In this document: one piece after another, positions 1 through 64,000 of the stretch
Layout of the letters: every line of letters starts with the position of its first letter
Position numbering within the stretch: position 1 is the stretch's first letter
DNA from: an uncultured Alloprevotella sp.
GTDB lineage: Bacteria > Bacteroidota > Bacteroidia > Bacteroidales > Bacteroidaceae
Reading direction: 5' to 3'
Length of the DNA stretch: 64,000 nucleotides
Assembly (NCBI GenBank): GCA_944322325.1
Contig: CALUOQ010000005.1
Span: forward strand, 1-64,000
Notes under the pieces: generated by a model
Told to the model about the DNA's origin: nothing
What the model saw: the letters and a program-made list of their open reading frames with translations, nothing else
The model's database searches: none
Made by a program: the position numbers and the translations under genes

Positions 1-319
1 CTTTGCAGCGTTGACCCAAGGCCCGCCAGCCCCTGTGAATTTCTCATTCTTATATAGAATGGACACGGGCCTTTTCCTGGAAATTTTCCCTGACTTTTTC
101 TTAATTATTATGGGGCTGATGAGGCTAATAGGAGTAATGGGACGAATGAGGGAATAAGGGAGAAAGAGGGCTTGGGGCTTTCTACTAATGTTGGGAATTG
201 CGCATGATTTTCGACCTTTTGCTTCAGAAAGTGCGGGCGGGGAGCTTGCAGTTTGGAGATTTATCCTTTTCTTTGCGGGCGCTATTTTAACAAGATTCAC
301 TTTTACCTCCTTTGAAACA
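1..319. other. Upstream intergenic region of the GH29 gene
   Basis: No gene is supported here. The region is AT-richer than the genes that follow. Positions 110-154 hold five degenerate 9-bp units (listed separately). An open frame continues upstream from 320 to 188, but a signal peptide begins at 320, so the upstream part is unlikely to be coding. I found no exact TAnnTTTG promoter box. Confidence 0.5.
110..154 (+). repeat. Degenerate 9-bp tandem repeat, five units
   Basis: Consecutive 9-mers read ATGGGGCTG, ATGAGGCTA, ATAGGAGTA, ATGGGACGA, ATGAGGGAA. All fit a loose AT(G/A)(G/A)GG-type pattern. The array lies 166 bases before the GH29 start. No function can be assigned from the sequence. 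Confidence 0.55.
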
Positions 320-1720
320 ATGAAGAAACTACTCATGCTGGCGGTAGTGCTCGCGGCCGCCATCGTAAAATCCGCCGCACAGACGTCCCTGCCCGTTCCC
401 GCTCCACGACAGCTGAAATGGCACGAGGCAGAGATGGGCGTGGTGTTCCACTATGACCTGCATGTGTTTGACGGCAAGGCATACAGCCAGGGCGCCAACC
501 GCATCACCCCGATCGACGACTACAACATTTTCAACCCCGAACGGCTCGACACCGACCAATGGATACGCGCCGCACGGGCCGCCGGAGCAAAATTTGCCGT
601 ACTCACGGCGACGCACGAAACGGGTTTCGGTCTTTGGCAAAGCGATGTGAACCCCTACTGCCTGAAGGCGGTGAAGTGGCGCGACGGCCGGGGCGACCTC
701 GTCGCCGACTTTGTGGCCTCGTGCCGCAAGTATGGCGTGCAGCCCGGCCTCTACGTAGGCATTCGCTGGAACTCGCTGCTGGGCATCCATAACTTCCGCG
801 CCGAGGGAGAGGGCGAGTTTGCCCGCCGTCGGCAGGAGTGGTACCGGCGGCTGTGCGAGCGAATGGTGACGGAGCTGTGCACACGTTACGGCGACCTGTT
901 CCTGATTTGGTTCGACGGCGGTGCGGACGACCCGCGCGGCATGGGGCCCGACGTGGAGCCCATCGTCAATCGCTACCAGCCTGACTGTCTGTTTTACCAC
1001 AACGTCGACCGCGCCGACTTCCGCTGGGGCGGTTCGGAGAGCGGCACCGTGGGCTACCCCTGCTGGTCCACTTTCCCCTATCCCTACAGCCATAACCGTC
1101 ACAGCGAATCGGCCGAGGCTCACAACCGTCTGCTGGCCCACGGTGACCCCGACGGCACCTACTGGGTGCCGGCCATGGCCGACACGCCGCTGCGCGGGGC
1201 CAACGGACGCCACGAATGGTTTTGGGAACCGGGCGACGAGGAGGCTGTCTATCCCCTCCGCGACCTGATGGAGAAGTACGAGAAATCCGTAGGGCGCGGC
1301 GCGACGCTCATTGTCGGCCTGACGCCCGACCCCGACGGCCTGCTACCCGCCACCGACGTAGCGCGGCTCGAGGAATGGGGGCGTGAGATAAAACGCCAGT
1401 TCGGCGCCCCGCTGGCCCAGACGGCGGGCAAGGGCGACCGACTGACGCTCAAGCTCCCCAAGCGCACCACCGCCGACTGCTGCATCATTCAGGAGGACAT
1501 CGCTCAGGGCGAACGCATCCGCGCCTACCGCGTCGAAGCCCGCACGGGTGGCCGATGGCGCGAAGTATGTCGCGGCACGTCGGTCGGGCATAAGCGGATA
1601 GCCCGTTTCGACGCTCCGGTGACGGCCTCGGCCTTCCGCCTCGTGATTGAGGAAAGCCGCGCCACGCCCCAGGTGCGCACCTTCAGCGTTCACCACACGG
1701 CGGCCGGCGCCGACGAGTAG
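320..1720 (+). CDS. Secreted alpha-L-fucosidase, GH29
   Basis: Predicted retaining exo-fucosidase of 466 residues, removing terminal alpha-L-fucose from host or dietary glycans outside the cytoplasm. The start at 320 gives a clean Sec signal peptide (MKKLLMLAVVLAAAIVKSAAQ). The catalytic domain covers roughly residues 25-380. Its LIWFDGG motif places the likely nucleophile at Asp199. A beta-sandwich-like C-terminal region (about 390-466) resembles the appended domains of other Bacteroidota GH29 enzymes. The gene is monocistronic; the next gene has its own promoter. A GH95-type enzyme lies 2 kb downstream. The family call is firm; linkage preference cannot be read from sequence. Confidence 0.88.
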   Translation: MKKLLMLAVVLAAAIVKSAAQTSLPVPAPRQLKWHEAEMGVVFHYDLHVFDGKAYSQGANRITPIDDYNIFNPERLDTDQWIRAARAAGAKFAVLTATHETGFGLWQSDVNPYCLKAVKWRDGRGDLVADFVASCRKYGVQPGLYVGIRWNSLLGIHNFRAEGEGEFARRRQEWYRRLCERMVTELCTRYGDLFLIWFDGGADDPRGMGPDVEPIVNRYQPDCLFYHNVDRADFRWGGSESGTVGYPCWSTFPYPYSHNRHSESAEAHNRLLAHGDPDGTYWVPAMADTPLRGANGRHEWFWEPGDEEAVYPLRDLMEKYEKSVGRGATLIVGLTPDPDGLLPATDVARLEEWGREIKRQFGAPLAQTAGKGDRLTLKLPKRTTADCCIIQEDIAQGERIRAYRVEARTGGRWREVCRGTSVGHKRIARFDAPVTASAFRLVIEESRATPQVRTFSVHHTAAGADE

Positions 1721-1780
1721 CCCAACCCGGCCAGCCGGCCCTGCGCGGACACGAGGAAGGACGGGTCGGCAAAAAATTCG

Positions 1781-1788
1781 TACCTTTG
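1781..1788 (+). promoter_or_regulatory. Promoter -7 box TACCTTTG for yeiH-like gene
   Basis: Exact match to the Bacteroidota -7 consensus TAnnTTTG, 35 bases before the ATG at 1824. Confidence 0.7.
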
Positions 1789-1823
1789 CCGGCCAATATC
1801 CATCCTACAAACAAAAAACGCTT

Positions 1824-2879
1824 ATGGTCAAAGAAAACAGGGGCGAAGTGCTCCACGGCGTTCTGCTTATCGTACTCTTCTCGTGCTCGGCATTCTACAT
1901 CGCCGGCTTTGAGTTTGTCAAACGCCTCTCACTGAGTCCGCTCATCGTGGGCATCATCCTCGGTATGCTCTACGCCAACAGCCTGCGCAACCGCCTGCCC
2001 GAAACGTGGGTGCCAGGCATCAAACTTTGCTCCAAGCAGATACTGCGTCTCGGCGTTGTGCTCTACGGTTTCCGCCTGACGTTCCAGCAAGTCGTGGCCA
2101 TCGGTCTGCCGGCCATCGCGGCGGACTGCCTCATCGTGGCCGGCACGCTGGGCCTGGGCCTGCTCTTCGGCCGCCTGCTGGGGCTGGACCGCGACACAAC
2201 CCTAATGACCTCAACGGGCAGCGCCATTTGCGGTGCGGCCGCCGTGCTGGGCGCCGAGCCGGTCGTACGGTGCGAACCGCACAAGACGGCCGTCGCCGTG
2301 TCCACCGTAGTCATCTTCGGCACGCTCTCCATGTTCCTTTATCCGGCCCTTTGGCGCGCCGGCCTGCTCGGGCTGGATGACCAACAGATGGCCGTCTTCA
2401 CCGGCTCGACCCTCCACGAAGTGGCCCACGTCGTAGGTGCCGCCGGAGCCATGGACGCCGCCGGAGGCCACGTCGCCGACGCCGCCACCATCACCAAGAT
2501 GATACGCGTCGTGCTCCTTGCCCCCACGCTGCTCATCATGAGTTGGGCGCTGGCCCGGAGCGCCGCCCGCCGCACCGCCGGCAGTCCGGGCGGACGCACC
2601 ATCACCGTCCCCTGGTTCGCCTTCTGGTTCCTGGCCGTCATTGCGCTCAACTCCTTGCTCCAAAGCCTGCCCTTCCTGCCGGCTGAAGGCCTGAAAACCG
2701 TCACGGACGGCATCAACGACATCGACACGTTCCTGCTGACCATGGCCATGACGGCGCTCGGTGCCGAAACGAGTATCGACAAGTTCAAGCAGGCCGGCGC
2801 CAAGCCCTTCATTCTGGCTGCCTTTATCTACGTCTGGCTCTTCTTTGGCGGCTACGCCATCGCGCGTTACCTCGTCTGA
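1824..2879 (+). CDS. YeiH/UPF0324-family membrane protein (putative sulfate exporter family)
   Basis: A polytopic inner-membrane protein of 351 residues with about ten hydrophobic segments. It matches the YeiH (Cons_hypoth698) family, whose members are annotated as putative sulfate exporters; the substrate is not proven for most. Recognisable stretches are LSPLIVGIILGMLYAN near the N terminus and the conserved TGSAICGAAAV and STLHEVAHVVGAA segments. The start is placed at 1824 because a TAnnTTTG box lies just upstream and the protein begins there with a short polar head. An in-frame upstream extension would overlap the fucosidase gene and is rejected. Two hairpin repeats follow the stop codon. 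Confidence 0.82.
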   Translation: MVKENRGEVLHGVLLIVLFSCSAFYIAGFEFVKRLSLSPLIVGIILGMLYANSLRNRLPETWVPGIKLCSKQILRLGVVLYGFRLTFQQVVAIGLPAIAADCLIVAGTLGLGLLFGRLLGLDRDTTLMTSTGSAICGAAAVLGAEPVVRCEPHKTAVAVSTVVIFGTLSMFLYPALWRAGLLGLDDQQMAVFTGSTLHEVAHVVGAAGAMDAAGGHVADAATITKMIRVVLLAPTLLIMSWALARSAARRTAGSPGGRTITVPWFAFWFLAVIALNSLLQSLPFLPAEGLKTVTDGINDIDTFLLTMAMTALGAETSIDKFKQAGAKPFILAAFIYVWLFFGGYAIARYLV

Positions 2880-2914
2880 AGCCACGGCCGCCCGCCCCGC
2901 GGCGCACTGTAAGA

Positions 2915-2994
2915 ACAAGTGTAGTCCCAGAAAATCCTGTCGTAGTCTTAGGATTTTCTGGGACTACACTTGTAAAAACGGGGACTACACCCGT
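2915..2994 (+). repeat. Hairpin repeat family, copy R1 (type A)
   Basis: Perfect 24-bp inverted arms at 2915-2938 and 2950-2973 begin ACAAGTGTAGTCCCAG and enclose an 11-base loop. A 21-base tail (2974-2994) ends GGGGACTACACCCGT, one-sided as in other copies. It lies in the gap between the convergent yeiH-like and SMR genes, next to copy R2. It may act as a bidirectional terminator. Confidence 0.9.
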
Positions 2995-3063
2995 TTCTTA
3001 TGAACAAAACCTCCGAAAGCCCCGGCGCCGGTTCTCCGTTTCTCCACGCTGCGGTCGTCACGA

Positions 3064-3144
3064 ACAAGTACTACGACAGTTTTTCCTGTCGCAGCGATAG
3101 AAATTTCTGTCGTAGTACTTGTTGGGAACGGGGACTACACTTGT
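3064..3144 (+). repeat. Hairpin repeat family, copy R2 (type B)
   Basis: 16-bp perfect arms ACAAGTACTACGACAG at 3064-3079 and its complement at 3107-3122. The interior contains CTGTCG CAG CGATAG, which can extend the stem with one wobble pair. The tail (3123-3144) ends CGGGGACTACACTTGT. Copy R5 near 18.6 kb is almost exactly the reverse complement of this unit. It occupies the same convergent gap as R1. Confidence 0.9.
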
Positions 3145-3156
3145 CCGCGCCCGACG

Positions 3157-3480
3157 TCACACCATCTTCAACCCCACGACGGAGGCGATGAGCGTCGTGA
3201 CGAAAAACAGGCACGGCAGGGTGGCCGGTTCGTGCAGGAAGGCGATACCCAGCACAACCGTACCTACGGCGCCAATGCCCGTCCACACGGGATAGGCCGT
3301 CCCTATAGGCAGCGTCTGCACCGCCTTGGCCAGCAACACCATACTCAGCATCAGGCTCAGCAGAAAGCCTGCGCCCCATCCGTACCACGCCGCGCCATCG
3401 GCGTCCTTCAGCTTCCCCAGACAGAAAGCAAAGCCCGCCTCGAACAGGCCGGCTACGATCAAAATCAACCAGTGCATCAC
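3157..3480 (-). CDS. Small multidrug resistance family protein, guanidinium exporter (Gdx/SugE) type
   Basis: A four-helix inner-membrane protein of 107 residues, the usual SMR length. Members work as antiparallel dimers that exchange protons for a cation. The essential membrane glutamate is visible in the first helix (VAGLFEAGFA, residue 14). The stretch GTAYPVWTGIGAVGTVV is typical of the Gdx/SugE branch, which exports guanidinium, rather than EmrE. The start could be either of two adjacent ATGs (3480 or 3477). A TATCTTTG promoter box lies 35 bases upstream. I see no obvious guanidine riboswitch in the short leader, so the substrate assignment rests on family resemblance only. Confidence 0.82.
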   Translation of the reverse strand: MMHWLILIVAGLFEAGFAFCLGKLKDADGAAWYGWGAGFLLSLMLSMVLLAKAVQTLPIGTAYPVWTGIGAVGTVVLGIAFLHEPATLPCLFFVTTLIASVVGLKMV

Positions 3481-3514
3481 ATATACTATAATTAAGCGAA
3501 CCGAAAAACTCCGG

Positions 3515-3522
3515 CAAAGATA
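3515..3522 (-). promoter_or_regulatory. Promoter -7 box TATCTTTG for the SMR gene
   Basis: Exact TAnnTTTG on the minus strand, 35 bases before the start at 3480. Confidence 0.65.
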
Positions 3523-3656
3523 CGACCAACGACCGGAGCGAGCAAACCCCGCGCGGGCGAACTGCCGTCCACCCGCGCCCCCGGCGGCTCAACCCCCGCC
3601 GGAAACATTTTCCCGAAAAAAGCCCGACGCAGCTCGTATGGTGCGCAGATTCTTCG

Positions 3657-3664
3657 TACCTTTA
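3657..3664 (+). promoter_or_regulatory. Probable promoter box TACCTTTA for the GH95-type gene
   Basis: Seven of eight matches to TAnnTTTG, 46 bases before the ATG at 3710. Confidence 0.45.
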
Positions 3665-3709
3665 CGCCCGATAACTCTTAATAAGCCGAACAGACGACAA
3701 AAGAAAACC

Positions 3710-6004
3710 ATGAAACGAAGAAACCTCATCAGCGGCACCGCCGCCCTGCTCCTGCTCACCGCCTGCGCCGGCGGACGCGCCACCCTCGCCGAGACCCCCT
3801 CGCCGAGCGACCTGCATTTTGACCGACTCGCCGCCTCGTGGGACGAGGGCCTCCCGCTGGGCAACGCCACCGTAGGCCAGCTCGTCTGGCAACGCGACTC
3901 CACACTGCGCTTCTCGCTGGACCGCGTGGACCTCTGGGACCTGCGGCCCATGGACAGCCTGTCCGGACCCAACTACCGCTTTGCCTGGGTGCGCGAGCAA
4001 GCCGAGAAGAACGACTACCTGCCCGTCCAGAAAAAATTCGACCACCCCTACGACGCCCAAGCCGCACCCGCCAAGATACCCGGCGCGGCGCTGGAGTTCA
4101 GCCCCCGCCTGGGCCGGGCCGTCGCCACACATTTATATATTAACGACGCGCTGGCCGAAGTGAAGTGGGAAAGCGGTGCGACGCTCCGCACCTTTGTCCA
4201 CGCCACCGAACCGGTGGGCTGGTTCGTATTCGACCACCTTCCCGACTCGGTCGACCCGGCCCCGGTCATCGTCGCGCCGCAGTACGCGCTACCCGAAGGC
4301 ACTCCCGAAGGACAGTCCGTACCCGGCAACTCGCTGGTGCGCCTGGGCTATCCGCAGGGCACCGTGCGGCGCACGGCCAACGAAGCCGTCTACCACCAGG
4401 AAGGCTGGGGCGGATTCTCGTACGACGTTGCCGTCCGCTGGGAACGTACGGGCGACCGCCTCGTCGGCGTATGGAGCATCACGTCGTCTACCAGCCCGGA
4501 CCGCGCCGAGGCGGAAACGGCCGACGCCCTCAGCCGCGGCATGGAGGAGGACTACGACTCGCATCAAGACTTCTGGGACAATTACTGGGCGCAGTCGTCC
4601 GTCACACTGCCCGACTCCATCCTGCAAAAGCAGTACGACAACGAGATGTACAAGTTCGGCGCCGCCGCACGCGAACACTCCTACCCCATCTCGCTACAGG
4701 CCGTCTGGACAGCCGACAACGGCCTGCTGCCGCCCTGGAAAGGCGACTACCACCACGACCTCAACACCGAACTGAGCTATTGGCCCGCCTATACGGGCAA
4801 CCACCTGACCGAGGGCCTCGGCTACCTTAACACGCTCTGGGCCCAGCGCGACACGTACAAGCGCTACACCCGCCAATACTTCGGCACCGACGGCATGAAT
4901 GTCCCCGGCGTATGTACGCTGACGGGCGAGCCCATGGGCGGCTGGATACAATATGCCATGTCGCCCACGGTCGGCGCCTGGCTGGCCCACCACTTCTACC
5001 TGCACTGGAAATACTCCGCCGACCCTGAGTTCTTGCGCGACAGGGCCTACCCCTTCCTTAAGGACGTGGCCGTCTACCTCGAACAGATTTCCTACGTCAG
5101 CGACGGCGTGCGCCGACTGCCGCTCAGCTCAAGCCCCGAGATGTTCGACAATTCGCGGAAAGCCTGGTTCGACGACCTGACGAACTTCGACCTGGCCCAG
5201 ATGCGCTTTGCCTTCAGCGCCGCGGCGGAGATGGCCTCTGCACTGGGCCGCAGCGACGAAGCCTCCCACTGGCGCACCGTCGGCGCGCAACTGCCCGACC
5301 TCGACACCGACGCCGACGGCGCCCTGACCATTGCCCCGGGATTTCCCTACGCCGCCTCACACCGCCACTTCTCGCACGCCGTGGCCATCCATCCGCTGGG
5401 CCTGCTCGACTGGAGCCAGGGCGAGGCGGCACAGCGCACCATCCGCGCCACCGTGAAGAAGCTGAAGGACAACGGACCCGCCTGGTGGTGCGGATACTCG
5501 TACAGCTGGTTCGCCTGCCTGGCAGCGCGCGCCTTCGACGGCGATGCGGCCGCACAGGCGCTGCGCACCTTTGCCGAATGTTTCTGCCTGCCCAACACGT
5601 TCCACGCCAACGGTGACCAGACCGCAAGCGGCAAGTCGAACTTCACCTACCGGCCCTTTACGCTCGAGGGCAACTTCGCTTTCGCCGCCGGCGTGCAGGA
5701 GATGCTGCTGCAAAGCCACACGGGCGTGGTACACGTGTTCCCGGCCATCCCCGCCGGCTGGACCGACGTCGCCTTCCGCAACCTGCGCGCACAGGGTGCC
5801 TTCCTCGTGTCCGCCACGAAGTCGGGCGGCCGGCTGACGCAGGTGCAGGTGCGCCCCGAGCAGGGCGGCACGTTGCGCCTCGCCCTACCCGCCGGCAGCA
5901 AGGTAAAGGAAATCAGCGGTGCGACAGCCACGGACACTGCCGACGCCGACATCCTGACCCTACAGACCGAGAAAGGCAAAACCGTCACCCTCACCTTCGA
6001 ATAA
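3710..6004 (+). CDS. Lipoprotein glycoside hydrolase, GH95 type (fucosidase/galactosidase)
   Basis: A 764-residue exported enzyme. The start at 3710 gives a lipoprotein signal peptide ending LLTAC-A, so it is probably lipid-anchored and may be surface-exposed. The N-terminal beta-sandwich begins near LPLGNATVGQLVWQ. An (alpha/alpha)6 barrel follows, with the segment LPPWKGDYHHDLNTELSYWP, close to the sugar-binding stretch of GH95 enzymes. The C-terminal beta domain carries HVFPAIPAGWTDVAF. GH95 enzymes are inverting alpha-1,2-L-fucosidases or alpha-L-galactosidases. Together with the GH29 gene upstream, this suggests fucosylated glycan use. The family call is good; the exact substrate is open. 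Confidence 0.8.
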   Translation: MKRRNLISGTAALLLLTACAGGRATLAETPSPSDLHFDRLAASWDEGLPLGNATVGQLVWQRDSTLRFSLDRVDLWDLRPMDSLSGPNYRFAWVREQAEKNDYLPVQKKFDHPYDAQAAPAKIPGAALEFSPRLGRAVATHLYINDALAEVKWESGATLRTFVHATEPVGWFVFDHLPDSVDPAPVIVAPQYALPEGTPEGQSVPGNSLVRLGYPQGTVRRTANEAVYHQEGWGGFSYDVAVRWERTGDRLVGVWSITSSTSPDRAEAETADALSRGMEEDYDSHQDFWDNYWAQSSVTLPDSILQKQYDNEMYKFGAAAREHSYPISLQAVWTADNGLLPPWKGDYHHDLNTELSYWPAYTGNHLTEGLGYLNTLWAQRDTYKRYTRQYFGTDGMNVPGVCTLTGEPMGGWIQYAMSPTVGAWLAHHFYLHWKYSADPEFLRDRAYPFLKDVAVYLEQISYVSDGVRRLPLSSSPEMFDNSRKAWFDDLTNFDLAQMRFAFSAAAEMASALGRSDEASHWRTVGAQLPDLDTDADGALTIAPGFPYAASHRHFSHAVAIHPLGLLDWSQGEAAQRTIRATVKKLKDNGPAWWCGYSYSWFACLAARAFDGDAAAQALRTFAECFCLPNTFHANGDQTASGKSNFTYRPFTLEGNFAFAAGVQEMLLQSHTGVVHVFPAIPAGWTDVAFRNLRAQGAFLVSATKSGGRLTQVQVRPEQGGTLRLALPAGSKVKEISGATATDTADADILTLQTEKGKTVTLTFE

Positions 6005-6305
6005 GGCGCAGCGGGACAACGCGCCTCGAAGCGGATTCCTGTCGCGGAGATACCGGCTGGCACACCTACACTGGTTATCAGCCGATTAAACGCCACGTTC
6101 GCAACTTTTAACGGCGCGAGCCTTGCCAGTAAGGCAGAAATACCGAACTTTGCACGCGGTTAACATGCCGGGAGGCAGGCTCCCGTTCCCGCCCATCGCT
6201 TGTCCGGGCGTGTTGTGGACAACTCTTGGGAACACCCGCAGCCTGCACATCCATTCAGTCGGTGCGCTTGCATCGCTCGCGACCCCCGGCGCAAAATTGA
6301 TCTGA
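6005..6305. other. Intergenic region between GH95-type and rlpA-like genes
   Basis: No coding sequence supported. It contains short hairpins, e.g. GCCTT/AAGGC near 6121-6136 and CGGGAG/CTCCCG near 6169-6185. A GAACTTTG near 6148-6155 is a poor match to the promoter box. The rlpA-like transcript may start here with a leader of about 150 bases. Confidence 0.4.
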
Positions 6306-6962
6306 ATGAGAATCAATAAATTGATTTTGGCGCTGACCGCTATCGTAGCCTTTGCCCATCACGGGATTAGCCTGGCTCAGGACGTGGGCGACGCCACTTA
6401 TTACTCCAACCGCCTTCATGGCCGCCACACCAGCGACGGTTCGCGCTACCACCGAGACAGCCTGACGTGCGCCCACAAGACGTATCCGCTGGGCTCCTAC
6501 CTGAAAGTGCGCAATGCCGAGAATGGCCAGGAAGTCGTCGTCAAGGTGACCGACCGCGGCCCCTATCGTCCCGGAGCCATCGTTGACCTTTCGTATGCCG
6601 CCGCCAAGGAAATCGGTATGCTGCGGGCGGGCGTAGTTCCCGTAGAGGTCGTACAGGTCGACGCGCCGAGCAGCCCCCTGGCAGCGCCCGACGGCAGTAT
6701 GCTCCGCCTGCCCGAGTTGCGCGTACGCGACGCCGCCACGGGCCAGTACTACACCGTGTCGGAATGGAACCGCCGCAACGAGGAGGAAAAGGCACGTGCC
6801 CGCGAGGCTGAGGAAGCCCGTCAACGCGCACGCTACACCGCGCAAGCCCAAAAGGAGAAACGCTGGCGCGTGCTCAACGACCAGATGACGGCCAAAAGCG
6901 ACCTGAACGCCGCAGCCACCGCCGAACTGTTCCGCCACGACGACAAGGCGCACACAAAGTAA
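6306..6962 (+). CDS. RlpA-like double-psi beta-barrel lipid/septal-ring protein
   Basis: A 218-residue exported protein with a Sec signal peptide (residues 1-24). The RlpA-type double-psi beta-barrel spans about 27-118: GDATYYSNRLHGRHTSDGSR, then VKVTDRGPYRPGAIVDLS. RlpA proteins bind or cleave denuded peptidoglycan at division sites; some are lytic transglycosylases. The catalytic Asp region (TDRGP) is present. The C-terminal 80 residues are charged, Glu/Arg/Ala-rich and probably coiled-coil; a SPOR domain is not evident, so septal targeting is uncertain. A terminator follows at 7039. Confidence 0.8.
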   Translation: MRINKLILALTAIVAFAHHGISLAQDVGDATYYSNRLHGRHTSDGSRYHRDSLTCAHKTYPLGSYLKVRNAENGQEVVVKVTDRGPYRPGAIVDLSYAAAKEIGMLRAGVVPVEVVQVDAPSSPLAAPDGSMLRLPELRVRDAATGQYYTVSEWNRRNEEEKARAREAEEARQRARYTAQAQKEKRWRVLNDQMTAKSDLNAAATAELFRHDDKAHTK

Positions 6963-7038
6963 CCCGCGCGGGCACAGCCCGCACCCCGCCGCGCCGCCCT
7001 CCGCCTGCGAAGCGGCCGCACGGCTTACTCACACCCAC

Positions 7039-7089
7039 GGACAGCCATCCGGTTTCACGACACGCACAAGCCGAACCGGACGGCTGTCC
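7039..7089 (+). terminator. Rho-independent terminator after the rlpA-like gene
   Basis: Arms 7039-7054 and 7074-7089 (GGACAGCC-TCCGGTT and complement, one bulge) are followed by a five-T run at about 7095-7099. This separates the rlpA-like gene from metY. Confidence 0.75.
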
Positions 7090-7144
7090 GCTCCTTTTTG
7101 CCCCGACTACACCAGCAAACATCACCACTAACTTAATACCCACT

Positions 7145-8431
7145 ATGAGCCAGAAACCCAAACCCGGAACCCTCTGCGTGCAGGCCGGCTGGACGCCCAA
7201 GAACGGCGAGCCCCGCGTGCTGCCCATCTATCAGAGCACAACTTTCAAATACGACAGCACCGAACAGATGGCCCGCCTGTTCGACCTCGAAGAATCGGGC
7301 TACTTCTACACCCGACTGCAGAACCCGACCAACGACGCCGTAGCTTCGAAAATCGCCCAGCTTGAGGGCGGCGTGGCGGCCATGCTGACCGCAAGCGGCC
7401 AGGCAGCGAACTTCTACGCGGTCTTTAACCTCTGCGAAGCGGGCGACCACTTCATCAGCGCAAGCACTATCTACGGCGGCACGTTCAACCTCTTCGGCGT
7501 CACGATGAAGAAGATGGGCATCGATTGCACTTTCATCGACCCCGACTGGACTGACGAAGAAATCGAGAAGGCTTTCCGCCCGAACACGAAGTGCGTCTTC
7601 GGCGAAACCATCTCGAACCCCGGCGGCCACGTCTTCGACATCGAACGTTTCGCCCGCCTGGCACACGGCCACGGCGTACCCCTCATCGTCGACAACACGT
7701 TCGCCACGCCTATCCACTGCCGGCCCTTTGAGTGGGGCGCCGACATCGTGACGCACTCCACTACGAAATACATGGACGGCCACGCCACCGCGGTGGGCGG
7801 CTGCATCGTCGACAGCGGCAACTTCGACTGGATGGCCCACGCTGACCGCTTCCCCGGCCTCTGCCAGCCCGACGAGAGCTACCACGGCCTGACTTACGCC
7901 AAGGCCTTCGGCAAGGGAGCCTACATCACCAAAGCCACGGCGCAGCTGATGCGCGACTTGGGCTCCATTCAAAGCCCCGAGAACGCCTTCCTGCTCAACC
8001 TGGGCCTCGAAACGCTCCACCTGCGTATGCAGCGTCACTGCGAGAACGCACAACGGGTGGCCGAGTTCCTGCAAGCCGACCCGCGCGTAGCCTGGGTGAA
8101 CTACGCCGGACTGCCGGGCGACAAGTACTACGAACTGGGCCAGAAGTACCTGCCCCAAGGTGGCTGCGGCGTCATCGCGTTCGGCCTGAAAGGCACACGC
8201 CAGGACACCATCCGCTTCATGGACAGCCTGAAAATGATCGCCATCGTCACCCACGTAGCCGACGCCCGTACCTGTGTGCTCCACCCCGCCAGCCATACGC
8301 ACCGCCAGCTCAGCGACGAGCAGCTCGTCGAGGCCGGCGTGCGCCCCGACCTCATTCGTCTGTCGGTGGGCATCGAAGATATTGACGACATCCTCGCCGA
8401 CCTGAGCCAGGCTCTCGGCACTTTGGCCTAA
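7145..8431 (+). CDS. metY: O-acetylhomoserine sulfhydrylase (PLP-dependent)
   Basis: A 428-residue cytoplasmic enzyme of the Cys/Met-metabolism PLP family. The length and the N-terminal TLCVQAGWTPKNGEPRVLPI pattern fit MetY-type O-acetylhomoserine aminocarboxypropyltransferase. It would make homocysteine from O-acetylhomoserine and sulfide. The PLP lysine is Lys208 in HSTTKYMDGH, and the substrate segment SRPFEWGAD-like (RPFEWGADIV) is conserved. I found no SAM-riboswitch-like leader between the terminator at 7089 and the ATG. Methionine gamma-lyase is a less likely alternative. Repeat R3 follows the gene. Confidence 0.88.
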   Translation: MSQKPKPGTLCVQAGWTPKNGEPRVLPIYQSTTFKYDSTEQMARLFDLEESGYFYTRLQNPTNDAVASKIAQLEGGVAAMLTASGQAANFYAVFNLCEAGDHFISASTIYGGTFNLFGVTMKKMGIDCTFIDPDWTDEEIEKAFRPNTKCVFGETISNPGGHVFDIERFARLAHGHGVPLIVDNTFATPIHCRPFEWGADIVTHSTTKYMDGHATAVGGCIVDSGNFDWMAHADRFPGLCQPDESYHGLTYAKAFGKGAYITKATAQLMRDLGSIQSPENAFLLNLGLETLHLRMQRHCENAQRVAEFLQADPRVAWVNYAGLPGDKYYELGQKYLPQGGCGVIAFGLKGTRQDTIRFMDSLKMIAIVTHVADARTCVLHPASHTHRQLSDEQLVEAGVRPDLIRLSVGIEDIDDILADLSQALGTLA

Positions 8432-8514
8432 TCCCACTGCCGACAGCCCCGTTTGCGCGGAGCGGAAAAACGGCCACGCCCCACCCGGGCAAACAAGCGC
8501 CGCGAGCGTACGAA

Positions 8515-8594
8515 ACAAGTGTAGTCCCAGAAATTTCTATCGCAGCGATAGAAATTTCTGGGACTACACTTGTAAAAACGGGGACTACACTTGT
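8515..8594 (+). repeat. Hairpin repeat family, copy R3 (type A, best hairpin)
   Basis: Perfect 28-bp arms 8515-8542 and 8546-8573 separated by only three bases (CAG), so the unit is almost a complete palindrome. The tail AAAAACGGGGACTACACTTG-T (8574-8594) repeats the arm end, then T5 follows. It sits between convergent metY and ogt and may terminate both transcripts. Confidence 0.93.
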
Positions 8595-8614
8595 TTTTCC
8601 TGGAGCAGAACCGG

Positions 8615-9142
8615 CTAAAACAGGCGCCGCCGCAGGACGCGCTGCTCCAGTTCGAGCAGATAGCGCTTCGCCGCCAGCCCGCCGCCAAAGCCCGTCAGCG
8701 AGCCGTCAGCCCCCACCACGCGGTGGCAAGGGAGGAACAGCGAAATCGCATTGGCCCCATTGGCGTTGGCCACGGCGCGGACGGCCATAGGACAACCGAG
8801 CCGACGGGCCATCTCGCCGTACGAGAGGGTCGCACCGTAGGGTATGTCGCGCAACAGGTCCCACACGCGCATCTGGAAGTCCGACCCCGCGCAGAGCAGG
8901 GGCAGACTGAACGCCGTAAGCTCGCCGGCAAAATAAGCGTCGAGTTGTCGCGCTGCCTCGCGCGTCGTGTCCGTCGCACCGTCCGCGAACTCCGCTTCGA
9001 GCCGCTCCCTCAAACGGCGGTCCACCCGCCCGGGATGTTTCTCCACCAACCAATTACACAGGCACAATTGCTCGCCCAGCGAACCGAGGAGCAGCTCACC
9101 GCAGGGCGAGACGCAGTGTTGTACAAAAATTTTACGCTTCAT
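8615..9142 (-). CDS. ogt: Methylated-DNA--protein-cysteine methyltransferase
   Basis: A 175-residue suicide DNA-repair protein that takes the alkyl group from O6-alkylguanine. The acceptor cysteine is Cys139 in LPCHRVVGADGSLTGF. The preceding PYGATLSYGEMARRLG carries the DNA-binding helix-turn-helix. The N-terminal half is the usual variable ribonuclease-like domain. Its start overlaps the stop codon of the upstream efflux gene by four bases (ATGA), indicating translational coupling. It is likely co-transcribed from the promoter at 10452. Confidence 0.92.
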   Translation of the reverse strand: MKRKIFVQHCVSPCGELLLGSLGEQLCLCNWLVEKHPGRVDRRLRERLEAEFADGATDTTREAARQLDAYFAGELTAFSLPLLCAGSDFQMRVWDLLRDIPYGATLSYGEMARRLGCPMAVRAVANANGANAISLFLPCHRVVGADGSLTGFGGGLAAKRYLLELEQRVLRRRLF

Positions 9143-10392
9143 CGTTTCACACTCTCACTGCCCGTTTTTGCCGGCCTTACGTCGGGCAACCACACCGCCA
9201 CGATACCCAGCAGCGGCAGCCACGTGCTGATTTGAAACACAACTCCTATACTCGTCAGGTCGGCGAGCCAACCGAAAAAGGCCGACCCTATGCCGCCGAG
9301 CCCGAACATCAGGCCAAAGAACACACCCGAAATCATCCCGACCTTGCCGGGCATCAGGTCGATGGCGTACACCAGAATGGCCGAGAAAGCCGACGCGATG
9401 ACCAGCCCGCTCACCACAGCCATGGCCACCGTCCCCGCCAGCCCCAGGTAAGGCATGGCCAGCGTGAACGGCGCCGCGCCGAGAATAGAGAAAAGGATGA
9501 CATATTTGCGCCCGTACCTGTCGCCGAGGAAGCCACCGAGCAGCGTGCCCGCGGCAAAGGCAGCCAGATAGGCGAACAGACACAGTTGCGACTGCTGCAC
9601 CGACACGCCGAATTTCTCCATCAGGAAAAACGTGAAGTAGCTCGTCACGCACGCGTTGAAGAAGTATTTGGAAAACACCATCAGCACCAGGATGACCATG
9701 GCGCGGCGCACTGCGGACCCGGACAAGGCGACCGTCGCGACACGCGCCGCGCCCGACGACGCCCGCACCCGCGCCAGCATCAGGCTGTACCAGCTGCCCA
9801 CACGCACCAGCAGTGCCGCAGCCAGCAACGCCGCCACGGCAAACCAGCCCACGGCGTGCTGGCCGTAGGGGATAACGACAAGCGCCGCCAGCAAAGGGCC
9901 CACAGCGCTGCCCCCGTTACCGCCCACCTGAAAGATAGACTGCGCCAGACTTTTGCGCCCGCCCGACGCCAGCTGCGCCACGCGCGACGCCTCGGGATGG
10001 AACACCGACGAACCGCCCCCTATGACCGCCACCGACAGCAGTATCACACCGAAACTGGGCGCAAAGGCCAGCATCAGCAAGCCGACGAGCGACAGGCACA
10101 TGCCTGCCGCCAGCGAATAGGGCTGGGGTCGGCGGTCGGCCAGCTGCCCCACAACGGGCTGAAACACGGAGGACGTCAACTGAAAGACAAAGGTGATAAG
10201 TCCGATCTGCGCGAACGTGAACCCGAATCGGTCCTTCAGGAGCGGATAAATCGCCGGAATGATGGACTGAATCATATCGTTCAGCAAGTGACAGACTCCC
10301 ATCGTAAACAGTATGGCATAGGCCGTCGTTTCCCGGACTTGGGGATGGCCCTTCACCGCCGCCCACACACTTCGCACATTCAAGGTTTTCAT
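9139..10392 (-). CDS. fsr: Major facilitator efflux pump, fosmidomycin-resistance (Fsr) type
   Basis: A 417-residue inner-membrane MFS transporter with about twelve helices. Strong family marks are CHLLNDMIQSIIPAIYPLL, VFHPEASRVAQLASGGRK, SIFQVGGNGG and GRKYVILFSILGAAPFTL, all close to Escherichia coli Fsr. Fsr proteins export fosmidomycin and related compounds. The start at 10392 is chosen because the TAACTTTG promoter lies at 10452-10459, inside the longer open frame that begins at 10488. First gene of an operon with ogt. The native substrate is unknown. Confidence 0.87.
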   Translation of the reverse strand: MKTLNVRSVWAAVKGHPQVRETTAYAILFTMGVCHLLNDMIQSIIPAIYPLLKDRFGFTFAQIGLITFVFQLTSSVFQPVVGQLADRRPQPYSLAAGMCLSLVGLLMLAFAPSFGVILLSVAVIGGGSSVFHPEASRVAQLASGGRKSLAQSIFQVGGNGGSAVGPLLAALVVIPYGQHAVGWFAVAALLAAALLVRVGSWYSLMLARVRASSGAARVATVALSGSAVRRAMVILVLMVFSKYFFNACVTSYFTFFLMEKFGVSVQQSQLCLFAYLAAFAAGTLLGGFLGDRYGRKYVILFSILGAAPFTLAMPYLGLAGTVAMAVVSGLVIASAFSAILVYAIDLMPGKVGMISGVFFGLMFGLGGIGSAFFGWLADLTSIGVVFQISTWLPLLGIVAVWLPDVRPAKTGSESVKR

Positions 10393-10451
10393 TTCCGTCA
10401 GTAACCTGATAAAGCGGAGGCCGCCGTCGGCCCACCACACGTTAGCGCCGG

Positions 10452-10459
10452 CAAAGTTA
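10452..10459 (-). promoter_or_regulatory. Promoter -7 box TAACTTTG for fsr-ogt
   Basis: Exact consensus, 60 bases before the chosen start at 10392. It fixes the start downstream of 10452. Confidence 0.72.
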
Positions 10460-10660
10460 CGGAGAAGCCGCAAAAATACGCGCAGCACACAGACAAATCG
10501 TATCGCTCCGCTACTTAGGACAGGATGCCTGCACGGAACGGGCCCCTCAGCCCGAATACCAGCCGCCGTTACAGCACCCGCTTCCCCCGCCGCCCCTTCT
10601 ATTTCGTGCGCGGCACGTCAATTTCGGCGGGCGGCAGTTGGCCTGTCCGGCCTTTCTCCG

Positions 10661-10668
10661 TAACTTTG
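10661..10668 (+). promoter_or_regulatory. Promoter -7 box TAACTTTG for trpS
   Basis: Exact consensus with a TTG about 20 bases upstream as a possible -33 element. The ATG at 10734 follows 66 bases later. Confidence 0.75.
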
Positions 10669-10733
10669 CGGAGCTATTCGCCGAAGGGGCCAAGGCAACG
10701 CCGCCGCTTCGCGCATTAACCCATCTAAAAACA

Positions 10734-11828
10734 ATGTCTAAGGAAAAAGTCATTCTTACCGGCGACCGGCCCACCGGTTGCCTCCATATCGGTCACTACG
10801 TCGGTTCGCTGCGCCGCCGTGTCGAGTTGCAGAACGCCGGCGACTACCGCCAGATGTTCGTCTTCATCGCCGACGCGCAGGCCCTCACCGACAACATGGA
10901 CAACCCCGAGAAGGTGCGCCAGAATGTCGTCGAGGTGGCGCTCGACTACTTGGCTTGCGGACTCGACCCCAGCCGTGTGACCCTCTTCATCCAGTCACAG
11001 ATACCCGAACTGTGCGAGTTGTCGTTCTACTATATGGACCTCGTGACGGTGTCCCGCCTGCAACGTAATCCCACCGTTAAGACTGAGATTCAGATGCGCG
11101 GCTTCGAGTCGAGCATACCGGTGGGCTTCTTCACCTACCCGGTGAGCCAGGCGGCCGACATCACAGCGTTCCGCGCGACGACCGTCCCTGCCGGCGAGGA
11201 CCAGAAGCCGATGATCGAACAGGCCACCGAGATTGTGCGCCGCTTCAACTACATTTATGGCGAGACGCTCGTCGAGCCGGCCATCCTGCTGCCCGACAAT
11301 GCCGCCTGCCTGCGCCTGCCCGGTACCGACGGCAAGGCCAAGATGAGCAAGTCGCTGGGCAACTGCATCTACCTCAGCGAGTCGGCCGACGAGGTCCAGA
11401 AAAAAGTGATGAGCATGTACACTGATCCCACCCACATCCACGTCCAGGATCCCGGGCACATCGAGGGGAACACCGTGTTCACTTATCTCGACGCCTTCTG
11501 CCGGCCGGAGCACTTCGAGCGCTACCTGCCCGACTATCCCAACCTCGACGAACTCAAGGCCCACTACCGCCGCGGCGGCTTGGGCGACATGAAGGTGAAG
11601 CGCTTCCTCAATGCGATTTTGCAGGAGGAACTTGAGCCCATCCGCCAGCGCCGCCGTGAGTTCCAGAAGGACATCCCGGCCGTCTACGACATGCTTCGTC
11701 GCGGCTGCGAGGAAGCCCGCAACGTGGCGGCCAGCACCTTGGACGACGTGCGCCGCGCCATGAAAATCAACTACTTCGACGACGCCGAACTCATCGCCGA
11801 ACAGGCTCGCCGTTTCGCCGAGCGATAA
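10734..11828 (+). CDS. trpS: Tryptophanyl-tRNA synthetase
   Basis: A 364-residue class Ic aminoacyl-tRNA synthetase that charges tRNA-Trp. The Rossmann-fold signatures are both present: HIGH (residues 18-21, [13 protein letters not shown]) and KMSKS (203-207). The start at 10734 is preferred over an in-frame ATG at 10638 because the promoter box at 10661 lies between them. Single gene, closed by a terminator. Confidence 0.95.
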
Positions 11829-11854
11829 GGCCCGACGCGCATTCCCCGCATAGC

Positions 11855-11895
11855 CGACCGGCGGGACGGAACCTGACGGTACGTCCCGCCGGTCG
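11855..11895 (+). terminator. Terminator hairpin after trpS
   Basis: Perfect 14-bp arms (CGACCGGCGGGACG at 11855-11868, complement at 11882-11895), followed by TTTGT. The T-run is short, so strength is uncertain. Confidence 0.65.
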
Positions 11896-11942
11896 TTTGT
11901 CTACGTCCGCCACAATTAGGGAAGTTTTCAACCTCTTGTTCT

Positions 11943-14462
11943 ATGTATAAACGTATTCTCGTCATTCTTCTTTTTTTCAGCAGCGTAGTCGCATGGGCCG
12001 GCAGCCGGCGCGAAGTCACGCCGTTCGACACCGGTTGGCGCTTTGCCCGCTACGGCCTGCAGCCCGACGGCAGCCGCCGGGCGGAACCCTCCTTTCCCCA
12101 GCGTCCCGACTTCGACGACTCGGCATGGCGGCAGCTCGACCTGCCCCACGACTGGGGCATCGAGGGGCCCTTCCGCCCCGAACTCGACGGCTACACCGGC
12201 AAGCTGCCTTGGCAGGGCATCGGTTGGTACCGCAAGTCGTTCACTGTCGGCGACGCGGACGGCGACGCACGTTTCTACCTCGACTTCGACGGCGCCATGG
12301 CCTACGCCGAAGTGTGGCTCAACGGCATTAAGGTCGGCGGATGGCCCTACGGTTACACGTCCTTCCGCGTTGACCTGACGCCCTGCCTCAGACGGAATGG
12401 GCGCAACGTCGTTGCAGTGCGCCTGAACACCGAGAATCTCGGCTCGCGCTGGTATCCGGGCGGCGGCATCTACCGACACGTACGCCTGACGCGCACGTCG
12501 CCCGTCCACGTGGGGCAATGGGGCGTGTTCGTGACTACGCCCGAAGTGACGAACGAGGCGGCCACCGTTTCGGTCCGCATCCGCATCGAGAACCACCGCG
12601 ATGCGGCAACCGACTGTCGCTACGAAGTGGCGCTCCACGAGCTGTCGCCGGACGACGAGGCGGGGCGTTGCGTCAGCCGGAGCGGCAAACAGGCCCTCCA
12701 GCTGCCGGCCGCAGGCGCCGCCTCGGACAGTCTGCGTCTCCGAGTGCCGTCGCCCAAACGCTGGGATATAGATGCGCCCAACCGCTACCTGGCTCGCGTT
12801 TCGGTCTACGAGGGCCGCCGCTGCGTCGATGTCTACGACGTGCCTTTCGGCATCCGGACCATTCAGTTCACGCACGACCGCGGTTTACTGCTCAACGGAC
12901 GCCGCGTCCCCATTCAGGGCACCTGCAATCACAGCGACCTCGGCGCGCTCGGCATGGCGGTGAGCAAGGCTGCCCTGCGGCGGCAGCTGGCCCTGCTGAA
13001 GGAGCTGGGTTGCAACGCGATCCGCACCTCGCACAACACGCCTGCCCCCGAACTGCTCGACCTCGCCGACAAGATGGGTTTCCTCATTATGGACGAGGCC
13101 TTCGACTGCTGGCGCCATGGCAAGAAAGCCGGTGACTACGCCTCGCTCTTCGACCGCTGGCACGTGCGCGACCTCGAAGCGCTCGTCTGTCGCGACCGCA
13201 ACCATCCCTCCGTCATTCTCTGGAGCACCGGCAACGAAGTGGCGGAACAGTACGACCCCGACTGCGGTACGACGCGCCACCTGACCGAAGTCGTCCATCG
13301 CTTCGACACGACGCGCCCGGTTACCTTCGGTGCCTCATATCCGCTGAAATCTGCCATGAACGGTACGGAACTGCAAGTCGACGTGCACGGTATGAATTAC
13401 GCGGCCGGCGTCTACGGCGGCCCCGACTTCTACGGCGACTTTCTGAATAAGCCCGGGCACGAGCATCTGGCCGGTTATTCCAGCGAAAGTGCATCTACGC
13501 TCAGTTCGCGCGGCGAGTATTTCCCGCGCCGCTTCCATGTGTCGTCCTACGACCTCCAGGAGCCGGGCTGGGGCGCCTTGCCGGACCAAGAGTTCGCCGC
13601 GCTCGACCGCTACCCGGCCATCTGTGGCGAATTCGTCTGGACCGGTTTCGACTACCTGGGCGAGCCGACGCCGTTCAACAGCGATGCGAGCGTCCTGCTC
13701 AACCATGCCACTGCCATGACCGCCGAGCAGCTGGAGCAGCAGCGACGCGAACTGGAGCGCATCGACCGCGAGCGCCCCACGTCGCGCAGCAGTTACTTCG
13801 GCATCTTCGATCTGGCCGGCTTCCCCAAAGACCGTTTTTACCTCTACCAGTCCCGTTGGCGCCCCGACTACCCGATGGCCCACATCCTGCCCCATTGGAA
13901 CTTCCCGGACCGCGTGGGGAAGGTCACGCCCGTTTTCGTGTACACCTCGGGCGACGAGGCGGAACTTTTCCTGAACGGCCGCTCGTTGGGACGGAAGCAG
14001 AAGGGAGCCTACGAATACCGATTGAAATGGGAGGACGTCGTCTACGAACCCGGCACGCTGCGCGCAGTGGCCTACAGGCAAGGAGAGAAGTGGGCGGAAA
14101 CCGAGGTGCGGACGACGGGTGCCCCCGTGCGCCTGAAGCTGACACCGGACAAGACCGTGATGCACTCCGACGGTGACGACTTGGTCTTCGTCCGTGTCTC
14201 GTTCCTCGACGCCGAGGGGCGCGAAGTCCCCACGGCCGAAAACGTCATCACCTGCGAGGTCGAGGGACCGGGTCGGGTGGTGGCGACGGACAACGGCGAC
14301 CCCACCTGCCTCATCGCTTTTCACGAGACGGAGCGCCCGGCGTTCAACGGCCTTTACCTGGCCATTGTCAAGGCGGAGCGGGAGCAGAAAGGTACGCTCC
14401 GCTTCGTGGCCCGCTCGCCGGGACTGGAATCCGCGGAACTGGAGATAAAGGTAGTCCGATAA
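11943..14462 (+). CDS. Secreted GH2 glycosidase, probable beta-galactosidase
   Basis: An 839-residue exported enzyme with a Sec signal peptide (about residues 1-20). Order: N-terminal jelly-roll sugar-binding domain (WQGIGWYRKSFTV, MAYAEVWLNGIKVGGWPYGY), an immunoglobulin-like domain, a TIM barrel from about 300, then C-terminal Ig-like domains. The acid/base Glu432 is in WSTGNEVAEQ and the nucleophile Glu563 in ICGEFVWTGFDYLGEP. Both fit GH2 beta-galactosidases of Bacteroidota, though GH2 also contains beta-glucuronidases and mannosidases. It is clearly paralogous to the enzyme at 57570-60116. No exact promoter box was found upstream. Confidence 0.87.
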   Translation: MYKRILVILLFFSSVVAWAGSRREVTPFDTGWRFARYGLQPDGSRRAEPSFPQRPDFDDSAWRQLDLPHDWGIEGPFRPELDGYTGKLPWQGIGWYRKSFTVGDADGDARFYLDFDGAMAYAEVWLNGIKVGGWPYGYTSFRVDLTPCLRRNGRNVVAVRLNTENLGSRWYPGGGIYRHVRLTRTSPVHVGQWGVFVTTPEVTNEAATVSVRIRIENHRDAATDCRYEVALHELSPDDEAGRCVSRSGKQALQLPAAGAASDSLRLRVPSPKRWDIDAPNRYLARVSVYEGRRCVDVYDVPFGIRTIQFTHDRGLLLNGRRVPIQGTCNHSDLGALGMAVSKAALRRQLALLKELGCNAIRTSHNTPAPELLDLADKMGFLIMDEAFDCWRHGKKAGDYASLFDRWHVRDLEALVCRDRNHPSVILWSTGNEVAEQYDPDCGTTRHLTEVVHRFDTTRPVTFGASYPLKSAMNGTELQVDVHGMNYAAGVYGGPDFYGDFLNKPGHEHLAGYSSESASTLSSRGEYFPRRFHVSSYDLQEPGWGALPDQEFAALDRYPAICGEFVWTGFDYLGEPTPFNSDASVLLNHATAMTAEQLEQQRRELERIDRERPTSRSSYFGIFDLAGFPKDRFYLYQSRWRPDYPMAHILPHWNFPDRVGKVTPVFVYTSGDEAELFLNGRSLGRKQKGAYEYRLKWEDVVYEPGTLRAVAYRQGEKWAETEVRTTGAPVRLKLTPDKTVMHSDGDDLVFVRVSFLDAEGREVPTAENVITCEVEGPGRVVATDNGDPTCLIAFHETERPAFNGLYLAIVKAEREQKGTLRFVARSPGLESAELEIKVVR

Positions 14463-14515
14463 GGGCAGTCTGCTTTGTCCGCCTTCCTCGTGCCCGAGGC
14501 GTAGCGCGGCGAAAC

Positions 14516-14595
14516 ACAAGTGTAGTCCCAGAAATTCCTAAGACTACGATAGGAATTTCTGGGACTACACTTGTTCGTATGGGGACTGCATGGGT
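14516..14595 (+). repeat. Hairpin repeat family, copy R4 (type A)
   Basis: Perfect 25-bp arms 14516-14540 and 14550-14574 with a 9-base loop AGACTACGA. The tail is degenerate (only GGGGACT is clear). It lies between the convergent GH2 and efp genes. Confidence 0.88.
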
Positions 14596-14661
14596 TGGAG
14601 CGGGCGGCCGGGTAATGAAGCGGCCTTCGGTCGTGGTGGCGAGCGGGGCGGACATAAAAGA

Positions 14662-14694
14662 ACTTCCCACTACGGCCATGCCGCAGCGGGAAGT
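14662..14694 (-). terminator. Terminator after efp
   Basis: Near-perfect hairpin (14662-14676 against 14680-14694, three-base loop). On the minus strand it is followed by TTCTTTTAT. Confidence 0.65.
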
Positions 14695-14733
14695 CGGAAA
14701 AATGAGGATGAAGTTTTAAAAAAACTCTTCGAC

Positions 14734-15303
14734 TTAGGCCTCCTTCACGCGGTTTACGTACGAACCGTCGCGCGTATCGATTTCGATGATTTCGCCCTCG
14801 TTGATGAAGAGGGGGACGCGGACCGTAGCGCCCGTCTCGACGGTAGCCGGCTTGGTCGTATTGGTAGCCGTGTCGCCCTTAAGGCCCGGTTCGGTGTAGG
14901 TAACCTTCAGGCGCGTTTTCACTGGCATCTCGGCGTAGAGGATAGTGTCCGTCGAGGCGTCGATAACGACGTCGACCACGTCGCCTTCCTTCATGAAGTC
15001 CACGCCCGTGATGAGGTCGTGCGCGATAGTCACGTCGTCCCACGTCTCCTGGTTCAGGAAGTGGTAGTCGTTACCCTCGGCGTACGAGTACTGGAACTGG
15101 CGACGCTCCACGCGGACGTCCTCGATGGCCTCGCCGATGTTGAAACGCTTCTCAATGACGCGGCCCGTCACGACGTTCTTCAGCTTCGTACGCATGATGG
15201 TGTTGCCTTTACCGGGCTTGACGTGGAGAAACTCAACGCAGAAGTAGAGCTGTCCATCCATACGGATGCACGTTCCGTTCTTAATGTCTTGCGATTTGAT
15301 CAT
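14734..15303 (-). CDS. efp: Translation elongation factor P
   Basis: A 189-residue factor that relieves ribosome stalling at proline runs. Three beta-barrel domains are recognisable: the N-terminal KOW-like domain with the tip loop KPGKGNT (modifiable Lys32), the central OB fold, and the C-terminal domain ending IDTRDGSYVNRV. The length is standard. The promoter box is at 15362-15369. The neighbour downstream is convergent; the gene upstream ends at 15401 on the same strand but is separated by that promoter. Confidence 0.95.
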   Translation of the reverse strand: MIKSQDIKNGTCIRMDGQLYFCVEFLHVKPGKGNTIMRTKLKNVVTGRVIEKRFNIGEAIEDVRVERRQFQYSYAEGNDYHFLNQETWDDVTIAHDLITGVDFMKEGDVVDVVIDASTDTILYAEMPVKTRLKVTYTEPGLKGDTATNTTKPATVETGATVRVPLFINEGEIIEIDTRDGSYVNRVKEA

Positions 15304-15361
15304 ATTGATGGTTTTGTGTGATATTGTGCTACATATCGGGGCGACTGCCCGACGACGGCCG

Positions 15362-15369
15362 CAAAGTTA
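15362..15369 (-). promoter_or_regulatory. Promoter -7 box TAACTTTG for efp
   Basis: Exact consensus, 59 bases before the start at 15303. Confidence 0.72.
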
Positions 15370-15400
15370 CGAATTTTTCCCGAATACGCCGTTGCGCCTG

Positions 15401-18349
15401 TCAGTTTGTGCGTTTCTTGGGCGCGATGCTGAACTTGTAAATCACGTGGAAGAGCACGTAGCGCGGCAGTATGTCGTAGTACGTCTCGGTGCGGCCCTGC
15501 GCGTTGATTTCGCTGTCGGCGTAGATTTTTTTAGCCAGGAGGTTGACGCCTTCCACTGCGAAGGCCAGTTTGTTCTTCAGCAGGCTTTTGTCCAACCGGG
15601 CATTCAGTGTCCACAAGTGGTTACCTGCGTCGGTGTCGCCGTAGCCGTAGCGCCGCAGGAAGCTAAAGTCAGCGTTCAGGCTGAAGTCTGCCGGCAGCTT
15701 GACGTTGCCTTCGAGTTTACACTCCAGGTCGAGGGCGCGCACGGCGGTGAAGTCCTTGCGGTCGCCGGTGGCCCGCGTACGGCGAACGCTGACCTGCCCT
15801 TTCAGGCGTCCGCGTCCGCTGGGCATCCAGGTGAGGGCCGCCTGCTGCTCGGTGCGCACGGTATGCACCACGTTGAGGGCCGACGTCTCGGCACCGCTAA
15901 CGAAAGTCAGGTCGCGGCTGTGGTCGTAACTGAGGTAGTTGTACAGCCATAGGACGAACTTCTGCTCGCGATCGAAGGGGATGTTAAGGCTCGTCGTGCT
16001 GCTGAGGTTATAGTTGCCGTCGACGTTGACGGGCTGGGTGGTGCTCACGCCCGTCGCACGGTCGTAGACCTGCTTCATGGCGACGGCATTCTTGACGCGC
16101 CCGTAGCTCAGTTGCGTGTCGAAGCTGACGGAGCGCTTCGGCCAGGTGCGCGCGAACTGCGCACTGACCTGATGGGTGTACGTGTTGGCCAGGCCGGCGT
16201 TGCCCAGCGATACATGGAGCGGGTCGGAGTCGTCGCGTACGTCAACGAGGTAGAGCGCCGAGGGTTGCGCGCCGCTGAGGGCGTAGTTCAGGCTCAGCTT
16301 CATGATTGCGCCGTACTGATCGCCTGGCAGCGGATACCACTGCAGGCCTGCCTGTGGCTCCACGAAGAAGTCACCGCGGTCGACGTGGTAGGGCGCGTCG
16401 CCGCGTTCGTAGTCCATGCGCAGCCGCTGGTGGCGCAGGGGCAGGCGGGCCGACAGCGTAAGCCAGCCGTGGCGGCGCAGGGGTTGCTTGTGGAGGAAGT
16501 GGAGGCCGCCCTGATGGGTGAGCGTGCGTAGCGTGCTGAACCACGAGTTCTGCGCGTCGATGCAGCGCTGCAGGGAGTCGCGCGTCGAGGGCAGCTGGCC
16601 CAGCGGGCGGTCGGCCTCCACGCCCCAGCCGGGCAGGGCGTCGAGGCGGTAGAGGGGGTTCTGCTCCGAGCTGTAGGCATAGTCGAAGCGGTAGTAGGGC
16701 TGCACGTGACCGTACACGCTGTCGTTCTCCACGTAGCGGAAGAAGTAGCGCGCCTCGGCGTAACCCTTGCGGTCGTCCGCCGGCTTGTCGTAGTAGCGGT
16801 TGCGGAAGTCGACGGCCGGGGCGTCGCCGGCGGGGTAGTCCAGCCGGTAGTGGTCGAAGCGCTCGTCGTGGTGGTGCCGCTGGTCGAAGCCGGCGCTGAC
16901 CTCGAGCAGGTCGGGCGCGAAAGCAAAGTGTGCCGTGGCCTTTGCCGAGTGCTTCATGTCGTAACCCGTGAGCAGCCCCGTCTGCTCGGTGCGGCTGGTC
17001 ACGGCGCGGCGGAAGCGCTCCGACATCGGGCGGGCCAAGGCGCTGTCGAGGGCGTCGGGGCCCAAGGCGTCGGGGGCGGTGTTGAAGTTGGCCAGCGCGT
17101 CGGTCGAGGCTTGACGGCGGTGGCTGTAGTTTGCACTGTAGTTGAGATTGAGGTAGCGGCCGTCGCGCGGACGCCACTTGAGGCCGAGGTTCCCCTCGGC
17201 CTCGTCGTCGCTGCGCCGGTTGAAGTGGCGCGAGCGGCTGTAGGCGTTGCCCCCGGCGAGGTAAGTCTCGGTGTGGGTGCGGTGAGCAGCGTCCCAGCTG
17301 GTATGGCGATACCTGAGCGAGGTGTAGAAACTCAAGGGGTCGCCCGGCTCGTAGTTGTAGTTCAGCACGGCCTGCTTTGCGGCCATACGGCCGCTGAGGT
17401 AATTGGCCGCACCGCTGTAGTTGCCTCCCTGTTCGCGCACGGTGTTGAGATTGTTCACGTCGGTCGAGAGCAGGATGCCCTGCCGCCGGTCCATGTACAT
17501 GCCGAACAGGGGCGCCGAGTAGCGCTTCTCGGTGCCGTAGGCCAGGTCGGCGTTGCCCGTCCAGCTACCTTGGTAGTCCGGCTTCAGCTGCACGTCCATC
17601 ACGTAGCTACGGTCGCCCATGTCGCGTCCCATGGTCTTGCTCCGCTCGCCCTCCTTCTCGTACACTTTCACTTTGCCCACCACGTAGGCCGGCAGGTTCT
17701 GCAAGGCCAGCTCGGCGTTGCCGTTGAAGAAGTCCTTCCCCTCGAGCAGGATGTTCTCCACATAGCGTCCGTTGACGTAGATGCGCCCGTTCTCAAGGCG
17801 GGCGCCGGGCAACCGCTCGATGAGGTCGTCGAGCATGGAGCCGTCCGGCAGGTCGAAGGCGTCGGCGTTGTAAATGAGCGTGTCGCCGCGATAGACCATT
17901 TTGATTTTCGTAGCCTTCACCGTCGCCTCGCCCAGCTGACGTGCCAAGCGCTTCAGGGCGAGCTCGCCCGCCTCGAAGTAGCGGTTGCGCCCCCGAAAAC
18001 TCACCTCGATGCGCTTCCAAAGCGTCGTGTAGCCCGTCATCGAGACGCGCAGCAGGTACGCGCCCGGCTGAGGCACCGACAGGGTGAACCGGGCGGGCTG
18101 ATGGTCCTGGTAAGTCAGGAGGGAGCCGCGGCTGAAAGCCTCCGCGCGGTCCACAACCGAACTGTCCGGCCGCAGGAGCTCGACACTGGCGGCGTCGACA
18201 CCCTGGCCCGTCAGCACGTCGACCACCGTACCCCGCACGTAGCCACCCTGGGCGTGCGCGGACAGGGACGTCAGGAGAGCAAGGACAGCGAACAGGAAAC
18301 CGAGGACGCGGGGCGCGACAAGCGACCTATATAATAAATGTGTGTGCAT
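15401..18349 (-). CDS. TonB-dependent receptor-like outer-membrane barrel protein
   Basis: About 982 residues, exported. The start at 18349 (MHTHLLYRS) gives a signal peptide ending SLSAHAQ. Residues about 25-110 resemble a carboxypeptidase-type regulatory beta-sandwich (GGYVRGTVVDVLTGQGVDAA). A plug-like region follows (RGDTLIYNADAF, GSMLDDLIERLPGA, INVNGR-like IYVNGRYVENILL). The rest alternates in beta-barrel fashion and ends in an aromatic-rich strand. It is strongly related to the protein at 35924-38845. No SusD partner is adjacent, so it is not a classic SusC/D glycan importer. Ligand unknown; a TonB box is not clear. Confidence 0.8.
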   Translation of the reverse strand: MHTHLLYRSLVAPRVLGFLFAVLALLTSLSAHAQGGYVRGTVVDVLTGQGVDAASVELLRPDSSVVDRAEAFSRGSLLTYQDHQPARFTLSVPQPGAYLLRVSMTGYTTLWKRIEVSFRGRNRYFEAGELALKRLARQLGEATVKATKIKMVYRGDTLIYNADAFDLPDGSMLDDLIERLPGARLENGRIYVNGRYVENILLEGKDFFNGNAELALQNLPAYVVGKVKVYEKEGERSKTMGRDMGDRSYVMDVQLKPDYQGSWTGNADLAYGTEKRYSAPLFGMYMDRRQGILLSTDVNNLNTVREQGGNYSGAANYLSGRMAAKQAVLNYNYEPGDPLSFYTSLRYRHTSWDAAHRTHTETYLAGGNAYSRSRHFNRRSDDEAEGNLGLKWRPRDGRYLNLNYSANYSHRRQASTDALANFNTAPDALGPDALDSALARPMSERFRRAVTSRTEQTGLLTGYDMKHSAKATAHFAFAPDLLEVSAGFDQRHHHDERFDHYRLDYPAGDAPAVDFRNRYYDKPADDRKGYAEARYFFRYVENDSVYGHVQPYYRFDYAYSSEQNPLYRLDALPGWGVEADRPLGQLPSTRDSLQRCIDAQNSWFSTLRTLTHQGGLHFLHKQPLRRHGWLTLSARLPLRHQRLRMDYERGDAPYHVDRGDFFVEPQAGLQWYPLPGDQYGAIMKLSLNYALSGAQPSALYLVDVRDDSDPLHVSLGNAGLANTYTHQVSAQFARTWPKRSVSFDTQLSYGRVKNAVAMKQVYDRATGVSTTQPVNVDGNYNLSSTTSLNIPFDREQKFVLWLYNYLSYDHSRDLTFVSGAETSALNVVHTVRTEQQAALTWMPSGRGRLKGQVSVRRTRATGDRKDFTAVRALDLECKLEGNVKLPADFSLNADFSFLRRYGYGDTDAGNHLWTLNARLDKSLLKNKLAFAVEGVNLLAKKIYADSEINAQGRTETYYDILPRYVLFHVIYKFSIAPKKRTN

Positions 18350-18553
18350 CTTCTTTTCAGTTTGCGGACGCAATTTAAGGAAAAATCACGAAAGTTCAAA
18401 ATAAAATTTTCAGTACACCGAAAAAAAATAGTTGAACCGCCGTTCGTTTCCCGCGACGGGACACGAACGGCCGACGCGGCGCGGTCCGCAAGTGACAGGC
18501 TGCGCGCGAACAGCACACCGGCGACAGCACACGCAGACGCCACGTCCGGAAAA

Positions 18554-18634
18554 ACAAATGTAGTCCTCGCTCCCAACAAGTACTACGACAGAAATTTCTA
18601 TCGCTGCGACAGGAAAAACTGTCGTAGTACTTGT
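18554..18634 (-). repeat. Hairpin repeat family, copy R5 (type B, inverted)
   Basis: Reverse-complement orientation of R2: tail at 18554-18575, arms ACAAGTACTACGACAG at 18576-18591 and complement at 18619-18634, interior CTATCG CTG CGACAG. Unlike R1-R4 it lies between divergent genes, upstream of the promoter at 18759. Confidence 0.9.
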
Positions 18635-18758
18635 TTTTCCCTGTCGCAGCACCTGGTGTTTCGGGGTCACGGTCTGTTTTTTTCCGCCACTCCGCATGTC
18701 CGCTCCGGCACAGCGTTGACAAGACGGGAAGCGGCGCGGCTATTTGCCGGAAAAAGCG

Positions 18759-18766
18759 TAACTTTG
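18759..18766 (+). promoter_or_regulatory. Promoter -7 box TAACTTTG for the DUF2156 gene
   Basis: Exact consensus, only 22 bases before the ATG at 18788, so the leader is very short. Confidence 0.7.
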
Positions 18767-18787
18767 TCGGCCGGAACAACAGTGCGC

Positions 18788-19693
18788 ATGACGACAACCC
18801 CGATAAGTTTCCGCCCCCTTGCGCTGACGGACAGGCCTGCCCTGCAACGCCTCGCCGCCGGCAGCCCCAGCCGTCACTGCGGCCTCAACTTCATCAACCT
18901 TGCGGGTTGGAGCTTCCTCTTCGGCACCGAAGTGGCCGAGGTGGGCGGCGCGATGGTCTTCCGCCTGCACGAGGCCGACGCTGTAAGCTATCAGGCCGTC
19001 GAAGCCCGCGGGGCTTGGGACGCCGTGCTCGACCGGCTCGGCGCCGACGCCCACACGCTGGGGCAACCGCTGCGCCTGATGGGGCTCGAACGCCACGACG
19101 TGACCGAAATCAAAGCCCTCGCCCCCGGCCGGTTCGGCTTCCATGCGGAGCGCGACTACTGCGACTACCTGTACCGCCGCGAGGCGCTCGCCACGCTGGC
19201 CGGCAAAGCCTTGCAACCCAAGCGTAACCACGCGAACCGCTTTGCCCGCCTTTATCCGGATTATCGCGTCGCGCCGCTCGGTACGGCCGACATCGCGGAC
19301 TGCCGCGACCTGACCGCCCGCTGGGCGGAAACACACGAGGCGGGCAAGGGCCCCTTCGACCCGGGGAGCGAGCGCCGCGCCATGGACTACGTGTTCGACC
19401 ACTGGGACGCCCTCGCCCCAGTCGGTGCCACCCTGCGCGTGGACGGCCGCCTCGTGGCCTTCACCTACGGCGGACCGACGAACGCCGACACGTTCGACGT
19501 CTGCGTCGAAAAGGCCGACACCCGCTACGAGGGCGCCTACGCCGTCATCAACCGCGACTTCGTGCGCAGCCTGCCGGAGCGTTTCGCCTACGTGAACCGC
19601 GAGGAGGACCTCGGCCTGCCGGGCCTGCGCCGCGCCAAACTGTCCTACCAACCCGTCGAGCTGCTCGAAAAGGTGGCTGCGACCGAACTTTAA
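18788..19693 (+). CDS. DUF2156 / LPG-synthase C-terminal domain protein
   Basis: A 301-residue cytoplasmic protein built from two tandem GNAT-like folds, as in the C-terminal domain of phosphatidylglycerol lysyltransferase (DUF2156). Recognisable parts are CGLNFINLAGWSFLFGTEVA, ERDYCDYLYRREALATLAGK, KRNHANRF and the C-terminal INREEDLG-like VNREEDLGLPGLRRAKLSY. Soluble members of this type are thought to transfer an aminoacyl group from tRNA, but the acceptor is unknown; no membrane segments are present. The start follows a promoter by 22 bases. It forms a two-gene operon with the acetyltransferase 10 bases downstream. Confidence 0.78.
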   Translation: MTTTPISFRPLALTDRPALQRLAAGSPSRHCGLNFINLAGWSFLFGTEVAEVGGAMVFRLHEADAVSYQAVEARGAWDAVLDRLGADAHTLGQPLRLMGLERHDVTEIKALAPGRFGFHAERDYCDYLYRREALATLAGKALQPKRNHANRFARLYPDYRVAPLGTADIADCRDLTARWAETHEAGKGPFDPGSERRAMDYVFDHWDALAPVGATLRVDGRLVAFTYGGPTNADTFDVCVEKADTRYEGAYAVINRDFVRSLPERFAYVNREEDLGLPGLRRAKLSYQPVELLEKVAATEL

Positions 19694-19703
19694 CATACGA
19701 CCG

Positions 19704-20744
19704 ATGAGCTTACTGACTCCTGACGAAACCCTGCGCCAGACGCGTGAGCTGTGGCGCACCTGCTTCAGCGACTCCGAAGCATTCATGGACTTGTATTTCT
19801 CGCGCAAGTACACCGCTGAGTCCAACGTGTTCATCACTCGGGGCGACCAAGTGGTGGCCGCGCTCCAAGCTTTTGTATATCCCATGAATTTCTACGGCAC
19901 GGTGGTGCGCGCGGGCTACCTCTCGGGCGTGGCCGTGCACCCCGACCATCGCGGCAAGGGGCTGGCCAGCCGCCTCATCGACGAGGCCAATCGCCGCCTG
20001 CACCGCGCCGGGGCCGTGATGAGCTGGGTGATTCCGGCCGAGGAGGGGCTCTACGACTTCTATGAGCGCCACGGCGGCTACCAGACGGCGGCCTACCGCA
20101 TGGACGTGCGCCCCGACGACGAGACCGAGCCACCCGCCGCCGACTGCATCGTCGAAGAGCCCGATGACGAGGCCGGCGAAATCTACGTGTGCTACCGCGA
20201 CATCCGGCGGCGCACGGACCTGGCCCTCTGCCACAGCCGCGAGTCCTTCTACACCGCCCTGGCGGACTGGCGTCTCGGCGGTCACCTGTTCTGCACCGTA
20301 CGCCGCCGCAGCCGACTCACCGGCATGTGCTTCGCCCGCAAGGACAAGGACGGCACTGCGCGCATCTACGAAATCCTGGCGCGCGACGACCAGTCGCTCG
20401 ACGCCCTTGTGCACCACGTGCGCCAGACCTACGCCGACGCACCGCTATACGCCAAACTCAGCGTCGGCGGCAACACAATCGGTGCCGAGCCCTACGCCAT
20501 GGCCCGCGTGCTCGACGCCCAGCGCTTCCTGCGCGCCGTGCTTCACGCCAACCCCACCCTGACCGTCGACGTCGGCGTCGGGGCCGACCGCGTCTTGCCC
20601 GACAACAATGCCTACTACCACCTGGCCGACGGACGCCTGAGCCTGACCGACGTGCGCCCCGCTACGCTCACCACAAGCGGCGGGCTGGCGCGCATGTTCC
20701 TCGCCGCACAGGCCGTGCAGCTCAAGCTGATGATGGACGACTGA
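19704..20744 (+). CDS. GNAT-family N-acetyltransferase, Eis-like
   Basis: A 346-residue protein with an N-terminal GNAT domain (about 1-140). The acetyl-CoA loop is VHPDHRGKGLASRL. A second, more divergent GNAT-like half and a sterol-carrier-like C terminus follow, as in the Eis/DUF4111-type tandem acetyltransferases. The substrate is not predictable. It lies 10 bases after the DUF2156 gene, so the two are co-transcribed. The operon ends at two strong hairpins (20754-20837). Confidence 0.78.
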   Translation: MSLLTPDETLRQTRELWRTCFSDSEAFMDLYFSRKYTAESNVFITRGDQVVAALQAFVYPMNFYGTVVRAGYLSGVAVHPDHRGKGLASRLIDEANRRLHRAGAVMSWVIPAEEGLYDFYERHGGYQTAAYRMDVRPDDETEPPAADCIVEEPDDEAGEIYVCYRDIRRRTDLALCHSRESFYTALADWRLGGHLFCTVRRRSRLTGMCFARKDKDGTARIYEILARDDQSLDALVHHVRQTYADAPLYAKLSVGGNTIGAEPYAMARVLDAQRFLRAVLHANPTLTVDVGVGADRVLPDNNAYYHLADGRLSLTDVRPATLTTSGGLARMFLAAQAVQLKLMMDD

Positions 20745-20753
20745 GACAGGAAA

Positions 20754-20783
20754 CCCCGGCCGCTGCGTGGGCAACGGCCGGGG
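20754..20783 (+). terminator. Hairpin after the GNAT gene
   Basis: Perfect 9-bp GC arms CCCCGGCCG (20754-20762) and complement (20775-20783), ten bases after the stop codon. It is followed by GCGGACACGA and no T-run, so it may stabilise the 3' end rather than terminate. Confidence 0.5.
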
Positions 20784-20797
20784 CGGACACGAAAAAA

Positions 20798-20837
20798 CGC
20801 TGCGCCCGCCGGGGAGACTTTCCCGGCGGGCGCAACG
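20798..20837 (-). terminator. Terminator after lpxH
   Basis: 16-bp arms with one mismatch (20798-20813, 20822-20837). On the minus strand the hairpin is followed by TTTTTTC, a good intrinsic terminator for the GT2-radC-DUF59-lpxH operon. Confidence 0.8.
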
Positions 20838-20845
20838 CGTCAGTA

Positions 20846-21610
20846 TCAGGGCCGGGTTTCGCCCTCGATGTAGTTTTCCAGAAAAAGGTGCTCGCCGTCG
20901 TACACGGCATAAGTGAAACGCGAAATCCAGTCGCCGAGAATCAGCAGCCGCGTTTCGCGCGTCAGCATCAGGTCAAGCTCAATGTGACGGTGGCCAAAGA
21001 GAAAATAATTGATGTCGGGATGCGTGTGCAGATAGTCCTTGGCAAAAGCGACAAGTTCCTCCCTCTCCTCGCCCATGTACTCCGGTTCGCCGTGCTCCAT
21101 GTGCTTCAGACGGCTGTGCCTGGCCCACGCGCGCCCCAAAGCCACCCCCCAGCGCGGGTGGACGGCGGCAAAGAGACGCTGGCACGTCGGGTTGTGGAAC
21201 AGGCGGCGCAACATGCGGTACTTGCGGTCCGACGAACCCAGCCCGTCGCCGTGGGCCAGATAGAAGATGTTGCCGTAGATTTCCGTCGTGCAGCTGTCGC
21301 GATGCAGCGTGACGCCACACTCCCGCTCGAGGTAGTCGCCGACCCACAGGTCGTGGTTTCCGGTGAAAAAATGTACCTCGACACCACGGTCGGTCAGCTC
21401 GCTCACTTTTCCCAAAAAGCGGGTGAAGCCCTTCGGGACCACCGTCCGATACTCGTGCCAGAAGTCGAACATGTCGCCGAGCAGGTACACGGCTGCCGCA
21501 TTCTGCTTGATGCAATCCAAAAAGCGCACCAGACGGCGCTCGTGCATACGCCGGTGGCTGATGGCGAGGCACCCCAAATGCGCGTCGGAGAGGAAATAAA
21601 CCTTTTTCAT
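20846..21610 (-). CDS. lpxH: UDP-2,3-diacylglucosamine diphosphatase (LpxH-type)
   Basis: A 254-residue calcineurin-like phosphoesterase. It would hydrolyse UDP-2,3-diacylglucosamine to lipid X in lipid A synthesis at the inner membrane. The metal ligands are in order: SDAHLG, GDMFDFW, GNHD, AHGDG and FGHRH. The spacing and length fit LpxH as seen in Bacteroidota. It is the last gene of a four-gene operon, 19 bases after the DUF59 gene. An LpxH-like phosphatase of other specificity is possible but less likely. Confidence 0.85.
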   Translation of the reverse strand: MKKVYFLSDAHLGCLAISHRRMHERRLVRFLDCIKQNAAAVYLLGDMFDFWHEYRTVVPKGFTRFLGKVSELTDRGVEVHFFTGNHDLWVGDYLERECGVTLHRDSCTTEIYGNIFYLAHGDGLGSSDRKYRMLRRLFHNPTCQRLFAAVHPRWGVALGRAWARHSRLKHMEHGEPEYMGEEREELVAFAKDYLHTHPDINYFLFGHRHIELDLMLTRETRLLILGDWISRFTYAVYDGEHLFLENYIEGETRP

Positions 21611-21629
21611 AGCGTCAGGAGTTTGCAGG

Positions 21630-21950
21630 TTAGAGGAAGCCGAGCTCGAGCTTGGCCTCGTCGCTCATCATGTCCTTGTCCCATTCCGGCTCAAAGACCA
21701 AATTGACGCGGGCGTCGGTCACGCCGTCGATGGCAGCGAGCTTCAGGCGTACGTCCTCGACAATGAAATCGGCCGCAGGGCAGTTGGGCGCCGTGAGCGT
21801 CATGTCGACCTCGAGGACGCCGTCGTCGTGCAGGTCAATGCGGTAGATGAGGCCCAGATTGTAGATGTCGACGGGAATCTCGGGGTCGTAGACCGTCTTG
21901 AGTACGTCGATGATGCGTTCTTCTTTCTTGAGTTTTTCTTCAGGAGTCAT
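21630..21950 (-). CDS. DUF59/MIP18-family iron-sulfur assembly protein (SufT-like)
   Basis: A 106-residue single-domain protein of the DUF59 (PaaD/SufT/MIP18) family, implicated in Fe-S cluster maturation. The YDPEIPVDIYNLGLIY segment and the conserved cysteine in LTAPNCPAADF are both present. The start at 21950 is the first ATG that gives a normal family N terminus; the longer frame upstream overlaps radC and has alien composition. It lies 31 bases after radC and 19 before lpxH in one operon. Confidence 0.85.
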   Translation of the reverse strand: MTPEEKLKKEERIIDVLKTVYDPEIPVDIYNLGLIYRIDLHDDGVLEVDMTLTAPNCPAADFIVEDVRLKLAAIDGVTDARVNLVFEPEWDKDMMSDEAKLELGFL

Positions 21951-21981
21951 ATCGGGGAAATGTTTGGCAGTGGAATGGGAG

Positions 21982-22671
21982 TCAGGGCAGGCGACCCTCG
22001 TCGGCATAGCTGAAGTAGGCGCCGTCGGCCAGGACGACGTGGTCGACAAACTGGAGGTCGAGCGTCCGGGCGGCGCCGGCCACGCGCTCAGTGAGGCGAT
22101 CGTCGTCGCGGCTGGGCGAGGGATTGCCGGAAGGGTGGTTGTGGCAAAGCGCCAGCGCCGTGGCCCGGGCACTGATGGCCGCGTGCATGACGCAGCGCAC
22201 GTCGACCAGCGTGGCGCTCAGGCCGCCCCGCCCCACGCAACGGCTGTCGATGAGCCGCAACTGCTGGTTCAGCAGCATCACGTGGCACTCCTCGACAGGC
22301 AAGTCCTGCATCAGGGGCAGGAAGTAGGCATAAATGTCACGGCTCGACCGGACTTGCAGGCGCTGTTGCTCGGGCTCGGCGGCACGCCGGCGACCCAGCT
22401 CGCACGCGGCCAGCAGGGTGACGGCCTTAGCCGGCCCGATGCCTTTGTAGGTGCAGAGGTCGGTAAGCGTGGCCTTGCCCAACCGTCGCAAACTGCCGCC
22501 AGAACCGGCCAGTACGCGGCGCATCAGGTCGACAGCACTCTCGTCCGCCGAACCGGAACCAATGAGTATGGCCAGCAGCTCGGCGTTCGACAACGCCTGC
22601 GCGCCGAGCGTCTCGAGCTTCTCGCGCGGACGGTCGGCCTTGTCCCACTGTGCTATACTCAACTTCTCCAT
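21982..22671 (-). CDS. radC: RadC-family JAB/MPN metalloprotease-like protein
   Basis: A 229-residue RadC-like protein. The N-terminal helix-hairpin-helix-like part (ERPREKLE-type opening, LCTYKGIGPAKAVTLLA) is followed by a JAMM domain with the zinc motif HNHPSGNPSPSRDD. RadC's DNA-repair role has been questioned and its biochemical activity is unsettled. It is embedded between a glycosyltransferase and a DUF59 gene in an operon, 14 bases after the former. Confidence 0.88.
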   Translation of the reverse strand: MEKLSIAQWDKADRPREKLETLGAQALSNAELLAILIGSGSADESAVDLMRRVLAGSGGSLRRLGKATLTDLCTYKGIGPAKAVTLLAACELGRRRAAEPEQQRLQVRSSRDIYAYFLPLMQDLPVEECHVMLLNQQLRLIDSRCVGRGGLSATLVDVRCVMHAAISARATALALCHNHPSGNPSPSRDDDRLTERVAGAARTLDLQFVDHVVLADGAYFSYADEGRLP

Positions 22672-22685
22672 CTGTCCGTACGGGC

Positions 22686-23735
22686 TTACTTGTAGAAATT
22701 CTTACGGAAGGCCTCGAACTCGCCACGGCCGCGCACGCAGCAATGCCACCAGGCGCGCAGAAAACCGGAACCGTAGCCGACGAGCTGCACAAAGGAGGCG
22801 ACAATGGCGCGTAAGCCCACGCCGAGACTGCGGTTGCGCACGGTGGCGTCAAGACCGATGATCAGGGAAAAAAGCAGCAACGGGAGCAACCCGACCAGCA
22901 GACATGCCTTTCCGGCCGTACGGGCTGCCTCGCCCGAAGCGACGCCCCACGTCACCGCACCGACGATGATAAGCAGAAGGAGCAGGGCGCAGCCCACGGT
23001 GAATACGGCAGGCAAAAGGTGAACCAGCTTCAGCGTACCGGGATGGCGGCGGGTGAGGTGAATGCGCGCGATTCCGGAATTGTGGACCTGCTTGAAAAAC
23101 TTGCGGAGGTCCGTCCGGCGTTTGTGCCATACCCAGGCGTCGGGCAAAAGGCGGCAGGTGTGGCCACTGCGGAAGAGGCGCGTGCTCAAGTCGATGTCCT
23201 CGCCGAAACGCATGTCGGAGAAGCCGCCCAGCTCGCGGTAGACGTCGGCACGCATACCCATGTTGAACGAACGGGGGTAGAACTTGTCCAGCTTTTTCTT
23301 CCCGCCGCGGATGCCACCGGTGGTGAAGAACGACGTCATGGCGTAGTTGATGGCTTTCTGAGTTGGCGAGAAAGAGGGATGGGCACGGTCGGGACCTCCG
23401 AAAGCGTCGCAGGCCTCGCGGCTCAAGTCGGCGTCGACTGCGGCAAGGAAGCCGGGCGGCAGAACGACGTCCGAGTCCAATATAATAAGGTATTCGCCGT
23501 GAGCATGGCCGGCCGCGTAATTACGGGTCTGCCCGGGCCCGGAATTGGGCTTGGCATAGTAATGCACATTAAGGTCGCAGTCATAACGGCTCACGACGTC
23601 GGCACACGGCACGCTCGAGCCGTCGTCGACAACGATGACCTCAAAATCCGTCATGGCCTGACGCGTAAGGCTCTCAAGCAGTTCGTCAACCTCGTCAGGC
23701 CGGTTGTAAACAGGAATGAGCAGGGAGTACTTCAT
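22686..23735 (-). CDS. Family 2 glycosyltransferase with C-terminal membrane segments
   Basis: A 349-residue GT-A fold enzyme. Nucleotide-sugar and metal motifs are VVDDGS (residues 36-40) and ILDSDVVLPPG; an acceptor-side segment reads FGEDIDLSTRLFRSGHTC. Two or three hydrophobic helices follow from about residue 245, so it is probably anchored at the inner membrane. The donor sugar and acceptor are unknown; position ahead of lpxH hints at envelope glycan work, which is inference. First gene of a four-gene operon with a promoter box at 23771. Confidence 0.85.
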   Translation of the reverse strand: MKYSLLIPVYNRPDEVDELLESLTRQAMTDFEVIVVDDGSSVPCADVVSRYDCDLNVHYYAKPNSGPGQTRNYAAGHAHGEYLIILDSDVVLPPGFLAAVDADLSREACDAFGGPDRAHPSFSPTQKAINYAMTSFFTTGGIRGGKKKLDKFYPRSFNMGMRADVYRELGGFSDMRFGEDIDLSTRLFRSGHTCRLLPDAWVWHKRRTDLRKFFKQVHNSGIARIHLTRRHPGTLKLVHLLPAVFTVGCALLLLLIIVGAVTWGVASGEAARTAGKACLLVGLLPLLLFSLIIGLDATVRNRSLGVGLRAIVASFVQLVGYGSGFLRAWWHCCVRGRGEFEAFRKNFYK

Positions 23736-23770
23736 GCGGCTGAACTTTTTCGCAATTGCTGGCTTTCGTG

Positions 23771-23778
23771 CAAAAGTA
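23771..23778 (-). promoter_or_regulatory. Promoter -7 box TACTTTTG for the GT2-lpxH operon
   Basis: Exact consensus, 36 bases before the start at 23735. Confidence 0.7.
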
Positions 23779-23974
23779 AGGAAAAATTACAGTCCAGCCG
23801 CACCCCGGTTGCAAAAATGACCACGGCCACCGTCTCGCACGCGACTACAGACCACGCAACGGGCACTGCACACGCCCCCACCGGAGTCCCGCACGAGGCC
23901 ATGATTGGTTAGCACGTGAATTGTTTCAGCCGAAACTTTTTCTTGTTTTCAGTCCAAATTAGAATTAAAAGCAC

Positions 23975-23982
23975 TACCTTTG
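23975..23982 (+). promoter_or_regulatory. Promoter -7 box TACCTTTG for pflB
   Basis: Exact consensus, 40 bases before the ATG at 24022. Confidence 0.75.
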
Positions 23983-24021
23983 CAGCCGAAACAGATATAG
24001 CATCCACCAACTAACTGATTT

Positions 24022-26250
24022 ATGGAATTGACAAAGCGATTCAAAGACGGACTTTGGAGCAAAGAAATCAACGTGACTGACTTCGTTTCGACGAACATTA
24101 CGCCCTACGAAGGCGACGCCTCGTTCCTGCAAGGCCCCACGGAGCGGACCAAACACATCTGGGACCTCTGTCTGAAAGCCTTGGAGGAAGAACGCAACAA
24201 CGGCGGTGTCCGCGCGATCGACCCGAACGTCGTGTCGACCATCACTTCGCACAAAGCCGGCTACATAGACCGCGAAAACGAGCTCATAGTGGGACTACAG
24301 ACCGACGAGCTCCTGAAACGCGCCATCAAGCCCTTCGGCGGCATCAGGGTAGTGGAAAAAGCTTGCCAGGAGAATGGCGTCGAAGTCAGCCCTAAGGTAA
24401 AGGACATCTTCACGCACTATCGCAAGACGCACAACGACGGTGTGTTCGACGTCTACACCGACGAAATCCGCAAGTTCCGCTCGCTGGGTTTCCTGACCGG
24501 ACTGCCCGACAACTATGCCCGCGGCCGCATCATCGGCGACTACCGCCGCCTCGCCCTCTACGGCCTTGACCGCCTCATCGAAGCCAAGACGGCCGACCTG
24601 AAGTCGCTGGTCAGCCCCATGACCGACGACCGCATCCGGCTGCGCGAGGAAGTGGCCGAGCAAATCAAGGCGCTCAAGGAAATGAAGATAATGGGCCAGT
24701 ACTACGACCTCGACCTCAGTCGCCCCGCCACGACGGCACAGGAAGCCGTGCAGTGGGTTTACATGGCCTACCTCGCCGCCGTGAAGGAACAGGACGGCGC
24801 CGCCATGTCGCTGGGCAACGTCTCGTCGTTCCTCGACATTTATATTCAGTACGACCTCGACCACGGCCTTATCGACGAAAGCTTTGCGCAAGAGCTCATC
24901 GACCAGTTTGTCATCAAGCTCCGCATGGTGCGTCACTTGCGTATGCAGTCGTACAACGAGATCTTCGCCGGCGACCCCACGTGGATAACTGAGTCGCTCG
25001 GCGGCCGCTTCAATGACGGCCGGACCAAGGTTACGAAGACCTCCTTCCGCTTCCTGCAGACGCTCTACAACCTCGGTCCTTCGCCCGAGCCCAACATGAC
25101 CGTGCTGTGGAGTCCCGAGCTGCCCGAGGGCTTCAAGGAGTTCTGCGCCAAGGTGTCCGTCGACACCTCGTCGATACAGTACGAAAACGATACCCTTATG
25201 CGCGAAGTCCGCGGCTCGGACGACTATGGCATCGCCTGCTGCGTGTCGTATCAGGACATCGGTCGCCAGATTCAGTTCTTCGGCGCGCGCTGCAATCTGG
25301 CCAAGGCCCTGCTGCTCGCCATCAACGGCGGCCGTTGCGAGAACACCGGTACGGTGATGGTAGAGGACATCCCGGTACTCATCGGGGAGCGTCTGACGTT
25401 CGAGGAGGTACTCTCGAACTACAAGAAGGTACTGTCGCAAATCGCCCGTGTATACAACGACGCGATGAACATTATACATTACATGCACGACAAGTACTAC
25501 TACGAAAAAGCGCAGATGGCTTTCGTCGACACGAATCCGCGCATCAACATCGCTTACGGTGTGGCCGGACTTTCCATCGCGCTCGACTCGCTCTCTGCCA
25601 TTAAGTACGCCAAAGTCACCGCCCACCGCAACGACATCGGCCTCACCGACCGCTTCGACATCGAGGGCGAATATCCCTGCTTCGGCAACAACGACGACCG
25701 CGTCGACCACCTTGGCGTCGACCTCGTCTACTTCTTTACCGAGGAGCTCAAGAAGCATCGCGTCTACAAGAACGCCCGTCCGACGTTGTCGCTCCTTACG
25801 ATTACCTCGAACGTCATGTACGGCAAGAAGACCGGCGCCACGCCCGACGGCCGCCCCGCCGGTGTGGCCTTTGCGCCGGGCGCCAACCCCATGCATGGCC
25901 GCGACAAGAGCGGCGCGATTGCCTCGCTGAGTTCTGTCGCCAAGCTGCGTTACCGCGACTCGCAGGACGGTATCTCGAACACGTTCAGTATCATGCCCAA
26001 GTCGCTCGGCCCCACGCCCGAGGAGCGGGTGGACAACCTCGTCACCCTGATGGACGGATATTTCACCAAGGGCGCACATCACCTCAACGTGAACGTGCTC
26101 AACCGCGAAATGCTCATGGACGCCATGGAGCACCCCGAGAAATATCCGCAACTGACCATCCGCGTTTCCGGTTATGCCGTAAACTTTGTCAAGCTGAGCC
26201 GCGAACACCAGCTTGAGGTCATCTCGCGTTCGTTCCACGAGCGCATGTGA
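24022..26250 (+). CDS. pflB: Formate C-acetyltransferase (pyruvate formate-lyase)
   Basis: A 742-residue glycyl-radical enzyme converting pyruvate and CoA to acetyl-CoA and formate under anaerobic conditions. The catalytic cysteine pair Cys406-Cys407 is in [11 protein letters not shown]. The radical glycine is Gly717 in RVSGYAVNF near the C terminus. The length matches the classic PFL. The activase gene follows after 73 bases containing a hairpin. Composition is typical of the window. Confidence 0.96.
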
Positions 26251-26272
26251 TTCGCTACGACAACCTATTCAC

Positions 26273-26308
26273 AAGGGGCAGGTTGACCGGCCGGTCGCCC
26301 TGCCCCTT
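26273..26308 (+). terminator. Hairpin between pflB and pflA
   Basis: Perfect 10-bp arms AAGGGGCAGG and complement (26273-26282, 26299-26308), with an inner GACCGGCCGGTC palindrome in the loop, then TTTTTAT overlapping the right arm end. It looks like an intrinsic terminator, yet pflA starts 15 bases later without a promoter box, so partial read-through would set a low activase level. Confidence 0.7.
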
Positions 26309-26323
26309 TTTATACACACCGAC

Positions 26324-27058
26324 ATGGAAAAGCTCAGAGTACATTCCTATGAAAGTATGGGCACGTTCGACGGTCCCGGCGTGCGCTACGTCGTTTTCCT
26401 CCAAGGCTGCCCGTTCCGCTGCCTCTACTGCGCCAACCCCGACACCATCGACGCCGTGGGCGAAAGCACCCCGACCAGCCCCGACTACATCGTCGAGCAA
26501 GCCGTATCGATGAAACCGTTTTTCGGCAAGCGCGGCGGCGTCACGTTCAGCGGTGGCGAACCCACCGTGCAGGCTGCGGCCCTCGTCCCGCTCGTCGAGC
26601 GGCTCAAGGCTGCCGGCATCCACGTGTGCCTCGACTCCAACGGCGCCGTCTGGAATGCCGACGTCGAGCGCCTGCTCAGCCTCGCCGACCTCGTCCTGCT
26701 CGACGTCAAGCAGTTCAACCCCGAGCGCCACCGCCGCCTGACGGGGCGCGACAACACGCAGACACTGCGCACGGCCCAATGGCTGGAGCAGCACGGCAGC
26801 CCCTTCTGGCTGCGCTACGTCCTGGTGCCGGGCTGGAGCGACGACGAGGCGGACATACGCGCCCTCGGGGAACACTTCAAGGCCTACACCCAGCTACAGC
26901 GCGTCGAAATCCTGCCCTACCACACCCTCGGCGTACACAAGTACGAGGCCATGGGCTGGGAATATCCGTTGCGCGGTGTCAAGGAAAACACGCCCGCACA
27001 GCTCGACCGCGCCAAGGCCCTCTTCGACGAGTATTTCCCCCTCGTCGTCGTCAACTGA
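26324..27058 (+). CDS. pflA: Pyruvate formate-lyase activating enzyme
   Basis: A 244-residue radical SAM enzyme that installs the glycyl radical on PflB. The cluster cysteines are Cys29, Cys33 and Cys36 (GCPFRCLYC), the same spacing as E. coli PflA. A GGE motif is visible in TFSGGEPTVQ. The start at 26324 gives the standard N terminus (MEKLRVHSYESMGTFDGPG); the longer frame would overlap pflB. It depends on pflB transcription. Repeat R6 follows. Confidence 0.94.
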   Translation: MEKLRVHSYESMGTFDGPGVRYVVFLQGCPFRCLYCANPDTIDAVGESTPTSPDYIVEQAVSMKPFFGKRGGVTFSGGEPTVQAAALVPLVERLKAAGIHVCLDSNGAVWNADVERLLSLADLVLLDVKQFNPERHRRLTGRDNTQTLRTAQWLEQHGSPFWLRYVLVPGWSDDEADIRALGEHFKAYTQLQRVEILPYHTLGVHKYEAMGWEYPLRGVKENTPAQLDRAKALFDEYFPLVVVN

Positions 27059-27095
27059 CCGGCGCACGCGCAAGACCGCAGCCGAGGCCGCTCAA

Positions 27096-27196
27096 ACAAG
27101 TGTAGTCCCGGAAAATCCTATCGTAGTCCCAGAAATTTCTATCGTAGTCCTAGGAATTTCTGGGACTACACTTGTTTTTTCGGGGACTGCGTCAGG
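27096..27196 (+). repeat. Hairpin repeat family, copy R6 (type A, with tandem units)
   Basis: Outer arms ACAAGTGTAGTCCC (27096-27109) and complement (27162-27175) enclose direct repeats of a roughly 21-base word GTAGTCCcaGAAATTTCTATC. This gives an imperfect, longer hairpin. T6 directly follows the right arm, so on the plus strand it has the form of an intrinsic terminator for pflA. The tail is degenerate (CGGGGACTGCG). Confidence 0.85.
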
Positions 27197-27222
27197 ATTT
27201 CCGCCCGGGGCCGCCCGGCAAT

Positions 27223-28233
27223 TCAGGGCAGGTCGGCCAGGAAACGAAAGAGGAGACGATAAGCTTCGTCGCGCGCCGGACGAGGCGAAAGGATGAGGTC
27301 GTGCACGCCGCCACGGACTGCGAGACACGTCACGCGCGGTCCCAGACGCGCGGCATAACGGCGGATGTCCTCCACGGAGAGGACAATGTCCGCCCGCAGG
27401 TAGTCGTCGCGCCACTCGGCGGTCTCGACCATCGACGTGTCGGACATGAGAACCAGCACGGGGCAGCCGATACGCCCCCGGCGCACGCGCTGCTGCGCCT
27501 TGCGGATGGCGCGTATCCATCCCGCCCGCTTGGGCCACCCGCGAGGCTTTTTCCATGCCGTGTCGAAGTCCCATTCTCCCCGCTCGCTGCGCAACAGACT
27601 CCGCGCATAAGTGTCCACGCCCTCGCCCTGCACCTTCCACCGGGGGAAGAGACGGCCCAGTCCGCTCACCGTCGGGATGACCACGCGCTCCAGCAGCGGA
27701 CCGAAATTCCAGTCCAGGAAGGGGCTGTTCAGCACCAGCGCCGCAAGCCCGGCACGCGGACCGCGTTCCTGCGCATAGTCGGCCACGATGAGTCCGCCGG
27801 TGGAGTGCCCCATGAGGACAATGCGTCCGTAACCCTCGCCGCGTACCTCGGCCAGCGCCGAGTCGAGGTCGGCGTGGTAGTCGCGCAGGTCCGCCGCGTA
27901 AAAGGGGTCGCGCCCCCGGCGGATGGAGCGCCCGTAGTCATGCAGGTCGATAGCGTAAAAGGCGTAACCGTGGGCTGCCGCGCTGTCACCGAGGGCCGAC
28001 TGGAAGAAGTAGTCGTTGTACCCGTGCACGTAGAGCAGCGCCGTCGTGGCGCCGGCCGGCGCTTGCCGACGGACGAGGGTGCACACCGGAGGGGTGTCCT
28101 CGCCGTCAGGCGCAAGGACAAACGTACGGCTCTCGTAAGGCGGACCGAGCACATCGGGCCGGTAAGCCTGTGCCGACAGGCTGGCAGACAGAGGCAGCAG
28201 CAGGCTGAGGAGAAATAAAGCGGATTTCGTCAT
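27223..28233 (-). CDS. Secreted alpha/beta hydrolase (serine-aminopeptidase/lipase-like)
   Basis: A 336-residue exported protein with a Sec signal peptide (residues 1-22). The alpha/beta hydrolase fold shows the oxyanion region YVHGYNDYFF and the nucleophile Ser144 in GHSTGG; a late HD pair (GGVHDLIL) is the likely catalytic His. It resembles monoglyceride lipase/S33-type hydrolases. Substrate unknown. The start at 28233 gives a signal peptide and lies after a TAACTTTA box; a longer frame upstream would remove it. It is divergent from another secreted hydrolase. Confidence 0.8.
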   Translation of the reverse strand: MTKSALFLLSLLLPLSASLSAQAYRPDVLGPPYESRTFVLAPDGEDTPPVCTLVRRQAPAGATTALLYVHGYNDYFFQSALGDSAAAHGYAFYAIDLHDYGRSIRRGRDPFYAADLRDYHADLDSALAEVRGEGYGRIVLMGHSTGGLIVADYAQERGPRAGLAALVLNSPFLDWNFGPLLERVVIPTVSGLGRLFPRWKVQGEGVDTYARSLLRSERGEWDFDTAWKKPRGWPKRAGWIRAIRKAQQRVRRGRIGCPVLVLMSDTSMVETAEWRDDYLRADIVLSVEDIRRYAARLGPRVTCLAVRGGVHDLILSPRPARDEAYRLLFRFLADLP

Positions 28234-28293
28234 AAGGAGTGCGGTTTGCAGCGTACAGCAGCCGACGGTTGTCCCGTCCGGCGCGCGCCGCCG

Positions 28294-28301
28294 TAAAGTT
28301 A
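28294..28301 (-). promoter_or_regulatory. Probable promoter box TAACTTTA for the alpha/beta hydrolase
   Basis: Seven of eight matches to TAnnTTTG, 61 bases before the start. Confidence 0.45.
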
Positions 28302-28418
28302 CGTCCTTTCGGGCGAAACGCCGGACCGGTTGCCGAATCTTTTGCACCGAGGCGACGATTCGCAGCCTCACCCGGCGCGAAACGTCCGCACTTTCGCGGC
28401 TGTTCGGCACGGTTGTCG

Positions 28419-28426
28419 TATCTTTG
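28419..28426 (+). promoter_or_regulatory. Promoter -7 box TATCTTTG for the secreted esterase-like gene
   Basis: Exact consensus, 40 bases before the ATG at 28466. Together with the box at 28294 it forms a divergent promoter pair. Confidence 0.7.
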
Positions 28427-28465
28427 CGGACAGAAATCCGAAATTCCTTCATATTGCGAAACGCC

Positions 28466-29839
28466 ATGAAACAACTCTTCACCCTCTGTCTGTCGGTCGG
28501 ACTGCTGACTGCGACTCCACTTGCCACGGTTGCCGCACCGTCACACCCGGTCCGGCAGGCCACTGCCGACGACGGGCTCGTCGCCTATTTCACCCATCGC
28601 CTGGAGGGGGACGCTACCCCCTACGCCAGCAAGGCTAAACTGGACCTTTCCGAAATCCGTCAGGCCCGCGAAAGGGTCTGGCAGGCCTGGTGCGAGGCCA
28701 ACCGCCGGCTTGACGAAGAGAAACTGGCCACCCCCGGCGAACTGACGGAGGCCTCGGCGGCCTCGTGGCAACTGCCCGACTCGCTGGAACCGAACGCCGT
28801 GATGCCCTATTACTGGGGCACGAAAGGGGCCGCCCGCCCCGAGCGCGGCTATCCCTTGTTCCTCTACCTGCACGGCTCGGGACCGAAGGCACGGGAGTGG
28901 GCCACGGGGCTGGCTATATGCCGCGGCTTCGACGACGCCCCGTCGCTCTATTTCATCCCGCAGATTCCCAACGAAGGGGGCTACTACCGCTGGTGGCAGC
29001 GCGCCAAGCTGTTCGCTTGGGACCGCCTGCTGCGCCAGTCGCTGGCTGCCGGTTGGGTCGACCCCGACCGTGTGTACTTCTTCGGCATCTCCGAGGGCGG
29101 CTACGGCAGCCAGCGCCTGGCCTCGTTCTACGCGGACTACCTGGCCGCCGCCGGACCGATGGCCGGCGGGGAGCCCCTGAAAAACGCACCTGCCGAGAAC
29201 TGCCGGAACATCGGCTTCATGCTCCGCACTGGGGCGGACGACAACGGCTTCTACCGCAACCGCCTGACGGGCTACGTGGCCGACGCGCTCGACAGCCTGC
29301 GCCGCCTGCACCCCGCGGGCTACGTGCACCGCGTCGAACTCATCCCCTGCACGGGCCACGGCATCGACTACCGCCCCACCACGCCGTGGCTGAAACAATT
29401 TGTCCGCAATCCCTGGCCGCGCCAGGTGAGCTGGGAGGACTACGACCTGGACGGCGTGCGCCGCGCGGGCTTCTACAACCTCGCCGTGCCGCCCCGCACA
29501 GGTGACCCCGCCGCCCGCACTTATTACGAAATGACCATCGAGGACAACCAGGTAGACCTCAGCGTGTCGGACGTAGCCTACACGACGACAGAGCGCGACC
29601 CGCACTGGGGCATCGAACTGAAATTCGCCCGCAGGCTGACGCCGGCCGCCTCCGGACGGCTGACGCTCTACCTGAACGATGCGCTGGTCGACCTCAGCCG
29701 CGAGGTGACCGTCACGGTCAACGGCCGCCGCGTGTTCCGCGGACGGGTACGCCCCACGCTGGCCGCCATGGTGAACAGCTGCGCCACCTTCTTCGACCCG
29801 CGCCGCGTCTTCCCCGCTGCCGTCGAAGTGGAATGGTAA
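28466..29839 (+). CDS. Secreted alpha/beta hydrolase, esterase-like
   Basis: A 457-residue exported protein with a signal peptide (about 1-24). The hydrolase core has the oxyanion segment LFLYLHGSGPKAREW, the nucleophile Ser209 in GISEGGYG and a late His in CTGHGIDYRP. After about residue 345 comes a beta-rich C-terminal region (VTVTVNGRRVFRGRV) that may be an accessory domain. It resembles PHB-depolymerase/feruloyl-esterase-type hydrolases; no substrate can be named. A nucleotidyltransferase-like gene follows at once. Confidence 0.75.
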   Translation: MKQLFTLCLSVGLLTATPLATVAAPSHPVRQATADDGLVAYFTHRLEGDATPYASKAKLDLSEIRQARERVWQAWCEANRRLDEEKLATPGELTEASAASWQLPDSLEPNAVMPYYWGTKGAARPERGYPLFLYLHGSGPKAREWATGLAICRGFDDAPSLYFIPQIPNEGGYYRWWQRAKLFAWDRLLRQSLAAGWVDPDRVYFFGISEGGYGSQRLASFYADYLAAAGPMAGGEPLKNAPAENCRNIGFMLRTGADDNGFYRNRLTGYVADALDSLRRLHPAGYVHRVELIPCTGHGIDYRPTTPWLKQFVRNPWPRQVSWEDYDLDGVRRAGFYNLAVPPRTGDPAARTYYEMTIEDNQVDLSVSDVAYTTTERDPHWGIELKFARRLTPAASGRLTLYLNDALVDLSREVTVTVNGRRVFRGRVRPTLAAMVNSCATFFDPRRVFPAAVEVEW

Positions 29840-29869
29840 ATGTGGATAACCCTTGCCTTTTCTCCCAGC

Positions 29870-30469
29870 ATGACAGACATGACGACATCCTTCCTTGAAC
29901 TTTCGGCCAGCCGCCAGCGCCGGGCGTGGGCCCTTGTCCGGCAGCTCGACATAACGGGCGCCTGGCGGGCCGTAGGCGCCGAAGCCCACCTCGTCGGCTC
30001 GCTGCGCATGGGGCTGCTCATGAAGCACCGCGACATCGACTTCCACGTGTATTCCTCCCCGCTCCGGCTGACTGACAGCTTCGCCGCCGTGGCGCGGCTG
30101 GCGGAGCGTCCGGGCGTGGAGGGCATCACGTTCCGCAACCTCCTTCATACGGACGAGGCCTGCGTCGAGTGGCACATGGACTGCCGCGACGCGGAGGGCG
30201 ACGTCTGGCAAATCGACATGATTCACCTCGTCCGCGGCTCGCGCTACGACGGTTACTTCGAGCGCATGGCCGAACGCATCCGCGCCGTGCTGACTCTGGA
30301 AACACGCGCAACGATACTGTACCTGAAAAACGCAACACCCGACGACATGAAGGTCATGGGCGTGGAGTACTACCAGGCGGTACTGCGCGACGGCGTCCGT
30401 ACCTGGGACGATTTCCTGGCGTGGCGGCGCGACCATCCGCAGCGGGGCATCGTCGAGTGGATGCCCTGA
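29870..30469 (+). CDS. Nucleotidyltransferase-like protein
   Basis: About 199 residues if started at 29870; in-frame ATGs at 29840 and 29879 are alternatives. The segment GSLRMGLLMKHRDIDFHV fits the polymerase-beta-type nucleotidyltransferase pattern: Gly-Ser at 43-44 and a D-x-D at 55-57. A third acidic residue may be in WQIDMIHL. The protein is cytoplasmic. It may be an aminoglycoside-adenylyl- or kanNT-like enzyme, but there is no evidence for a substrate. It is probably co-transcribed with the upstream esterase. Confidence 0.65.
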   Translation: MTDMTTSFLELSASRQRRAWALVRQLDITGAWRAVGAEAHLVGSLRMGLLMKHRDIDFHVYSSPLRLTDSFAAVARLAERPGVEGITFRNLLHTDEACVEWHMDCRDAEGDVWQIDMIHLVRGSRYDGYFERMAERIRAVLTLETRATILYLKNATPDDMKVMGVEYYQAVLRDGVRTWDDFLAWRRDHPQRGIVEWMP

Positions 30470-30482
30470 CACTTGTAAAAAG

Positions 30483-30528
30483 CGCGTTCGGCGCGCCACC
30501 CCGCAGTGGGAGTGGCGCGCCGAACGCG
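30483..30528 (-). terminator. Bidirectional hairpin terminator
   Basis: Perfect 17-bp arms (30483-30499 and 30512-30528) between convergent genes. On the minus strand it is followed by a T5 run (CTTTTTACAAG), so it ends the PASTA-to-NigD operon well. Confidence 0.82.
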
Positions 30529-30555
30529 TATAAAAGTCCTTGTCACGGCGCGGCC

Positions 30556-31182
30556 TCAGCGCACCAAGGTCCACGTTTTTTCTCCTTCGCCAAACGTGTT
30601 TACGCGCAGCCGGATGGTGTCGCCCAAGGTCAGCACCCCGTCGAACGCAGACAGCGGCATGGACAGGTAGGCCGTGCGGGAAAACGAAACGGGGTCGCCG
30701 CTCTGGTCGTGATAAAGCTGCACGCTGGCCGTAGTGCGCCCGTCGGGCCAGCTGACGAGGCCGCGGTCGATGAAGCCGAAGTACTGCGCACCCTCAAGAC
30801 GCGTTTTGACAATAAGGCGCAGGTTGAGGAATCCGCCGCCCAGCCACACGCTGCTGACGTCCAGCGGGTCCGTCTTTTCTTCCTTGTAGGCGTGGGGTAC
30901 GGCCACCATGACCGTACTCACGCCCGTTATGACCGCCGCGCCGTTCTCCGTCCGGTAGGTCGCCACGACGCGGTACGTGCTGTCGGGCGCCAAGCCCGCC
31001 GGACCGGAACCGACGCGCAGCGCCTCCCGGCCGTCAGGCAGGAACGTCGCGGCGCGCCCTTCGGACGAGGTGGTCAGCAGGCCGAGGTCTGCCCGCATCG
31101 GAGGCCACGTCTCGGTGTCGTCCGCGCACGCCGCCAGCAGCGTAACAAACAAGAGGAGGCATACCCGTGCTACGAAAGTCAT
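30556..31182 (-). CDS. NigD-like lipoprotein
   Basis: A 208-residue lipoprotein; the signal peptide ends LLAAC-A (Cys19). Two beta domains are suggested by SEGRAATFLPDGREALRV and DSTYRVVATYRTENGAAVIT, then DVSSVWLGGGFLNLRLIVKT. This pattern resembles the NigD-like family of Bacteroidales, whose function is unknown despite its name. Its start overlaps the stop of the acyltransferase gene by four bases. It is the last gene of the operon. Confidence 0.65.
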   Translation of the reverse strand: MTFVARVCLLLFVTLLAACADDTETWPPMRADLGLLTTSSEGRAATFLPDGREALRVGSGPAGLAPDSTYRVVATYRTENGAAVITGVSTVMVAVPHAYKEEKTDPLDVSSVWLGGGFLNLRLIVKTRLEGAQYFGFIDRGLVSWPDGRTTASVQLYHDQSGDPVSFSRTAYLSMPLSAFDGVLTLGDTIRLRVNTFGEGEKTWTLVR

Positions 31183-32321
31183 TGGGCAGCGTACCAGTTA
31201 CGGGCCGGGTTGGCATACATGGTGAGCAGGCGCTCGCGCAGGAAGTCCTCGTCCTTGCCCGGTAAGTCGATTTTTGCCAGCTGTCCGTCGAGGTAATCGT
31301 CGAAACGGCGCACGTCGTCCGCCGTGTAGCGGCCGGCAAAACGGGCGTTGCCGTCGAGGCGGTCGGCTGCGATACAGTGTGTCGGATAGAGGCGGTAGTT
31401 GCTGTGGATGGCGCGGTCGATGCGCTTGGCCACAGCGTCGAAGAAGGCGGCCTTAGGCAGGACGGCACATTCGTCAATCCACGTGTTTACGGGCGCTGCG
31501 GCCTGATAGTGCACGTGCCCCTTGCGGCCGTTGATGCCGGTCTGCATGTTGAGCAGGTCGTCTTCGCGCGTCTTGCGGTACGACGGGTCGTCGCGCTTCT
31601 GCTGGAATTCCTTGGCCTTAAGGTAGTCACAGGGGTCGTACTCGTAGGAGATGGCCAGCGGCACAAGGTTGAGGCTGCGCAGGCGGTCGGCGGGCGTACC
31701 CTCGCCGCCCATGGCCATCATTTTCAGCAGGGCGTCCTGCGTGCGATCGTCGGAGTCCTTGGCGCGTCCCTCCCTTTGGGCAATCCAGATGTTTTCCTTT
31801 TTTTCGGCAACGGCAAAGTGCATGTACCGGCTCAGCCGGCTGCTGCTCTCCAACATCTGCCGCATACCGACCGAACGCTGCACGATGAACGATTTGTTCA
31901 CCCGCACGAGCTTCTTGATCCAGGGATAGACGAGCAGGTTGTCGCCAATGGCTATCTCGACGGTAGTGGGGAAACCCTTGTCGAGGAGCAGGACGCTGAG
32001 AAAGGCCGAGTCGAGCACGATGTCGCGGTGGTTGGAAATGAAGGTGTAGTTGGCGACGGGCAGCCCGTTGGTCTCGAAGTCAAGGGCCGTACAGGTCTTT
32101 CCGGCAAGCTGGCGGACAAGGGGATAGAACAGGCGACGCTGCACGTCGAGGTTCGTGGGACAAAGGGCCAGCTGGGCCCGGAGCTGTTCGCGCGTCGCTC
32201 CGGGGAAAAACGAAAGCGCAATGGGCAGGAACTGCGGGTCGGCCAGCAATTCGTCGAACACGGCCGGCAATTCCTCGGGGGTATACGGACGGATTTCGTC
32301 GAACTCTGCGGGAATCTTCAT
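31179..32321 (-). CDS. PlsC-like glycerol acyltransferase family protein
   Basis: A 380-residue protein with a lysophospholipid-acyltransferase domain (roughly 80-250). The catalytic block reads FISNHRDIVLD: His98 and Asp104 are five residues apart, instead of the usual four (HX4D), with an extra Asp at 100. A second block may be in WIAQREGRAKDSDD, comparable to the EGTRS-type motif. No strong membrane helix is present. It would esterify a glycerol or ornithine-type acceptor in membrane lipid synthesis. It lies 11 bases after ddl and overlaps the NigD-like gene by four bases. Confidence 0.72.
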   Translation of the reverse strand: MKIPAEFDEIRPYTPEELPAVFDELLADPQFLPIALSFFPGATREQLRAQLALCPTNLDVQRRLFYPLVRQLAGKTCTALDFETNGLPVANYTFISNHRDIVLDSAFLSVLLLDKGFPTTVEIAIGDNLLVYPWIKKLVRVNKSFIVQRSVGMRQMLESSSRLSRYMHFAVAEKKENIWIAQREGRAKDSDDRTQDALLKMMAMGGEGTPADRLRSLNLVPLAISYEYDPCDYLKAKEFQQKRDDPSYRKTREDDLLNMQTGINGRKGHVHYQAAAPVNTWIDECAVLPKAAFFDAVAKRIDRAIHSNYRLYPTHCIAADRLDGNARFAGRYTADDVRRFDDYLDGQLAKIDLPGKDEDFLRERLLTMYANPARNWYAAQ

Positions 32322-32332
32322 GGCGACGTGTT

Positions 32333-33340
32333 TTAAGATTCAGTACGACGGAGTTTTCCCTCGATGATGTCCGAAAGCACGTCTTTAATGTCAAGGCCGG
32401 CGGCCCTTACCTGCTGTGGGATGAAGCTGGTGCCCGTCATGCCTGGCGTCGTGTTGATTTCGAGCAGGTTCACCGTCTCGTGGCCCGGTTCGCCGGACAG
32501 GATGTAGTCGACGCGGATGATGCCGTAACACCCCAGCAGGTCGTAGATGCGGGCGGTGATTTCGGTGACGCGGCGGGCCGTCTCGGGGGCAATGCGGGCC
32601 GGCGTGATTTCGCTGACCTTGCCGTTGTACTTCGCGTCGTAGTCAAAGAATTCCTCGTCGGTGACCACCTCCGTAATGGGGAAGGCCGTGAACGCACCGG
32701 CGCCGCGATAACAGCCACAAGTTATCTCCGTGCCCGTCAGGAGTCCCTCAATCATGGCCTCCTCGCTCTCGTGGAGCGCCTTGTCGAGGGCCGGCTGCAG
32801 GGCATCGGCGGTCTTCACTTTCGTCACGCCGAAACTGCTGCCGCCGGCGTTGGGTTTGACAAAACAGGGTAAACCCAGGCGCGCCACGACGGCGTCCGTG
32901 GCCGGACGCGGGCATCCCCGGCGCACCAGCACGGAGTCGGCGATGCGGAAGTCGTCGCCCGCCAGCGGACGAAGGAAGTTGTTGAGCACGTACTTGTTGA
33001 ACGTGAGCGACTCGACGAGGACGCCGCTCGTCGAGTATGGCAGACCGATGAGGTCGAAGTAGCCCTGGAGGATGCCGTTCTCCCCCGGTGTGCCGTGAAT
33101 GGTGATGTAGGCAAAGTCGAAACGGTGACGGCCGTCGGCGGCGGTGAAGCTGAAATCGCTGCGGTCGATGGGGTAACGGCTGTCGCCGTAGTCGACGTGC
33201 CAGTCAGCGCCTTGTATCTCGACGACGTAGCAGTCGTATTTGTCGTGGTCCATGAACGAAAGCAGTCCCGCTGCGCTGTGCATCGAGACGTCGTGCTCGG
33301 AGGAATCGCCCCCGGCGACGATGGCAATAATAGGTTTCAT
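32333..33340 (-). CDS. ddl: D-alanine--D-alanine ligase
   Basis: A 335-residue ATP-grasp ligase making the D-Ala-D-Ala dipeptide for peptidoglycan. The N-terminal loop IVAGGDSSEHDVS, the FVKPNAGGSSFGV lysine/loop region and the C-terminal metal site LLEINTTPGMTGTSFIPQQ are clear. The start at 33340 gives the usual opening MKPIIAIVAGG; an upstream in-frame ATG at 33382 is less likely. It belongs to the PASTA-rluD-ddl operon. Confidence 0.93.
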   Translation of the reverse strand: MKPIIAIVAGGDSSEHDVSMHSAAGLLSFMDHDKYDCYVVEIQGADWHVDYGDSRYPIDRSDFSFTAADGRHRFDFAYITIHGTPGENGILQGYFDLIGLPYSTSGVLVESLTFNKYVLNNFLRPLAGDDFRIADSVLVRRGCPRPATDAVVARLGLPCFVKPNAGGSSFGVTKVKTADALQPALDKALHESEEAMIEGLLTGTEITCGCYRGAGAFTAFPITEVVTDEEFFDYDAKYNGKVSEITPARIAPETARRVTEITARIYDLLGCYGIIRVDYILSGEPGHETVNLLEINTTPGMTGTSFIPQQVRAAGLDIKDVLSDIIEGKLRRTES

Positions 33341-33381
33341 AGGAAGTTGTGTATCTGTCTGCAAAAAGAGTATATCTGACA

Positions 33382-34485
33382 TTAGGAATGCGCACGGGCG
33401 GCATAGAAGTTACGCCAGCGCTCGACGAGAGCCGCCATGTCGGGCGGCAGGGGCACCTCAAAGTCCATCTCCTGCCCCGTACGCGGATGTCGGAAACCGA
33501 GGGTGCGGGCGTGGAGCGCCTGACGGGGACAGAGGGCCATGCATCCCTTGACGAACTGCCGGTAACTGCCCGACAGGTTGCCGCGCAGGATTTGGTCGCC
33601 TCCGTAACGGGCATCTGCGAAAAGGGGATAACCGATGTGCTTCATGTGGGCGCGAATCTGGTGCGTGCGGCCGGTTTCGAGCACACACTCGACGAGGGTG
33701 ACGAAACCGAAGCGCTCCAGGACGTGCCAGTGGGTGACGGCCGGCTTGCCCACGCCGGAGTCGGGCGGAAAAACGGCCATCTGCATCCGGTCCTTGGGGT
33801 GGCGCGCGATGTTCCCCTCGACGCGGCCGGCGTCGTCGGCGGGGTTGCCCCACACGAGGGCATTGTAGCGCCGGCGCGTCGTTTTGTTGAAAAACTGTAG
33901 CCCGAGCTTCGTTTTGGCGTCCGGTGTCTTGGCGGCGACTATAAGCCCCGACGTGTCCTTGTCAATGCGGTGCACGAGCCCCACGGCGGGGTCGTTGGGG
34001 TCGTAGCCAGGGCACTCGCGCAGGTGCCAGGCCAAGGCGTTGACCAGCGTGCCGGTGTAGTTGCCGCAACCGGGGTGGACCACCAGCCCGGCCGGTTTGT
34101 TGATGACAATGACGTCGGCATCCTCGTACACCACGTCAAGGGGAATGTCCTCGGGCGCAATGGTGTTGTCGTAACGCGGGCGGTCGAGCAGCAGGGTGAC
34201 TACGTCGGCCGGCTTCACGCGGTAGTTGCTCTTCACGGGCTGGCCGTTCACGTGGACGAACCCCTGCCGTGCGGCCGTCTGTATGCGGTTGCGCGACGTG
34301 TCGGGCAGGTGGTCGATCAGGAACTTGTCCACCCGCAGAAGCTGCTGGCCGCGGTCGGCCACGACGCGGAAGTGCTCGTAGAGCTGTGCGCCGTCCTCGT
34401 CTTCAGGTTCGTCGTCGGCGGCCGGCGCGACAGGCATGTCCGTCAGCCGTTCGTCGTCACTGTATGGGGTAGGTGTATCCGTCAT
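33382..34485 (-). CDS. rluD: RluD-type 23S rRNA pseudouridine synthase
   Basis: A 367-residue RluA-family synthase. An S4 RNA-binding domain (about 48-95: LLRVDKFLIDHLPDTSRNRI) precedes the catalytic domain with Asp175 in HRIDKDTSGL. The first 45 residues form an acidic tail not needed for the fold. Its start lies 29 bases inside the PASTA gene, so translation is likely coupled. RluD modifies helix 69 in E. coli; the exact target here is inferred. Confidence 0.88.
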   Translation of the reverse strand: MTDTPTPYSDDERLTDMPVAPAADDEPEDEDGAQLYEHFRVVADRGQQLLRVDKFLIDHLPDTSRNRIQTAARQGFVHVNGQPVKSNYRVKPADVVTLLLDRPRYDNTIAPEDIPLDVVYEDADVIVINKPAGLVVHPGCGNYTGTLVNALAWHLRECPGYDPNDPAVGLVHRIDKDTSGLIVAAKTPDAKTKLGLQFFNKTTRRRYNALVWGNPADDAGRVEGNIARHPKDRMQMAVFPPDSGVGKPAVTHWHVLERFGFVTLVECVLETGRTHQIRAHMKHIGYPLFADARYGGDQILRGNLSGSYRQFVKGCMALCPRQALHARTLGFRHPRTGQEMDFEVPLPPDMAALVERWRNFYAARAHS

Positions 34486-35179
34486 TGTAAGTCGGAGTGG
34501 ATTCCTCGTCGGTGTCGCTGCTTTCTTCGGTCGCTACGCCGTCCGCGCCGACAATCTCGCCGTTCTCGTCGGTAAGGAAGTCGTCCGTGTAGTCCGTACT
34601 GTCGACGAAGAGCATTTCTTCCTCGGTGACGCCGTTGCCCACGACGAGCACAATGGGCGTGTCCACCGAGATGCGCGTACCGGCACTGACGACGCGGCCG
34701 CCGGCCTTTACGCCGTAGACCCACTCGCGCTCCCCGTCGACATACTCGGTCGGTCCCAGCCGGAACCCGATGGCCAGCAGGCGCGACTCGGCCTCGCGCA
34801 GCGAACTGTTGTCGGCGAGGTCGGGCAGGGCGATGGTAGGCTGGCTCACGGCGTTGAGCGTGAGGTAAATGGTGCGGCCGGGCTTCACTTCGCCGCCGGC
34901 TTTGACCGACTGGCCCAACACGGCGCGCGGTGCCATCGTACGGACAAAGCCCGAGTCGGCCACCTCGACACGAAGCCCTAACCGCTCGAGGGCGAGCTTG
35001 GCCTCGGCCTCCGAGTAGCCGCGCAGCTCCGGTACGACGATTTTCTCGCCGTGGCGGGTGTAGCGGTCGAGGCCATAGAGCGCGCCGAACACGACGCCGA
35101 CAGCCAGCAGCGCCATAGCCAGAAAATTGCCCCACAGGATGGGACTGCCCAGTTTCTTGAAAAATTCGCGTAGTGTCAT
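34457..35179 (-). CDS. Membrane-anchored PASTA-domain protein
   Basis: A 240-residue protein with one N-terminal membrane helix (about 14-38, ILWGNFLAMALLAVGVVFG). Two to three PASTA repeats follow outside: VPELRGYSEAEAKLALERLG, LPDLADNSSLREAESRLL and a third weaker unit. The acidic C-terminal tail is Asp/Glu/Thr-rich. PASTA domains bind peptidoglycan fragments or act as spacers; there is no kinase domain here. The start at 35179 (MTLREFFKK) fits the promoter at 35248. First gene of the operon with rluD and ddl, in line with a cell-wall role. Confidence 0.85.
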   Translation of the reverse strand: MTLREFFKKLGSPILWGNFLAMALLAVGVVFGALYGLDRYTRHGEKIVVPELRGYSEAEAKLALERLGLRVEVADSGFVRTMAPRAVLGQSVKAGGEVKPGRTIYLTLNAVSQPTIALPDLADNSSLREAESRLLAIGFRLGPTEYVDGEREWVYGVKAGGRVVSAGTRISVDTPIVLVVGNGVTEEEMLFVDSTDYTDDFLTDENGEIVGADGVATEESSDTDEESTPTYNDGYTYPIQ

Positions 35180-35247
35180 CGATGGTCGTCTTACGGAGGG
35201 TGGTGATGGCAACAGGAGGGGACACCGGCCCCGCTCCGCCTGCCGAG

Positions 35248-35255
35248 CAAAGTTA
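35248..35255 (-). promoter_or_regulatory. Promoter -7 box TAACTTTG for the PASTA-rluD-ddl operon
   Basis: Exact consensus, 69 bases before the start at 35179 and just after the rpmH terminator. Confidence 0.72.
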
Positions 35256-35267
35256 CGACAAAATGAC

Positions 35268-35310
35268 GAGAGAAGCAGAGGGCCCCGACGGAAAAACCTC
35301 TACTTCTCTC
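35268..35310 (-). terminator. Terminator after rpmH
   Basis: 14-bp arms with one mismatch (GAGAGAAGCAGAGG at 35268-35281, partner 35297-35310) lie between the rpmH stop and the next promoter. Confidence 0.65.
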
Positions 35311-35333
35311 GTAAGCTGATAGCGGAGCGCGGT

Positions 35334-35492
35334 TTAGCGCTTGCCGTGTACTTCGTCGGAAACCGTCAGTTTCTTGCGGCCCTTGGCGCGGCGGGCGGCC
35401 AGCACGCGGCGGCCGGTAGCCGTCTGCATACGGCGGCGGAAACCATGCTTGTTGTTTCTCTTTCTGTTGTGGGGTTGAAATGTTCTCTTCAT
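35334..35492 (-). CDS. rpmH: 50S ribosomal protein L34
   Basis: A 52-residue basic protein starting [18 protein letters not shown] and continuing with the invariant [17 protein letters not shown]. It ends [16 protein letters not shown], slightly longer than E. coli L34, as in other Bacteroidota. It has its own promoter (35536) and terminator. dnaA, rnpA or an origin are not seen nearby. This small gene is easy to miss with a length cut-off. Confidence 0.97.
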
Positions 35493-35535
35493 ACTATGCT
35501 GATTTTATTGTTTGTTGCGTCACGCATTTGGGCTG

Positions 35536-35543
35536 CAAATTTA
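35536..35543 (-). promoter_or_regulatory. Promoter -7 box TAAATTTG for rpmH
   Basis: Exact TAnnTTTG on the minus strand, 44 bases before the ATG at 35492. Confidence 0.65.
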
Positions 35544-35696
35544 GAAAGTTTTTTCGGAATCCGCAAAATTCCCACGGCTTATTTACGCACGCGCCGCCCG
35601 GCCCGAAGCGGAAGCGACAAAGCGGAACGACCGGACCGCACAGCGCCGGACCATTCGCACCCGGCCCGGCGTTTTCCGGCGACCGCCCCTGCCGTA

Positions 35697-35776
35697 ACAA
35701 GTACTATGGCAGGAAAAACAAGTACTACGACAGAAAATCCTATCGCTGCGACAGAAGAAACGGGGACTACACTTGT
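35697..35776 (+). repeat. Hairpin repeat family, copy R7 (type B, rearranged)
   Basis: Two left arms in tandem (ACAAGTACTATGGCAGG, then ACAAGTACTACGACAG at 35718-35733) are followed by AAAATCCTATCGCTGCGACAG. The right arm ending GTAGTACTTGT is missing. The tail CGGGGACTACACTTGT (35761-35776) is intact. It appears to be a partly deleted copy. Confidence 0.82.
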
Positions 35777-35835
35777 TTTCCCTGTCGCGACCGCAAGGAC
35801 CGCACCGTCGGCATGCCCGCAAGGACGGACTTTGG

Positions 35836-35920
35836 GAATTGACAATTGACAGTTTACAATTGATAATGGACAGCGGAGAATTGTCCATTGTCAACTATCA
35901 ATTGTCCATTATCAACCGTT
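35836..35920. repeat. AATTG-rich inverted repeat downstream of the second barrel gene
   Basis: Repeated words such as CAATTGACAATTGAC and AATTGTCCATTGTC occur here. The 12-bp inverted pair TTGATAATGGAC (35860-35871) / GTCCATTATCAA (35904-35915) can form a stem. The 18-mer TCAATTGTCCATTATCAA (35898-35915) recurs at 39096-39113 on the other side of the neighbouring gene. Confidence 0.7.
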
Positions 35921-35923
35921 GTC

Positions 35924-38845
35924 TTACTTCTTCCTGGGCTTGACGTTCAGGCGGTAGATGGCGTGGAGCATGGCGTAGCGCGGGATGGTGTTGTACCACG
36001 TCTCGGTGCGTCCCTGCCCGTTGAGCGTGCGGCGTATGGTGGAGAGCTGGCCGAGCAGGTCGAACCCGTCGATCATCACGCTGAGCTTCCCTTTCAGGAA
36101 GCGCTTGGCCAGGCGGGCGTTCCACACGACGTCGGTCGTGTTCATCTCCGGGTCCTCATAGCCGCGGCGCGAGTAGACGGTCAGGTCCGTGCTCAACTGA
36201 AAGTCGGCGGGCAAGTCGAGCTTGGCCGTGACGCCGTAGCTGAAGTCGGCGGCGTTGATGGTACGGAAGTCCTCGCGGCGGCTCGTGGCGTGCGTCCAGG
36301 TGGCGTTGGCCTTGGCGCCGAACTGGTACTTGTCAATGCGGTAGTCCAGGCGCAGGCCCTGCGTCAGGTAGAGGTTGTGCACCGTGCTGCGCCGGGCGGC
36401 ATATTCGCCCTCGATGCCGATGTAGTCCACGTTCTGGTTAAACGAGGCGCTGGTGTTCCCGCTGAGTGTCAGGTGGCGGGGCTTGTCCAGGGGCGTGCTG
36501 AAGTTCATGCCGCCGCTGGCGTACCAGTTCCCGTTGACGTTTTCGGGGCGGTAGGTGCGGCCGCCCGTGGTGCGGTCGTAGACGTAGCCCATGGTGACGG
36601 CGTTCTGCGTGATGCCGTAGGCGGCGTTGAGGCCCACGAGGTGCTGCGTGCCGGGCCGGCTCCACTGGTACCAGGTATTGGCCGCGTGCTGCCAGGTCTG
36701 GCGCAGGCCGGGGTTGCCCAACGTGACGGCCAGCGGGTTGCTGTCGTCCACGACGTCGATGTCGTACGACTGCACCGGGGCGTCGCTCTTCAGCGTATAT
36801 TTAAGCCCCCAGCGGTGCATGGCGACGACCTCGCCATCCTTGTCCTTGACGTACCAGGAATTTTTGAGGTCGAACGTGGGGCGGAAGTGGACCACATGGC
36901 GCGTCAGGGCGGTGTCCACCACGGCAGGACGCTCGTAGGCCAGCCGGTTGCGCTCGAAGGTGAGCGGCAGGTTGACCGAGTAACTCCAGAAACTATTCCC
37001 CATAGGACTCTTGTGCAGCTGGAGGCCCACGGAATGCCCGTCGACGCGCTCGGTGGTGTAAAGGCTGTTGCGCCCGTCGAGGGTTTGCTGCGCCCAGTCG
37101 GCCACGGAGGGCAGCACACCGGGCGCGTGCGCCGTACCGGCGCCCCACTCGTCGCCGAGCCAGTCGAGGCGCATCAGGCCGTTACGGTTGCGCGAACGCG
37201 TATTGCCATACTGGTAGTAAGGTTCTATCCACGCGTTCGCATGAGGGAAGGCGTACAGATAGCTGACCGCAGCCTCATAGCTGTAAGCGCGGCGCTTGGT
37301 CGGGGCATACTCGTTGCGGAAGTCGGTCGAGGCCGTGGCGTCCACAGGGTAGTCGTAGAGCTGATGGGTAAAGCGGCGATGATTTTCTTCGTCGTATCCA
37401 CCACTGCCCCGGACGGTAATTTTCTCGAACGAGGAGCCGGGCACGTCAATGACGGCATAGGCATCGAACCTCGTGTTCAGCGTGTGGCCGCCGTAGCGCT
37501 GGTCCGAGCGGTAGCGGTTGAGCGTGGCGGCCAGTACGCGGCTGTCCAGCCCCGGACGGAACAGGCTGTCAAGTACCTCACTGCCCATATATTCGCCGGG
37601 ATCGGTGGCGAAGGTGCCGCTCAGCTGCCCCTCCGTCTGCCGCGTCTTTATATAGGTGAGCCACGGCCGCAGCGAAAGTTTCCATTTCGCCCGGTTGACG
37701 TCCCACGTATGGAAGGTGATGAACGACACGTTGTGCGTGTGGTTGCGGTAGCTCGAGCGGCCGTACGTGTCGCCGCCGCTGAGGAAGTTGACGCTCGTCA
37801 AACGCTGGTCGTAGGCGTCGTCGCTGTGGCGCACCTCGGCGTCACCTTGCAGTTTGAAGCGCTTGTTGCGGTCGTCGACGAGGTAGTTCAGGCCGGCATG
37901 GCGCGTGGTGGTCAGGCCGTTGCCCACCGAAGGCGTCCATTCGCTGCCTTCGCCGGGCCTCACGTACTCATTGACGTTGTTCACCGCGCCGAAGAAGGAC
38001 AGGCGCGAGTGGTTCGTGAAGCGCAGGGCGAAGAGTCGGGCCAAGTAGCGCTCCTCCGTGCCGCCGGCCGCCTCGGCGTTAGTTATCCAGCCGATGGAGT
38101 ACTGTTTTTTCAGCCTGACGTCCATCACCAGTTCTTTGTCGCCCATGTCGTGTCCGACCATCTCGCTGAGCTTGCCCGCCTTGTCGTAAACCTGCACGGT
38201 CTTCACCATGTACGTCGGCAGGTTGTCGAGCAGGATGGAGCGGTCGTTCCGGAAGAAGTCCTCCCCGTTGAGCAGCAGGCTCTCCACCTGGCGTCCGTTC
38301 ACGAGGATGCGTCCGTCGTCCTTCAGCTCCGCGCCCGGCAGCTGGCGGATGAGGGCGTCGAGCATGGAGCCCTCCTGCAGCTGAAAGGCATCGGCGTTGT
38401 ACACCAGCGTGTCGCCCCGGTTGTAAAACTTGATTTTCGTCGCCTTGACCACGGCTTCGCTCAAATTCTGCACCTTGGGGGCACGCGTCAGGTAGACGGG
38501 CGGAATCAGGATGGCCGGCATCCGTCGCGACAGCTTCTTCACCGTGACGGGGACGACTTTCGTCCGATACCCCTCCTTTGTGAAACGCAAGAGAAACGTT
38601 CCGGGCCGGGGCACGCCCAGCCACCAGGCATTCCGCACCTCGGCGATGTTGTTGTCCAGCTCCGACACGTGCGTACCCAGCACGACACTGTCCGTGTCCA
38701 TGAGTTCAATCCTGACGTCGGCAAGCGCCTCGTGCGTAACGTGGTCGCCCACCGTACCGTAAATGAAGTATTCGGGAATCGTCTTCTCCTGCCCCCAAAC
38801 CGCCAGAAAGGCCCACAGGCATCCGCAAAGCAGCAGTCGTTTCAT
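35924..38845 (-). CDS. TonB-dependent receptor-like outer-membrane barrel protein (second paralog)
   Basis: About 973 residues. The start at 38845 gives the signal peptide MKRLLLCGCLWAFLAVWGQ; an in-frame ATG at 38875 is an alternative. A carboxypeptidase-type regulatory domain (about 20-130) precedes a plug-like region (NRGDTLVYNADAFQLQ, GSMLDALIRQLPGAEL, ILVNGRQVESLLLNGEDFF) and a long barrel ending RLNVKPRKK. It shares this architecture with the protein at 15401-18349. No SusD-like gene is adjacent. AATTG repeats flank the gene on both sides. Ligand unknown. Confidence 0.8.
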   Translation of the reverse strand: MKRLLLCGCLWAFLAVWGQEKTIPEYFIYGTVGDHVTHEALADVRIELMDTDSVVLGTHVSELDNNIAEVRNAWWLGVPRPGTFLLRFTKEGYRTKVVPVTVKKLSRRMPAILIPPVYLTRAPKVQNLSEAVVKATKIKFYNRGDTLVYNADAFQLQEGSMLDALIRQLPGAELKDDGRILVNGRQVESLLLNGEDFFRNDRSILLDNLPTYMVKTVQVYDKAGKLSEMVGHDMGDKELVMDVRLKKQYSIGWITNAEAAGGTEERYLARLFALRFTNHSRLSFFGAVNNVNEYVRPGEGSEWTPSVGNGLTTTRHAGLNYLVDDRNKRFKLQGDAEVRHSDDAYDQRLTSVNFLSGGDTYGRSSYRNHTHNVSFITFHTWDVNRAKWKLSLRPWLTYIKTRQTEGQLSGTFATDPGEYMGSEVLDSLFRPGLDSRVLAATLNRYRSDQRYGGHTLNTRFDAYAVIDVPGSSFEKITVRGSGGYDEENHRRFTHQLYDYPVDATASTDFRNEYAPTKRRAYSYEAAVSYLYAFPHANAWIEPYYQYGNTRSRNRNGLMRLDWLGDEWGAGTAHAPGVLPSVADWAQQTLDGRNSLYTTERVDGHSVGLQLHKSPMGNSFWSYSVNLPLTFERNRLAYERPAVVDTALTRHVVHFRPTFDLKNSWYVKDKDGEVVAMHRWGLKYTLKSDAPVQSYDIDVVDDSNPLAVTLGNPGLRQTWQHAANTWYQWSRPGTQHLVGLNAAYGITQNAVTMGYVYDRTTGGRTYRPENVNGNWYASGGMNFSTPLDKPRHLTLSGNTSASFNQNVDYIGIEGEYAARRSTVHNLYLTQGLRLDYRIDKYQFGAKANATWTHATSRREDFRTINAADFSYGVTAKLDLPADFQLSTDLTVYSRRGYEDPEMNTTDVVWNARLAKRFLKGKLSVMIDGFDLLGQLSTIRRTLNGQGRTETWYNTIPRYAMLHAIYRLNVKPRKK

Positions 38846-39000
38846 GCTACGTAGTTTGTTTTTTATGGTCAGCATTTCTTTGTGTCCAGACGGAGCGTTC
38901 CGCACGTCGGACGCTCTGACAAGGAGGGTTCTACATAGAGAGACACGAGACTTCGGCTTTTGTAACACACATCGAGCCTAAAAATTTTATCCACCGTTCC

Positions 39001-39060
39001 CCCGACGCAAAACGGGGGTGCCGCCCGGCTCTTCACCAGGAGCACCCCCGCCGCGTCGGG
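39001..39060 (-). terminator. Terminator of the surface-protein operon
   Basis: Two stacked stems: CCCGACGC (39001-39008) with 39053-39060, and CGGGGGTGC (39013-39021) with 39042-39050. On the minus strand this lies after the 54-aa peptide gene and before the barrel gene. Confidence 0.7.
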
Positions 39061-39095
39061 TCGATGCGAATATGCGAGCGGTCAACCGCCCACTG

Positions 39096-39120
39096 TCAAT
39101 TGTCCATTATCAATTGTCCA
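39096..39120. repeat. AATTG-rich repeat, second copy
   Basis: Contains TCAATTGTCCATTATCAA (39096-39113), identical over 18 bases to 35898-35915. It lies seven bases past the stop codon of the 54-aa peptide gene. Confidence 0.7.
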
Positions 39121-39126
39121 TTTCCC

Positions 39127-39291
39127 TCACTTCCACCAATTGTCGGAGTTGTAGCCCACGCTTTGGAACTCGGTGTCATAGGGATTGTCGTCCGGCTGGA
39201 AGGTTTCGCCGCCACCGGCCGAACCACACAGGATTTGTTGGGTTTCCAGCTCAATCACCGTGAGGGCTGGAGCGATATACTGCTTTTTCAT
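39127..39291 (-). CDS. 54-residue peptide of unknown function, end of surface-protein operon
   Basis: An intact 54-codon frame starts three bases after the stop of the cohesin-like gene. It reads MKKQYIAPALTVIELETQQI at the start, then CGSAGGGETFQPDD and an aromatic end (NSDNWWK). It has no Sec signal and no membrane helix. Small proteins with a similar K-x-Y-x-x-P-x-x-x-V-x-E-L start are frequent in Bacteroidales next to secreted proteins, but none has a defined role known to me. The Gly-rich middle might be a cleavage or modification site; this is speculation. The tight spacing and good codon use argue that it is real. Confidence 0.7.
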   Translation of the reverse strand: MKKQYIAPALTVIELETQQILCGSAGGGETFQPDDNPYDTEFQSVGYNSDNWWK

Positions 39292-39294
39292 ACT

Positions 39295-40773
39295 TTACTT
39301 TACGATTACTTTTTGGTTATTGATGATATAAATGCCGGCGGGCAGGCCGTCGAGCGCGCGACTACGGGCCACCTGACGGCGGATACAGATGCCGCTGAGG
39401 GTATAGACGTCCACCGGCGTGGCGGACGAGCCGTCCACTACGTCGCCGATGACCGTCGCGTCGTCGTCCTCGCCGAAATGCAGCCGCAGGGCAAAGGCCC
39501 GGTCGACGCCCGAAAGGTCGAACAGCGCCTTAAAGCCGCGGACCGTGGCCGACTCGCTGCCTACCGCGATGCGGGCGTCATTCGTGACGCCGTAGTAACC
39601 CGTGGCCGAAACGTGGCCCGCATAGTTTCCGAAGAAGCGGGCCGCGCCGTCGGTCACCTCGGGCTCGGCGGAGAGGGCCGGCAGCGTGACGCCGGAAAAG
39701 GCGTACGTCCCGTCGGCACTGGCGGTCGGGTGACGCAACAGGTAGGGCGTGTGGGCCTCGCCGGCCTCGGTCGGCTGGAAGTGGAGCAGGCCGTCGCGCA
39801 TCCCGTCGAAACGGTACAGGGCAACGTCGGGCCCGAAGGCCCCAGTCAGCTGCCCGGCCGTAAGGGCAAAAGGCAGGCACAGCGAGTTCCAGTCCGCGGA
39901 AACGGTTGAGCGCTTGAGGGTCAGCGACTCGGCCGCCACCGTGTGCGAGAGGGCGAAGGGATAGTCCTCGTCGAGCGTCAGATGCGTACTGGTGTAGTCC
40001 GTGCCGTCGGTGCGGACCACGTTGAGCGGCGCACTCTCGGCGGCGTCCTGCCACTGGCAGCCGGTGTTGACATAACACATCGTGTTGGGATTGGGCAGCG
40101 TCAGGGCGGCGCCCATCGCGGTGACACCCGTCAGGTCGAGTTCCGTCAGCCGGTCGTTAGCCTTCAGTTCTTCGCCCATCGTCCCCACGACCCACGACGG
40201 CAAGTAGCCCGTCAGGGCCGAGAGGTCGGGCGCGGCCTCAGTGGCCAAGGGCGACTCACCGATGCTGACGTACGACGACGAGATGTCGGGGCGGATGTCC
40301 GACGAACCGGTGATGACCAGAATCTCGCCGCGCACCTTGATGGGGTAAAGCCCCGGCTTCATGTCGGGCGACGTCAGGATATACACTTTCATCACCTCGC
40401 CCTCCGTGCCCTCGATGCGGGTGGCGTCGTTGGGGCTGACAATGACGCGGTACCAGCCGTCGGGCTGCTGTTTCCAGGCGATGCCGTGCTTGTACGTGAT
40501 CACGCCGCCGCGCGACGAGTGGGGGAAGCGGTCGGGGTTCAGCTCGAAGGGGTTCAGTCCGCCGGTGTCGTCCAGCGTCATGCCCTCGGGCAGCAGGAAG
40601 TCCAGCTGGTAGGCCCAGATGGGCTCGGTGTTGTTCATCCGCACGCTGAAGCAGAAGGCGTCGTCCGTGGTCAGACCCGGTTCGGCCCGGAAGGGCACGG
40701 CCTGGATGATGTCCTCGGCGCGCGCGGTCGCTGCACTGACGAGGCAGAGCAGCACGAATAGGAATTTCTTCAT
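39295..40773 (-). CDS. Secreted protein with cohesin-like domain and Por-type C-terminal tail
   Basis: A 492-residue exported protein with a signal peptide (about 1-19). Residues about 25-180 look like a cohesin-type beta-sandwich (FCFSVRMNNTEPIWAYQLDF, then MKPGLYPIKVRGEILVI). The middle is beta-rich and unassigned. The last 40 residues (VYTLSGICIRRQ, LPAGIYIINNQKVIVK) match the C-terminal sorting-type domain of Bacteroidota, so export by type IX secretion or surface retention is possible. It lies 12 bases after the dockerin protein gene. Function unknown. Confidence 0.68.
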   Translation of the reverse strand: MKKFLFVLLCLVSAATARAEDIIQAVPFRAEPGLTTDDAFCFSVRMNNTEPIWAYQLDFLLPEGMTLDDTGGLNPFELNPDRFPHSSRGGVITYKHGIAWKQQPDGWYRVIVSPNDATRIEGTEGEVMKVYILTSPDMKPGLYPIKVRGEILVITGSSDIRPDISSSYVSIGESPLATEAAPDLSALTGYLPSWVVGTMGEELKANDRLTELDLTGVTAMGAALTLPNPNTMCYVNTGCQWQDAAESAPLNVVRTDGTDYTSTHLTLDEDYPFALSHTVAAESLTLKRSTVSADWNSLCLPFALTAGQLTGAFGPDVALYRFDGMRDGLLHFQPTEAGEAHTPYLLRHPTASADGTYAFSGVTLPALSAEPEVTDGAARFFGNYAGHVSATGYYGVTNDARIAVGSESATVRGFKALFDLSGVDRAFALRLHFGEDDDATVIGDVVDGSSATPVDVYTLSGICIRRQVARSRALDGLPAGIYIINNQKVIVK

Positions 40774-40785
40774 TTGCGCTTGATT

Positions 40786-42273
40786 TTAGGGTTCTTGGGT
40801 GGTGGTGGCTTCGCCTTCCAGCGCGATTTCGATCACGCCCATGGCGTCCGTCACGTCGAACTGGTCGTCGCGGTTCACGTCCGACACTTCGGGGATGAAC
40901 ACGTCCGTCTCCTCACCGAGGGTGTACGAGATGAGGTTCATCTTGTCCGACACGTCCACCGAGCCGTCGCCGTTGGTGTCGCCGTTGGCAAAGACGTAAA
41001 TGCGTCCGTTGCGCGTCGAGGCGGTCAGGTGATTGCCGTCGGGTTCGGTCACCGACACTTGGTTGATTTTCACCAGGCGCGACTGCGCCGTGGGGAACGT
41101 CTCGGGGATAGCCACGCGGAAGCGGAACAACAGGGCGTTGCCCGGCTGCAGGCGACCTTCGGTCAGGGTGAACACGTACGACGTGTCCGAAGTGGCCACG
41201 GCCGACACTTTGTAACCCTCGGCCTTGTCCGACATCTCGACCGACGTCATGTCGGGCACGAGTTCCTGCGGAAAGGTCAGCTGGAAGGTCATGTCGCACA
41301 GCTCGTCGAGCGTCGTCATGTAGACGGGGAAGTCCACCATCTCGCCCGGGATGCCGACGGCCGACATCAGGTAGAAGGCATACTTCAGGCCCTCGGGCGT
41401 CGACGGCTCGGAGGGGCTGTCGGGATTGTAGACGAACTCCGCCCGGAACGTCACGTCGGCGGTCTCCATCGTGTACGAGAACGAGGGCAGCTCCGTGTAG
41501 GGCTCGCCGTCCTTCAGCCAACGCACGAACTTGTAGCCCGTGTTGGCCGAGGCGCTCACATGGGTACTCTCGCCCTCGCGCAGCCGGGTGGCGCCGCTGA
41601 CGGTGCCGCCCTCCGTGGCCTCGTAGTAGAGATTGTGCGAAAGCACGGGGACAGAGGGCTCCGACGGGTTGCTGGGATTGAAGCGGAACTGCGCCGTGAG
41701 CGTCTCGGACCGCGGCCGGGTGGTGTAGTCGAAGCTCGGCTGCGTGGACACCACCGCGCCCTCGGCGTCGACCCACGCCACAAACTCGAAGTTCTGCTGG
41801 CACGAAGCCGAGAGGCACACCGACTTGCCGGCCTGGTAGCGCCCGCCGCCGCTCACCGAGCCTCCCGTACCGGCCTGCACGGTCAGCGTGAAGTACTGGA
41901 TCAGCGACGGTTCGTCGGGCTCGGCCGGATTGCCGGGCTCGAAGCGGAAGTGGGCCACCAGCGTGTCGGGCGCCGAGCCTTTCGTAAAGTCAAACGAGGC
42001 GGACTGGGAGACGGGCTGGCCCTTCGTGTCGGTCCACTGCGTGAACACGAAACCACTGTTGGACGTCGCGCCGACCCGCACCTTGGTGCCGGGCACGTGG
42101 CGCCCCGCCCCGCTCAGCCGGCCGCCGTCGGCGGGCGAAGCCTGTAGTACCAGCGGTACGGGAGGCACGCCCGGCTCGGCCGGATTCGCGGGGTCGAACC
42201 CGTCCTGTCCGCGGGCCGTCAGGGCGCACAGCAGCCCGACCAGCCACAAAGACAAGATTCTTAAACATCGCAT
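40786..42273 (-). CDS. Secreted InlB-like repeat protein with cohesin-like and dockerin-like domains
   Basis: A 495-residue exported protein (signal peptide about 1-22). Three divergent InlB-type beta-repeats (about 38-115, 125-205, 215-290) are separated by similar linkers such as DPANPAEPGVPP and NPSNPSEPSVPV. A cohesin-like domain follows (about 300-430). The C terminus is a type I dockerin-like pair of calcium loops: DTNGDGSVDVSD and DVNRDDQFDVTD. A dockerin normally binds a partner cohesin, so this protein may dock to a partner; the gene next door encodes a cohesin-like domain. It lies 16 bases after the BspA-like gene. Confidence 0.75.
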   Translation of the reverse strand: MRCLRILSLWLVGLLCALTARGQDGFDPANPAEPGVPPVPLVLQASPADGGRLSGAGRHVPGTKVRVGATSNSGFVFTQWTDTKGQPVSQSASFDFTKGSAPDTLVAHFRFEPGNPAEPDEPSLIQYFTLTVQAGTGGSVSGGGRYQAGKSVCLSASCQQNFEFVAWVDAEGAVVSTQPSFDYTTRPRSETLTAQFRFNPSNPSEPSVPVLSHNLYYEATEGGTVSGATRLREGESTHVSASANTGYKFVRWLKDGEPYTELPSFSYTMETADVTFRAEFVYNPDSPSEPSTPEGLKYAFYLMSAVGIPGEMVDFPVYMTTLDELCDMTFQLTFPQELVPDMTSVEMSDKAEGYKVSAVATSDTSYVFTLTEGRLQPGNALLFRFRVAIPETFPTAQSRLVKINQVSVTEPDGNHLTASTRNGRIYVFANGDTNGDGSVDVSDKMNLISYTLGEETDVFIPEVSDVNRDDQFDVTDAMGVIEIALEGEATTTQEP

Positions 42274-42289
42274 AAGCTCACGGTTTTAG

Positions 42290-45200
42290 TCAGTCCACGC
42301 GTACTTTGACGGTCTGGCCGCCGGCTTTCACAAGGTAAAGTCCGGCAGGCAGGGCCACACGGCAGCTGCCACCCTCGGCAAGGGCCTCACCGGCCAGGCG
42401 GCCGTCCGTCGTGTAGACCTTGACGGCGCCCGTGACGCCCGTCAGCAGGAGGCCGTCCGCCGTGACGGTGACAGCGAGCGTCCCGTCGGCGCTGCCGGCG
42501 GAGCCGATGCCCGTCGTCTCGCCGCCCTCAAGGCGCAGCTCGAAGCGCTTGTCGGTCTGTCCGGCCCGGGCGGTGAAATTGTATTCGCCGGCGGTCAGGT
42601 CGGTCTCGGCGCCCGTCTCGCGGTCGAAGAGGTACACCTTGGCGCCCTCCTGGCGCGTCAGGGCCAGCGTATAGGCGCCGTCAGCGGGCAGGTAGAGACC
42701 CAGGCTGACGCGGCCGTCGCCCTCGGGGCGCTCATTGATGGCATAGGCGGTGCCGTCGGTGCCGAGGGTGTAGAGCTGGGGCACCGAGGCGTCCAGGCTC
42801 ATGAACTTCGAGGCGTCGGCGTTCAGGTCGTAGCCCTCGGTGGCGGCTTCGTTGAGGACGACGCGTGTGCGGTCGGACGCGTCGCCGGCCGAGAGGGTCA
42901 GGTCGATGAGCTGACGGCGGGCTACAAGGCCGCGCATATGGGGCTTGCGCTTGGCCTGCGCGCTGACGATTTCGGGCGAGGTCTGGCGACCTTCGAGGGG
43001 GAAGGCGATGGAGGCCACTTCCTCGGGACACTGCACGAAGAAGGCCTGATTGGGCGTGAGGACAAACTCGTCGTCGATGATGGAGTAGGCGTCGTAGCGG
43101 CGGGCTCTGACGTTCCACACCGTGATGGGGGCGGTGAAGTTGATGTGGCTGATGTTGTAGAACGTCTGGTACGGGTTGCCCACAAGGTTCCAGCCGCCGT
43201 CGGCCGCCGTGGCGGACGGATTTTCGGCCAGCGCCTTGGCAAACTCCTTGTAAGCCACGACGTACTGCTTCGTCTCGCCCTCGAGGGCCGGGAAGTACAG
43301 CCAGCCGCCCTTGTTGGTCTGCAGGATGAAGCCCGTGCCGGCCGTGATGACGTCGTCCTCGGCGTAGTTCTTCCAACTGTTGCCGGCTCCGTTGGCGGCG
43401 CGCTGCGCCCCGTCGTAGTAGCGGACGGCCTTCTGCGCCCCGGCGGGCAGCTCGATGTCGGAGACGCGGACGTCGAACGGCAGGCTGACGAAGTACCAGG
43501 TGTTGCCCTGGACATAGTAGCCGTGGCGGTACGTGCCCTGGATGGAGAGGTTCTCGCAATTGCTCAGCAGACTGGTGGTATAGTCCAGGTCGTTCACGTT
43601 CGTCTCCGTATAGAGGTTGTGAAAGGTCATGGCGGCCTCGCCGTTCACCTTTAGGCTGCCTCCGCCGCGAAGGGACATGTCCGGCGTTCCCTCGAAGCGG
43701 TCGCGCGCACCGAGCACCAAGGGTTTGTAGATGGTCCAGGAGTCGAGCTCGCCGGTGTCGAAACCTTTAATCTCCTTGGCGTTGTACCAGTAATCATCCA
43801 GCTTGTAGGTGTTGACCAAATAGGAAGGAACGACCAAAGTCAACCCTTCGATTGCTGCACCGAAATAACGAGACTTATTATATTCATAATCAGTATCCAA
43901 CATTGTCGGTGACTTAATTACAACCGTATTCAGGCTCGTTCCGCCGAAATGGTTATCACCGTTACCACAATCGTGGAGCGTACTGGGCAACTCGACATAA
44001 ACCAAGTTTTTACTATTCACAAATGAGCCACCTCCAAGCTCTGTTATTCCTTCCGGCAAGAACAAAGAGTCGATAGCACAACCTTGGAACGCGTTCACCC
44101 CTATCGTCCGTAAAGAAGCCGGGAAACGGGGATTAATGGGAACAAAGTTAAATGCACCACTCTCAATCGTAGTCAACGTTTCCGGAAACTCGATTTCCGT
44201 CATAGGTGTCCGGTAAAAGCAACCATTACGAATAATTTGTAAATTCTTGGGCAGGGTGACGTGTTGCAGGAAGTTACATTCCCGGAATATGGAACCGCCC
44301 AAATCGGTTATTCCCTCAGGGACGACGACCTCCTTCGGATAGGTATGGCGGAAAGCATTCGGACCTATACCCGTAACCGTAGAGGGGAGAACCACCTCGT
44401 CGAGGAACGAATTATAGAAGGCTGCATCGCCGATGGTCAGCAGTCCTTCCGGCAGTTGCACCTCGTGGAAAAACGATTCCTTTATATGACCTCTACGATG
44501 GAACTGGTCATCGGGAATAGCAGTAATCTCCGCTTCGCTCAGGTCGACGGCGTACAGATTGAGCATCATCTTCAGTTTGGCCCAATCGTCGTCGTTCATG
44601 GGACCGGCAATCTTCAGGCGACGCACGTCGTTCAGGCTGTTCACATTGTAAAGGACCTCCGTACCCAAACTACCGGGCTCAAGCAGATCGACGGAAATGG
44701 TAGGCGTTCTCTCAATACCGATATCATAAAGACTGGTCTCTTTCGTTGTGGTCTCCCACTCTATCACATGGGTACCGGGAGTGAGCTTTTCGAAATACTT
44801 ATTATCATTACTACCAGCCTGCTCGGAACGCCACAGGCGGCGCACCTGCTTGCCGTCGATGGTGACAGTCAGATTATCCATAATGCCCGGCCGATAACTC
44901 AGCGTAGCCTCTCCGTCGATAACAACGGTAGCCGTCAGCTTGCGCCCGTTGTAAAAATTATCACTTCCTACAGTCCACGGGTGGTCCAAATCATTTTCGA
45001 AGAAGATAGGGTAATCGGACCATGCGGGAGGCTCCACAGCATTGGTCAGCTCAAGACCGGACGTAAGCGTGGCGGCGGCATTGGCCAGTTCCTCGGTCGT
45101 GCTGCTGGCGTCGCTGTAGATTTCCTCGAACTTGCCGAACTCATAGCCGTATGCATCGCTGGCCTGCAAAGCATTGTAGAGGGACAGCTTGGCACAATAA

Positions 45201-45697
45201 TAACCACCGGCCTCGCCGTCGATAAGCAACCAAGTGCTGCCTTCAGCGGTGAGGTCAACGTGGGGTAACAATCCGATGCTTTCGCCTCCACTCCATCCAA
45301 GCCCCGTACTGGAGTCATAATACGAATCGCCTTCCGGAGTCTGAATAAAATAAGCATTGTCGTCGGACATAGTGAATGTCCAATCGTACGCATTATTATT
45401 CGTTGCAACCTGATCCGCCCCCCAACGATACAAATAGTTTGACGACGACGGGAACTGAATCGTATAGCCGTTTTCCCGTTGGGTGATGAGGACCTTGTCT
45501 TCAGTTTCGGCCACAGCTGTAATCTTTGCGTCATGGGTAAGGAACTTCCCGGCGTCGACGTTGTAGAGATAATACTCATGGCCGGAGGTCAGCGTGGCGG
45601 GCTCGGGAAAGGTGGGCGCCACGCGGTCGGCGGCCGCGACATGCGCTGCCCCTGCGCTCAGGGCGAGGGTCAGCGCGAGGTGTTTGAAGGTTTTCAT
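42290..45697 (-). CDS. BspA-like leucine-rich repeat surface protein
   Basis: An 1135-residue exported protein (signal peptide about 1-22). The N-terminal part (25-390) is beta-rich. Residues about 395-645 carry LRR_5/BspA-type repeats: LPEGLLTIGDAAFYNSF, LPSTVTGIGPNAF, VPEGITDLGGSIFRECNF. A further beta region (660-1050) precedes a Por-type C-terminal tail (VKVYTTDGRLAGEAL, LPAGLYLVKAGGQTVKV). BspA-like proteins bind host matrix or other bacteria. Base composition changes abruptly: codons for about residues 50-640 are AT-rich, the rest GC-rich. First gene of a four-gene operon. Confidence 0.82.
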   Translation of the reverse strand: MKTFKHLALTLALSAGAAHVAAADRVAPTFPEPATLTSGHEYYLYNVDAGKFLTHDAKITAVAETEDKVLITQRENGYTIQFPSSSNYLYRWGADQVATNNNAYDWTFTMSDDNAYFIQTPEGDSYYDSSTGLGWSGGESIGLLPHVDLTAEGSTWLLIDGEAGGYYCAKLSLYNALQASDAYGYEFGKFEEIYSDASSTTEELANAAATLTSGLELTNAVEPPAWSDYPIFFENDLDHPWTVGSDNFYNGRKLTATVVIDGEATLSYRPGIMDNLTVTIDGKQVRRLWRSEQAGSNDNKYFEKLTPGTHVIEWETTTKETSLYDIGIERTPTISVDLLEPGSLGTEVLYNVNSLNDVRRLKIAGPMNDDDWAKLKMMLNLYAVDLSEAEITAIPDDQFHRRGHIKESFFHEVQLPEGLLTIGDAAFYNSFLDEVVLPSTVTGIGPNAFRHTYPKEVVVPEGITDLGGSIFRECNFLQHVTLPKNLQIIRNGCFYRTPMTEIEFPETLTTIESGAFNFVPINPRFPASLRTIGVNAFQGCAIDSLFLPEGITELGGGSFVNSKNLVYVELPSTLHDCGNGDNHFGGTSLNTVVIKSPTMLDTDYEYNKSRYFGAAIEGLTLVVPSYLVNTYKLDDYWYNAKEIKGFDTGELDSWTIYKPLVLGARDRFEGTPDMSLRGGGSLKVNGEAAMTFHNLYTETNVNDLDYTTSLLSNCENLSIQGTYRHGYYVQGNTWYFVSLPFDVRVSDIELPAGAQKAVRYYDGAQRAANGAGNSWKNYAEDDVITAGTGFILQTNKGGWLYFPALEGETKQYVVAYKEFAKALAENPSATAADGGWNLVGNPYQTFYNISHINFTAPITVWNVRARRYDAYSIIDDEFVLTPNQAFFVQCPEEVASIAFPLEGRQTSPEIVSAQAKRKPHMRGLVARRQLIDLTLSAGDASDRTRVVLNEAATEGYDLNADASKFMSLDASVPQLYTLGTDGTAYAINERPEGDGRVSLGLYLPADGAYTLALTRQEGAKVYLFDRETGAETDLTAGEYNFTARAGQTDKRFELRLEGGETTGIGSAGSADGTLAVTVTADGLLLTGVTGAVKVYTTDGRLAGEALAEGGSCRVALPAGLYLVKAGGQTVKVRVD

Positions 45698-45727
45698 GTT
45701 TTTCTTTTTTAAGCGTGAATAGGTAAT

Positions 45728-45875
45728 TTACTTGGCGGTTTGAAGTGGGATAAAAAAGAAAGGCGGGAACTGCCGTCGTACTCATTAGCCACTCCGGGAA
45801 CCGCCAAGTAACCCTCACACTGTAATAAGCGCCGACAGTCCACGCCCTGTGGGCGTGAACACCTCATTGCTTATT
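45728..45875 (-). promoter_or_regulatory. Candidate structured leader of the BspA-like operon
   Basis: A perfect 13-bp inverted repeat TTACTTGGCGGTT (45728-45740) / AACCGCCAAGTAA (45799-45811) encloses a second AGTGG/CCACT stem. A second unit has AATAAGC/GCTTATT (45824-45830, 45869-45875) around the hairpin CACGCCC-TGT-GGGCGTG (45841-45857). It starts 31 bases upstream of the ATG at 45697. It could be an RNA leader or a cluster of protein-binding sites; no known riboswitch was recognised. Confidence 0.5.
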
Positions 45876-46327
45876 CTCCAGTATTGAAATTGGCGGTTTC
45901 GGAATGACGAGAATAAGAAACTAATGTTCCGTATGTTGTTCGTTAGCTTCCGTTAGCGACGGACGGCCTCCCCTTTCCCGCAGACGGCGACGGCCTGGCC
46001 GTGGACGCCCGCTTAAGGAGGTTTCGTCGTTCGTTTCTGTTTCTTGCTGAATCGTTTTTAGTTCGACACTCGGAGGGGCCGTCCGGCCTCGCTCCATGGA
46101 TTCTCTCTCAGGGCCGCGGCGAACCGCGCCCTGGACCTCCCGCCGCGAACATACGCTGCCGCAAAAAGCGGGTAGTCTACGGCAAAGGAAGCGTTTTTTA
46201 CCGAAATACCCGCACTTTCCCCGCACTTTTTCTCATTCCGCGGAAAAAACATGTCCGGCAACAACACGCGGGCACGGGGGTACAGCCCCATCCGTAGCTA
46301 CCGCGCGAACGAAAAAACGGGGCGCCC

Positions 46328-46369
46328 CGAAAGGCACACCCGCGAAGCCTGCCTCGTCCGCAGGGAATC
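46328..46369 (+). repeat. 42-bp repeat, copy 1
   Basis: Matches 46496-46537 at 40 of 42 positions, starting CGAAAGGCACACCCG and ending CGCAGGGAATC. Confidence 0.75.
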
Positions 46370-46400
46370 GGTACGTGTGGCGCGGTACCAAGCGGTTATC

Positions 46401-46427
46401 CGGGCGTGCCTTACGGCGCGCCCCTAC
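46401..46427 (-). repeat. Inverted partial copy of the GC-rich repeat
   Basis: Its reverse complement (GTAGGGGCGCGCCGTAAGGC...) matches 46484-46510 at 25 of 27 positions. The pair could form a long hairpin. Confidence 0.7.
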
Positions 46428-46495
46428 GTTTCCTGCTGTCGTGACGATTTGTTTCATTGACGATTAACGGTTGGCGTAGCTCAGTAGGGGCGCGC

Positions 46496-46537
46496 CGAAA
46501 GGCATGCCCGCGAAGCCTGCCTCGTCCGCAGGGAATC
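46496..46537 (+). repeat. 42-bp repeat, copy 2
   Basis: Direct copy of 46328-46369. It is preceded by GTAGGGGCGCGC, which pairs with the inverted copy at 46401-46427. Confidence 0.75.
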
Positions 46538-46565
46538 CGCGAAGGGGGACTGCGTCCGCGTAAAA

Positions 46566-46609
46566 GCGAAAACGGGCGGACAATCCTTACATTGTCCGCC
46601 CGCTTTCGC
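46566..46609 (-). terminator. Terminator after the GH109-like gene
   Basis: 19-bp arms with one wobble (46566-46584, 46591-46609) and a six-base loop; TTTTACGCG follows on the minus strand. Confidence 0.82.
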
Positions 46610-46628
46610 TAACTCGTAAACAAAGAAA

Positions 46629-48197
46629 TTATTTCTTGGCTTTCTTAGCCTCTTTGGCTTTCTGCTTGTCGTACTTCTTCCAAGCCTTTTCGGCACCAGC
46701 CTTCAGTTCCTCAGTGAACTTCTCGGCGGCAGCCTCGGCGGCTGCTTCCTGCTCGGGCGTAGCATAAGCGTGCTTGTAACCTTTCTGCTCGTTCCAGTGA
46801 CCACGGGTAAAGTCAGGGAAAGCCACCGGTGCACAGCCGTTGTCCATGGAGAGGGCGCCGAGTTCGGCCAAGCTACACCACTCGGCGAGGTCGTACACGT
46901 CCATGTCGAGGGGGAGACCATTCTGGAGACAGTAAACGAGGCGGGCATCCATGATGAAGTCCATACCGCCGTGGCCGCCGACTTCCTTGGCCATCTCGCC
47001 GTACTTCTTCAGGATGGGGTGCTGGTACTTGGCGACAAGCGCATCCATCTCGGACTTGGGCATGAAGCCATGGGAGCTGAGGTCATCGACCTTGGGCGTC
47101 ACGCCGGAAGCGGCCATCTGCTTCTTGTCAAGGGCATAGCCTTCGGAGGGGTACTTGTTGGCGAAGCCCTTGGTTCCGGTGAGCTGGTAGAGGCGGTTGT
47201 AGGGCTGGGGATTCATTACGTCGTGCTGAATCTCAATGACCTTGCCGTTCTCGGTACGGATGAGGGTGGTGGTGTGGTCGCCATTCTTGAAATCATTGCA
47301 GGGCTGTCCGGTCACACGCTCTACGTACTCCTTGCCATGAACGGACTTGGTGTCCATAGCGACGAGGGTCACCATGCGGTCGCCGCGGTGGATGTCGAGC
47401 GCCTGAGCGACAGGACCGAGGCCGTGGGTAGCGTAGACGTCGCCACGATGGTCCTTGTTGTAACGCATACGCCAGCCGAGCTTGTCGTCCTTACCGCTCT
47501 TCCAATATGCGCCCCAGAAGTCGTCCAAGTTGTGGATATAGGCACCCTGCGCGCGAAGCACTTCGCCGAAGACGCCGTTCTGGGCCATGTTGAGGGTGTT
47601 CATCTCGAACCAGTCATAGCAGCAGTTCTCGAGGATCATGCAGTGCTTGCGCGTCTTCTCGCTGAGGTTGATGAGGTCCCAGCACTCCTGGAGGTTCATG
47701 GCGGAGGGTACTTCGATGGCGGCATGTTTGCCGTTCTCGAGGGCGCACTTGGCTACGGGGAAGTGGTGTTTCCAGTCGGTGGCGATATAAACGATGTCGA
47801 TGTCCTCACGCTTGCAGAGTTCTTCGTAACCCTTCTCGCCGTAATAGACCTCGGCAGGGGGCATCCCGGCCTTGCGTAGAATGTTCTGGCAAGCCTCGGC
47901 ACGCTTCTGCTCGTAGTCGCAAAGGGCCACAATCTGCACACCGGGAATATAGCACCAACGCTCAACGGCACCGGGGCCACGCATACCCAAACCGACGAAG
48001 CCGACACGTACGACCTCGAGCTTAGGCGTGACGAGGTTTAACACGTCCTCCTGACCGGCCGGACGCTCGGGCACATCGGTAACAATGGTATGACCTTGCC
48101 ATTTCCATGGCCAATTGAACTGAGCTTGTGCCGGTTGGGCGGCCCAAGCCATCAGGAACGCACAGACTCCTAAAAGAATTCGGCTTAACTTTTTCAT
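46629..48197 (-). CDS. Secreted Gfo/Idh/MocA-fold enzyme, GH109-like (alpha-N-acetylgalactosaminidase)
   Basis: A 522-residue exported protein (signal peptide about 1-25). The NAD-binding Rossmann domain has VGFVGLGMRGPGAV. Substrate-domain blocks GHGGMDFIMDARLVYCLQNG, LDMDVYDLAEW and FPDFTRGHW fit GH109, which removes alpha-GalNAc by an NAD-dependent oxidation-reduction route. The last 60 residues are an unusual Lys/Ala/Glu-rich tail (AEAAAEKFTEELKAGAEKAW...). A general oxidoreductase of the same fold remains possible. It has its own promoter and terminator. Confidence 0.77.
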   Translation of the reverse strand: MKKLSRILLGVCAFLMAWAAQPAQAQFNWPWKWQGHTIVTDVPERPAGQEDVLNLVTPKLEVVRVGFVGLGMRGPGAVERWCYIPGVQIVALCDYEQKRAEACQNILRKAGMPPAEVYYGEKGYEELCKREDIDIVYIATDWKHHFPVAKCALENGKHAAIEVPSAMNLQECWDLINLSEKTRKHCMILENCCYDWFEMNTLNMAQNGVFGEVLRAQGAYIHNLDDFWGAYWKSGKDDKLGWRMRYNKDHRGDVYATHGLGPVAQALDIHRGDRMVTLVAMDTKSVHGKEYVERVTGQPCNDFKNGDHTTTLIRTENGKVIEIQHDVMNPQPYNRLYQLTGTKGFANKYPSEGYALDKKQMAASGVTPKVDDLSSHGFMPKSEMDALVAKYQHPILKKYGEMAKEVGGHGGMDFIMDARLVYCLQNGLPLDMDVYDLAEWCSLAELGALSMDNGCAPVAFPDFTRGHWNEQKGYKHAYATPEQEAAAEAAAEKFTEELKAGAEKAWKKYDKQKAKEAKKAKK

Positions 48198-48257
48198 TAC
48201 TACTGAGTTTAATATGGTTTCTAATTAACAGCGATTGAACAGATTCAAAACACTCGG

Positions 48258-48265
48258 CAAAGGTA
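48258..48265 (-). promoter_or_regulatory. Promoter -7 box TACCTTTG for the GH109-like gene
   Basis: Exact consensus, 61 bases before the start at 48197. Confidence 0.72.
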
Positions 48266-48360
48266 ATTATAAATAAGAAGATAACAGAACGATTAAGCGA
48301 AAAAAATTTTACGCGACTTTTCAGCGGACGCGCGGGTCACAATCGTGCTCCACATAACAA

Positions 48361-48391
48361 GTTGCCCGCACGCGAAACGCGTACGGGCAAC
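48361..48391 (-). terminator. Terminator after the TPR gene
   Basis: 14-bp arms with one mismatch (48361-48374, 48378-48391) and a three-base loop. TTGTTATG follows on the minus strand. Confidence 0.72.
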
Positions 48392-48424
48392 TCAGAGATT
48401 CAATTGGAGAAGTCGGGGTGATGC

Positions 48425-49885
48425 TTACTGTAAGCTGGCTTTGGCCTTGAAGTAAGCCTTAATCTGCGTAGCCATCTGGTTGGTGGGATCGATAGCCAGG
48501 ATTTCGTCGCAATACTTGGTCGCGTTGGCTTCGTCGTCCTTCTGGAGGGCATACCAAGCGTGATAGTTGAGCGCCTCAGCCTTGGTGCTGGGGTCGTCCT
48601 TACCTTCAAGGCGCTTCAGGGTCTCGCCATAGTAAGCGAGGACGGAGTCGTTGGGCGTAGTGGCGTTGAGCACATTGTTGATACGGGCGCGCCACAACGG
48701 ACCGAGCGTGCTGGTCGGAGCGTCGGCCATGATTTTGGCAAAGACCTTATCGCCCTCGGCCAGATAGCCGACCTTCTTCACAGAGTCAGTGCCTTGGGTG
48801 ATGGCGTTATAATAAGCGCGACCCAAGCCAAAGAGCTCGACCAAATCGCAACGCGAACCGAGCGAATCGACATAGGTCTTATAACTCGTCACGGACTCGT
48901 CGTACATACCCATCTTGCCATAGATGCTGGAGAGACTCTTGTAAACAGCCACTGCACCGGGATTGAGCTTGATGGCCTTATTATAAGCTTCGAGCGCACC
49001 GCCATAGTCTTTCGTCTGCTCAAGCGTCAAACCGCGATAGTTGTAGTCGCGATAATTGTAGAGCGTGTCGGGATACTCGCCGGCATTGAAATAATCCATG
49101 GCAGCGGCTGCACCCTGATAGTCCTTCGTTTCGTAGAGATTGTAGAACTTCATGCGGCGCATGTTGATATCCTTGGGCTCCTTAGCCAGAACGATATTGG
49201 CAATCTCAAGCGCCTTGGGGAAATCCTGCGTGGCATAGAGCGAGAGCGCATAGTTCTTCACGGCGTTAATGTCGGGCTCCTGCGTTTTGGCATAGTAGGA
49301 GCCATAAGCTGCAACGGCGTCCTTGTACTCGTCCATACTGTAGCTGATATCTCCCAACTGGCGGTCGGCTTCGACATTGGAGGGGTCCATGCGTTTCAGG
49401 CGCTGGAGCATTTCCTTGGCGTAGATGGGGTTGATGTTCTTGTAGACCTGCACATTCTTAAGGATGGGCTCCGTCAAAGTCGAGTCGACCATAAGGGCTT
49501 CGTCGAATTTCTGACCGGCAGAGCCCCAGTCCTTACGCATGATGCAGACGTCACCAGCGAGCATCAGACCCGGCACATACTGCGCATCGAGCTCATAAAC
49601 TTTGTCCGCGCACAACTTGGCGTAAGGATAAACACCTTTTTCGAGGAACAGGCGGCCCATGGCGGTAATTCCCTCCTTGTCACGCGAACGGCGAACCATC
49701 TTCATGACATTTTCGTCGGCCTCCTCAGGGTCGGTTTTCATCAATTCGCAAATGTTCAACACTTGCTGCTCGTCTTCAGGGTCGAGAGTCGGATACTCAA
49801 TCTGATGACTCTGGGCCATTACCGGCAGGACGCCGAAGGCCATGACTATCAACAAGACGGCACTGGTTAGAAAATTTTTCTTCAT
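48425..49885 (-). CDS. Periplasmic TPR-repeat protein of the ExbBD-TonB cluster
   Basis: A 486-residue exported protein; the start at 49885 gives the signal peptide MKKNFLTSAVLLIVMAFGVL... ending VMAQ. Most of the protein (about 70-480) is tetratricopeptide-like helical repeats, e.g. LGDISYSMDEYKDAVAAYGSYY and YRGLTLEQTKDYGGALEAYNKA. TPRs mediate protein binding. It follows the PstS-like gene, but 380 bases and a promoter box separate them. Its partner is unknown; location suggests a link to the TonB system. Confidence 0.82.
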   Translation of the reverse strand: MKKNFLTSAVLLIVMAFGVLPVMAQSHQIEYPTLDPEDEQQVLNICELMKTDPEEADENVMKMVRRSRDKEGITAMGRLFLEKGVYPYAKLCADKVYELDAQYVPGLMLAGDVCIMRKDWGSAGQKFDEALMVDSTLTEPILKNVQVYKNINPIYAKEMLQRLKRMDPSNVEADRQLGDISYSMDEYKDAVAAYGSYYAKTQEPDINAVKNYALSLYATQDFPKALEIANIVLAKEPKDINMRRMKFYNLYETKDYQGAAAAMDYFNAGEYPDTLYNYRDYNYRGLTLEQTKDYGGALEAYNKAIKLNPGAVAVYKSLSSIYGKMGMYDESVTSYKTYVDSLGSRCDLVELFGLGRAYYNAITQGTDSVKKVGYLAEGDKVFAKIMADAPTSTLGPLWRARINNVLNATTPNDSVLAYYGETLKRLEGKDDPSTKAEALNYHAWYALQKDDEANATKYCDEILAIDPTNQMATQIKAYFKAKASLQ

Positions 49886-49990
49886 CACTTTAACTGCTGA
49901 TTTTATTGTTATTTCTGTGTTACTTGATTGCTTTCCGGGACTCCCGGAAACAACGACACGACCATATGCGGACTGTCGTGGTTGGTCTTG

Positions 49991-49998
49991 CAAAAATA
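49991..49998 (-). promoter_or_regulatory. Promoter -7 box TATTTTTG for the TPR gene
   Basis: Exact consensus, 106 bases before the start at 49885. Confidence 0.6.
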
Positions 49999-50195
49999 CT
50001 GGATTTTTGGATATACACCAACGACAAGAAGAAAAAACTATTTGATTTTGGCAAAGACCGTGAAGAGGGCTTCAGAAAAAATAAAAATATAATGACAAAT
50101 TGCCCTCGAAACTATTGATTCCGGCCTAAGCGCTACAAACTGGTGCCCGCAAGGCGCCACACCGCAGGCAAAGCACGCCGGACGTGACAAAACCA

Positions 50196-50235
50196 ATGCG
50201 CATATCCCGTACCGAATCATACGGGACACGCGCAT
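50196..50235 (-). terminator. Hairpin after the exbB-pstS-like operon
   Basis: 16-base arms with two wobble or mismatched positions (50196-50211, 50220-50235). A modest T-rich stretch (TTGGTTTTG) follows on the minus strand. Confidence 0.6.
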
Positions 50236-50266
50236 CGTAAAACTTTATCGGCTTTAGTCCCTCCTC

Positions 50267-51208
50267 TCAATCGGGAACAGTCACGCTCTTCACCTGCACG
50301 GGCATGTGGGGCAGCAACTGCGAGGACTTACAGATGATGAGCTGCCCGCTCTGTCCGGTCAGGAAGAAATAGAAGTTCTTCACCATCGAGCTGACGCGCG
50401 GGTCGGTCGTCACGACATAGACCGAGCGCAGCAATGGATACTCGCCGGTAGCGATATAATACTGATAAGGACGGACGAACAGCTCGTTAGGGGCTGAAAA
50501 ACGACTGACTTTCATCACGCGGACGTCCAAACCGGCAAAAGAGCTTAAGGCCGAATCGCTCGGCTCTTTCAACCAATTGGCGCCGACGACTCCAATCACG
50601 TTGGGGTCGTTCTTCACCGCCTCGAGCACAGCTTCGTTGGAACCTTGGGCGTACAGGTTTCCCTTGAATTCCTCGCCCCGGCAGATGGAGTCGACCATAA
50701 ACCGGACTGTGCTGGAACCCGGGTCGTCGAAAACGAGCTTCAACTCACCTTTTCGGCTGGAATGAGCCAACTGTTCCCACTTGGTAATGCGCCCGGTCAC
50801 GATGCCCTTCACCTCGTCAACGGTTATCAAACTGTCCGGCGCTTCCTTGCTGACAATCAAGGCCAACGCATCAGTCGCCACGAGCGATTCGCGCGCCGTA
50901 AGCGTATGGGCGGAAAGCATCTTCTTATCGGCGGCAGACAAAGGCCGCGTTGTCAAAGCGATTCGCAAGCTATCGTTAACCAAAAGACGAAGGGCCTCGT
51001 TCTCGCTACAGAAAACGGGCTTCATGCCCGCTTCGGGATACTTGACCGAAAAGACTTTCATTTCCTCCTCCATAATGGGGCGGAACGTTTCATCTACCGC
51101 TATATGCACATCATCGGAAGTCAGCCAATCTGCTGACTTCCGATGATTCCCACACGAAGTGGTTAGCGCGATGCACATAACGGCTACGGATAGCCTAAGT
51201 GCTCTCAT
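50267..51208 (-). CDS. PstS-like substrate-binding lipoprotein
   Basis: A 313-residue lipoprotein (signal ends LTTSC-G, Cys19). The PstS/PBP-like fold shows the VFDDPGSSTVRFMVDSI segment, corresponding to the ligand-binding SGT(S)-type helix start, and NPNVIGVVG-like NDPNVIGVVGANWL. No pstCAB genes are present. It lies 28 bases after tonB in the ExbBD-TonB operon, so it may have a role in TonB-linked transport rather than classic phosphate ABC import; that is inference. Confidence 0.78.
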   Translation of the reverse strand: MRALRLSVAVMCIALTTSCGNHRKSADWLTSDDVHIAVDETFRPIMEEEMKVFSVKYPEAGMKPVFCSENEALRLLVNDSLRIALTTRPLSAADKKMLSAHTLTARESLVATDALALIVSKEAPDSLITVDEVKGIVTGRITKWEQLAHSSRKGELKLVFDDPGSSTVRFMVDSICRGEEFKGNLYAQGSNEAVLEAVKNDPNVIGVVGANWLKEPSDSALSSFAGLDVRVMKVSRFSAPNELFVRPYQYYIATGEYPLLRSVYVVTTDPRVSSMVKNFYFFLTGQSGQLIICKSSQLLPHMPVQVKSVTVPD

Positions 51209-51236
51209 GTTCTGAAGTTTTTACGTACACAGAATC

Positions 51237-52076
51237 TTAACGAATCTCGAATCGAACAGGAAGGGTGTACCAAACAGCGACGGGCTTACCCTGCTGCTTA
51301 CCGGGGGTGAAGCGGGGAAGCGACTTCACCACGCGCACAGCTTCGCGGTCGCACTCAGGATCGAGACCCTGAACGACGAACACATCTCCTACAGCACCAG
51401 TCGGCGTCACCACGAAACGAATCGTTACCACACCCTGGATTTCCTGTTCCAAAGCGATGGAAGGATACTTGGTGTGCTCGGAAACATAACGCAGCAGCGC
51501 GGCTTCACCACCGGGGAAGATCGGCATCTGCTCAGCGACGGTAAAGACATCAGTCTCTATTTCCTGACCGGCCGTACCACCGACTGTCTGATTTTCCTTA
51601 AGGTCGTCGATGTTCACCGTACCGCCTTCGTCGCCCTTATACGTAGTGGCGGCAATTGCGGCCTTGGCGTTCATCAACTCATCCATATTCTTCAGCTCGG
51701 CCTCCTTATTGACATCTTGGTCTTCCTTAATGACCGGGGCCGTCATCTGAATAGAAGCCTTTACGGCTACTTTCTCAATGGGCTTCTGATACTTTACTTC
51801 GATCTTTTCCTCTTTCTTCTCTTCCTTCTTCTCCTGCTTCAACTGAGCCATCTTCATGACTTCCGAGTAATTATCCTCGGCCGCCGTATCGCTCTTGGTG
51901 ACTTGGAGAATGACAGGAATCAAAGCAATGACAGCAATGAAGATTAGGACTGCAACCAACGCGTTGCGCTGACGCCGACCGGCCTGCGAACGTAACTTAT
52001 AAGCTCCATAGCTCTTATTGCGTCCTTCGAAGACAAGATCACACCATTGCTGTGATATCAAATCGATTTTAGACAT
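51237..52076 (-). CDS. tonB: TonB energy transducer
   Basis: A 279-residue protein. It has a short cytoplasmic N terminus (RNKSYGAYKLR), one membrane helix (about 39-60), a Lys/Glu-rich periplasmic stretch (QEKKEEKKEEKIEVKYQKP) instead of the Pro-Lys run of proteobacteria, and a C-terminal TonB domain (about 190-279: FPGGEAALLRYVSEHTKYPS, TPTGAVGDVFVVQG). It couples the proton motive force from ExbB/ExbD to outer-membrane receptors. It lies 20 bases after exbD. Confidence 0.93.
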   Translation of the reverse strand: MSKIDLISQQWCDLVFEGRNKSYGAYKLRSQAGRRQRNALVAVLIFIAVIALIPVILQVTKSDTAAEDNYSEVMKMAQLKQEKKEEKKEEKIEVKYQKPIEKVAVKASIQMTAPVIKEDQDVNKEAELKNMDELMNAKAAIAATTYKGDEGGTVNIDDLKENQTVGGTAGQEIETDVFTVAEQMPIFPGGEAALLRYVSEHTKYPSIALEQEIQGVVTIRFVVTPTGAVGDVFVVQGLDPECDREAVRVVKSLPRFTPGKQQGKPVAVWYTLPVRFEIR

Positions 52077-52096
52077 AAACTTATTTCGCTTATAAA

Positions 52097-52720
52097 TTAT
52101 TTAGCAGGGTTGGCTTCGTATTCCTTAATCTTGGCTACGTCGCCGTCTGCAATCTTATCAATCACATACTTACCGATCCAGCAAATCTGCATCTCGTCCA
52201 GAACGTCAATCAGGTTCTTATAAGTAGAATTGTCGGTGGCTTTGATAATGACGTTAGGCACATCTTCGCCATTCTTAATCTTGTTGACTTTCTCCTTATA
52301 CTCTTCCTGATTTTTTGCTGCCACCTGCGGGTTCGAGCTTTGCTTCAACGCATACTCGCGCTTGAGCGTTTCGATTTTCACTCTGGCCACGCCATTAAGC
52401 GAGAGGAGAGCGGCACGAATACCGTCCTGACCATAAGTTGTTTCCTTGAGCTTGGCGGTATCGGGAAGCCCAGTGTAATAATACAACTTATCTTTCTCGT
52501 CAATCAATATAGTGATAGCTTTCGATGCTGCTACTTGGCTCTTCTGGTCGTCAGTCAAATCTTCCTTATTCGACGGCATTACGATTTCCATCGTCTGAGG
52601 CTTGATAAGAGACGTACAGAGCATGAAGAACGTCACGAGCAACATGATCATGTCCACCATCGGCGTAAAGTCGACGCGGGCATTCATTTTCTTTTGCTTA
52701 CTGCCAGTTTTCTTTGCCAT
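52097..52720 (-). CDS. exbD: ExbD/TolR-family protein, second copy
   Basis: A 207-residue protein with one N-terminal membrane helix (VDFTPMVDMIMLLVTFFML) carrying the conserved proton-carrying Asp. A periplasmic domain follows, longer than in E. coli ExbD. It contains an inserted Lys/Gln/Glu-rich segment (residues about 130-160). It lies 13 bases after the first exbD. Confidence 0.92.
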   Translation of the reverse strand: MAKKTGSKQKKMNARVDFTPMVDMIMLLVTFFMLCTSLIKPQTMEIVMPSNKEDLTDDQKSQVAASKAITILIDEKDKLYYYTGLPDTAKLKETTYGQDGIRAALLSLNGVARVKIETLKREYALKQSSNPQVAAKNQEEYKEKVNKIKNGEDVPNVIIKATDNSTYKNLIDVLDEMQICWIGKYVIDKIADGDVAKIKEYEANPAK

Positions 52721-52733
52721 AACACTTTAATCT

Positions 52734-53348
52734 TTATTCCTTATCGCCGGCTTTCAGCGAGGTAATCAGATTGTATCTGTTCTCGTTGAGGTCGCGCAAG
52801 GAGTCCATTACTTTTTTAATTACCGAGTATGGTGTGTTCTGGTCAGCTTTGATAGCAACGCGCATTTCAGGAACAGCTTCGCGAGCTGCCTTCACCCAAA
52901 TCTTAAACTCGTTGTTGATACTGTCGCAAGGGATACCTTCATTGCCTGCATTCAATAGGATGTCGTTGCGTTCAGCGTCACCCCGGGCGAGCCAGCCGTT
53001 TACCATTTCCAGCGGAGTACCAAACGTTGGAGATTTCTTGAATACCTCAATTTCCTGAGCGCTCAGATTTAAACTCCCGTTCTCATTCATCTTGGCTGCT
53101 AACTTTCCGAGATTGTCCGGTGAGTCCATCGTCATGAAGACCTTGCCGTTTCTCTCAACGAAAATTGTGAGCAGATTGCGCTCGGGAATTTTAATTTCTG
53201 ATACGGAGCCTGGTGTATTGACTTTGACGGGTTCGTCTTTAACGAATGTGGCGGTAAGCATAAAGAAGGTAAGCAGCAGGACCATGACGTCGCTCATAGG
53301 CGTCATGTCTATGAACGTGTCTTGTTTTTTAATCTTAAATCGTCCCAT
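52734..53348 (-). CDS. exbD: ExbD/TolR-family protein, first copy
   Basis: A 204-residue protein with the same plan: membrane helix FIDMTPMSDVMVLLLTFFML with the conserved Asp, and a periplasmic domain that ends DSLRDLNENRYNLITSLK. The two copies are divergent, so they probably form a heteromeric channel with ExbB. It lies 21 bases after exbB. Confidence 0.92.
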   Translation of the reverse strand: MGRFKIKKQDTFIDMTPMSDVMVLLLTFFMLTATFVKDEPVKVNTPGSVSEIKIPERNLLTIFVERNGKVFMTMDSPDNLGKLAAKMNENGSLNLSAQEIEVFKKSPTFGTPLEMVNGWLARGDAERNDILLNAGNEGIPCDSINNEFKIWVKAAREAVPEMRVAIKADQNTPYSVIKKVMDSLRDLNENRYNLITSLKAGDKE

Positions 53349-53369
53349 GACTTAATACCTTATTTATGT

Positions 53370-54242
53370 TTAGTGAGTAGCCGAGAAGGTCTGTACGATA
53401 GAGAAACCTACTTCGTCAAGGCTGAAGGTCAAACGGTCAATTTTGTTCGTGTAATAGTTGTAAGAAATAACGGAGAGAGCACCCGTTGCGATACCGGAAG
53501 CCGTGTTAACAAGGGCCTCGGAGATACCGGTCGAAAGAGCGGCGGAGTCAGCACCACCTTCACCGGATGCCATAGCCGAGAACGAACGGATCATACCCAA
53601 CACCGTACCGAGAAGACCCATCAACGTACCGAGTGTAATAATGGTACCCAAGACCGGAAGGTTTTCCTGAAGCATAGGCATTTCGAGGGCAGTAGCCTCT
53701 TCCAGCTCCTTCTGGATGGCAAGAATCTTCTGCTCCTTCGTCAGACGGTCCGTCTGGTCCATTTCCTGGTACTTCTTCAGTGTAGCGCGAACCACGTTGG
53801 CCACGGAACCACACTGAGCGTCGCAAAGCTGTACAGCCTTGTTGAAGTCGTTTGCCTGAAGCGCTTTCTTGATATTCTCAACGAACTTCGTCAGGCTGGT
53901 ACGACCATAAGCGGTACGGATGGCGAAGAAGCGTTCAATACTCAAAGCGAGCACAGTGAAGAACATCGTCCAGATGATAGGCACGATAAATCCACCTTTG
54001 TAGACCGTACCCATCAAGTTGGCAGGCTCAAGACCCACATCGCCGCTCGTCAGGAACGAGAAAGGGACTCCGGTATCCTCTCCGCCTCTAAAGTTGGAGA
54101 TGTTACCGAAAACAAAGAGATAAATGGCCAAGGCAATGACTAAACAGCCGACCATTACCGAAAAGGCCGATTTAATACCGGTAAAACCCTGAGATTGTTT
54201 CTTAGGTGCGCTCTTGGAGGCACTTGCATTTGTTGTTGCCAT
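53370..54242 (-). CDS. exbB: ExbB/TolQ/MotA proton-channel protein
   Basis: A 290-residue inner-membrane protein. The MotA/TolQ/ExbB domain has helices at about 28-48, 85-105, 195-220 and 240-260, including VLGTIITLGTLMGLLGTVLGM and the conserved TASGIATGA. The N-terminal 25 residues are basic. It is the first gene of exbB-exbD-exbD-tonB-pstS-like. Promoter box at 54492, leaving a 250-base leader. Confidence 0.93.
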   Translation of the reverse strand: MATTNASASKSAPKKQSQGFTGIKSAFSVMVGCLVIALAIYLFVFGNISNFRGGEDTGVPFSFLTSGDVGLEPANLMGTVYKGGFIVPIIWTMFFTVLALSIERFFAIRTAYGRTSLTKFVENIKKALQANDFNKAVQLCDAQCGSVANVVRATLKKYQEMDQTDRLTKEQKILAIQKELEEATALEMPMLQENLPVLGTIITLGTLMGLLGTVLGMIRSFSAMASGEGGADSAALSTGISEALVNTASGIATGALSVISYNYYTNKIDRLTFSLDEVGFSIVQTFSATH

Positions 54243-54491
54243 TTTTGATTTGATTAAAAGATTATTAGATTAAACTTCGATTAGCTTCTTCACTTCGGCA
54301 TCTGATTTAAGGTTAACCCCCAATGCGATACATTCTTGCTTCCAGTCTCGTTGGAAAGTCTTGGTCGCCGGAACACCTTGCACAAGCCTTATTCTTTGTT
54401 CTCATCGGGGAATCGGTCTTCTCGCCAAGCCCTTTCCGATCTTTACGGACAGAAGCCATCACGACATACGACCAACGCCTGATTTTTACCG

Positions 54492-54499
54492 CAAAAATA
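54492..54499 (-). promoter_or_regulatory. Promoter -7 box TATTTTTG for the exbB operon
   Basis: Exact consensus on the minus strand, 250 bases before the exbB start. Confidence 0.5.
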
Positions 54500-54669
54500 A
54501 AGAGAGAAAGCGAAGTAGCCAAGTTTTCTCCCTCTTTTTTGAAAGACTTCAACATTTTGTAGCAACTTTCTTCGATTGTCGCTGCGTTTCGTTCCGTTGC
54601 CGGACGGATTCCAACGGCTTCGTCAACGGAAAAAGCCTTGGCCCGCCGACTTTATACAATAATTATATG

Positions 54670-54677
54670 TACCTTTG
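54670..54677 (+). promoter_or_regulatory. Promoter -7 box TACCTTTG for ilvE
   Basis: Exact consensus, 38 bases before the ATG at 54715. Confidence 0.75.
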
Positions 54678-54714
54678 CCGGGAATTAAAAAAGAACAGAC
54701 AAACTTCAAATAAA

Positions 54715-55734
54715 ATGGAAAATATCGATTGGAGCCATTTGTCCTTTGGCTATATGCCCACGGACTACAACGTCCGCTGCTACTACCGCGACGGGAAATG
54801 GGGAGAGATAGAGGTAAGCTCTTCCGAAACTATCAACATTCACATGGCCGCTACGTGCCTCCACTACGGTCAGGAAGCGTTTGAAGGCCAAAAGGCTTTC
54901 CGTTGCCCGGACGGTAAAATCCGCATTTTCCGCATCGAGGACAATGCAGCCCGCCTGCAGAGCACGTGCCGCGGCATACTGATGCCCGAAGTACCGACGG
55001 AGCTTTTTGTCGAAATGACCAAAAAGGTCATCAAGCTCAACGAGCGTTTCGTACCTCCCTATGAAAGCGGCGCCGCTCTCTACATCCGCCCGCTGCTTAT
55101 CGGAACCGGAGCCCAAGTCGGTGTCCACCCCGCTGACGAATACTTGTTCCTTATTTTCGTCACCCCCGTAGGCCCGTACTTCAAGGGAGGCTTTGCCACC
55201 AACGACTACGTCATCATCCGCGAGTTCGACCGCGCCGCCCCGCTCGGCACCGGAACATACAAGGTCGGCGGAAACTACGCCGCCAGCCTGCGCGCCAATA
55301 AAATTGCCCACGACGCCGGCTACTCTTGCGAGTTCTACCTCGATGCCAAAGAGAAAAAGTACATCGACGAGTGCGGAGCCGCCAACTTCTTCGGCATCAA
55401 GAACAACACGTACATCACACCGAAGTCCACCTCCATCCTGCCGTCCATTACAAACCGCAGCCTCCAGCAGCTGGCCCTCGACTTGGGCATGAAGGTAGAA
55501 TGCCGCCAGATTCCGGAAGAAGAGCTCGCTACATTCGAAGAGGCAGGCGCCTGCGGTACGGCTGCTGTCATTAGCCCCATCGCCCGCATCGACGACATGG
55601 AGAACCACAAGAGCTACGTCATTTCCAAGGACGGCAAGCCCGGTCCCATCAGCGAAAAGCTCTACACCAAGCTGCGCAACATCCAGTACGGCATCGAGCC
55701 CGACACGCACAATTGGATCACCGTCATCGACTGA
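54715..55734 (+). CDS. ilvE: Branched-chain amino-acid aminotransferase
   Basis: A 339-residue fold-type IV PLP enzyme for the last step of Leu, Ile and Val synthesis. The PLP lysine is Lys183 in GTYKVGGNYAAS. The ECGAANFFGI motif and the GTAAVISPI phosphate loop are present. The start at 54715 follows a promoter box; an upstream extension lacks family similarity. Gap of 41 bases to the next gene, likely an operon. Confidence 0.94.
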   Translation: MENIDWSHLSFGYMPTDYNVRCYYRDGKWGEIEVSSSETINIHMAATCLHYGQEAFEGQKAFRCPDGKIRIFRIEDNAARLQSTCRGILMPEVPTELFVEMTKKVIKLNERFVPPYESGAALYIRPLLIGTGAQVGVHPADEYLFLIFVTPVGPYFKGGFATNDYVIIREFDRAAPLGTGTYKVGGNYAASLRANKIAHDAGYSCEFYLDAKEKKYIDECGAANFFGIKNNTYITPKSTSILPSITNRSLQQLALDLGMKVECRQIPEEELATFEEAGACGTAAVISPIARIDDMENHKSYVISKDGKPGPISEKLYTKLRNIQYGIEPDTHNWITVID

Positions 55735-55775
55735 CTGTCGCTACGTCGGCACACACATTAATTAATATATAAGGA

Positions 55776-56441
55776 ATGGTGACTAATACCGCATTGCGTA
55801 CTCAAGCCCGCGAAGCCCTGCGCGGGCAATGGGGGACGGGCGTCGCCGCCACGCTGATATTTTGGCTTATCGCCTTTGTGGCCCAAACGCCGAACTACCT
55901 CTCCGACTTCATGGAGTATGTTCTCTACGCCAGCGCCGATACGCTACTCACGCTGCGCTACGTGTCGCTGTGCCTGCTGTTGCTCATTCTCCCATTGTCG
56001 TGGGGATATGCCACACTGTTCTTGCGCAACCTGCGGGGTGAGCCTGTCGGCGTCGAGAACCTGTTCGACGGCTACCGAAGCTTCAGTCGCATTTTCACCA
56101 CCTACCTGCTCCAGTGCATCTATGTCATGTTGTGGTCGCTCCTGCTCATCGTGCCGGGCATCGTCAAGGCGCTGTCCTACGCCATGACGCCGTTCGTTCT
56201 GCTCGACGAGCCCACGCTCTCAAAGAATGCGGCCATCGAGCGGAGCATGGCCATGATGCAGGGCTACAAGGCTAAACTTTTCGTGCTTTACCTGAGTTTC
56301 ATCGGCTGGGGGCTTCTCTGCATCCTCACCTGCGGCATAGGCACACTCTGGCTCTATCCTTATATGTATACCGCCCAAGCGGCGTTTTACGAGGACGTTC
56401 GCCGCGACTACGAGCAGCGTCAGCTTACCGCTCAGGACTAA
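55776..56441 (+). CDS. DUF975-family integral membrane protein
   Basis: A 221-residue protein with about five membrane helices. The N-terminal LRTQAREALRGQWG and LIVPGIVKALSYAMTPFVL segments are typical of DUF975. These proteins are widespread in Firmicutes and Bacteroidota and have no known function. It lies between ilvE and a coiled-coil protein gene, 19 bases before the latter. Confidence 0.82.
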   Translation: MVTNTALRTQAREALRGQWGTGVAATLIFWLIAFVAQTPNYLSDFMEYVLYASADTLLTLRYVSLCLLLLILPLSWGYATLFLRNLRGEPVGVENLFDGYRSFSRIFTTYLLQCIYVMLWSLLLIVPGIVKALSYAMTPFVLLDEPTLSKNAAIERSMAMMQGYKAKLFVLYLSFIGWGLLCILTCGIGTLWLYPYMYTAQAAFYEDVRRDYEQRQLTAQD

Positions 56442-56460
56442 ATTCCACACGCCAACTATT

Positions 56461-57345
56461 ATGCAAAAAAAAGAAACCATCATCATTGCCATCGCTGCCG
56501 TGCTCATCGTCCTGTTGGGCGTCGGCGTGTTCTATTTCTATCGCCAACACGAAGAACAGAAACAGCGTAACGCCGACCTTGAGGAACTGGCCCGGCTCGA
56601 CAAAAAGGAGATGGAGAACGAGTACACGCAGTTCGCCCTGCAATATGACGAACTGAAAAAATCCATCAAGGACGACTCGCTCATGCAGCAACTCGACCGC
56701 GAACAGCGTCGCACGGAGGAACTTCTCGAGGAGCTCCGCCGCGTAAAAAGCAACGACGCGGCCGAGATTGCCCGCCTTAAGAAGGAACTCGCCACCGTGC
56801 GGGCCGTGCTGCGCACCTATATCTATCAGGTCGACTCGCTCCAACGCCTGAATCAGGACCTCACCGCTGAGCGCGACGAAGCCCGTGCCCGCTACAGCGC
56901 GGCCACCACGCAGATTTCATCGCTCAACACCGAGCGCCAGAACCTCAGCGAGAAAGTGGCCATCGCCTCCCAACTGAACGCCACAGGAGTGAGCATTGCA
57001 CCGCAAAAGAAGAACGGGAAAAACGCACGGCGCAGCAAGGACATCCGCCGCTTTACCGTCTCGTTCACCATCACGCGCAACGTTACGGCCGAGACAGGCA
57101 ACCGTTACGTCTACGTACGGCTGACCAAACCGAGCAATGAGGTCATCAACGCTTCCGGCACGTTCAATTACGAAAACCGCGCCCTCGAGTATTCCGCCTC
57201 CAAGGTCATCGAATACACCGGGCAGGAACTCGGCGTCACGGTGTACATTCCTGCTGACGAGTTCCTGAGCAAGGGCCAATACACAGCCTATATTTTCTGT
57301 GACGGACAGATGATCGGTTCTGGAAGCACAGAAATCAAAAGGTGA
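56461..57345 (+). CDS. Membrane-anchored coiled-coil protein of unknown function
   Basis: A 294-residue protein with one N-terminal membrane helix (about 7-27), then a long coiled coil (about 30-175, rich in Glu, Lys, Leu, Arg). A beta-rich C-terminal domain (about 190-290: RRFTVSFTITRNVTAETGNRYVYV) ends the protein. The plan suggests a spacer holding an extracytoplasmic domain. I cannot assign a function. It ends at a terminator. Confidence 0.72.
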   Translation: MQKKETIIIAIAAVLIVLLGVGVFYFYRQHEEQKQRNADLEELARLDKKEMENEYTQFALQYDELKKSIKDDSLMQQLDREQRRTEELLEELRRVKSNDAAEIARLKKELATVRAVLRTYIYQVDSLQRLNQDLTAERDEARARYSAATTQISSLNTERQNLSEKVAIASQLNATGVSIAPQKKNGKNARRSKDIRRFTVSFTITRNVTAETGNRYVYVRLTKPSNEVINASGTFNYENRALEYSASKVIEYTGQELGVTVYIPADEFLSKGQYTAYIFCDGQMIGSGSTEIKR

Positions 57346-57368
57346 TCACGCCGAATACGCTATTCCAT

Positions 57369-57405
57369 CCCTGTCTTGCCCCGGATTTCTCCCGACAAGA
57401 CAGGG
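57369..57405 (+). terminator. Terminator after the coiled-coil gene
   Basis: Perfect 10-bp arms CCCTGTCTTG / CAAGACAGGG (57369-57378, 57396-57405), followed by ATTTTTGTTG. Confidence 0.8.
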
Positions 57406-57488
57406 ATTTTTGTTGTCCTGGCAAAGTCCATAAGCGTAACAAGACGACAGGAGCGCCCACAAACAACTGCTCTTACGAAATAAAAAAC

Positions 57489-57526
57489 TTGCCGGGAAGT
57501 ACCCCAATGCAGCTACTTCCCGGCAA
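57489..57526 (-). terminator. Terminator after the GH89-GH2 operon
   Basis: Perfect 13-bp arms (57489-57501, 57514-57526). On the minus strand GTTTTTTATTT follows. Confidence 0.85.
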
Positions 57527-57569
57527 ATTAATGCCACTACGATGACCGGACAAACCGATCGTCAAATGC

Positions 57570-60116
57570 TCAACGTATTGTAAGCTGCGTCGTCGCCGAC
57601 TGTAAGCCTGGCGCACTGACTGTCACCGTGCAACTGCCCTGTTGCGCTTCTTTGGCCGCTATGATGGCTAAACACAAGCCATTGAAGGCCGGTCGGTCGG
57701 CGCTACTGAAAGGGACGAACGAGGTTGGATCTCCGTTGTCCGTCGCCCTGAGTCTACCTTTCCCTTTCACGTCGATATGTACGACAGAATTTGCTTCAGG
57801 CACCAGAATGCCCTCGCGGTCCACCACAGAAATCCGCAAAAACGCCAACTCCCCATCGCTTATCGAATTGCGATCCGCGTCAATGCGAAGGGCATAAGGT
57901 TTTCCGGCCGTTTTGACAGAGTCCGTCGCCCAGAATTTTCCATCCCGATAAGCGACAACCTTCAAAGTGCCCGGCCGATAAGTCACCGAGTCCCATTCGA
58001 GCCTGAAATCATCTCCCGGACGCTTCGCCTTTCGCCCACAACTCTTGCCGTTCACAAACACTTCAGCCTCATCGCCCGACGTATAAACCTGTACACGCAC
58101 ACCTTTCCCTTCGCGTCCCGGCCACGTCCAATGCGGCATAACATGCGCCATGGGAAGTTCCGATCGCCACTGGGACTGATAAAGATAATAGCGGTCTTTA
58201 GGAAACCCAGCCAAATCTACAATTCCGAAATAGCTGCTCCGCGAAGGAGGCTGTGTATCGCGCAATTTCTGAAGCTCGGACTCCAGTTCGGCGCGTTTCG
58301 AAGGGTCATTGCGGAAATTAAGCAAATTCGTGTCATCCGAGTTAAAGGGAGTCGGCTCGCCCAGATAGTCAAACCCCGTCCACACGTACTCTCCCAACAA
58401 ATGAGGATAAGTGGCCAACGTCCGGAACTGCGTATCGGGCGTGCATCCCCAACCGGGGAAATTCTCGTCATACGCGCTTAACTGCCATTCCTGCTGGGGA
58501 CCGTCCTTCTGCGGGTAATAGCCGCGAGTGCTCACACAAGACGAGGTTTCTGTTCCCATCGTTGGCATATTTTGGTAACGCGGATCGGCATCCCATTGGG
58601 CCTGCTGACCAAAAAAGTAATTGATTCCCATAAGGTCCAGATTCTGCGCTGCTCCCGAAGCGCGCCCGCCGTCAGGATCATTGTAACCAGCCGTGACAGG
58701 ACGGGGCGGGTCCAACCGGTGTACGATATCCACCAAATGACGCGTAAGGACGCTGTCGCGCTGCTCCATCACCTCATTTCCGATGGACCAGAACACGACA
58801 GACGGATGATTGCGATCGCGACGAACCATTGCCTCAAGGTCGCGTTCATGCCATTCATCGAAAAGTTTGTTGTAGTCCCACTCTCGCTTGCCACGCCGCC
58901 AAGCATCGAAAGCCTCGTCCATCACGAGAAATCCCATTTTGTCAGCAAGCGTAAGCAGTTCGGGCGCCGGTGGATTGTGTGCACACCGGATGGAGTTGCA
59001 CCCCATTTCTCTCAAGATGTCGAATTGACGCTTCAGGGCCGAAAGGTTGAACGCTGCACCAAGAGCCCCCAAGTCATGATGATTGCAAACGCCCTTGATT
59101 TCCACCCGGCGCCCGTTCAGAAAGAATCCTTCCCGAGAAAGTCTGGTCTCGCGGAAACCGAAAGAAGCGAAATACACATCGGGTTCACCGTCCGGTGTAT
59201 CCACCGTCACGCGGGCCACATAACGCTCCGGGGTATCCACGTCCCACAATCGGAAACCTGACATACGCCGTTCGAAGTGGACGCTCTGCTTGCTGCCACC
59301 GTTTATGCTGATTTGCTGAGGTTCAAGACTGGCAATACGCCTGCCCGGACAGTCCAACGAATCGAGCTCGAAAACATCGACTTGCACTTGGGCTTCGGTG
59401 GCCTGCGTGCCGTCGTTGCACACCGTAGCCTCAACCCGCAACTCTGCGGAAGGCTGCTTCAGGTCATAGTCCTTTGTGGTCACGTAGACTCCGTTGTAGT
59501 CGACATGCACCGGCTCGGTCACGCTGAGCCATACATTGCGATAGATTCCCGCACCCGGATACCAACGCGACTCCCAGTGTTCCGTATCAGTGCGTACGGC
59601 TATGACGTTGGCTTGGCCGATTTTGAGATACGGCGTCAGGTCTATGCGAAACGAGCTGTACCCATAGGGCCATCCACCGGCAAGTTGTCCATTAACCCAC
59701 ACCTTGGAGTTGGCCATCACACCGTCAAAATCCAAGAAGAAGCGCTTGCCGTCGTCCTTAGCTGAGGGCGTGAATGTTTTACGGTACCAGCCCAATCCCC
59801 GATAGGGCAGGCGCCCTGTGTTGCCAGCCACATCCATGCGAAACGGGCCAGCTATGGCAAAATCATGCGGTAGCTCTATCGGTTGCCAGTCCGCGTCGCT
59901 CGTAGCCGGGGCTTCGAGAGCGGTCGGCTCTTCACGTCGCGTGCCGTCGGCCTGTAGTCCGTAACGGGCGAATTTCCACTCGCTGTTAAACGAGGTGCGA
60001 CGCATCGCACCCTCCGCAATTAGTCCCGGGCCTGCATCCCGCGAACAAGACTGAAGAGAGAAGCCTACCGCAAGTCCCAACAGCCAATGAGTCAGTCTGT
60101 AAGTGTTGATCGACAT
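57570..60116 (-). CDS. Lipoprotein GH2 glycosidase, probable beta-galactosidase
   Basis: An 848-residue enzyme; the signal peptide ends SLQSC-S, giving a lipoprotein. The domain order matches the GH2 enzyme at 11943, and opening motifs correspond closely (WKFARYGLQADGTRREEP against WRFARYGLQPDGSRRAEP). Acid/base Glu is in WSIGNEVMEQ; the nucleophile is in LLGEYVWTGFDYLGEP. It follows the GH89 gene by 29 bases, so the two enzymes are made together, in keeping with stepwise trimming of one glycan. Confidence 0.87.
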   Translation of the reverse strand: MSINTYRLTHWLLGLAVGFSLQSCSRDAGPGLIAEGAMRRTSFNSEWKFARYGLQADGTRREEPTALEAPATSDADWQPIELPHDFAIAGPFRMDVAGNTGRLPYRGLGWYRKTFTPSAKDDGKRFFLDFDGVMANSKVWVNGQLAGGWPYGYSSFRIDLTPYLKIGQANVIAVRTDTEHWESRWYPGAGIYRNVWLSVTEPVHVDYNGVYVTTKDYDLKQPSAELRVEATVCNDGTQATEAQVQVDVFELDSLDCPGRRIASLEPQQISINGGSKQSVHFERRMSGFRLWDVDTPERYVARVTVDTPDGEPDVYFASFGFRETRLSREGFFLNGRRVEIKGVCNHHDLGALGAAFNLSALKRQFDILREMGCNSIRCAHNPPAPELLTLADKMGFLVMDEAFDAWRRGKREWDYNKLFDEWHERDLEAMVRRDRNHPSVVFWSIGNEVMEQRDSVLTRHLVDIVHRLDPPRPVTAGYNDPDGGRASGAAQNLDLMGINYFFGQQAQWDADPRYQNMPTMGTETSSCVSTRGYYPQKDGPQQEWQLSAYDENFPGWGCTPDTQFRTLATYPHLLGEYVWTGFDYLGEPTPFNSDDTNLLNFRNDPSKRAELESELQKLRDTQPPSRSSYFGIVDLAGFPKDRYYLYQSQWRSELPMAHVMPHWTWPGREGKGVRVQVYTSGDEAEVFVNGKSCGRKAKRPGDDFRLEWDSVTYRPGTLKVVAYRDGKFWATDSVKTAGKPYALRIDADRNSISDGELAFLRISVVDREGILVPEANSVVHIDVKGKGRLRATDNGDPTSFVPFSSADRPAFNGLCLAIIAAKEAQQGSCTVTVSAPGLQSATTQLTIR

Positions 60117-60145
60117 GATACAAATTACTTAAGGTCCTTATAGTC

Positions 60146-62446
60146 CTATTGTCCGGATTGTCCCAGATTCTCGTAGCGCTTCCCTTCAGTTTGTCTACGT
60201 TCGCCAGGCGCTTCGTATTCCTGCGCCAGTTTACGGTATTTTTGAAACATGCGGCGAGTGGTTTCCACTTCGTCGCCCTCCGTAATGGGGGTACGCACCT
60301 TGCCTGTCGTAGCCACATATTGCAGTTCCCAATCAGCCAAACTGTTGTAGAAGTCGTTGGCTCGGAAAGCCTCGCGTCCGTGCGTCAACGGCAAGCCTTC
60401 CTCCTGGTAAGATTCTCCGCTGTCCAAGTGATCTTCTAACATGGCGTAGAACTGCTTCCAACGAGGTAAATAATACCCGTCGATGAGTCCGGCCCACTCT
60501 TTCCAGCCATAGTCAAATATAAGAGGGTCGCCGTCACCACCCCATATCGTGAAAAGTGCCGTGGCGTCGCGCTCGAACAAGTTTTGCTCTTCCGGCGTGG
60601 TTCCCCATCGGCGTGCCTCGGCCAGCCAACGGTCGAAGTTGAACTCCGGTCGGGTACGCAAGAGTACATCGACGTCGTAAAGCATATTCAGGAAGCGGCG
60701 GCTATGCAGCTGGAATGCCGCCTTGTCCCCACGGAGGAAAGCGTCCGCCGCCTGTCGGTGTATGCGCTGTCCCAAGTTGGACATCACTTGACGCTGCACG
60801 TCGACGATATCAAACCGATAGGGAGAGGAGGCGCCCAGCTTGTCGGCGTCTTGAAGCAGGAGTTCTTCGGCACGGATCAGTTCCTCAGGGTCATACGGAA
60901 TAGCGAATCCGGCATTCGGTCCCGATTTCTTCACCCGAAGGGCTGGCCGTGCGGCAATGATAGAGCTGTTCTCCGTTCCGTTCGTTCCCCGCGAGTAAGC
61001 CGTACGGAGCAAAATCTTCCACGCCTCGAAAGCGCTCTCCGAGGCTACCCCGTAACGGCGGCGGGCATAGTGCTTCAACCAGTCGACGACGTCAATACTG
61101 TCGGCATGGAGGGGCATCTCGAAAGCCAAATCGTAATAAACGGGGTTCTGGCCGATAGCCTCCATGAAGAGGCCCGACCCGCATACGTTGGGCGCCCGAC
61201 GGACAGCCCGGGCATACTGGTTGGAAGCCAGCAGCGGAAGGTCGCCGTGCAGGTTGATGCGACCGCCGAAGTTATGCAGGTTTCCCGCCACGACAGGATA
61301 ACCCCAACAGTAGTCGTTCGACGCATTACATTTACTGCCGTCCAGGTCAAGGATGAGCAAATCCGACTTGGGGACGGCCTTGACGATAGGCTCGCGCAGG
61401 CTCCAAGCCTGCATGGCCCACACGGCGTCAGGGTCGAAGTTCCGGAAAAGCCGATGGATAGACTGCCCCACGCTGGTCAGGTACTCCGGCGTATTGATGG
61501 GAGGCGCGCTTTCGTGGAACGGGTCGGCCGCATAAACACCGTGCGCGCCGCCGTAAAGCCGCTTCTGCTCCTCCAGGAAGTCGCGGCCTATGACCTGAAA
61601 CAGCGTATCGGTGGGGTCGAGCTGGGCGACTCCCCTGAAACCGCACCACGAAGGCTGCGTCCGGATGCTGGCACGGGGATATTTTGCCTTCAGCTCGCGC
61701 GGCACGTAGCCCGAGAAGCCCTGCTGGATGGGCTGCATACCCAGCTCCAGCTCACGGTCGATTATCTTTTTCCCCAGCTCGGCGTGGCGGTCTATCCACG
61801 ACTTGGACAAGGGGCCTCCGTAGCTTTGCAAATTCTGCATCCACTGCCATGCGGCATGAGCCGGTCCGGCCAGAAAACCGCGGGCCTCTCCGTCCGTGAA
61901 CCCGTGCTTAACCAGCGTGTTGTACCACACAGCTTCCAGCCCCACCACGGACAGCGGCATATTGACGGAGTTCATCGCCATGTAGTCTATCTCGCGCTGC
62001 CAGCGCTCCCAGTTCCACCAGGCCGCCGTGTAGCTCACCGTGCAATAGTTCATGTAGACGCGATAGCGCCCGCGGATGGTATCGCGCCGCGTCGAGGCAG
62101 GCAGCGGCAGTCTGGCAGGCAAGTCCAGCTGGTCGCCCAGCCAGGAGACGTGCGCATTGCAGTCGTACTTCAGATACTGATTGTAAGCCGTAGCCAGCGC
62201 CACGGGGTTGTTGCCGCGCAGCAGGACTTTCCCCCGCTTGCTCCCGACTTCGTAGACGTCGACGCTGTCTCCCGTAGCCATCAGCTCCAGGCGGAACTGA
62301 TCGCCGTAGCCCGGCGTCACGCGCTCTATCAGGTCGTAAACCGCCCGCACCTGCGGGGCGTGTGTGGCGCACGCCGAGAAGGCTAGCACCATAGGCGCGA
62401 CAAACAGCGCACGCCACAATGTCGAAAATTTCAGGCTCTTTCTCAT
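60146..62446 (-). CDS. Alpha-N-acetylglucosaminidase, GH89
   Basis: A 766-residue lipoprotein (signal ends LAFSAC-A). GH89 enzymes remove terminal alpha-linked GlcNAc; bacterial members act on alpha-1,4-GlcNAc-capped gastric mucin, and the human homologue on heparan sulfate. The TIM-barrel domain shows RVYMNYCTVSYTAAWWNWE, and the acid/base and nucleophile candidates are in AADPFHESAPP and SGLFMEAIGQNPVYYDL. A helical C-terminal domain ends the protein. First gene of the operon with GH2. Family call is very strong. Confidence 0.93.
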   Translation of the reverse strand: MRKSLKFSTLWRALFVAPMVLAFSACATHAPQVRAVYDLIERVTPGYGDQFRLELMATGDSVDVYEVGSKRGKVLLRGNNPVALATAYNQYLKYDCNAHVSWLGDQLDLPARLPLPASTRRDTIRGRYRVYMNYCTVSYTAAWWNWERWQREIDYMAMNSVNMPLSVVGLEAVWYNTLVKHGFTDGEARGFLAGPAHAAWQWMQNLQSYGGPLSKSWIDRHAELGKKIIDRELELGMQPIQQGFSGYVPRELKAKYPRASIRTQPSWCGFRGVAQLDPTDTLFQVIGRDFLEEQKRLYGGAHGVYAADPFHESAPPINTPEYLTSVGQSIHRLFRNFDPDAVWAMQAWSLREPIVKAVPKSDLLILDLDGSKCNASNDYCWGYPVVAGNLHNFGGRINLHGDLPLLASNQYARAVRRAPNVCGSGLFMEAIGQNPVYYDLAFEMPLHADSIDVVDWLKHYARRRYGVASESAFEAWKILLRTAYSRGTNGTENSSIIAARPALRVKKSGPNAGFAIPYDPEELIRAEELLLQDADKLGASSPYRFDIVDVQRQVMSNLGQRIHRQAADAFLRGDKAAFQLHSRRFLNMLYDVDVLLRTRPEFNFDRWLAEARRWGTTPEEQNLFERDATALFTIWGGDGDPLIFDYGWKEWAGLIDGYYLPRWKQFYAMLEDHLDSGESYQEEGLPLTHGREAFRANDFYNSLADWELQYVATTGKVRTPITEGDEVETTRRMFQKYRKLAQEYEAPGERRQTEGKRYENLGQSGQ

Positions 62447-62996
62447 CGTTTTATTATAGTTAGAGAGGTTTTACTGCCGTCGGGGGCTTCGCGGTCTCCG
62501 CTCCACCCGTTTACACTGAAAGCCGACCGCGACGTCAGCCCGTCGCTTGCAAAATAAGCAAGTTTTTCGCAAACACTGCGCAACGATACCCACAAAAAAC
62601 GCACGTTCCTCCAAACATCGCGCAAAAGCCACCCCACGGATGAGATGGCCGTGCCTTGCACGCACATGGGGGCGGCCATGACGACGCGCCCCGCGTGCAC
62701 GCCCCCGACTGCCGTAGATGAAGCCGGCCAAACTACGGCAGGGAGAACAAGTGTAGTCCCCGTTTTTACAAGTACTACGATAGAAAATTCTATCGTAGTA
62801 CTTGTAAAAACTGTCGTAGTACTTGTTTCGCCCCAGTCTGCCATAGACTTGCGAAGGCGCACCGCCAAGAAAAATGAAGACGGTCTCCCCTACGCCTTAC
62901 GCCGTTAAATTCTGAAAAATCAGCGCGTTCGTCTTCATTTTTTCGCACTTTTGCGGCCGGACAGGGGCCTTAGTGTTCCGCTCGAGTTCTTTCACA
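62447..62996. other. Divergent region between GH89 and the last gene
   Basis: Contains repeat R8 (62747-62826). Near-matches to the promoter box exist for both directions but none is exact. No gene supported. Confidence 0.5.
62747..62826 (-). repeat. Hairpin repeat family, copy R8 (type B, tails on both sides)
   Basis: 18-bp perfect arms (ACAAGTACTACGATAGAA at 62768-62785, complement at 62788-62805). An A-type tail ACAAGTGTAGTCCCCG lies on the left and a B-type tail AAAAACTGTCGTAGTACTTG-T (62806-62826) on the right. This is the only copy with tails at both ends. It lies between divergent genes. Confidence 0.9.
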
Positions 62997-64000
62997 ATGA
63001 AACGAAGCCTGCTTTTTTTCCTGCTCAGCCTCCTCGCGTTTCTCCCCGCCACCGCCGGCCCTCGCGACAGCCTGTACCTCCACATGGTCGAGCTGGCCAT
63101 GGAGGGCAACCTGCGCGCCCTGCGCCCGCTCTACGCCCAGTATCGCGACTCGCTGCCCCCGATGTACCGTCTGGCCTGCGACCTGACCGTGGCCGACGAC
63201 GACTGCGACGACGCCCGCTTCGTGGAGTGCATCGACAGCCTCGACCATTTTTACAGTCACCACATCCCGGCGGCCAACCGTGCCGTCTGGGCCGTACAAA
63301 AGGCAGCCGCCCTCTGCCGGCTCGGCCGTTACCCGGACGCCGCCGCCTACTGCGAACGCGAGCTGAAGCGTCTGGACCACGACCCGCAACCGTCCGTGCA
63401 AGCCAAACAGCTGGTCTACTATCGCGACAAGGGGCTGCGCTACGCCGATACCCTCTCCGTTCGGGGCCGGATACTGGGACTGACGGACCGCGGCGACATC
63501 GAAGGCCTGCTCCGCCTTTGCGCGGAAGCGGACACCTCCCTGCTCGACGCCTACCCGGCCCAACGCCTGCGCCTCACCTTGGGCGAAGCGCTTAACCGCC
63601 CGGACGATGTGCTCGGCGCGACGCGACTGCTGCTTACCGCCCTGACCGACTCGCTCGACACCGACGGTGCCCGGTCCGCGTTCACCGCTTCGGCCCGCGT
63701 ACTGGCCTACCGGGGCGAGTGGGACCGCCTCGGCAGGCTCTGCGCCACCTATGCCGAACGTTTCGACAGCACGGACTATGCCGTGCGGCGCTATGCCTAT
63801 CTCGCACAGGCGCTGGCCGGCTGTCCGCCCAGCCAAGTGACGCGCCCTGCGGGCGACTCGTTCGTCATGACGTCGTACGACTGGCCCCTCACCACCACCC
63901 TGCGCGTCAACGGCCGCCTGCTCCCCGACGTCATCGTCGATACGGGTTCGCCGTTCACCCTCCTCACGCGGAGTGACGCCGAGACCTGCGGCGTCCGCCT
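62997..64000 (+). CDS. Secreted protein with retropepsin-like aspartic-protease motif (3' end missing)
   Basis: 334 codons are visible before the window ends; the frame is open. The start at 62997 gives a signal peptide (MKRSLLFFLLSLLAFLPATAG). Residues about 25-280 are helical, TPR-like. From about 295 a beta region begins with VIVDTGSPFTLLTRS; DTGS at 315-318 is the hallmark of single-domain retropepsin-like proteases. It might cleave periplasmic proteins. The second half of the active site lies beyond the window or in a dimer. Confidence 0.7.
   Translation, partial: MKRSLLFFLLSLLAFLPATAGPRDSLYLHMVELAMEGNLRALRPLYAQYRDSLPPMYRLACDLTVADDDCDDARFVECIDSLDHFYSHHIPAANRAVWAVQKAAALCRLGRYPDAAAYCERELKRLDHDPQPSVQAKQLVYYRDKGLRYADTLSVRGRILGLTDRGDIEGLLRLCAEADTSLLDAYPAQRLRLTLGEALNRPDDVLGATRLLLTALTDSLDTDGARSAFTASARVLAYRGEWDRLGRLCATYAERFDSTDYAVRRYAYLAQALAGCPPSQVTRPAGDSFVMTSYDWPLTTTLRVNGRLLPDVIVDTGSPFTLLTRSDAETCGVR

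Follow-up and report, generated by a model that had tools for sequence, protein, structure and literature searches.

The window, the whole 64,000-nucleotide stretch of DNA analysed, carries eight copies of a repeat (R1 to R8). On a sequence check, all eight lay at the positions, and had the shared ends, that an earlier sequence-only reading had given them, and by the gene calls of this analysis all are intergenic. The copies are arrays of words, a word comprising three pentamers (X'-N5-X) and being joined to the next by a 6-bp A-tract linker.

R1, 2915..2994, unstranded: three-word hairpin (2915-2973) and a partly decayed fourth word (2981-2994).
R2, 3064..3144, unstranded: hairpin (3064-3122) with ACTAC-type ends, and a fourth word (3131-3144).
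R3, 8515..8594, unstranded: typical four-word array with 28-bp perfect arms, a 3-base loop and a tail word.
R4, 14516..14574, unstranded: three-word hairpin array, followed by a decayed word at about 14581-14595 (by eye).
R5, 18554..18634, unstranded: degraded outer word, then a three-word hairpin.
R6, 27096..27175, unstranded: four-word array in which GTAGTCC recurs at 27102, 27123 and 27144, a clear tandem register of 21 bp.
R7, 35697..35776, unstranded: four-word array without a long hairpin (fold z -0.25).
R8, 62747..62826, unstranded: four-word array with a 23-bp stem and a 4-base loop.

Seven of the copies folded well (z below -5), the exception being R7, which folded no better than shuffles. 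The 28-bp perfect arms and 3-base loop previously described for R3 were confirmed, with a fold z of -12.8 against shuffles; its closest copies, at C3:172783 and C2:168295 of the same genome, match it at 98% over 80 bp. The one-sided tail that had been described is present, but is just another word in the same 21-bp register.

The window's own genome (G000) was compared with those of relatives, the closest of which, among the genomes compared, was G030. In the 505 kb of G000 examined, in stretches picked around its own arrays, 98 elements were found, a count that leaves out six single-word in-gene matches and one double count. The family of eight is therefore a family of eight in the window only, and the case of just these few copies genome-wide, raised by the sequence-only reading, does not hold. 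The shared ends occur far above chance, with 46+56 occurrences of ACAAGTGTAGTCCC and 113+93 of ACAAGTACTACGAYAG in G000, compared to 0 for the reversed control of each. Since contigs C1-C4 (1.13 Mb) held at least 73 elements, the whole-genome total is roughly 175, which amounts to one array in about every 15 kb.

What all members of the family have in common is that their words, usually four to an array, follow one another in an exact 21-bp register, with A-tract linkers between them. Among 80 complete arrays, 57 had four words, 11 had three, 10 had five and two had six, and the unit length in G000 was 58-122 bp; the modal size of four words argues for a fixed footprint. A lag scan of the 505 kb gave 60 clusters at lag 21 and 0-3 at each other lag from 14 to 33. 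The corresponding values were 65 at lag 21 and 0-3 at others for G030, and 31 at lag 21, 10 at lag 22 and 0-2 at others for another relative, G019. A further genus member, G004, gave no lag-21 cluster in 80 kb. A 21-bp word corresponds to about two turns of DNA. Unbroken stems of at least 14 bp were present in 48 of the 80 arrays, and in 23 the stem was shorter than 10 bp. Because these 23 lack a 10-bp stem and R7 lacks a hairpin, the hairpin is not the invariant; the word register is. The description as a hairpin family fits most of the window copies but is not universal, and of the strong selection on structure suggested earlier, it stands that something is kept, but this applies to the register of the words rather more than to their folding into a hairpin.

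TpA was absent from all 122 linkers, though T-ending and A-starting halves both exist (chi-square p 7e-7). Linker pairs within an array were complementary in 19 of 61 cases compared to 10.4 ± 2.8 by chance, a hint of correction or selection acting on the hairpin. In the G000 words, GTAG sits in the word centre, within the paired arm; the unpaired GTAG/CGTC foot tag of a 20-40 bp REP palindrome was not found. The G000 arrays also shared no flanking module, the best flank 12-mer occurring in nine of 81 arrays and stemming from a GC-rich second repeat, and neither terminal inverted repeats nor a leader and tail of the MITE/BrickBuilt type were seen outside the words.

The window copies are all intergenic; elsewhere, at least nine of the 98 elements lie inside genes by the coding model, as in-frame insertions into otherwise intact ORFs of the kind known from Rickettsia palindromic elements (RPE). 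These include ispG, whose product with the insert scores above the NCBIfam equivalog cut-off (931 compared to 886 bits). The element at C9:45962 was classed as intergenic but probably also lies within a gene, which would make ten. Open frames, 58 in number, also run through arrays called intergenic. Such frames are common through arrays, also in gaps, because the words rarely contain stops, and by itself an open frame through an array is no evidence of coding. The ispG insert was seen in G000 and G030 only, at one site (two of 30 orthologs retrieved); the other 28 are empty sites, too diverged for base-level alignment with the target site.

The words themselves are private to the species. The own 14-mer was absent from all 60 other genomes searched, which included 36 of the same genus. 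G030 uses words of its own (125 copies) in the same 21-bp register, and its word plus linker was found in one of 58 genus genomes. In the DNA stretches compared, the end words of G000 and G030 were mutually exclusive, and the main G030 word lacks GTAG, having AGCCG in that position. Dispersed, species-private dialects are a trait of DUS/USS. One sequence family common to related species, a trait of RPE, was not found; G030 has another dialect at the shared places.

A comparison with G030 was possible for 51 of 335 gaps between genes in G000: an array was present in neither genome at 43, in both at eight, and in one genome alone at none. Under independence, this agreement has a probability of 1/C(51,8), or about 2e-9 (hand calculation). 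When restricted to gaps of at least 80 bp in both genomes, the counts were 11, eight and zero, respectively. Eleven of 11 flank-anchored G000 elements also had a G030-dialect array opposite (by eye), eight of these being the same loci as the eight gaps with arrays in both. In 10 of these 11 cases, the stretch from G030 carried other word matches elsewhere, so that its choice was independent of the compared site; with this small sample, 10 out of 10 loci are still compatible with G030 lacking an array at up to about a quarter of the G000 sites (95% bound, hand calculation). The search for G030-only arrays covered the gaps near the G000 arrays. The compared sites are shared although the flanking DNA of the two genomes is only about 69-88% identical, which contradicts, for these sites, the recent spread that the sequence-only reading had suggested. 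Word order and number differ between the genomes at the shared places (by eye), so the arrays have not changed merely base by base. Because the gaps agree and the ispG insert is shared at one site, the shared places are old and their spelling was rewritten in at least one lineage.

Two further relatives, G015 and G016, were paired by flank anchors. Across five loci, their words were more identical (204/228) than linkers (34/56) or surroundings (806/1106). Arrays were shared at five of five loci, a biased figure because arrays guided the choice of stretches in either genome. Between G000 and G019, 27 gaps were syntenic and had an element on neither side in any.

We tentatively propose, as a reading that is quite possible though short of probable, that each element is a recognition site of a putative genome-encoded, sequence-specific trans-acting factor with drifting specificity. 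Each array, usually of four 21-bp words, would be read by this factor. The arrays would have been inserted long ago, including inside genes, and the compared ones would have stayed in place ever since. As the specificity of the factor drifts, selection or a copying drive would rewrite the words at all sites, giving one dialect per species, much like the dialects of DNA uptake sequences. The register, the mutually exclusive dialects, the places common to G000 and G030 at the comparable loci, the single ispG site and the better-kept words of G015/G016 are shown; from these patterns we infer that the DNA is read by a protein, that the rewriting occurred by selection or drive and not by chance, and that the arrays confer a benefit, for which the candidates are DNA uptake, the organisation of the chromosome and self-marking. 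No DNA-binding partner for the arrays was identified, and this, together with the long tracts shared between loci, the complementary linker pairs, the differing word order and number, and the small sample of loci, counts against the proposal. In a bolder form that we consider unlikely, the roughly 175 long-lived arrays would be a chromosome-wide, species-specific code for one fast-evolving factor, its spelling rewritten in concert even in ispG. If so, sister species carry the same map in different languages.

The main rival of the recognition-site model is that the arrays are homogenising selfish repeats, palindromic and of RPE or MITE type, which were inserted ancestrally and have since been kept alike within each genome through ectopic gene conversion or copy-and-paste, as in concerted evolution or molecular drive, without serving the host. 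This is a serious possibility, if a somewhat doubtful one. The in-gene copies match what is reported for RPE, and tracts of at least 40 bp shared between loci were in excess (38 pairs compared to 7-19 under Markov orders 8-10), as were those of at least 59 bp (four compared to 0-2), whereas at 30 bp or more the 161 pairs lay within the modelled 104-173; the long tracts hint at some copying between loci. The G015/G016 arrays sit inside a longer, MITE-like repeated unit with conserved ends, and a further genome, G193, matched the skeleton 55 times, most of the matches listed being near-identical copies. However, no gain or loss was seen at the 51 syntenic gaps, the modal array length is fixed, and the dialects share short runs only, seemingly little for homologous recombination. 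The missing flanking module in G000 also stands against such repeats and weakens the earlier suggestion of a short MITE.

Mobilisation as REP/BIME by RAYT, also suggested earlier, was rejected. The search for a Y1 (RAYT/IS200-type) transposase, made with Y1_Tnp (PF01797) alone, gave no match in G000 (assembly 90.7% complete) and matches in five of 14 control genomes, and no tag was common to the dialects, GTAG being absent from the main G030 word. As in the sequence-only reading, no named repeat family was matched: an Rfam scan of the window gave nothing at gathering score (the sub-threshold hits were five microRNA-type hairpin scores at arrays and a bacterial sRNA outside them). In literature without subscription papers, no paper contained the own 14-mer and none of those listed dealt with the element, which is weak evidence of novelty.

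By analogy, the words could be DNA uptake sequences (DUS) of natural transformation, spread and maintained by uptake-biased recombination, with a change of receptor shifting the dialect; we regard this as improbable. Like DUS/USS, the words form private dialects, occur in inverted pairs, lie mostly between genes and are tolerated inside them. A four-word array with a fixed 21-bp register is not a known feature of DUS. PMC3630211 describes DUS dialects in Neisseriaceae, but with thousands of copies, far more than the single array in every 15 kb or so here.

Among gaps of 120-1200 bp, in a sample chosen around arrays, 22 of 32 divergent, 13 of 20 convergent, and 28 of 47 and 19 of 33 co-directional gaps carried arrays; intrinsic terminators were rejected, the arrays having no orientation bias and not being rarer between divergent genes. 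That the arrays act as RNA hairpins, either terminators or mRNA stabilisers, is very improbable: the 48 long stems, the seven folding window copies and the frequent position about 20-100 bp past a stop codon (by eye) agree with it, but 23 arrays lack a 10-bp stem, R7 folds like shuffles, divergent gaps carry arrays as often as convergent ones, and RNA structure needs neither an exact 21-bp register nor private words.

Dispersed bacterial repeats are usually viewed as mobile parasites, gained and lost over time. In this family, as far as tested, the sequence changes and the places do not. How many dispersed sites can evolve in concert, whether through drive, through gene conversion or by co-evolving with a protein that binds them, is a long-standing question that can thus be put to the test in a genus of which dozens of species have been sequenced. 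A process at the DNA level is also seen to rewrite amino acids in a loop of IspG. If the factor is found, its pairing with the dialects would provide a natural set of specificity variants.

Like the DUS of Neisseriaceae and USS of Pasteurellaceae, the words are short, dispersed genome-wide and species-private, with other dialects in relatives; unlike them, they are chained in 21-bp-register arrays at far fewer sites in a Bacteroidales-type host, and a role in uptake would be hypothetical. RPE also place palindromic units in frame within genes, but passages of PMC10969869 give them about 150 bp and sequence families, whereas the units here are 58-122 bp, mostly intergenic, and differ in words between two species at shared places. 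BrickBuilt, a minisatellite MITE of Porphyromonas gingivalis, is similarly dispersed, with tandem short units (23 nt) that are degenerate at set positions and non-identical across loci; passages of PMC4596501 describe 19 copies, always intergenic, with a leader and a tail with TIRs. The G000 arrays, in contrast, are built of 21-bp units, lack both leader and tail, and also occur inside genes. REP/BIME, as portrayed in parts of PMC3733652, share the intergenic palindromes, inverted pairs and species-specific families. The present elements differ in the absence of a detected Y1 transposase and of a GTAG/CGTC foot common to the dialects, and in forming in-register multi-word arrays whose compared places are common to G030.

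The eight copies described by the sequence-only reading (R1–R8) were present as described and belong to a larger set in the same genome (G000; 2.72 Mb in 33 contigs, 90.7% complete), in which the window corresponds to contig C5, 1–64000. Exact ACAAGTGTAGTCCC occurred 102 times and exact ACAAGTACTACGAYAG 206 times, with no match to either reversed control pattern. The surroundings of most listed word positions (505 kb, in which later contigs are under-sampled) contained 105 end-word clusters, of which six were chance matches within genes and one had been counted twice, leaving 98 elements. Contigs C1–C4 (1.13 Mb) held at least 73 elements, from which roughly 175 were extrapolated for the whole genome.

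The constant feature of these arrays was their register. When the own segments were compared with themselves at shifts of 14–33 bases, 60 clusters were found at 21 (lag 21) and 0–3 at each other shift; 53 of the 60 lay within elements and seven outside, one of these directly adjoining an element. The 21-bp unit, or word, can be read as X'-N5-X plus a 6-bp linker, in which X is mainly GAYAG, CCCAG, CTTAG, CCCCG or ACTTG and N5 is GTAGT (complement ACTAC) or the near-palindrome GYWRC. Four words were present in 57 of 80 arrays. Inverted words formed an unbroken stem of at least 14 bp in 48 of the 80, and a stem of 10 bp was absent in 23; the hairpins proposed earlier were borne out by a strong RNA fold for seven of the eight window copies (z −5.9 to −12.8) but not for R7 (z −0.25). 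Internal linkers matched GRAWWTYC, and the TpA step was absent from all 122 linkers of this form (chi-square p 7e-7): halves with final T and halves with initial A were both common, yet never joined as TpA. The linkers are thus A-tracts two helical turns apart, which may point to recognition at the DNA level. GC content, ~0.6 around the arrays, dropped to 0.41–0.43 across the central 80 bp only. No shared flanking module was found around 81 own arrays, the best flank 12-mer occurring in nine and being part of a different repeat that is rich in GC. This second repeat (AGGCACGCCCGC / GGGCGTGCCTGCGGCGCGCCCCTAC) adjoins 9 of the 81 arrays, for example in the fetched stretches L004, L005 and L014 near 1580–1640.

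A simple coding model placed 88 of the 98 elements between genes, nine within genes and one across a gene end; these gene calls are approximate, as open frames cross many arrays by chance. The element at C9:45962, called intergenic, is probably in a gene too, the frame spanning it having 96 codons before and 316 after. Arrays occupied 22 of 32 divergent, 13 of 20 convergent, 28 of 47 -- and 19 of 33 ++ gaps of 120–1200 bp; with about equal shares in all orientations, the arrays are not just terminators. The frame ACA AGT was read in eight of the nine in-gene copies (peptides such as TSTTIENPIATTENS), whose hosts were:

IspG (GcpE)
BirA-type ligase
4Fe-4S protein
HU-LysM protein
LysM protein
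FolK-GNAT
alpha-2-macroglobulin-like protein
two proteins without a Pfam match

Other features noted in the window were:

3157–3477, SMR (small multidrug resistance) family transporter gene, its end ~12 bases from R2 (3064..3144)
15401–18349, minus strand, gene of a large protein, with R5 (18554..18634) just upstream
35924–38845, minus strand, gene of a second large protein having D3, D6 and D7 repeats in common with the first, with R7 (35697..35776) just outside at the stop-codon side
35862–35915 and 39081–39127, AT-rich repeats of TCAATTGTCCATTATCAA type (family D5), unrelated to the arrays

Beyond this genome, the own 14-mer was absent from all 36 same-genus genomes and all 24 further genomes of the order that were searched. 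With an 80-nt array as query, eight of the 57 other genomes of the genus matched weakly; when these loci were read, four genomes (G030, G064, G065 and G074) showed an array or partial array of this kind in other words, and the matches in the remaining four resemble chance hits within genes. G030, which by IspG was the nearest of the 30 genomes retrieved (0.79 identity), contained TGTCAGCCGTCC 125 times in exact form (control, once) and, in 610 kb, 65 clusters at lag 21 against 0–3 at other lags; its word plus linker was present in one of 58 genomes of the genus. The end words of G000 and G030 were mutually exclusive in the DNA retrieved. The loop word GTCGCWGCGA was common to both (57 and 21, respectively), which argues for common descent. 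In the 366 kb of G019 examined, 31 clusters fell at lag 21, and besides words like CTGCAGTGCTTGCAG two or more other vocabularies were in use. G065 had six lag-21 clusters in 93 kb, one being a coding repeat, with words that differ again. G065 has two vocabularies, TAACGAG and CTCAGAG (L326 near 12876, L327 near 8681), the second also present in G064 (L093, L283); this is possibly a dialect change in progress. One dialect was common to G015 and G016 (13-mer, 50 and 44 matches; control, 0), where the 21-bp arrays lie within a longer unit of roughly 200–250 bp (L376–L415) with conserved ends TATGGCAAACCGTTAA... and ...GTGCCATATAG, resembling a MITE with a brick core. In G012, lag 21 was not outstanding by number (three clusters, versus four at lag 16), and the linker CTTTAAAG, with 38 matches of the reversed control pattern, was seen in two arrays. 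The complete genome G004 had no lag-21 cluster in the 80 kb scanned.

Across 201 family genomes, the linker-pair pattern matched 146 times in G000, 59 in G065, 55 in G193, 16 in G172 and 0–7 in the rest, with reversed controls of 0–3, G012 excepted. Chained 21-bp matches in G172, from another genus, suggest the same architecture. In G193, also from another genus, the matches listed were mostly near-identical copies and lag 21 was not outstanding. These near-identical repeats (GAAATTTCGGGGCCGGAACGCGAAATTCC; L311, L314 and others), seen also in G179 (seven linker-pair matches), may be an ordinary MITE.

Both flanks aligned to one fetched G030 stretch for 11 of 97 own elements, and all 11 sites carried a G030-dialect array, as judged by eye on the sequences. 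A second count of the same data by gene gaps (51 of 335 own gaps comparable) gave 43 with an array in neither genome, eight in both and none discordant; for gaps of at least 80 bp in both genomes, the counts were 11, eight and none. The G030 contigs had been chosen for word matches; at 10 of the 11 loci further matches elsewhere meant that the stretch was taken regardless, so concordance there was not made by the choice of stretches. Ten of ten concordant loci are still compatible with differences at as many as about one site in four and, the own stretches being centred on own arrays, G030-only arrays were sought solely in nearby gaps (0 of 43). The clearest single case was ispG (matches in 56 genomes), in which only G000 and G030 among 30 orthologs retrieved had an insert, at the same site; that of G030 has one extra word and is spelled in the G030 dialect. 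At shared places, word order and number differed by eye, so the arrays have been reworked beyond point mutation. For G015 and G016, which are closer to each other, five of the 27 G015 elements were anchorable and all five were shared, which says little on gain or loss as both sets of stretches were picked around arrays. Words were more conserved in this pair (identity 204/228) than linkers (34/56) or surrounding bases (806/1106), with some bias from locating words on the G015 side; one word appeared by eye to be inverted between L380 and L396. No element-bearing gap was among those comparable between G000 and the more distant G019.

At the sites compared, the recent spread that the sequence-only reading gave as one possibility was contradicted: there was no gain or loss between G000 and G030, whose flanks are ~69–88% identical. 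We favour a putative trans-acting factor of drifting specificity that would recognise the arrays and might serve uptake, organisation or some other function, since it agrees with the fixed array size, the private dialects, the stable places and the rule on A-tracts. A serious rival is that these are selfish repeats undergoing homogenisation, for which complementary linker pairs (19 of 61 versus 10.4 expected) and long tracts common to loci speak (38 pairs sharing at least 40 bp versus 7–19 in Markov models of order 8–10), although common tracts of at least 30 bp showed no excess over the order-10 model. Neutral relics would not be expected to hold register and words at the G000–G030 distance, so something presumably recognises or copies the arrays.

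Our literature search on comparable repeats found no account of place-fixed, in-register word arrays with dialect change between species. Four known systems were compared. BrickBuilt (PMC4596501), RPE (PMC10969869) and the GTAG/CGTC REPs (PMC3733652) each have some features in common with the own arrays, and for each at least one defining feature tested was absent. DUS dialects (PMC3630211) likewise have some features in common with them, and none of their tested defining features failed.
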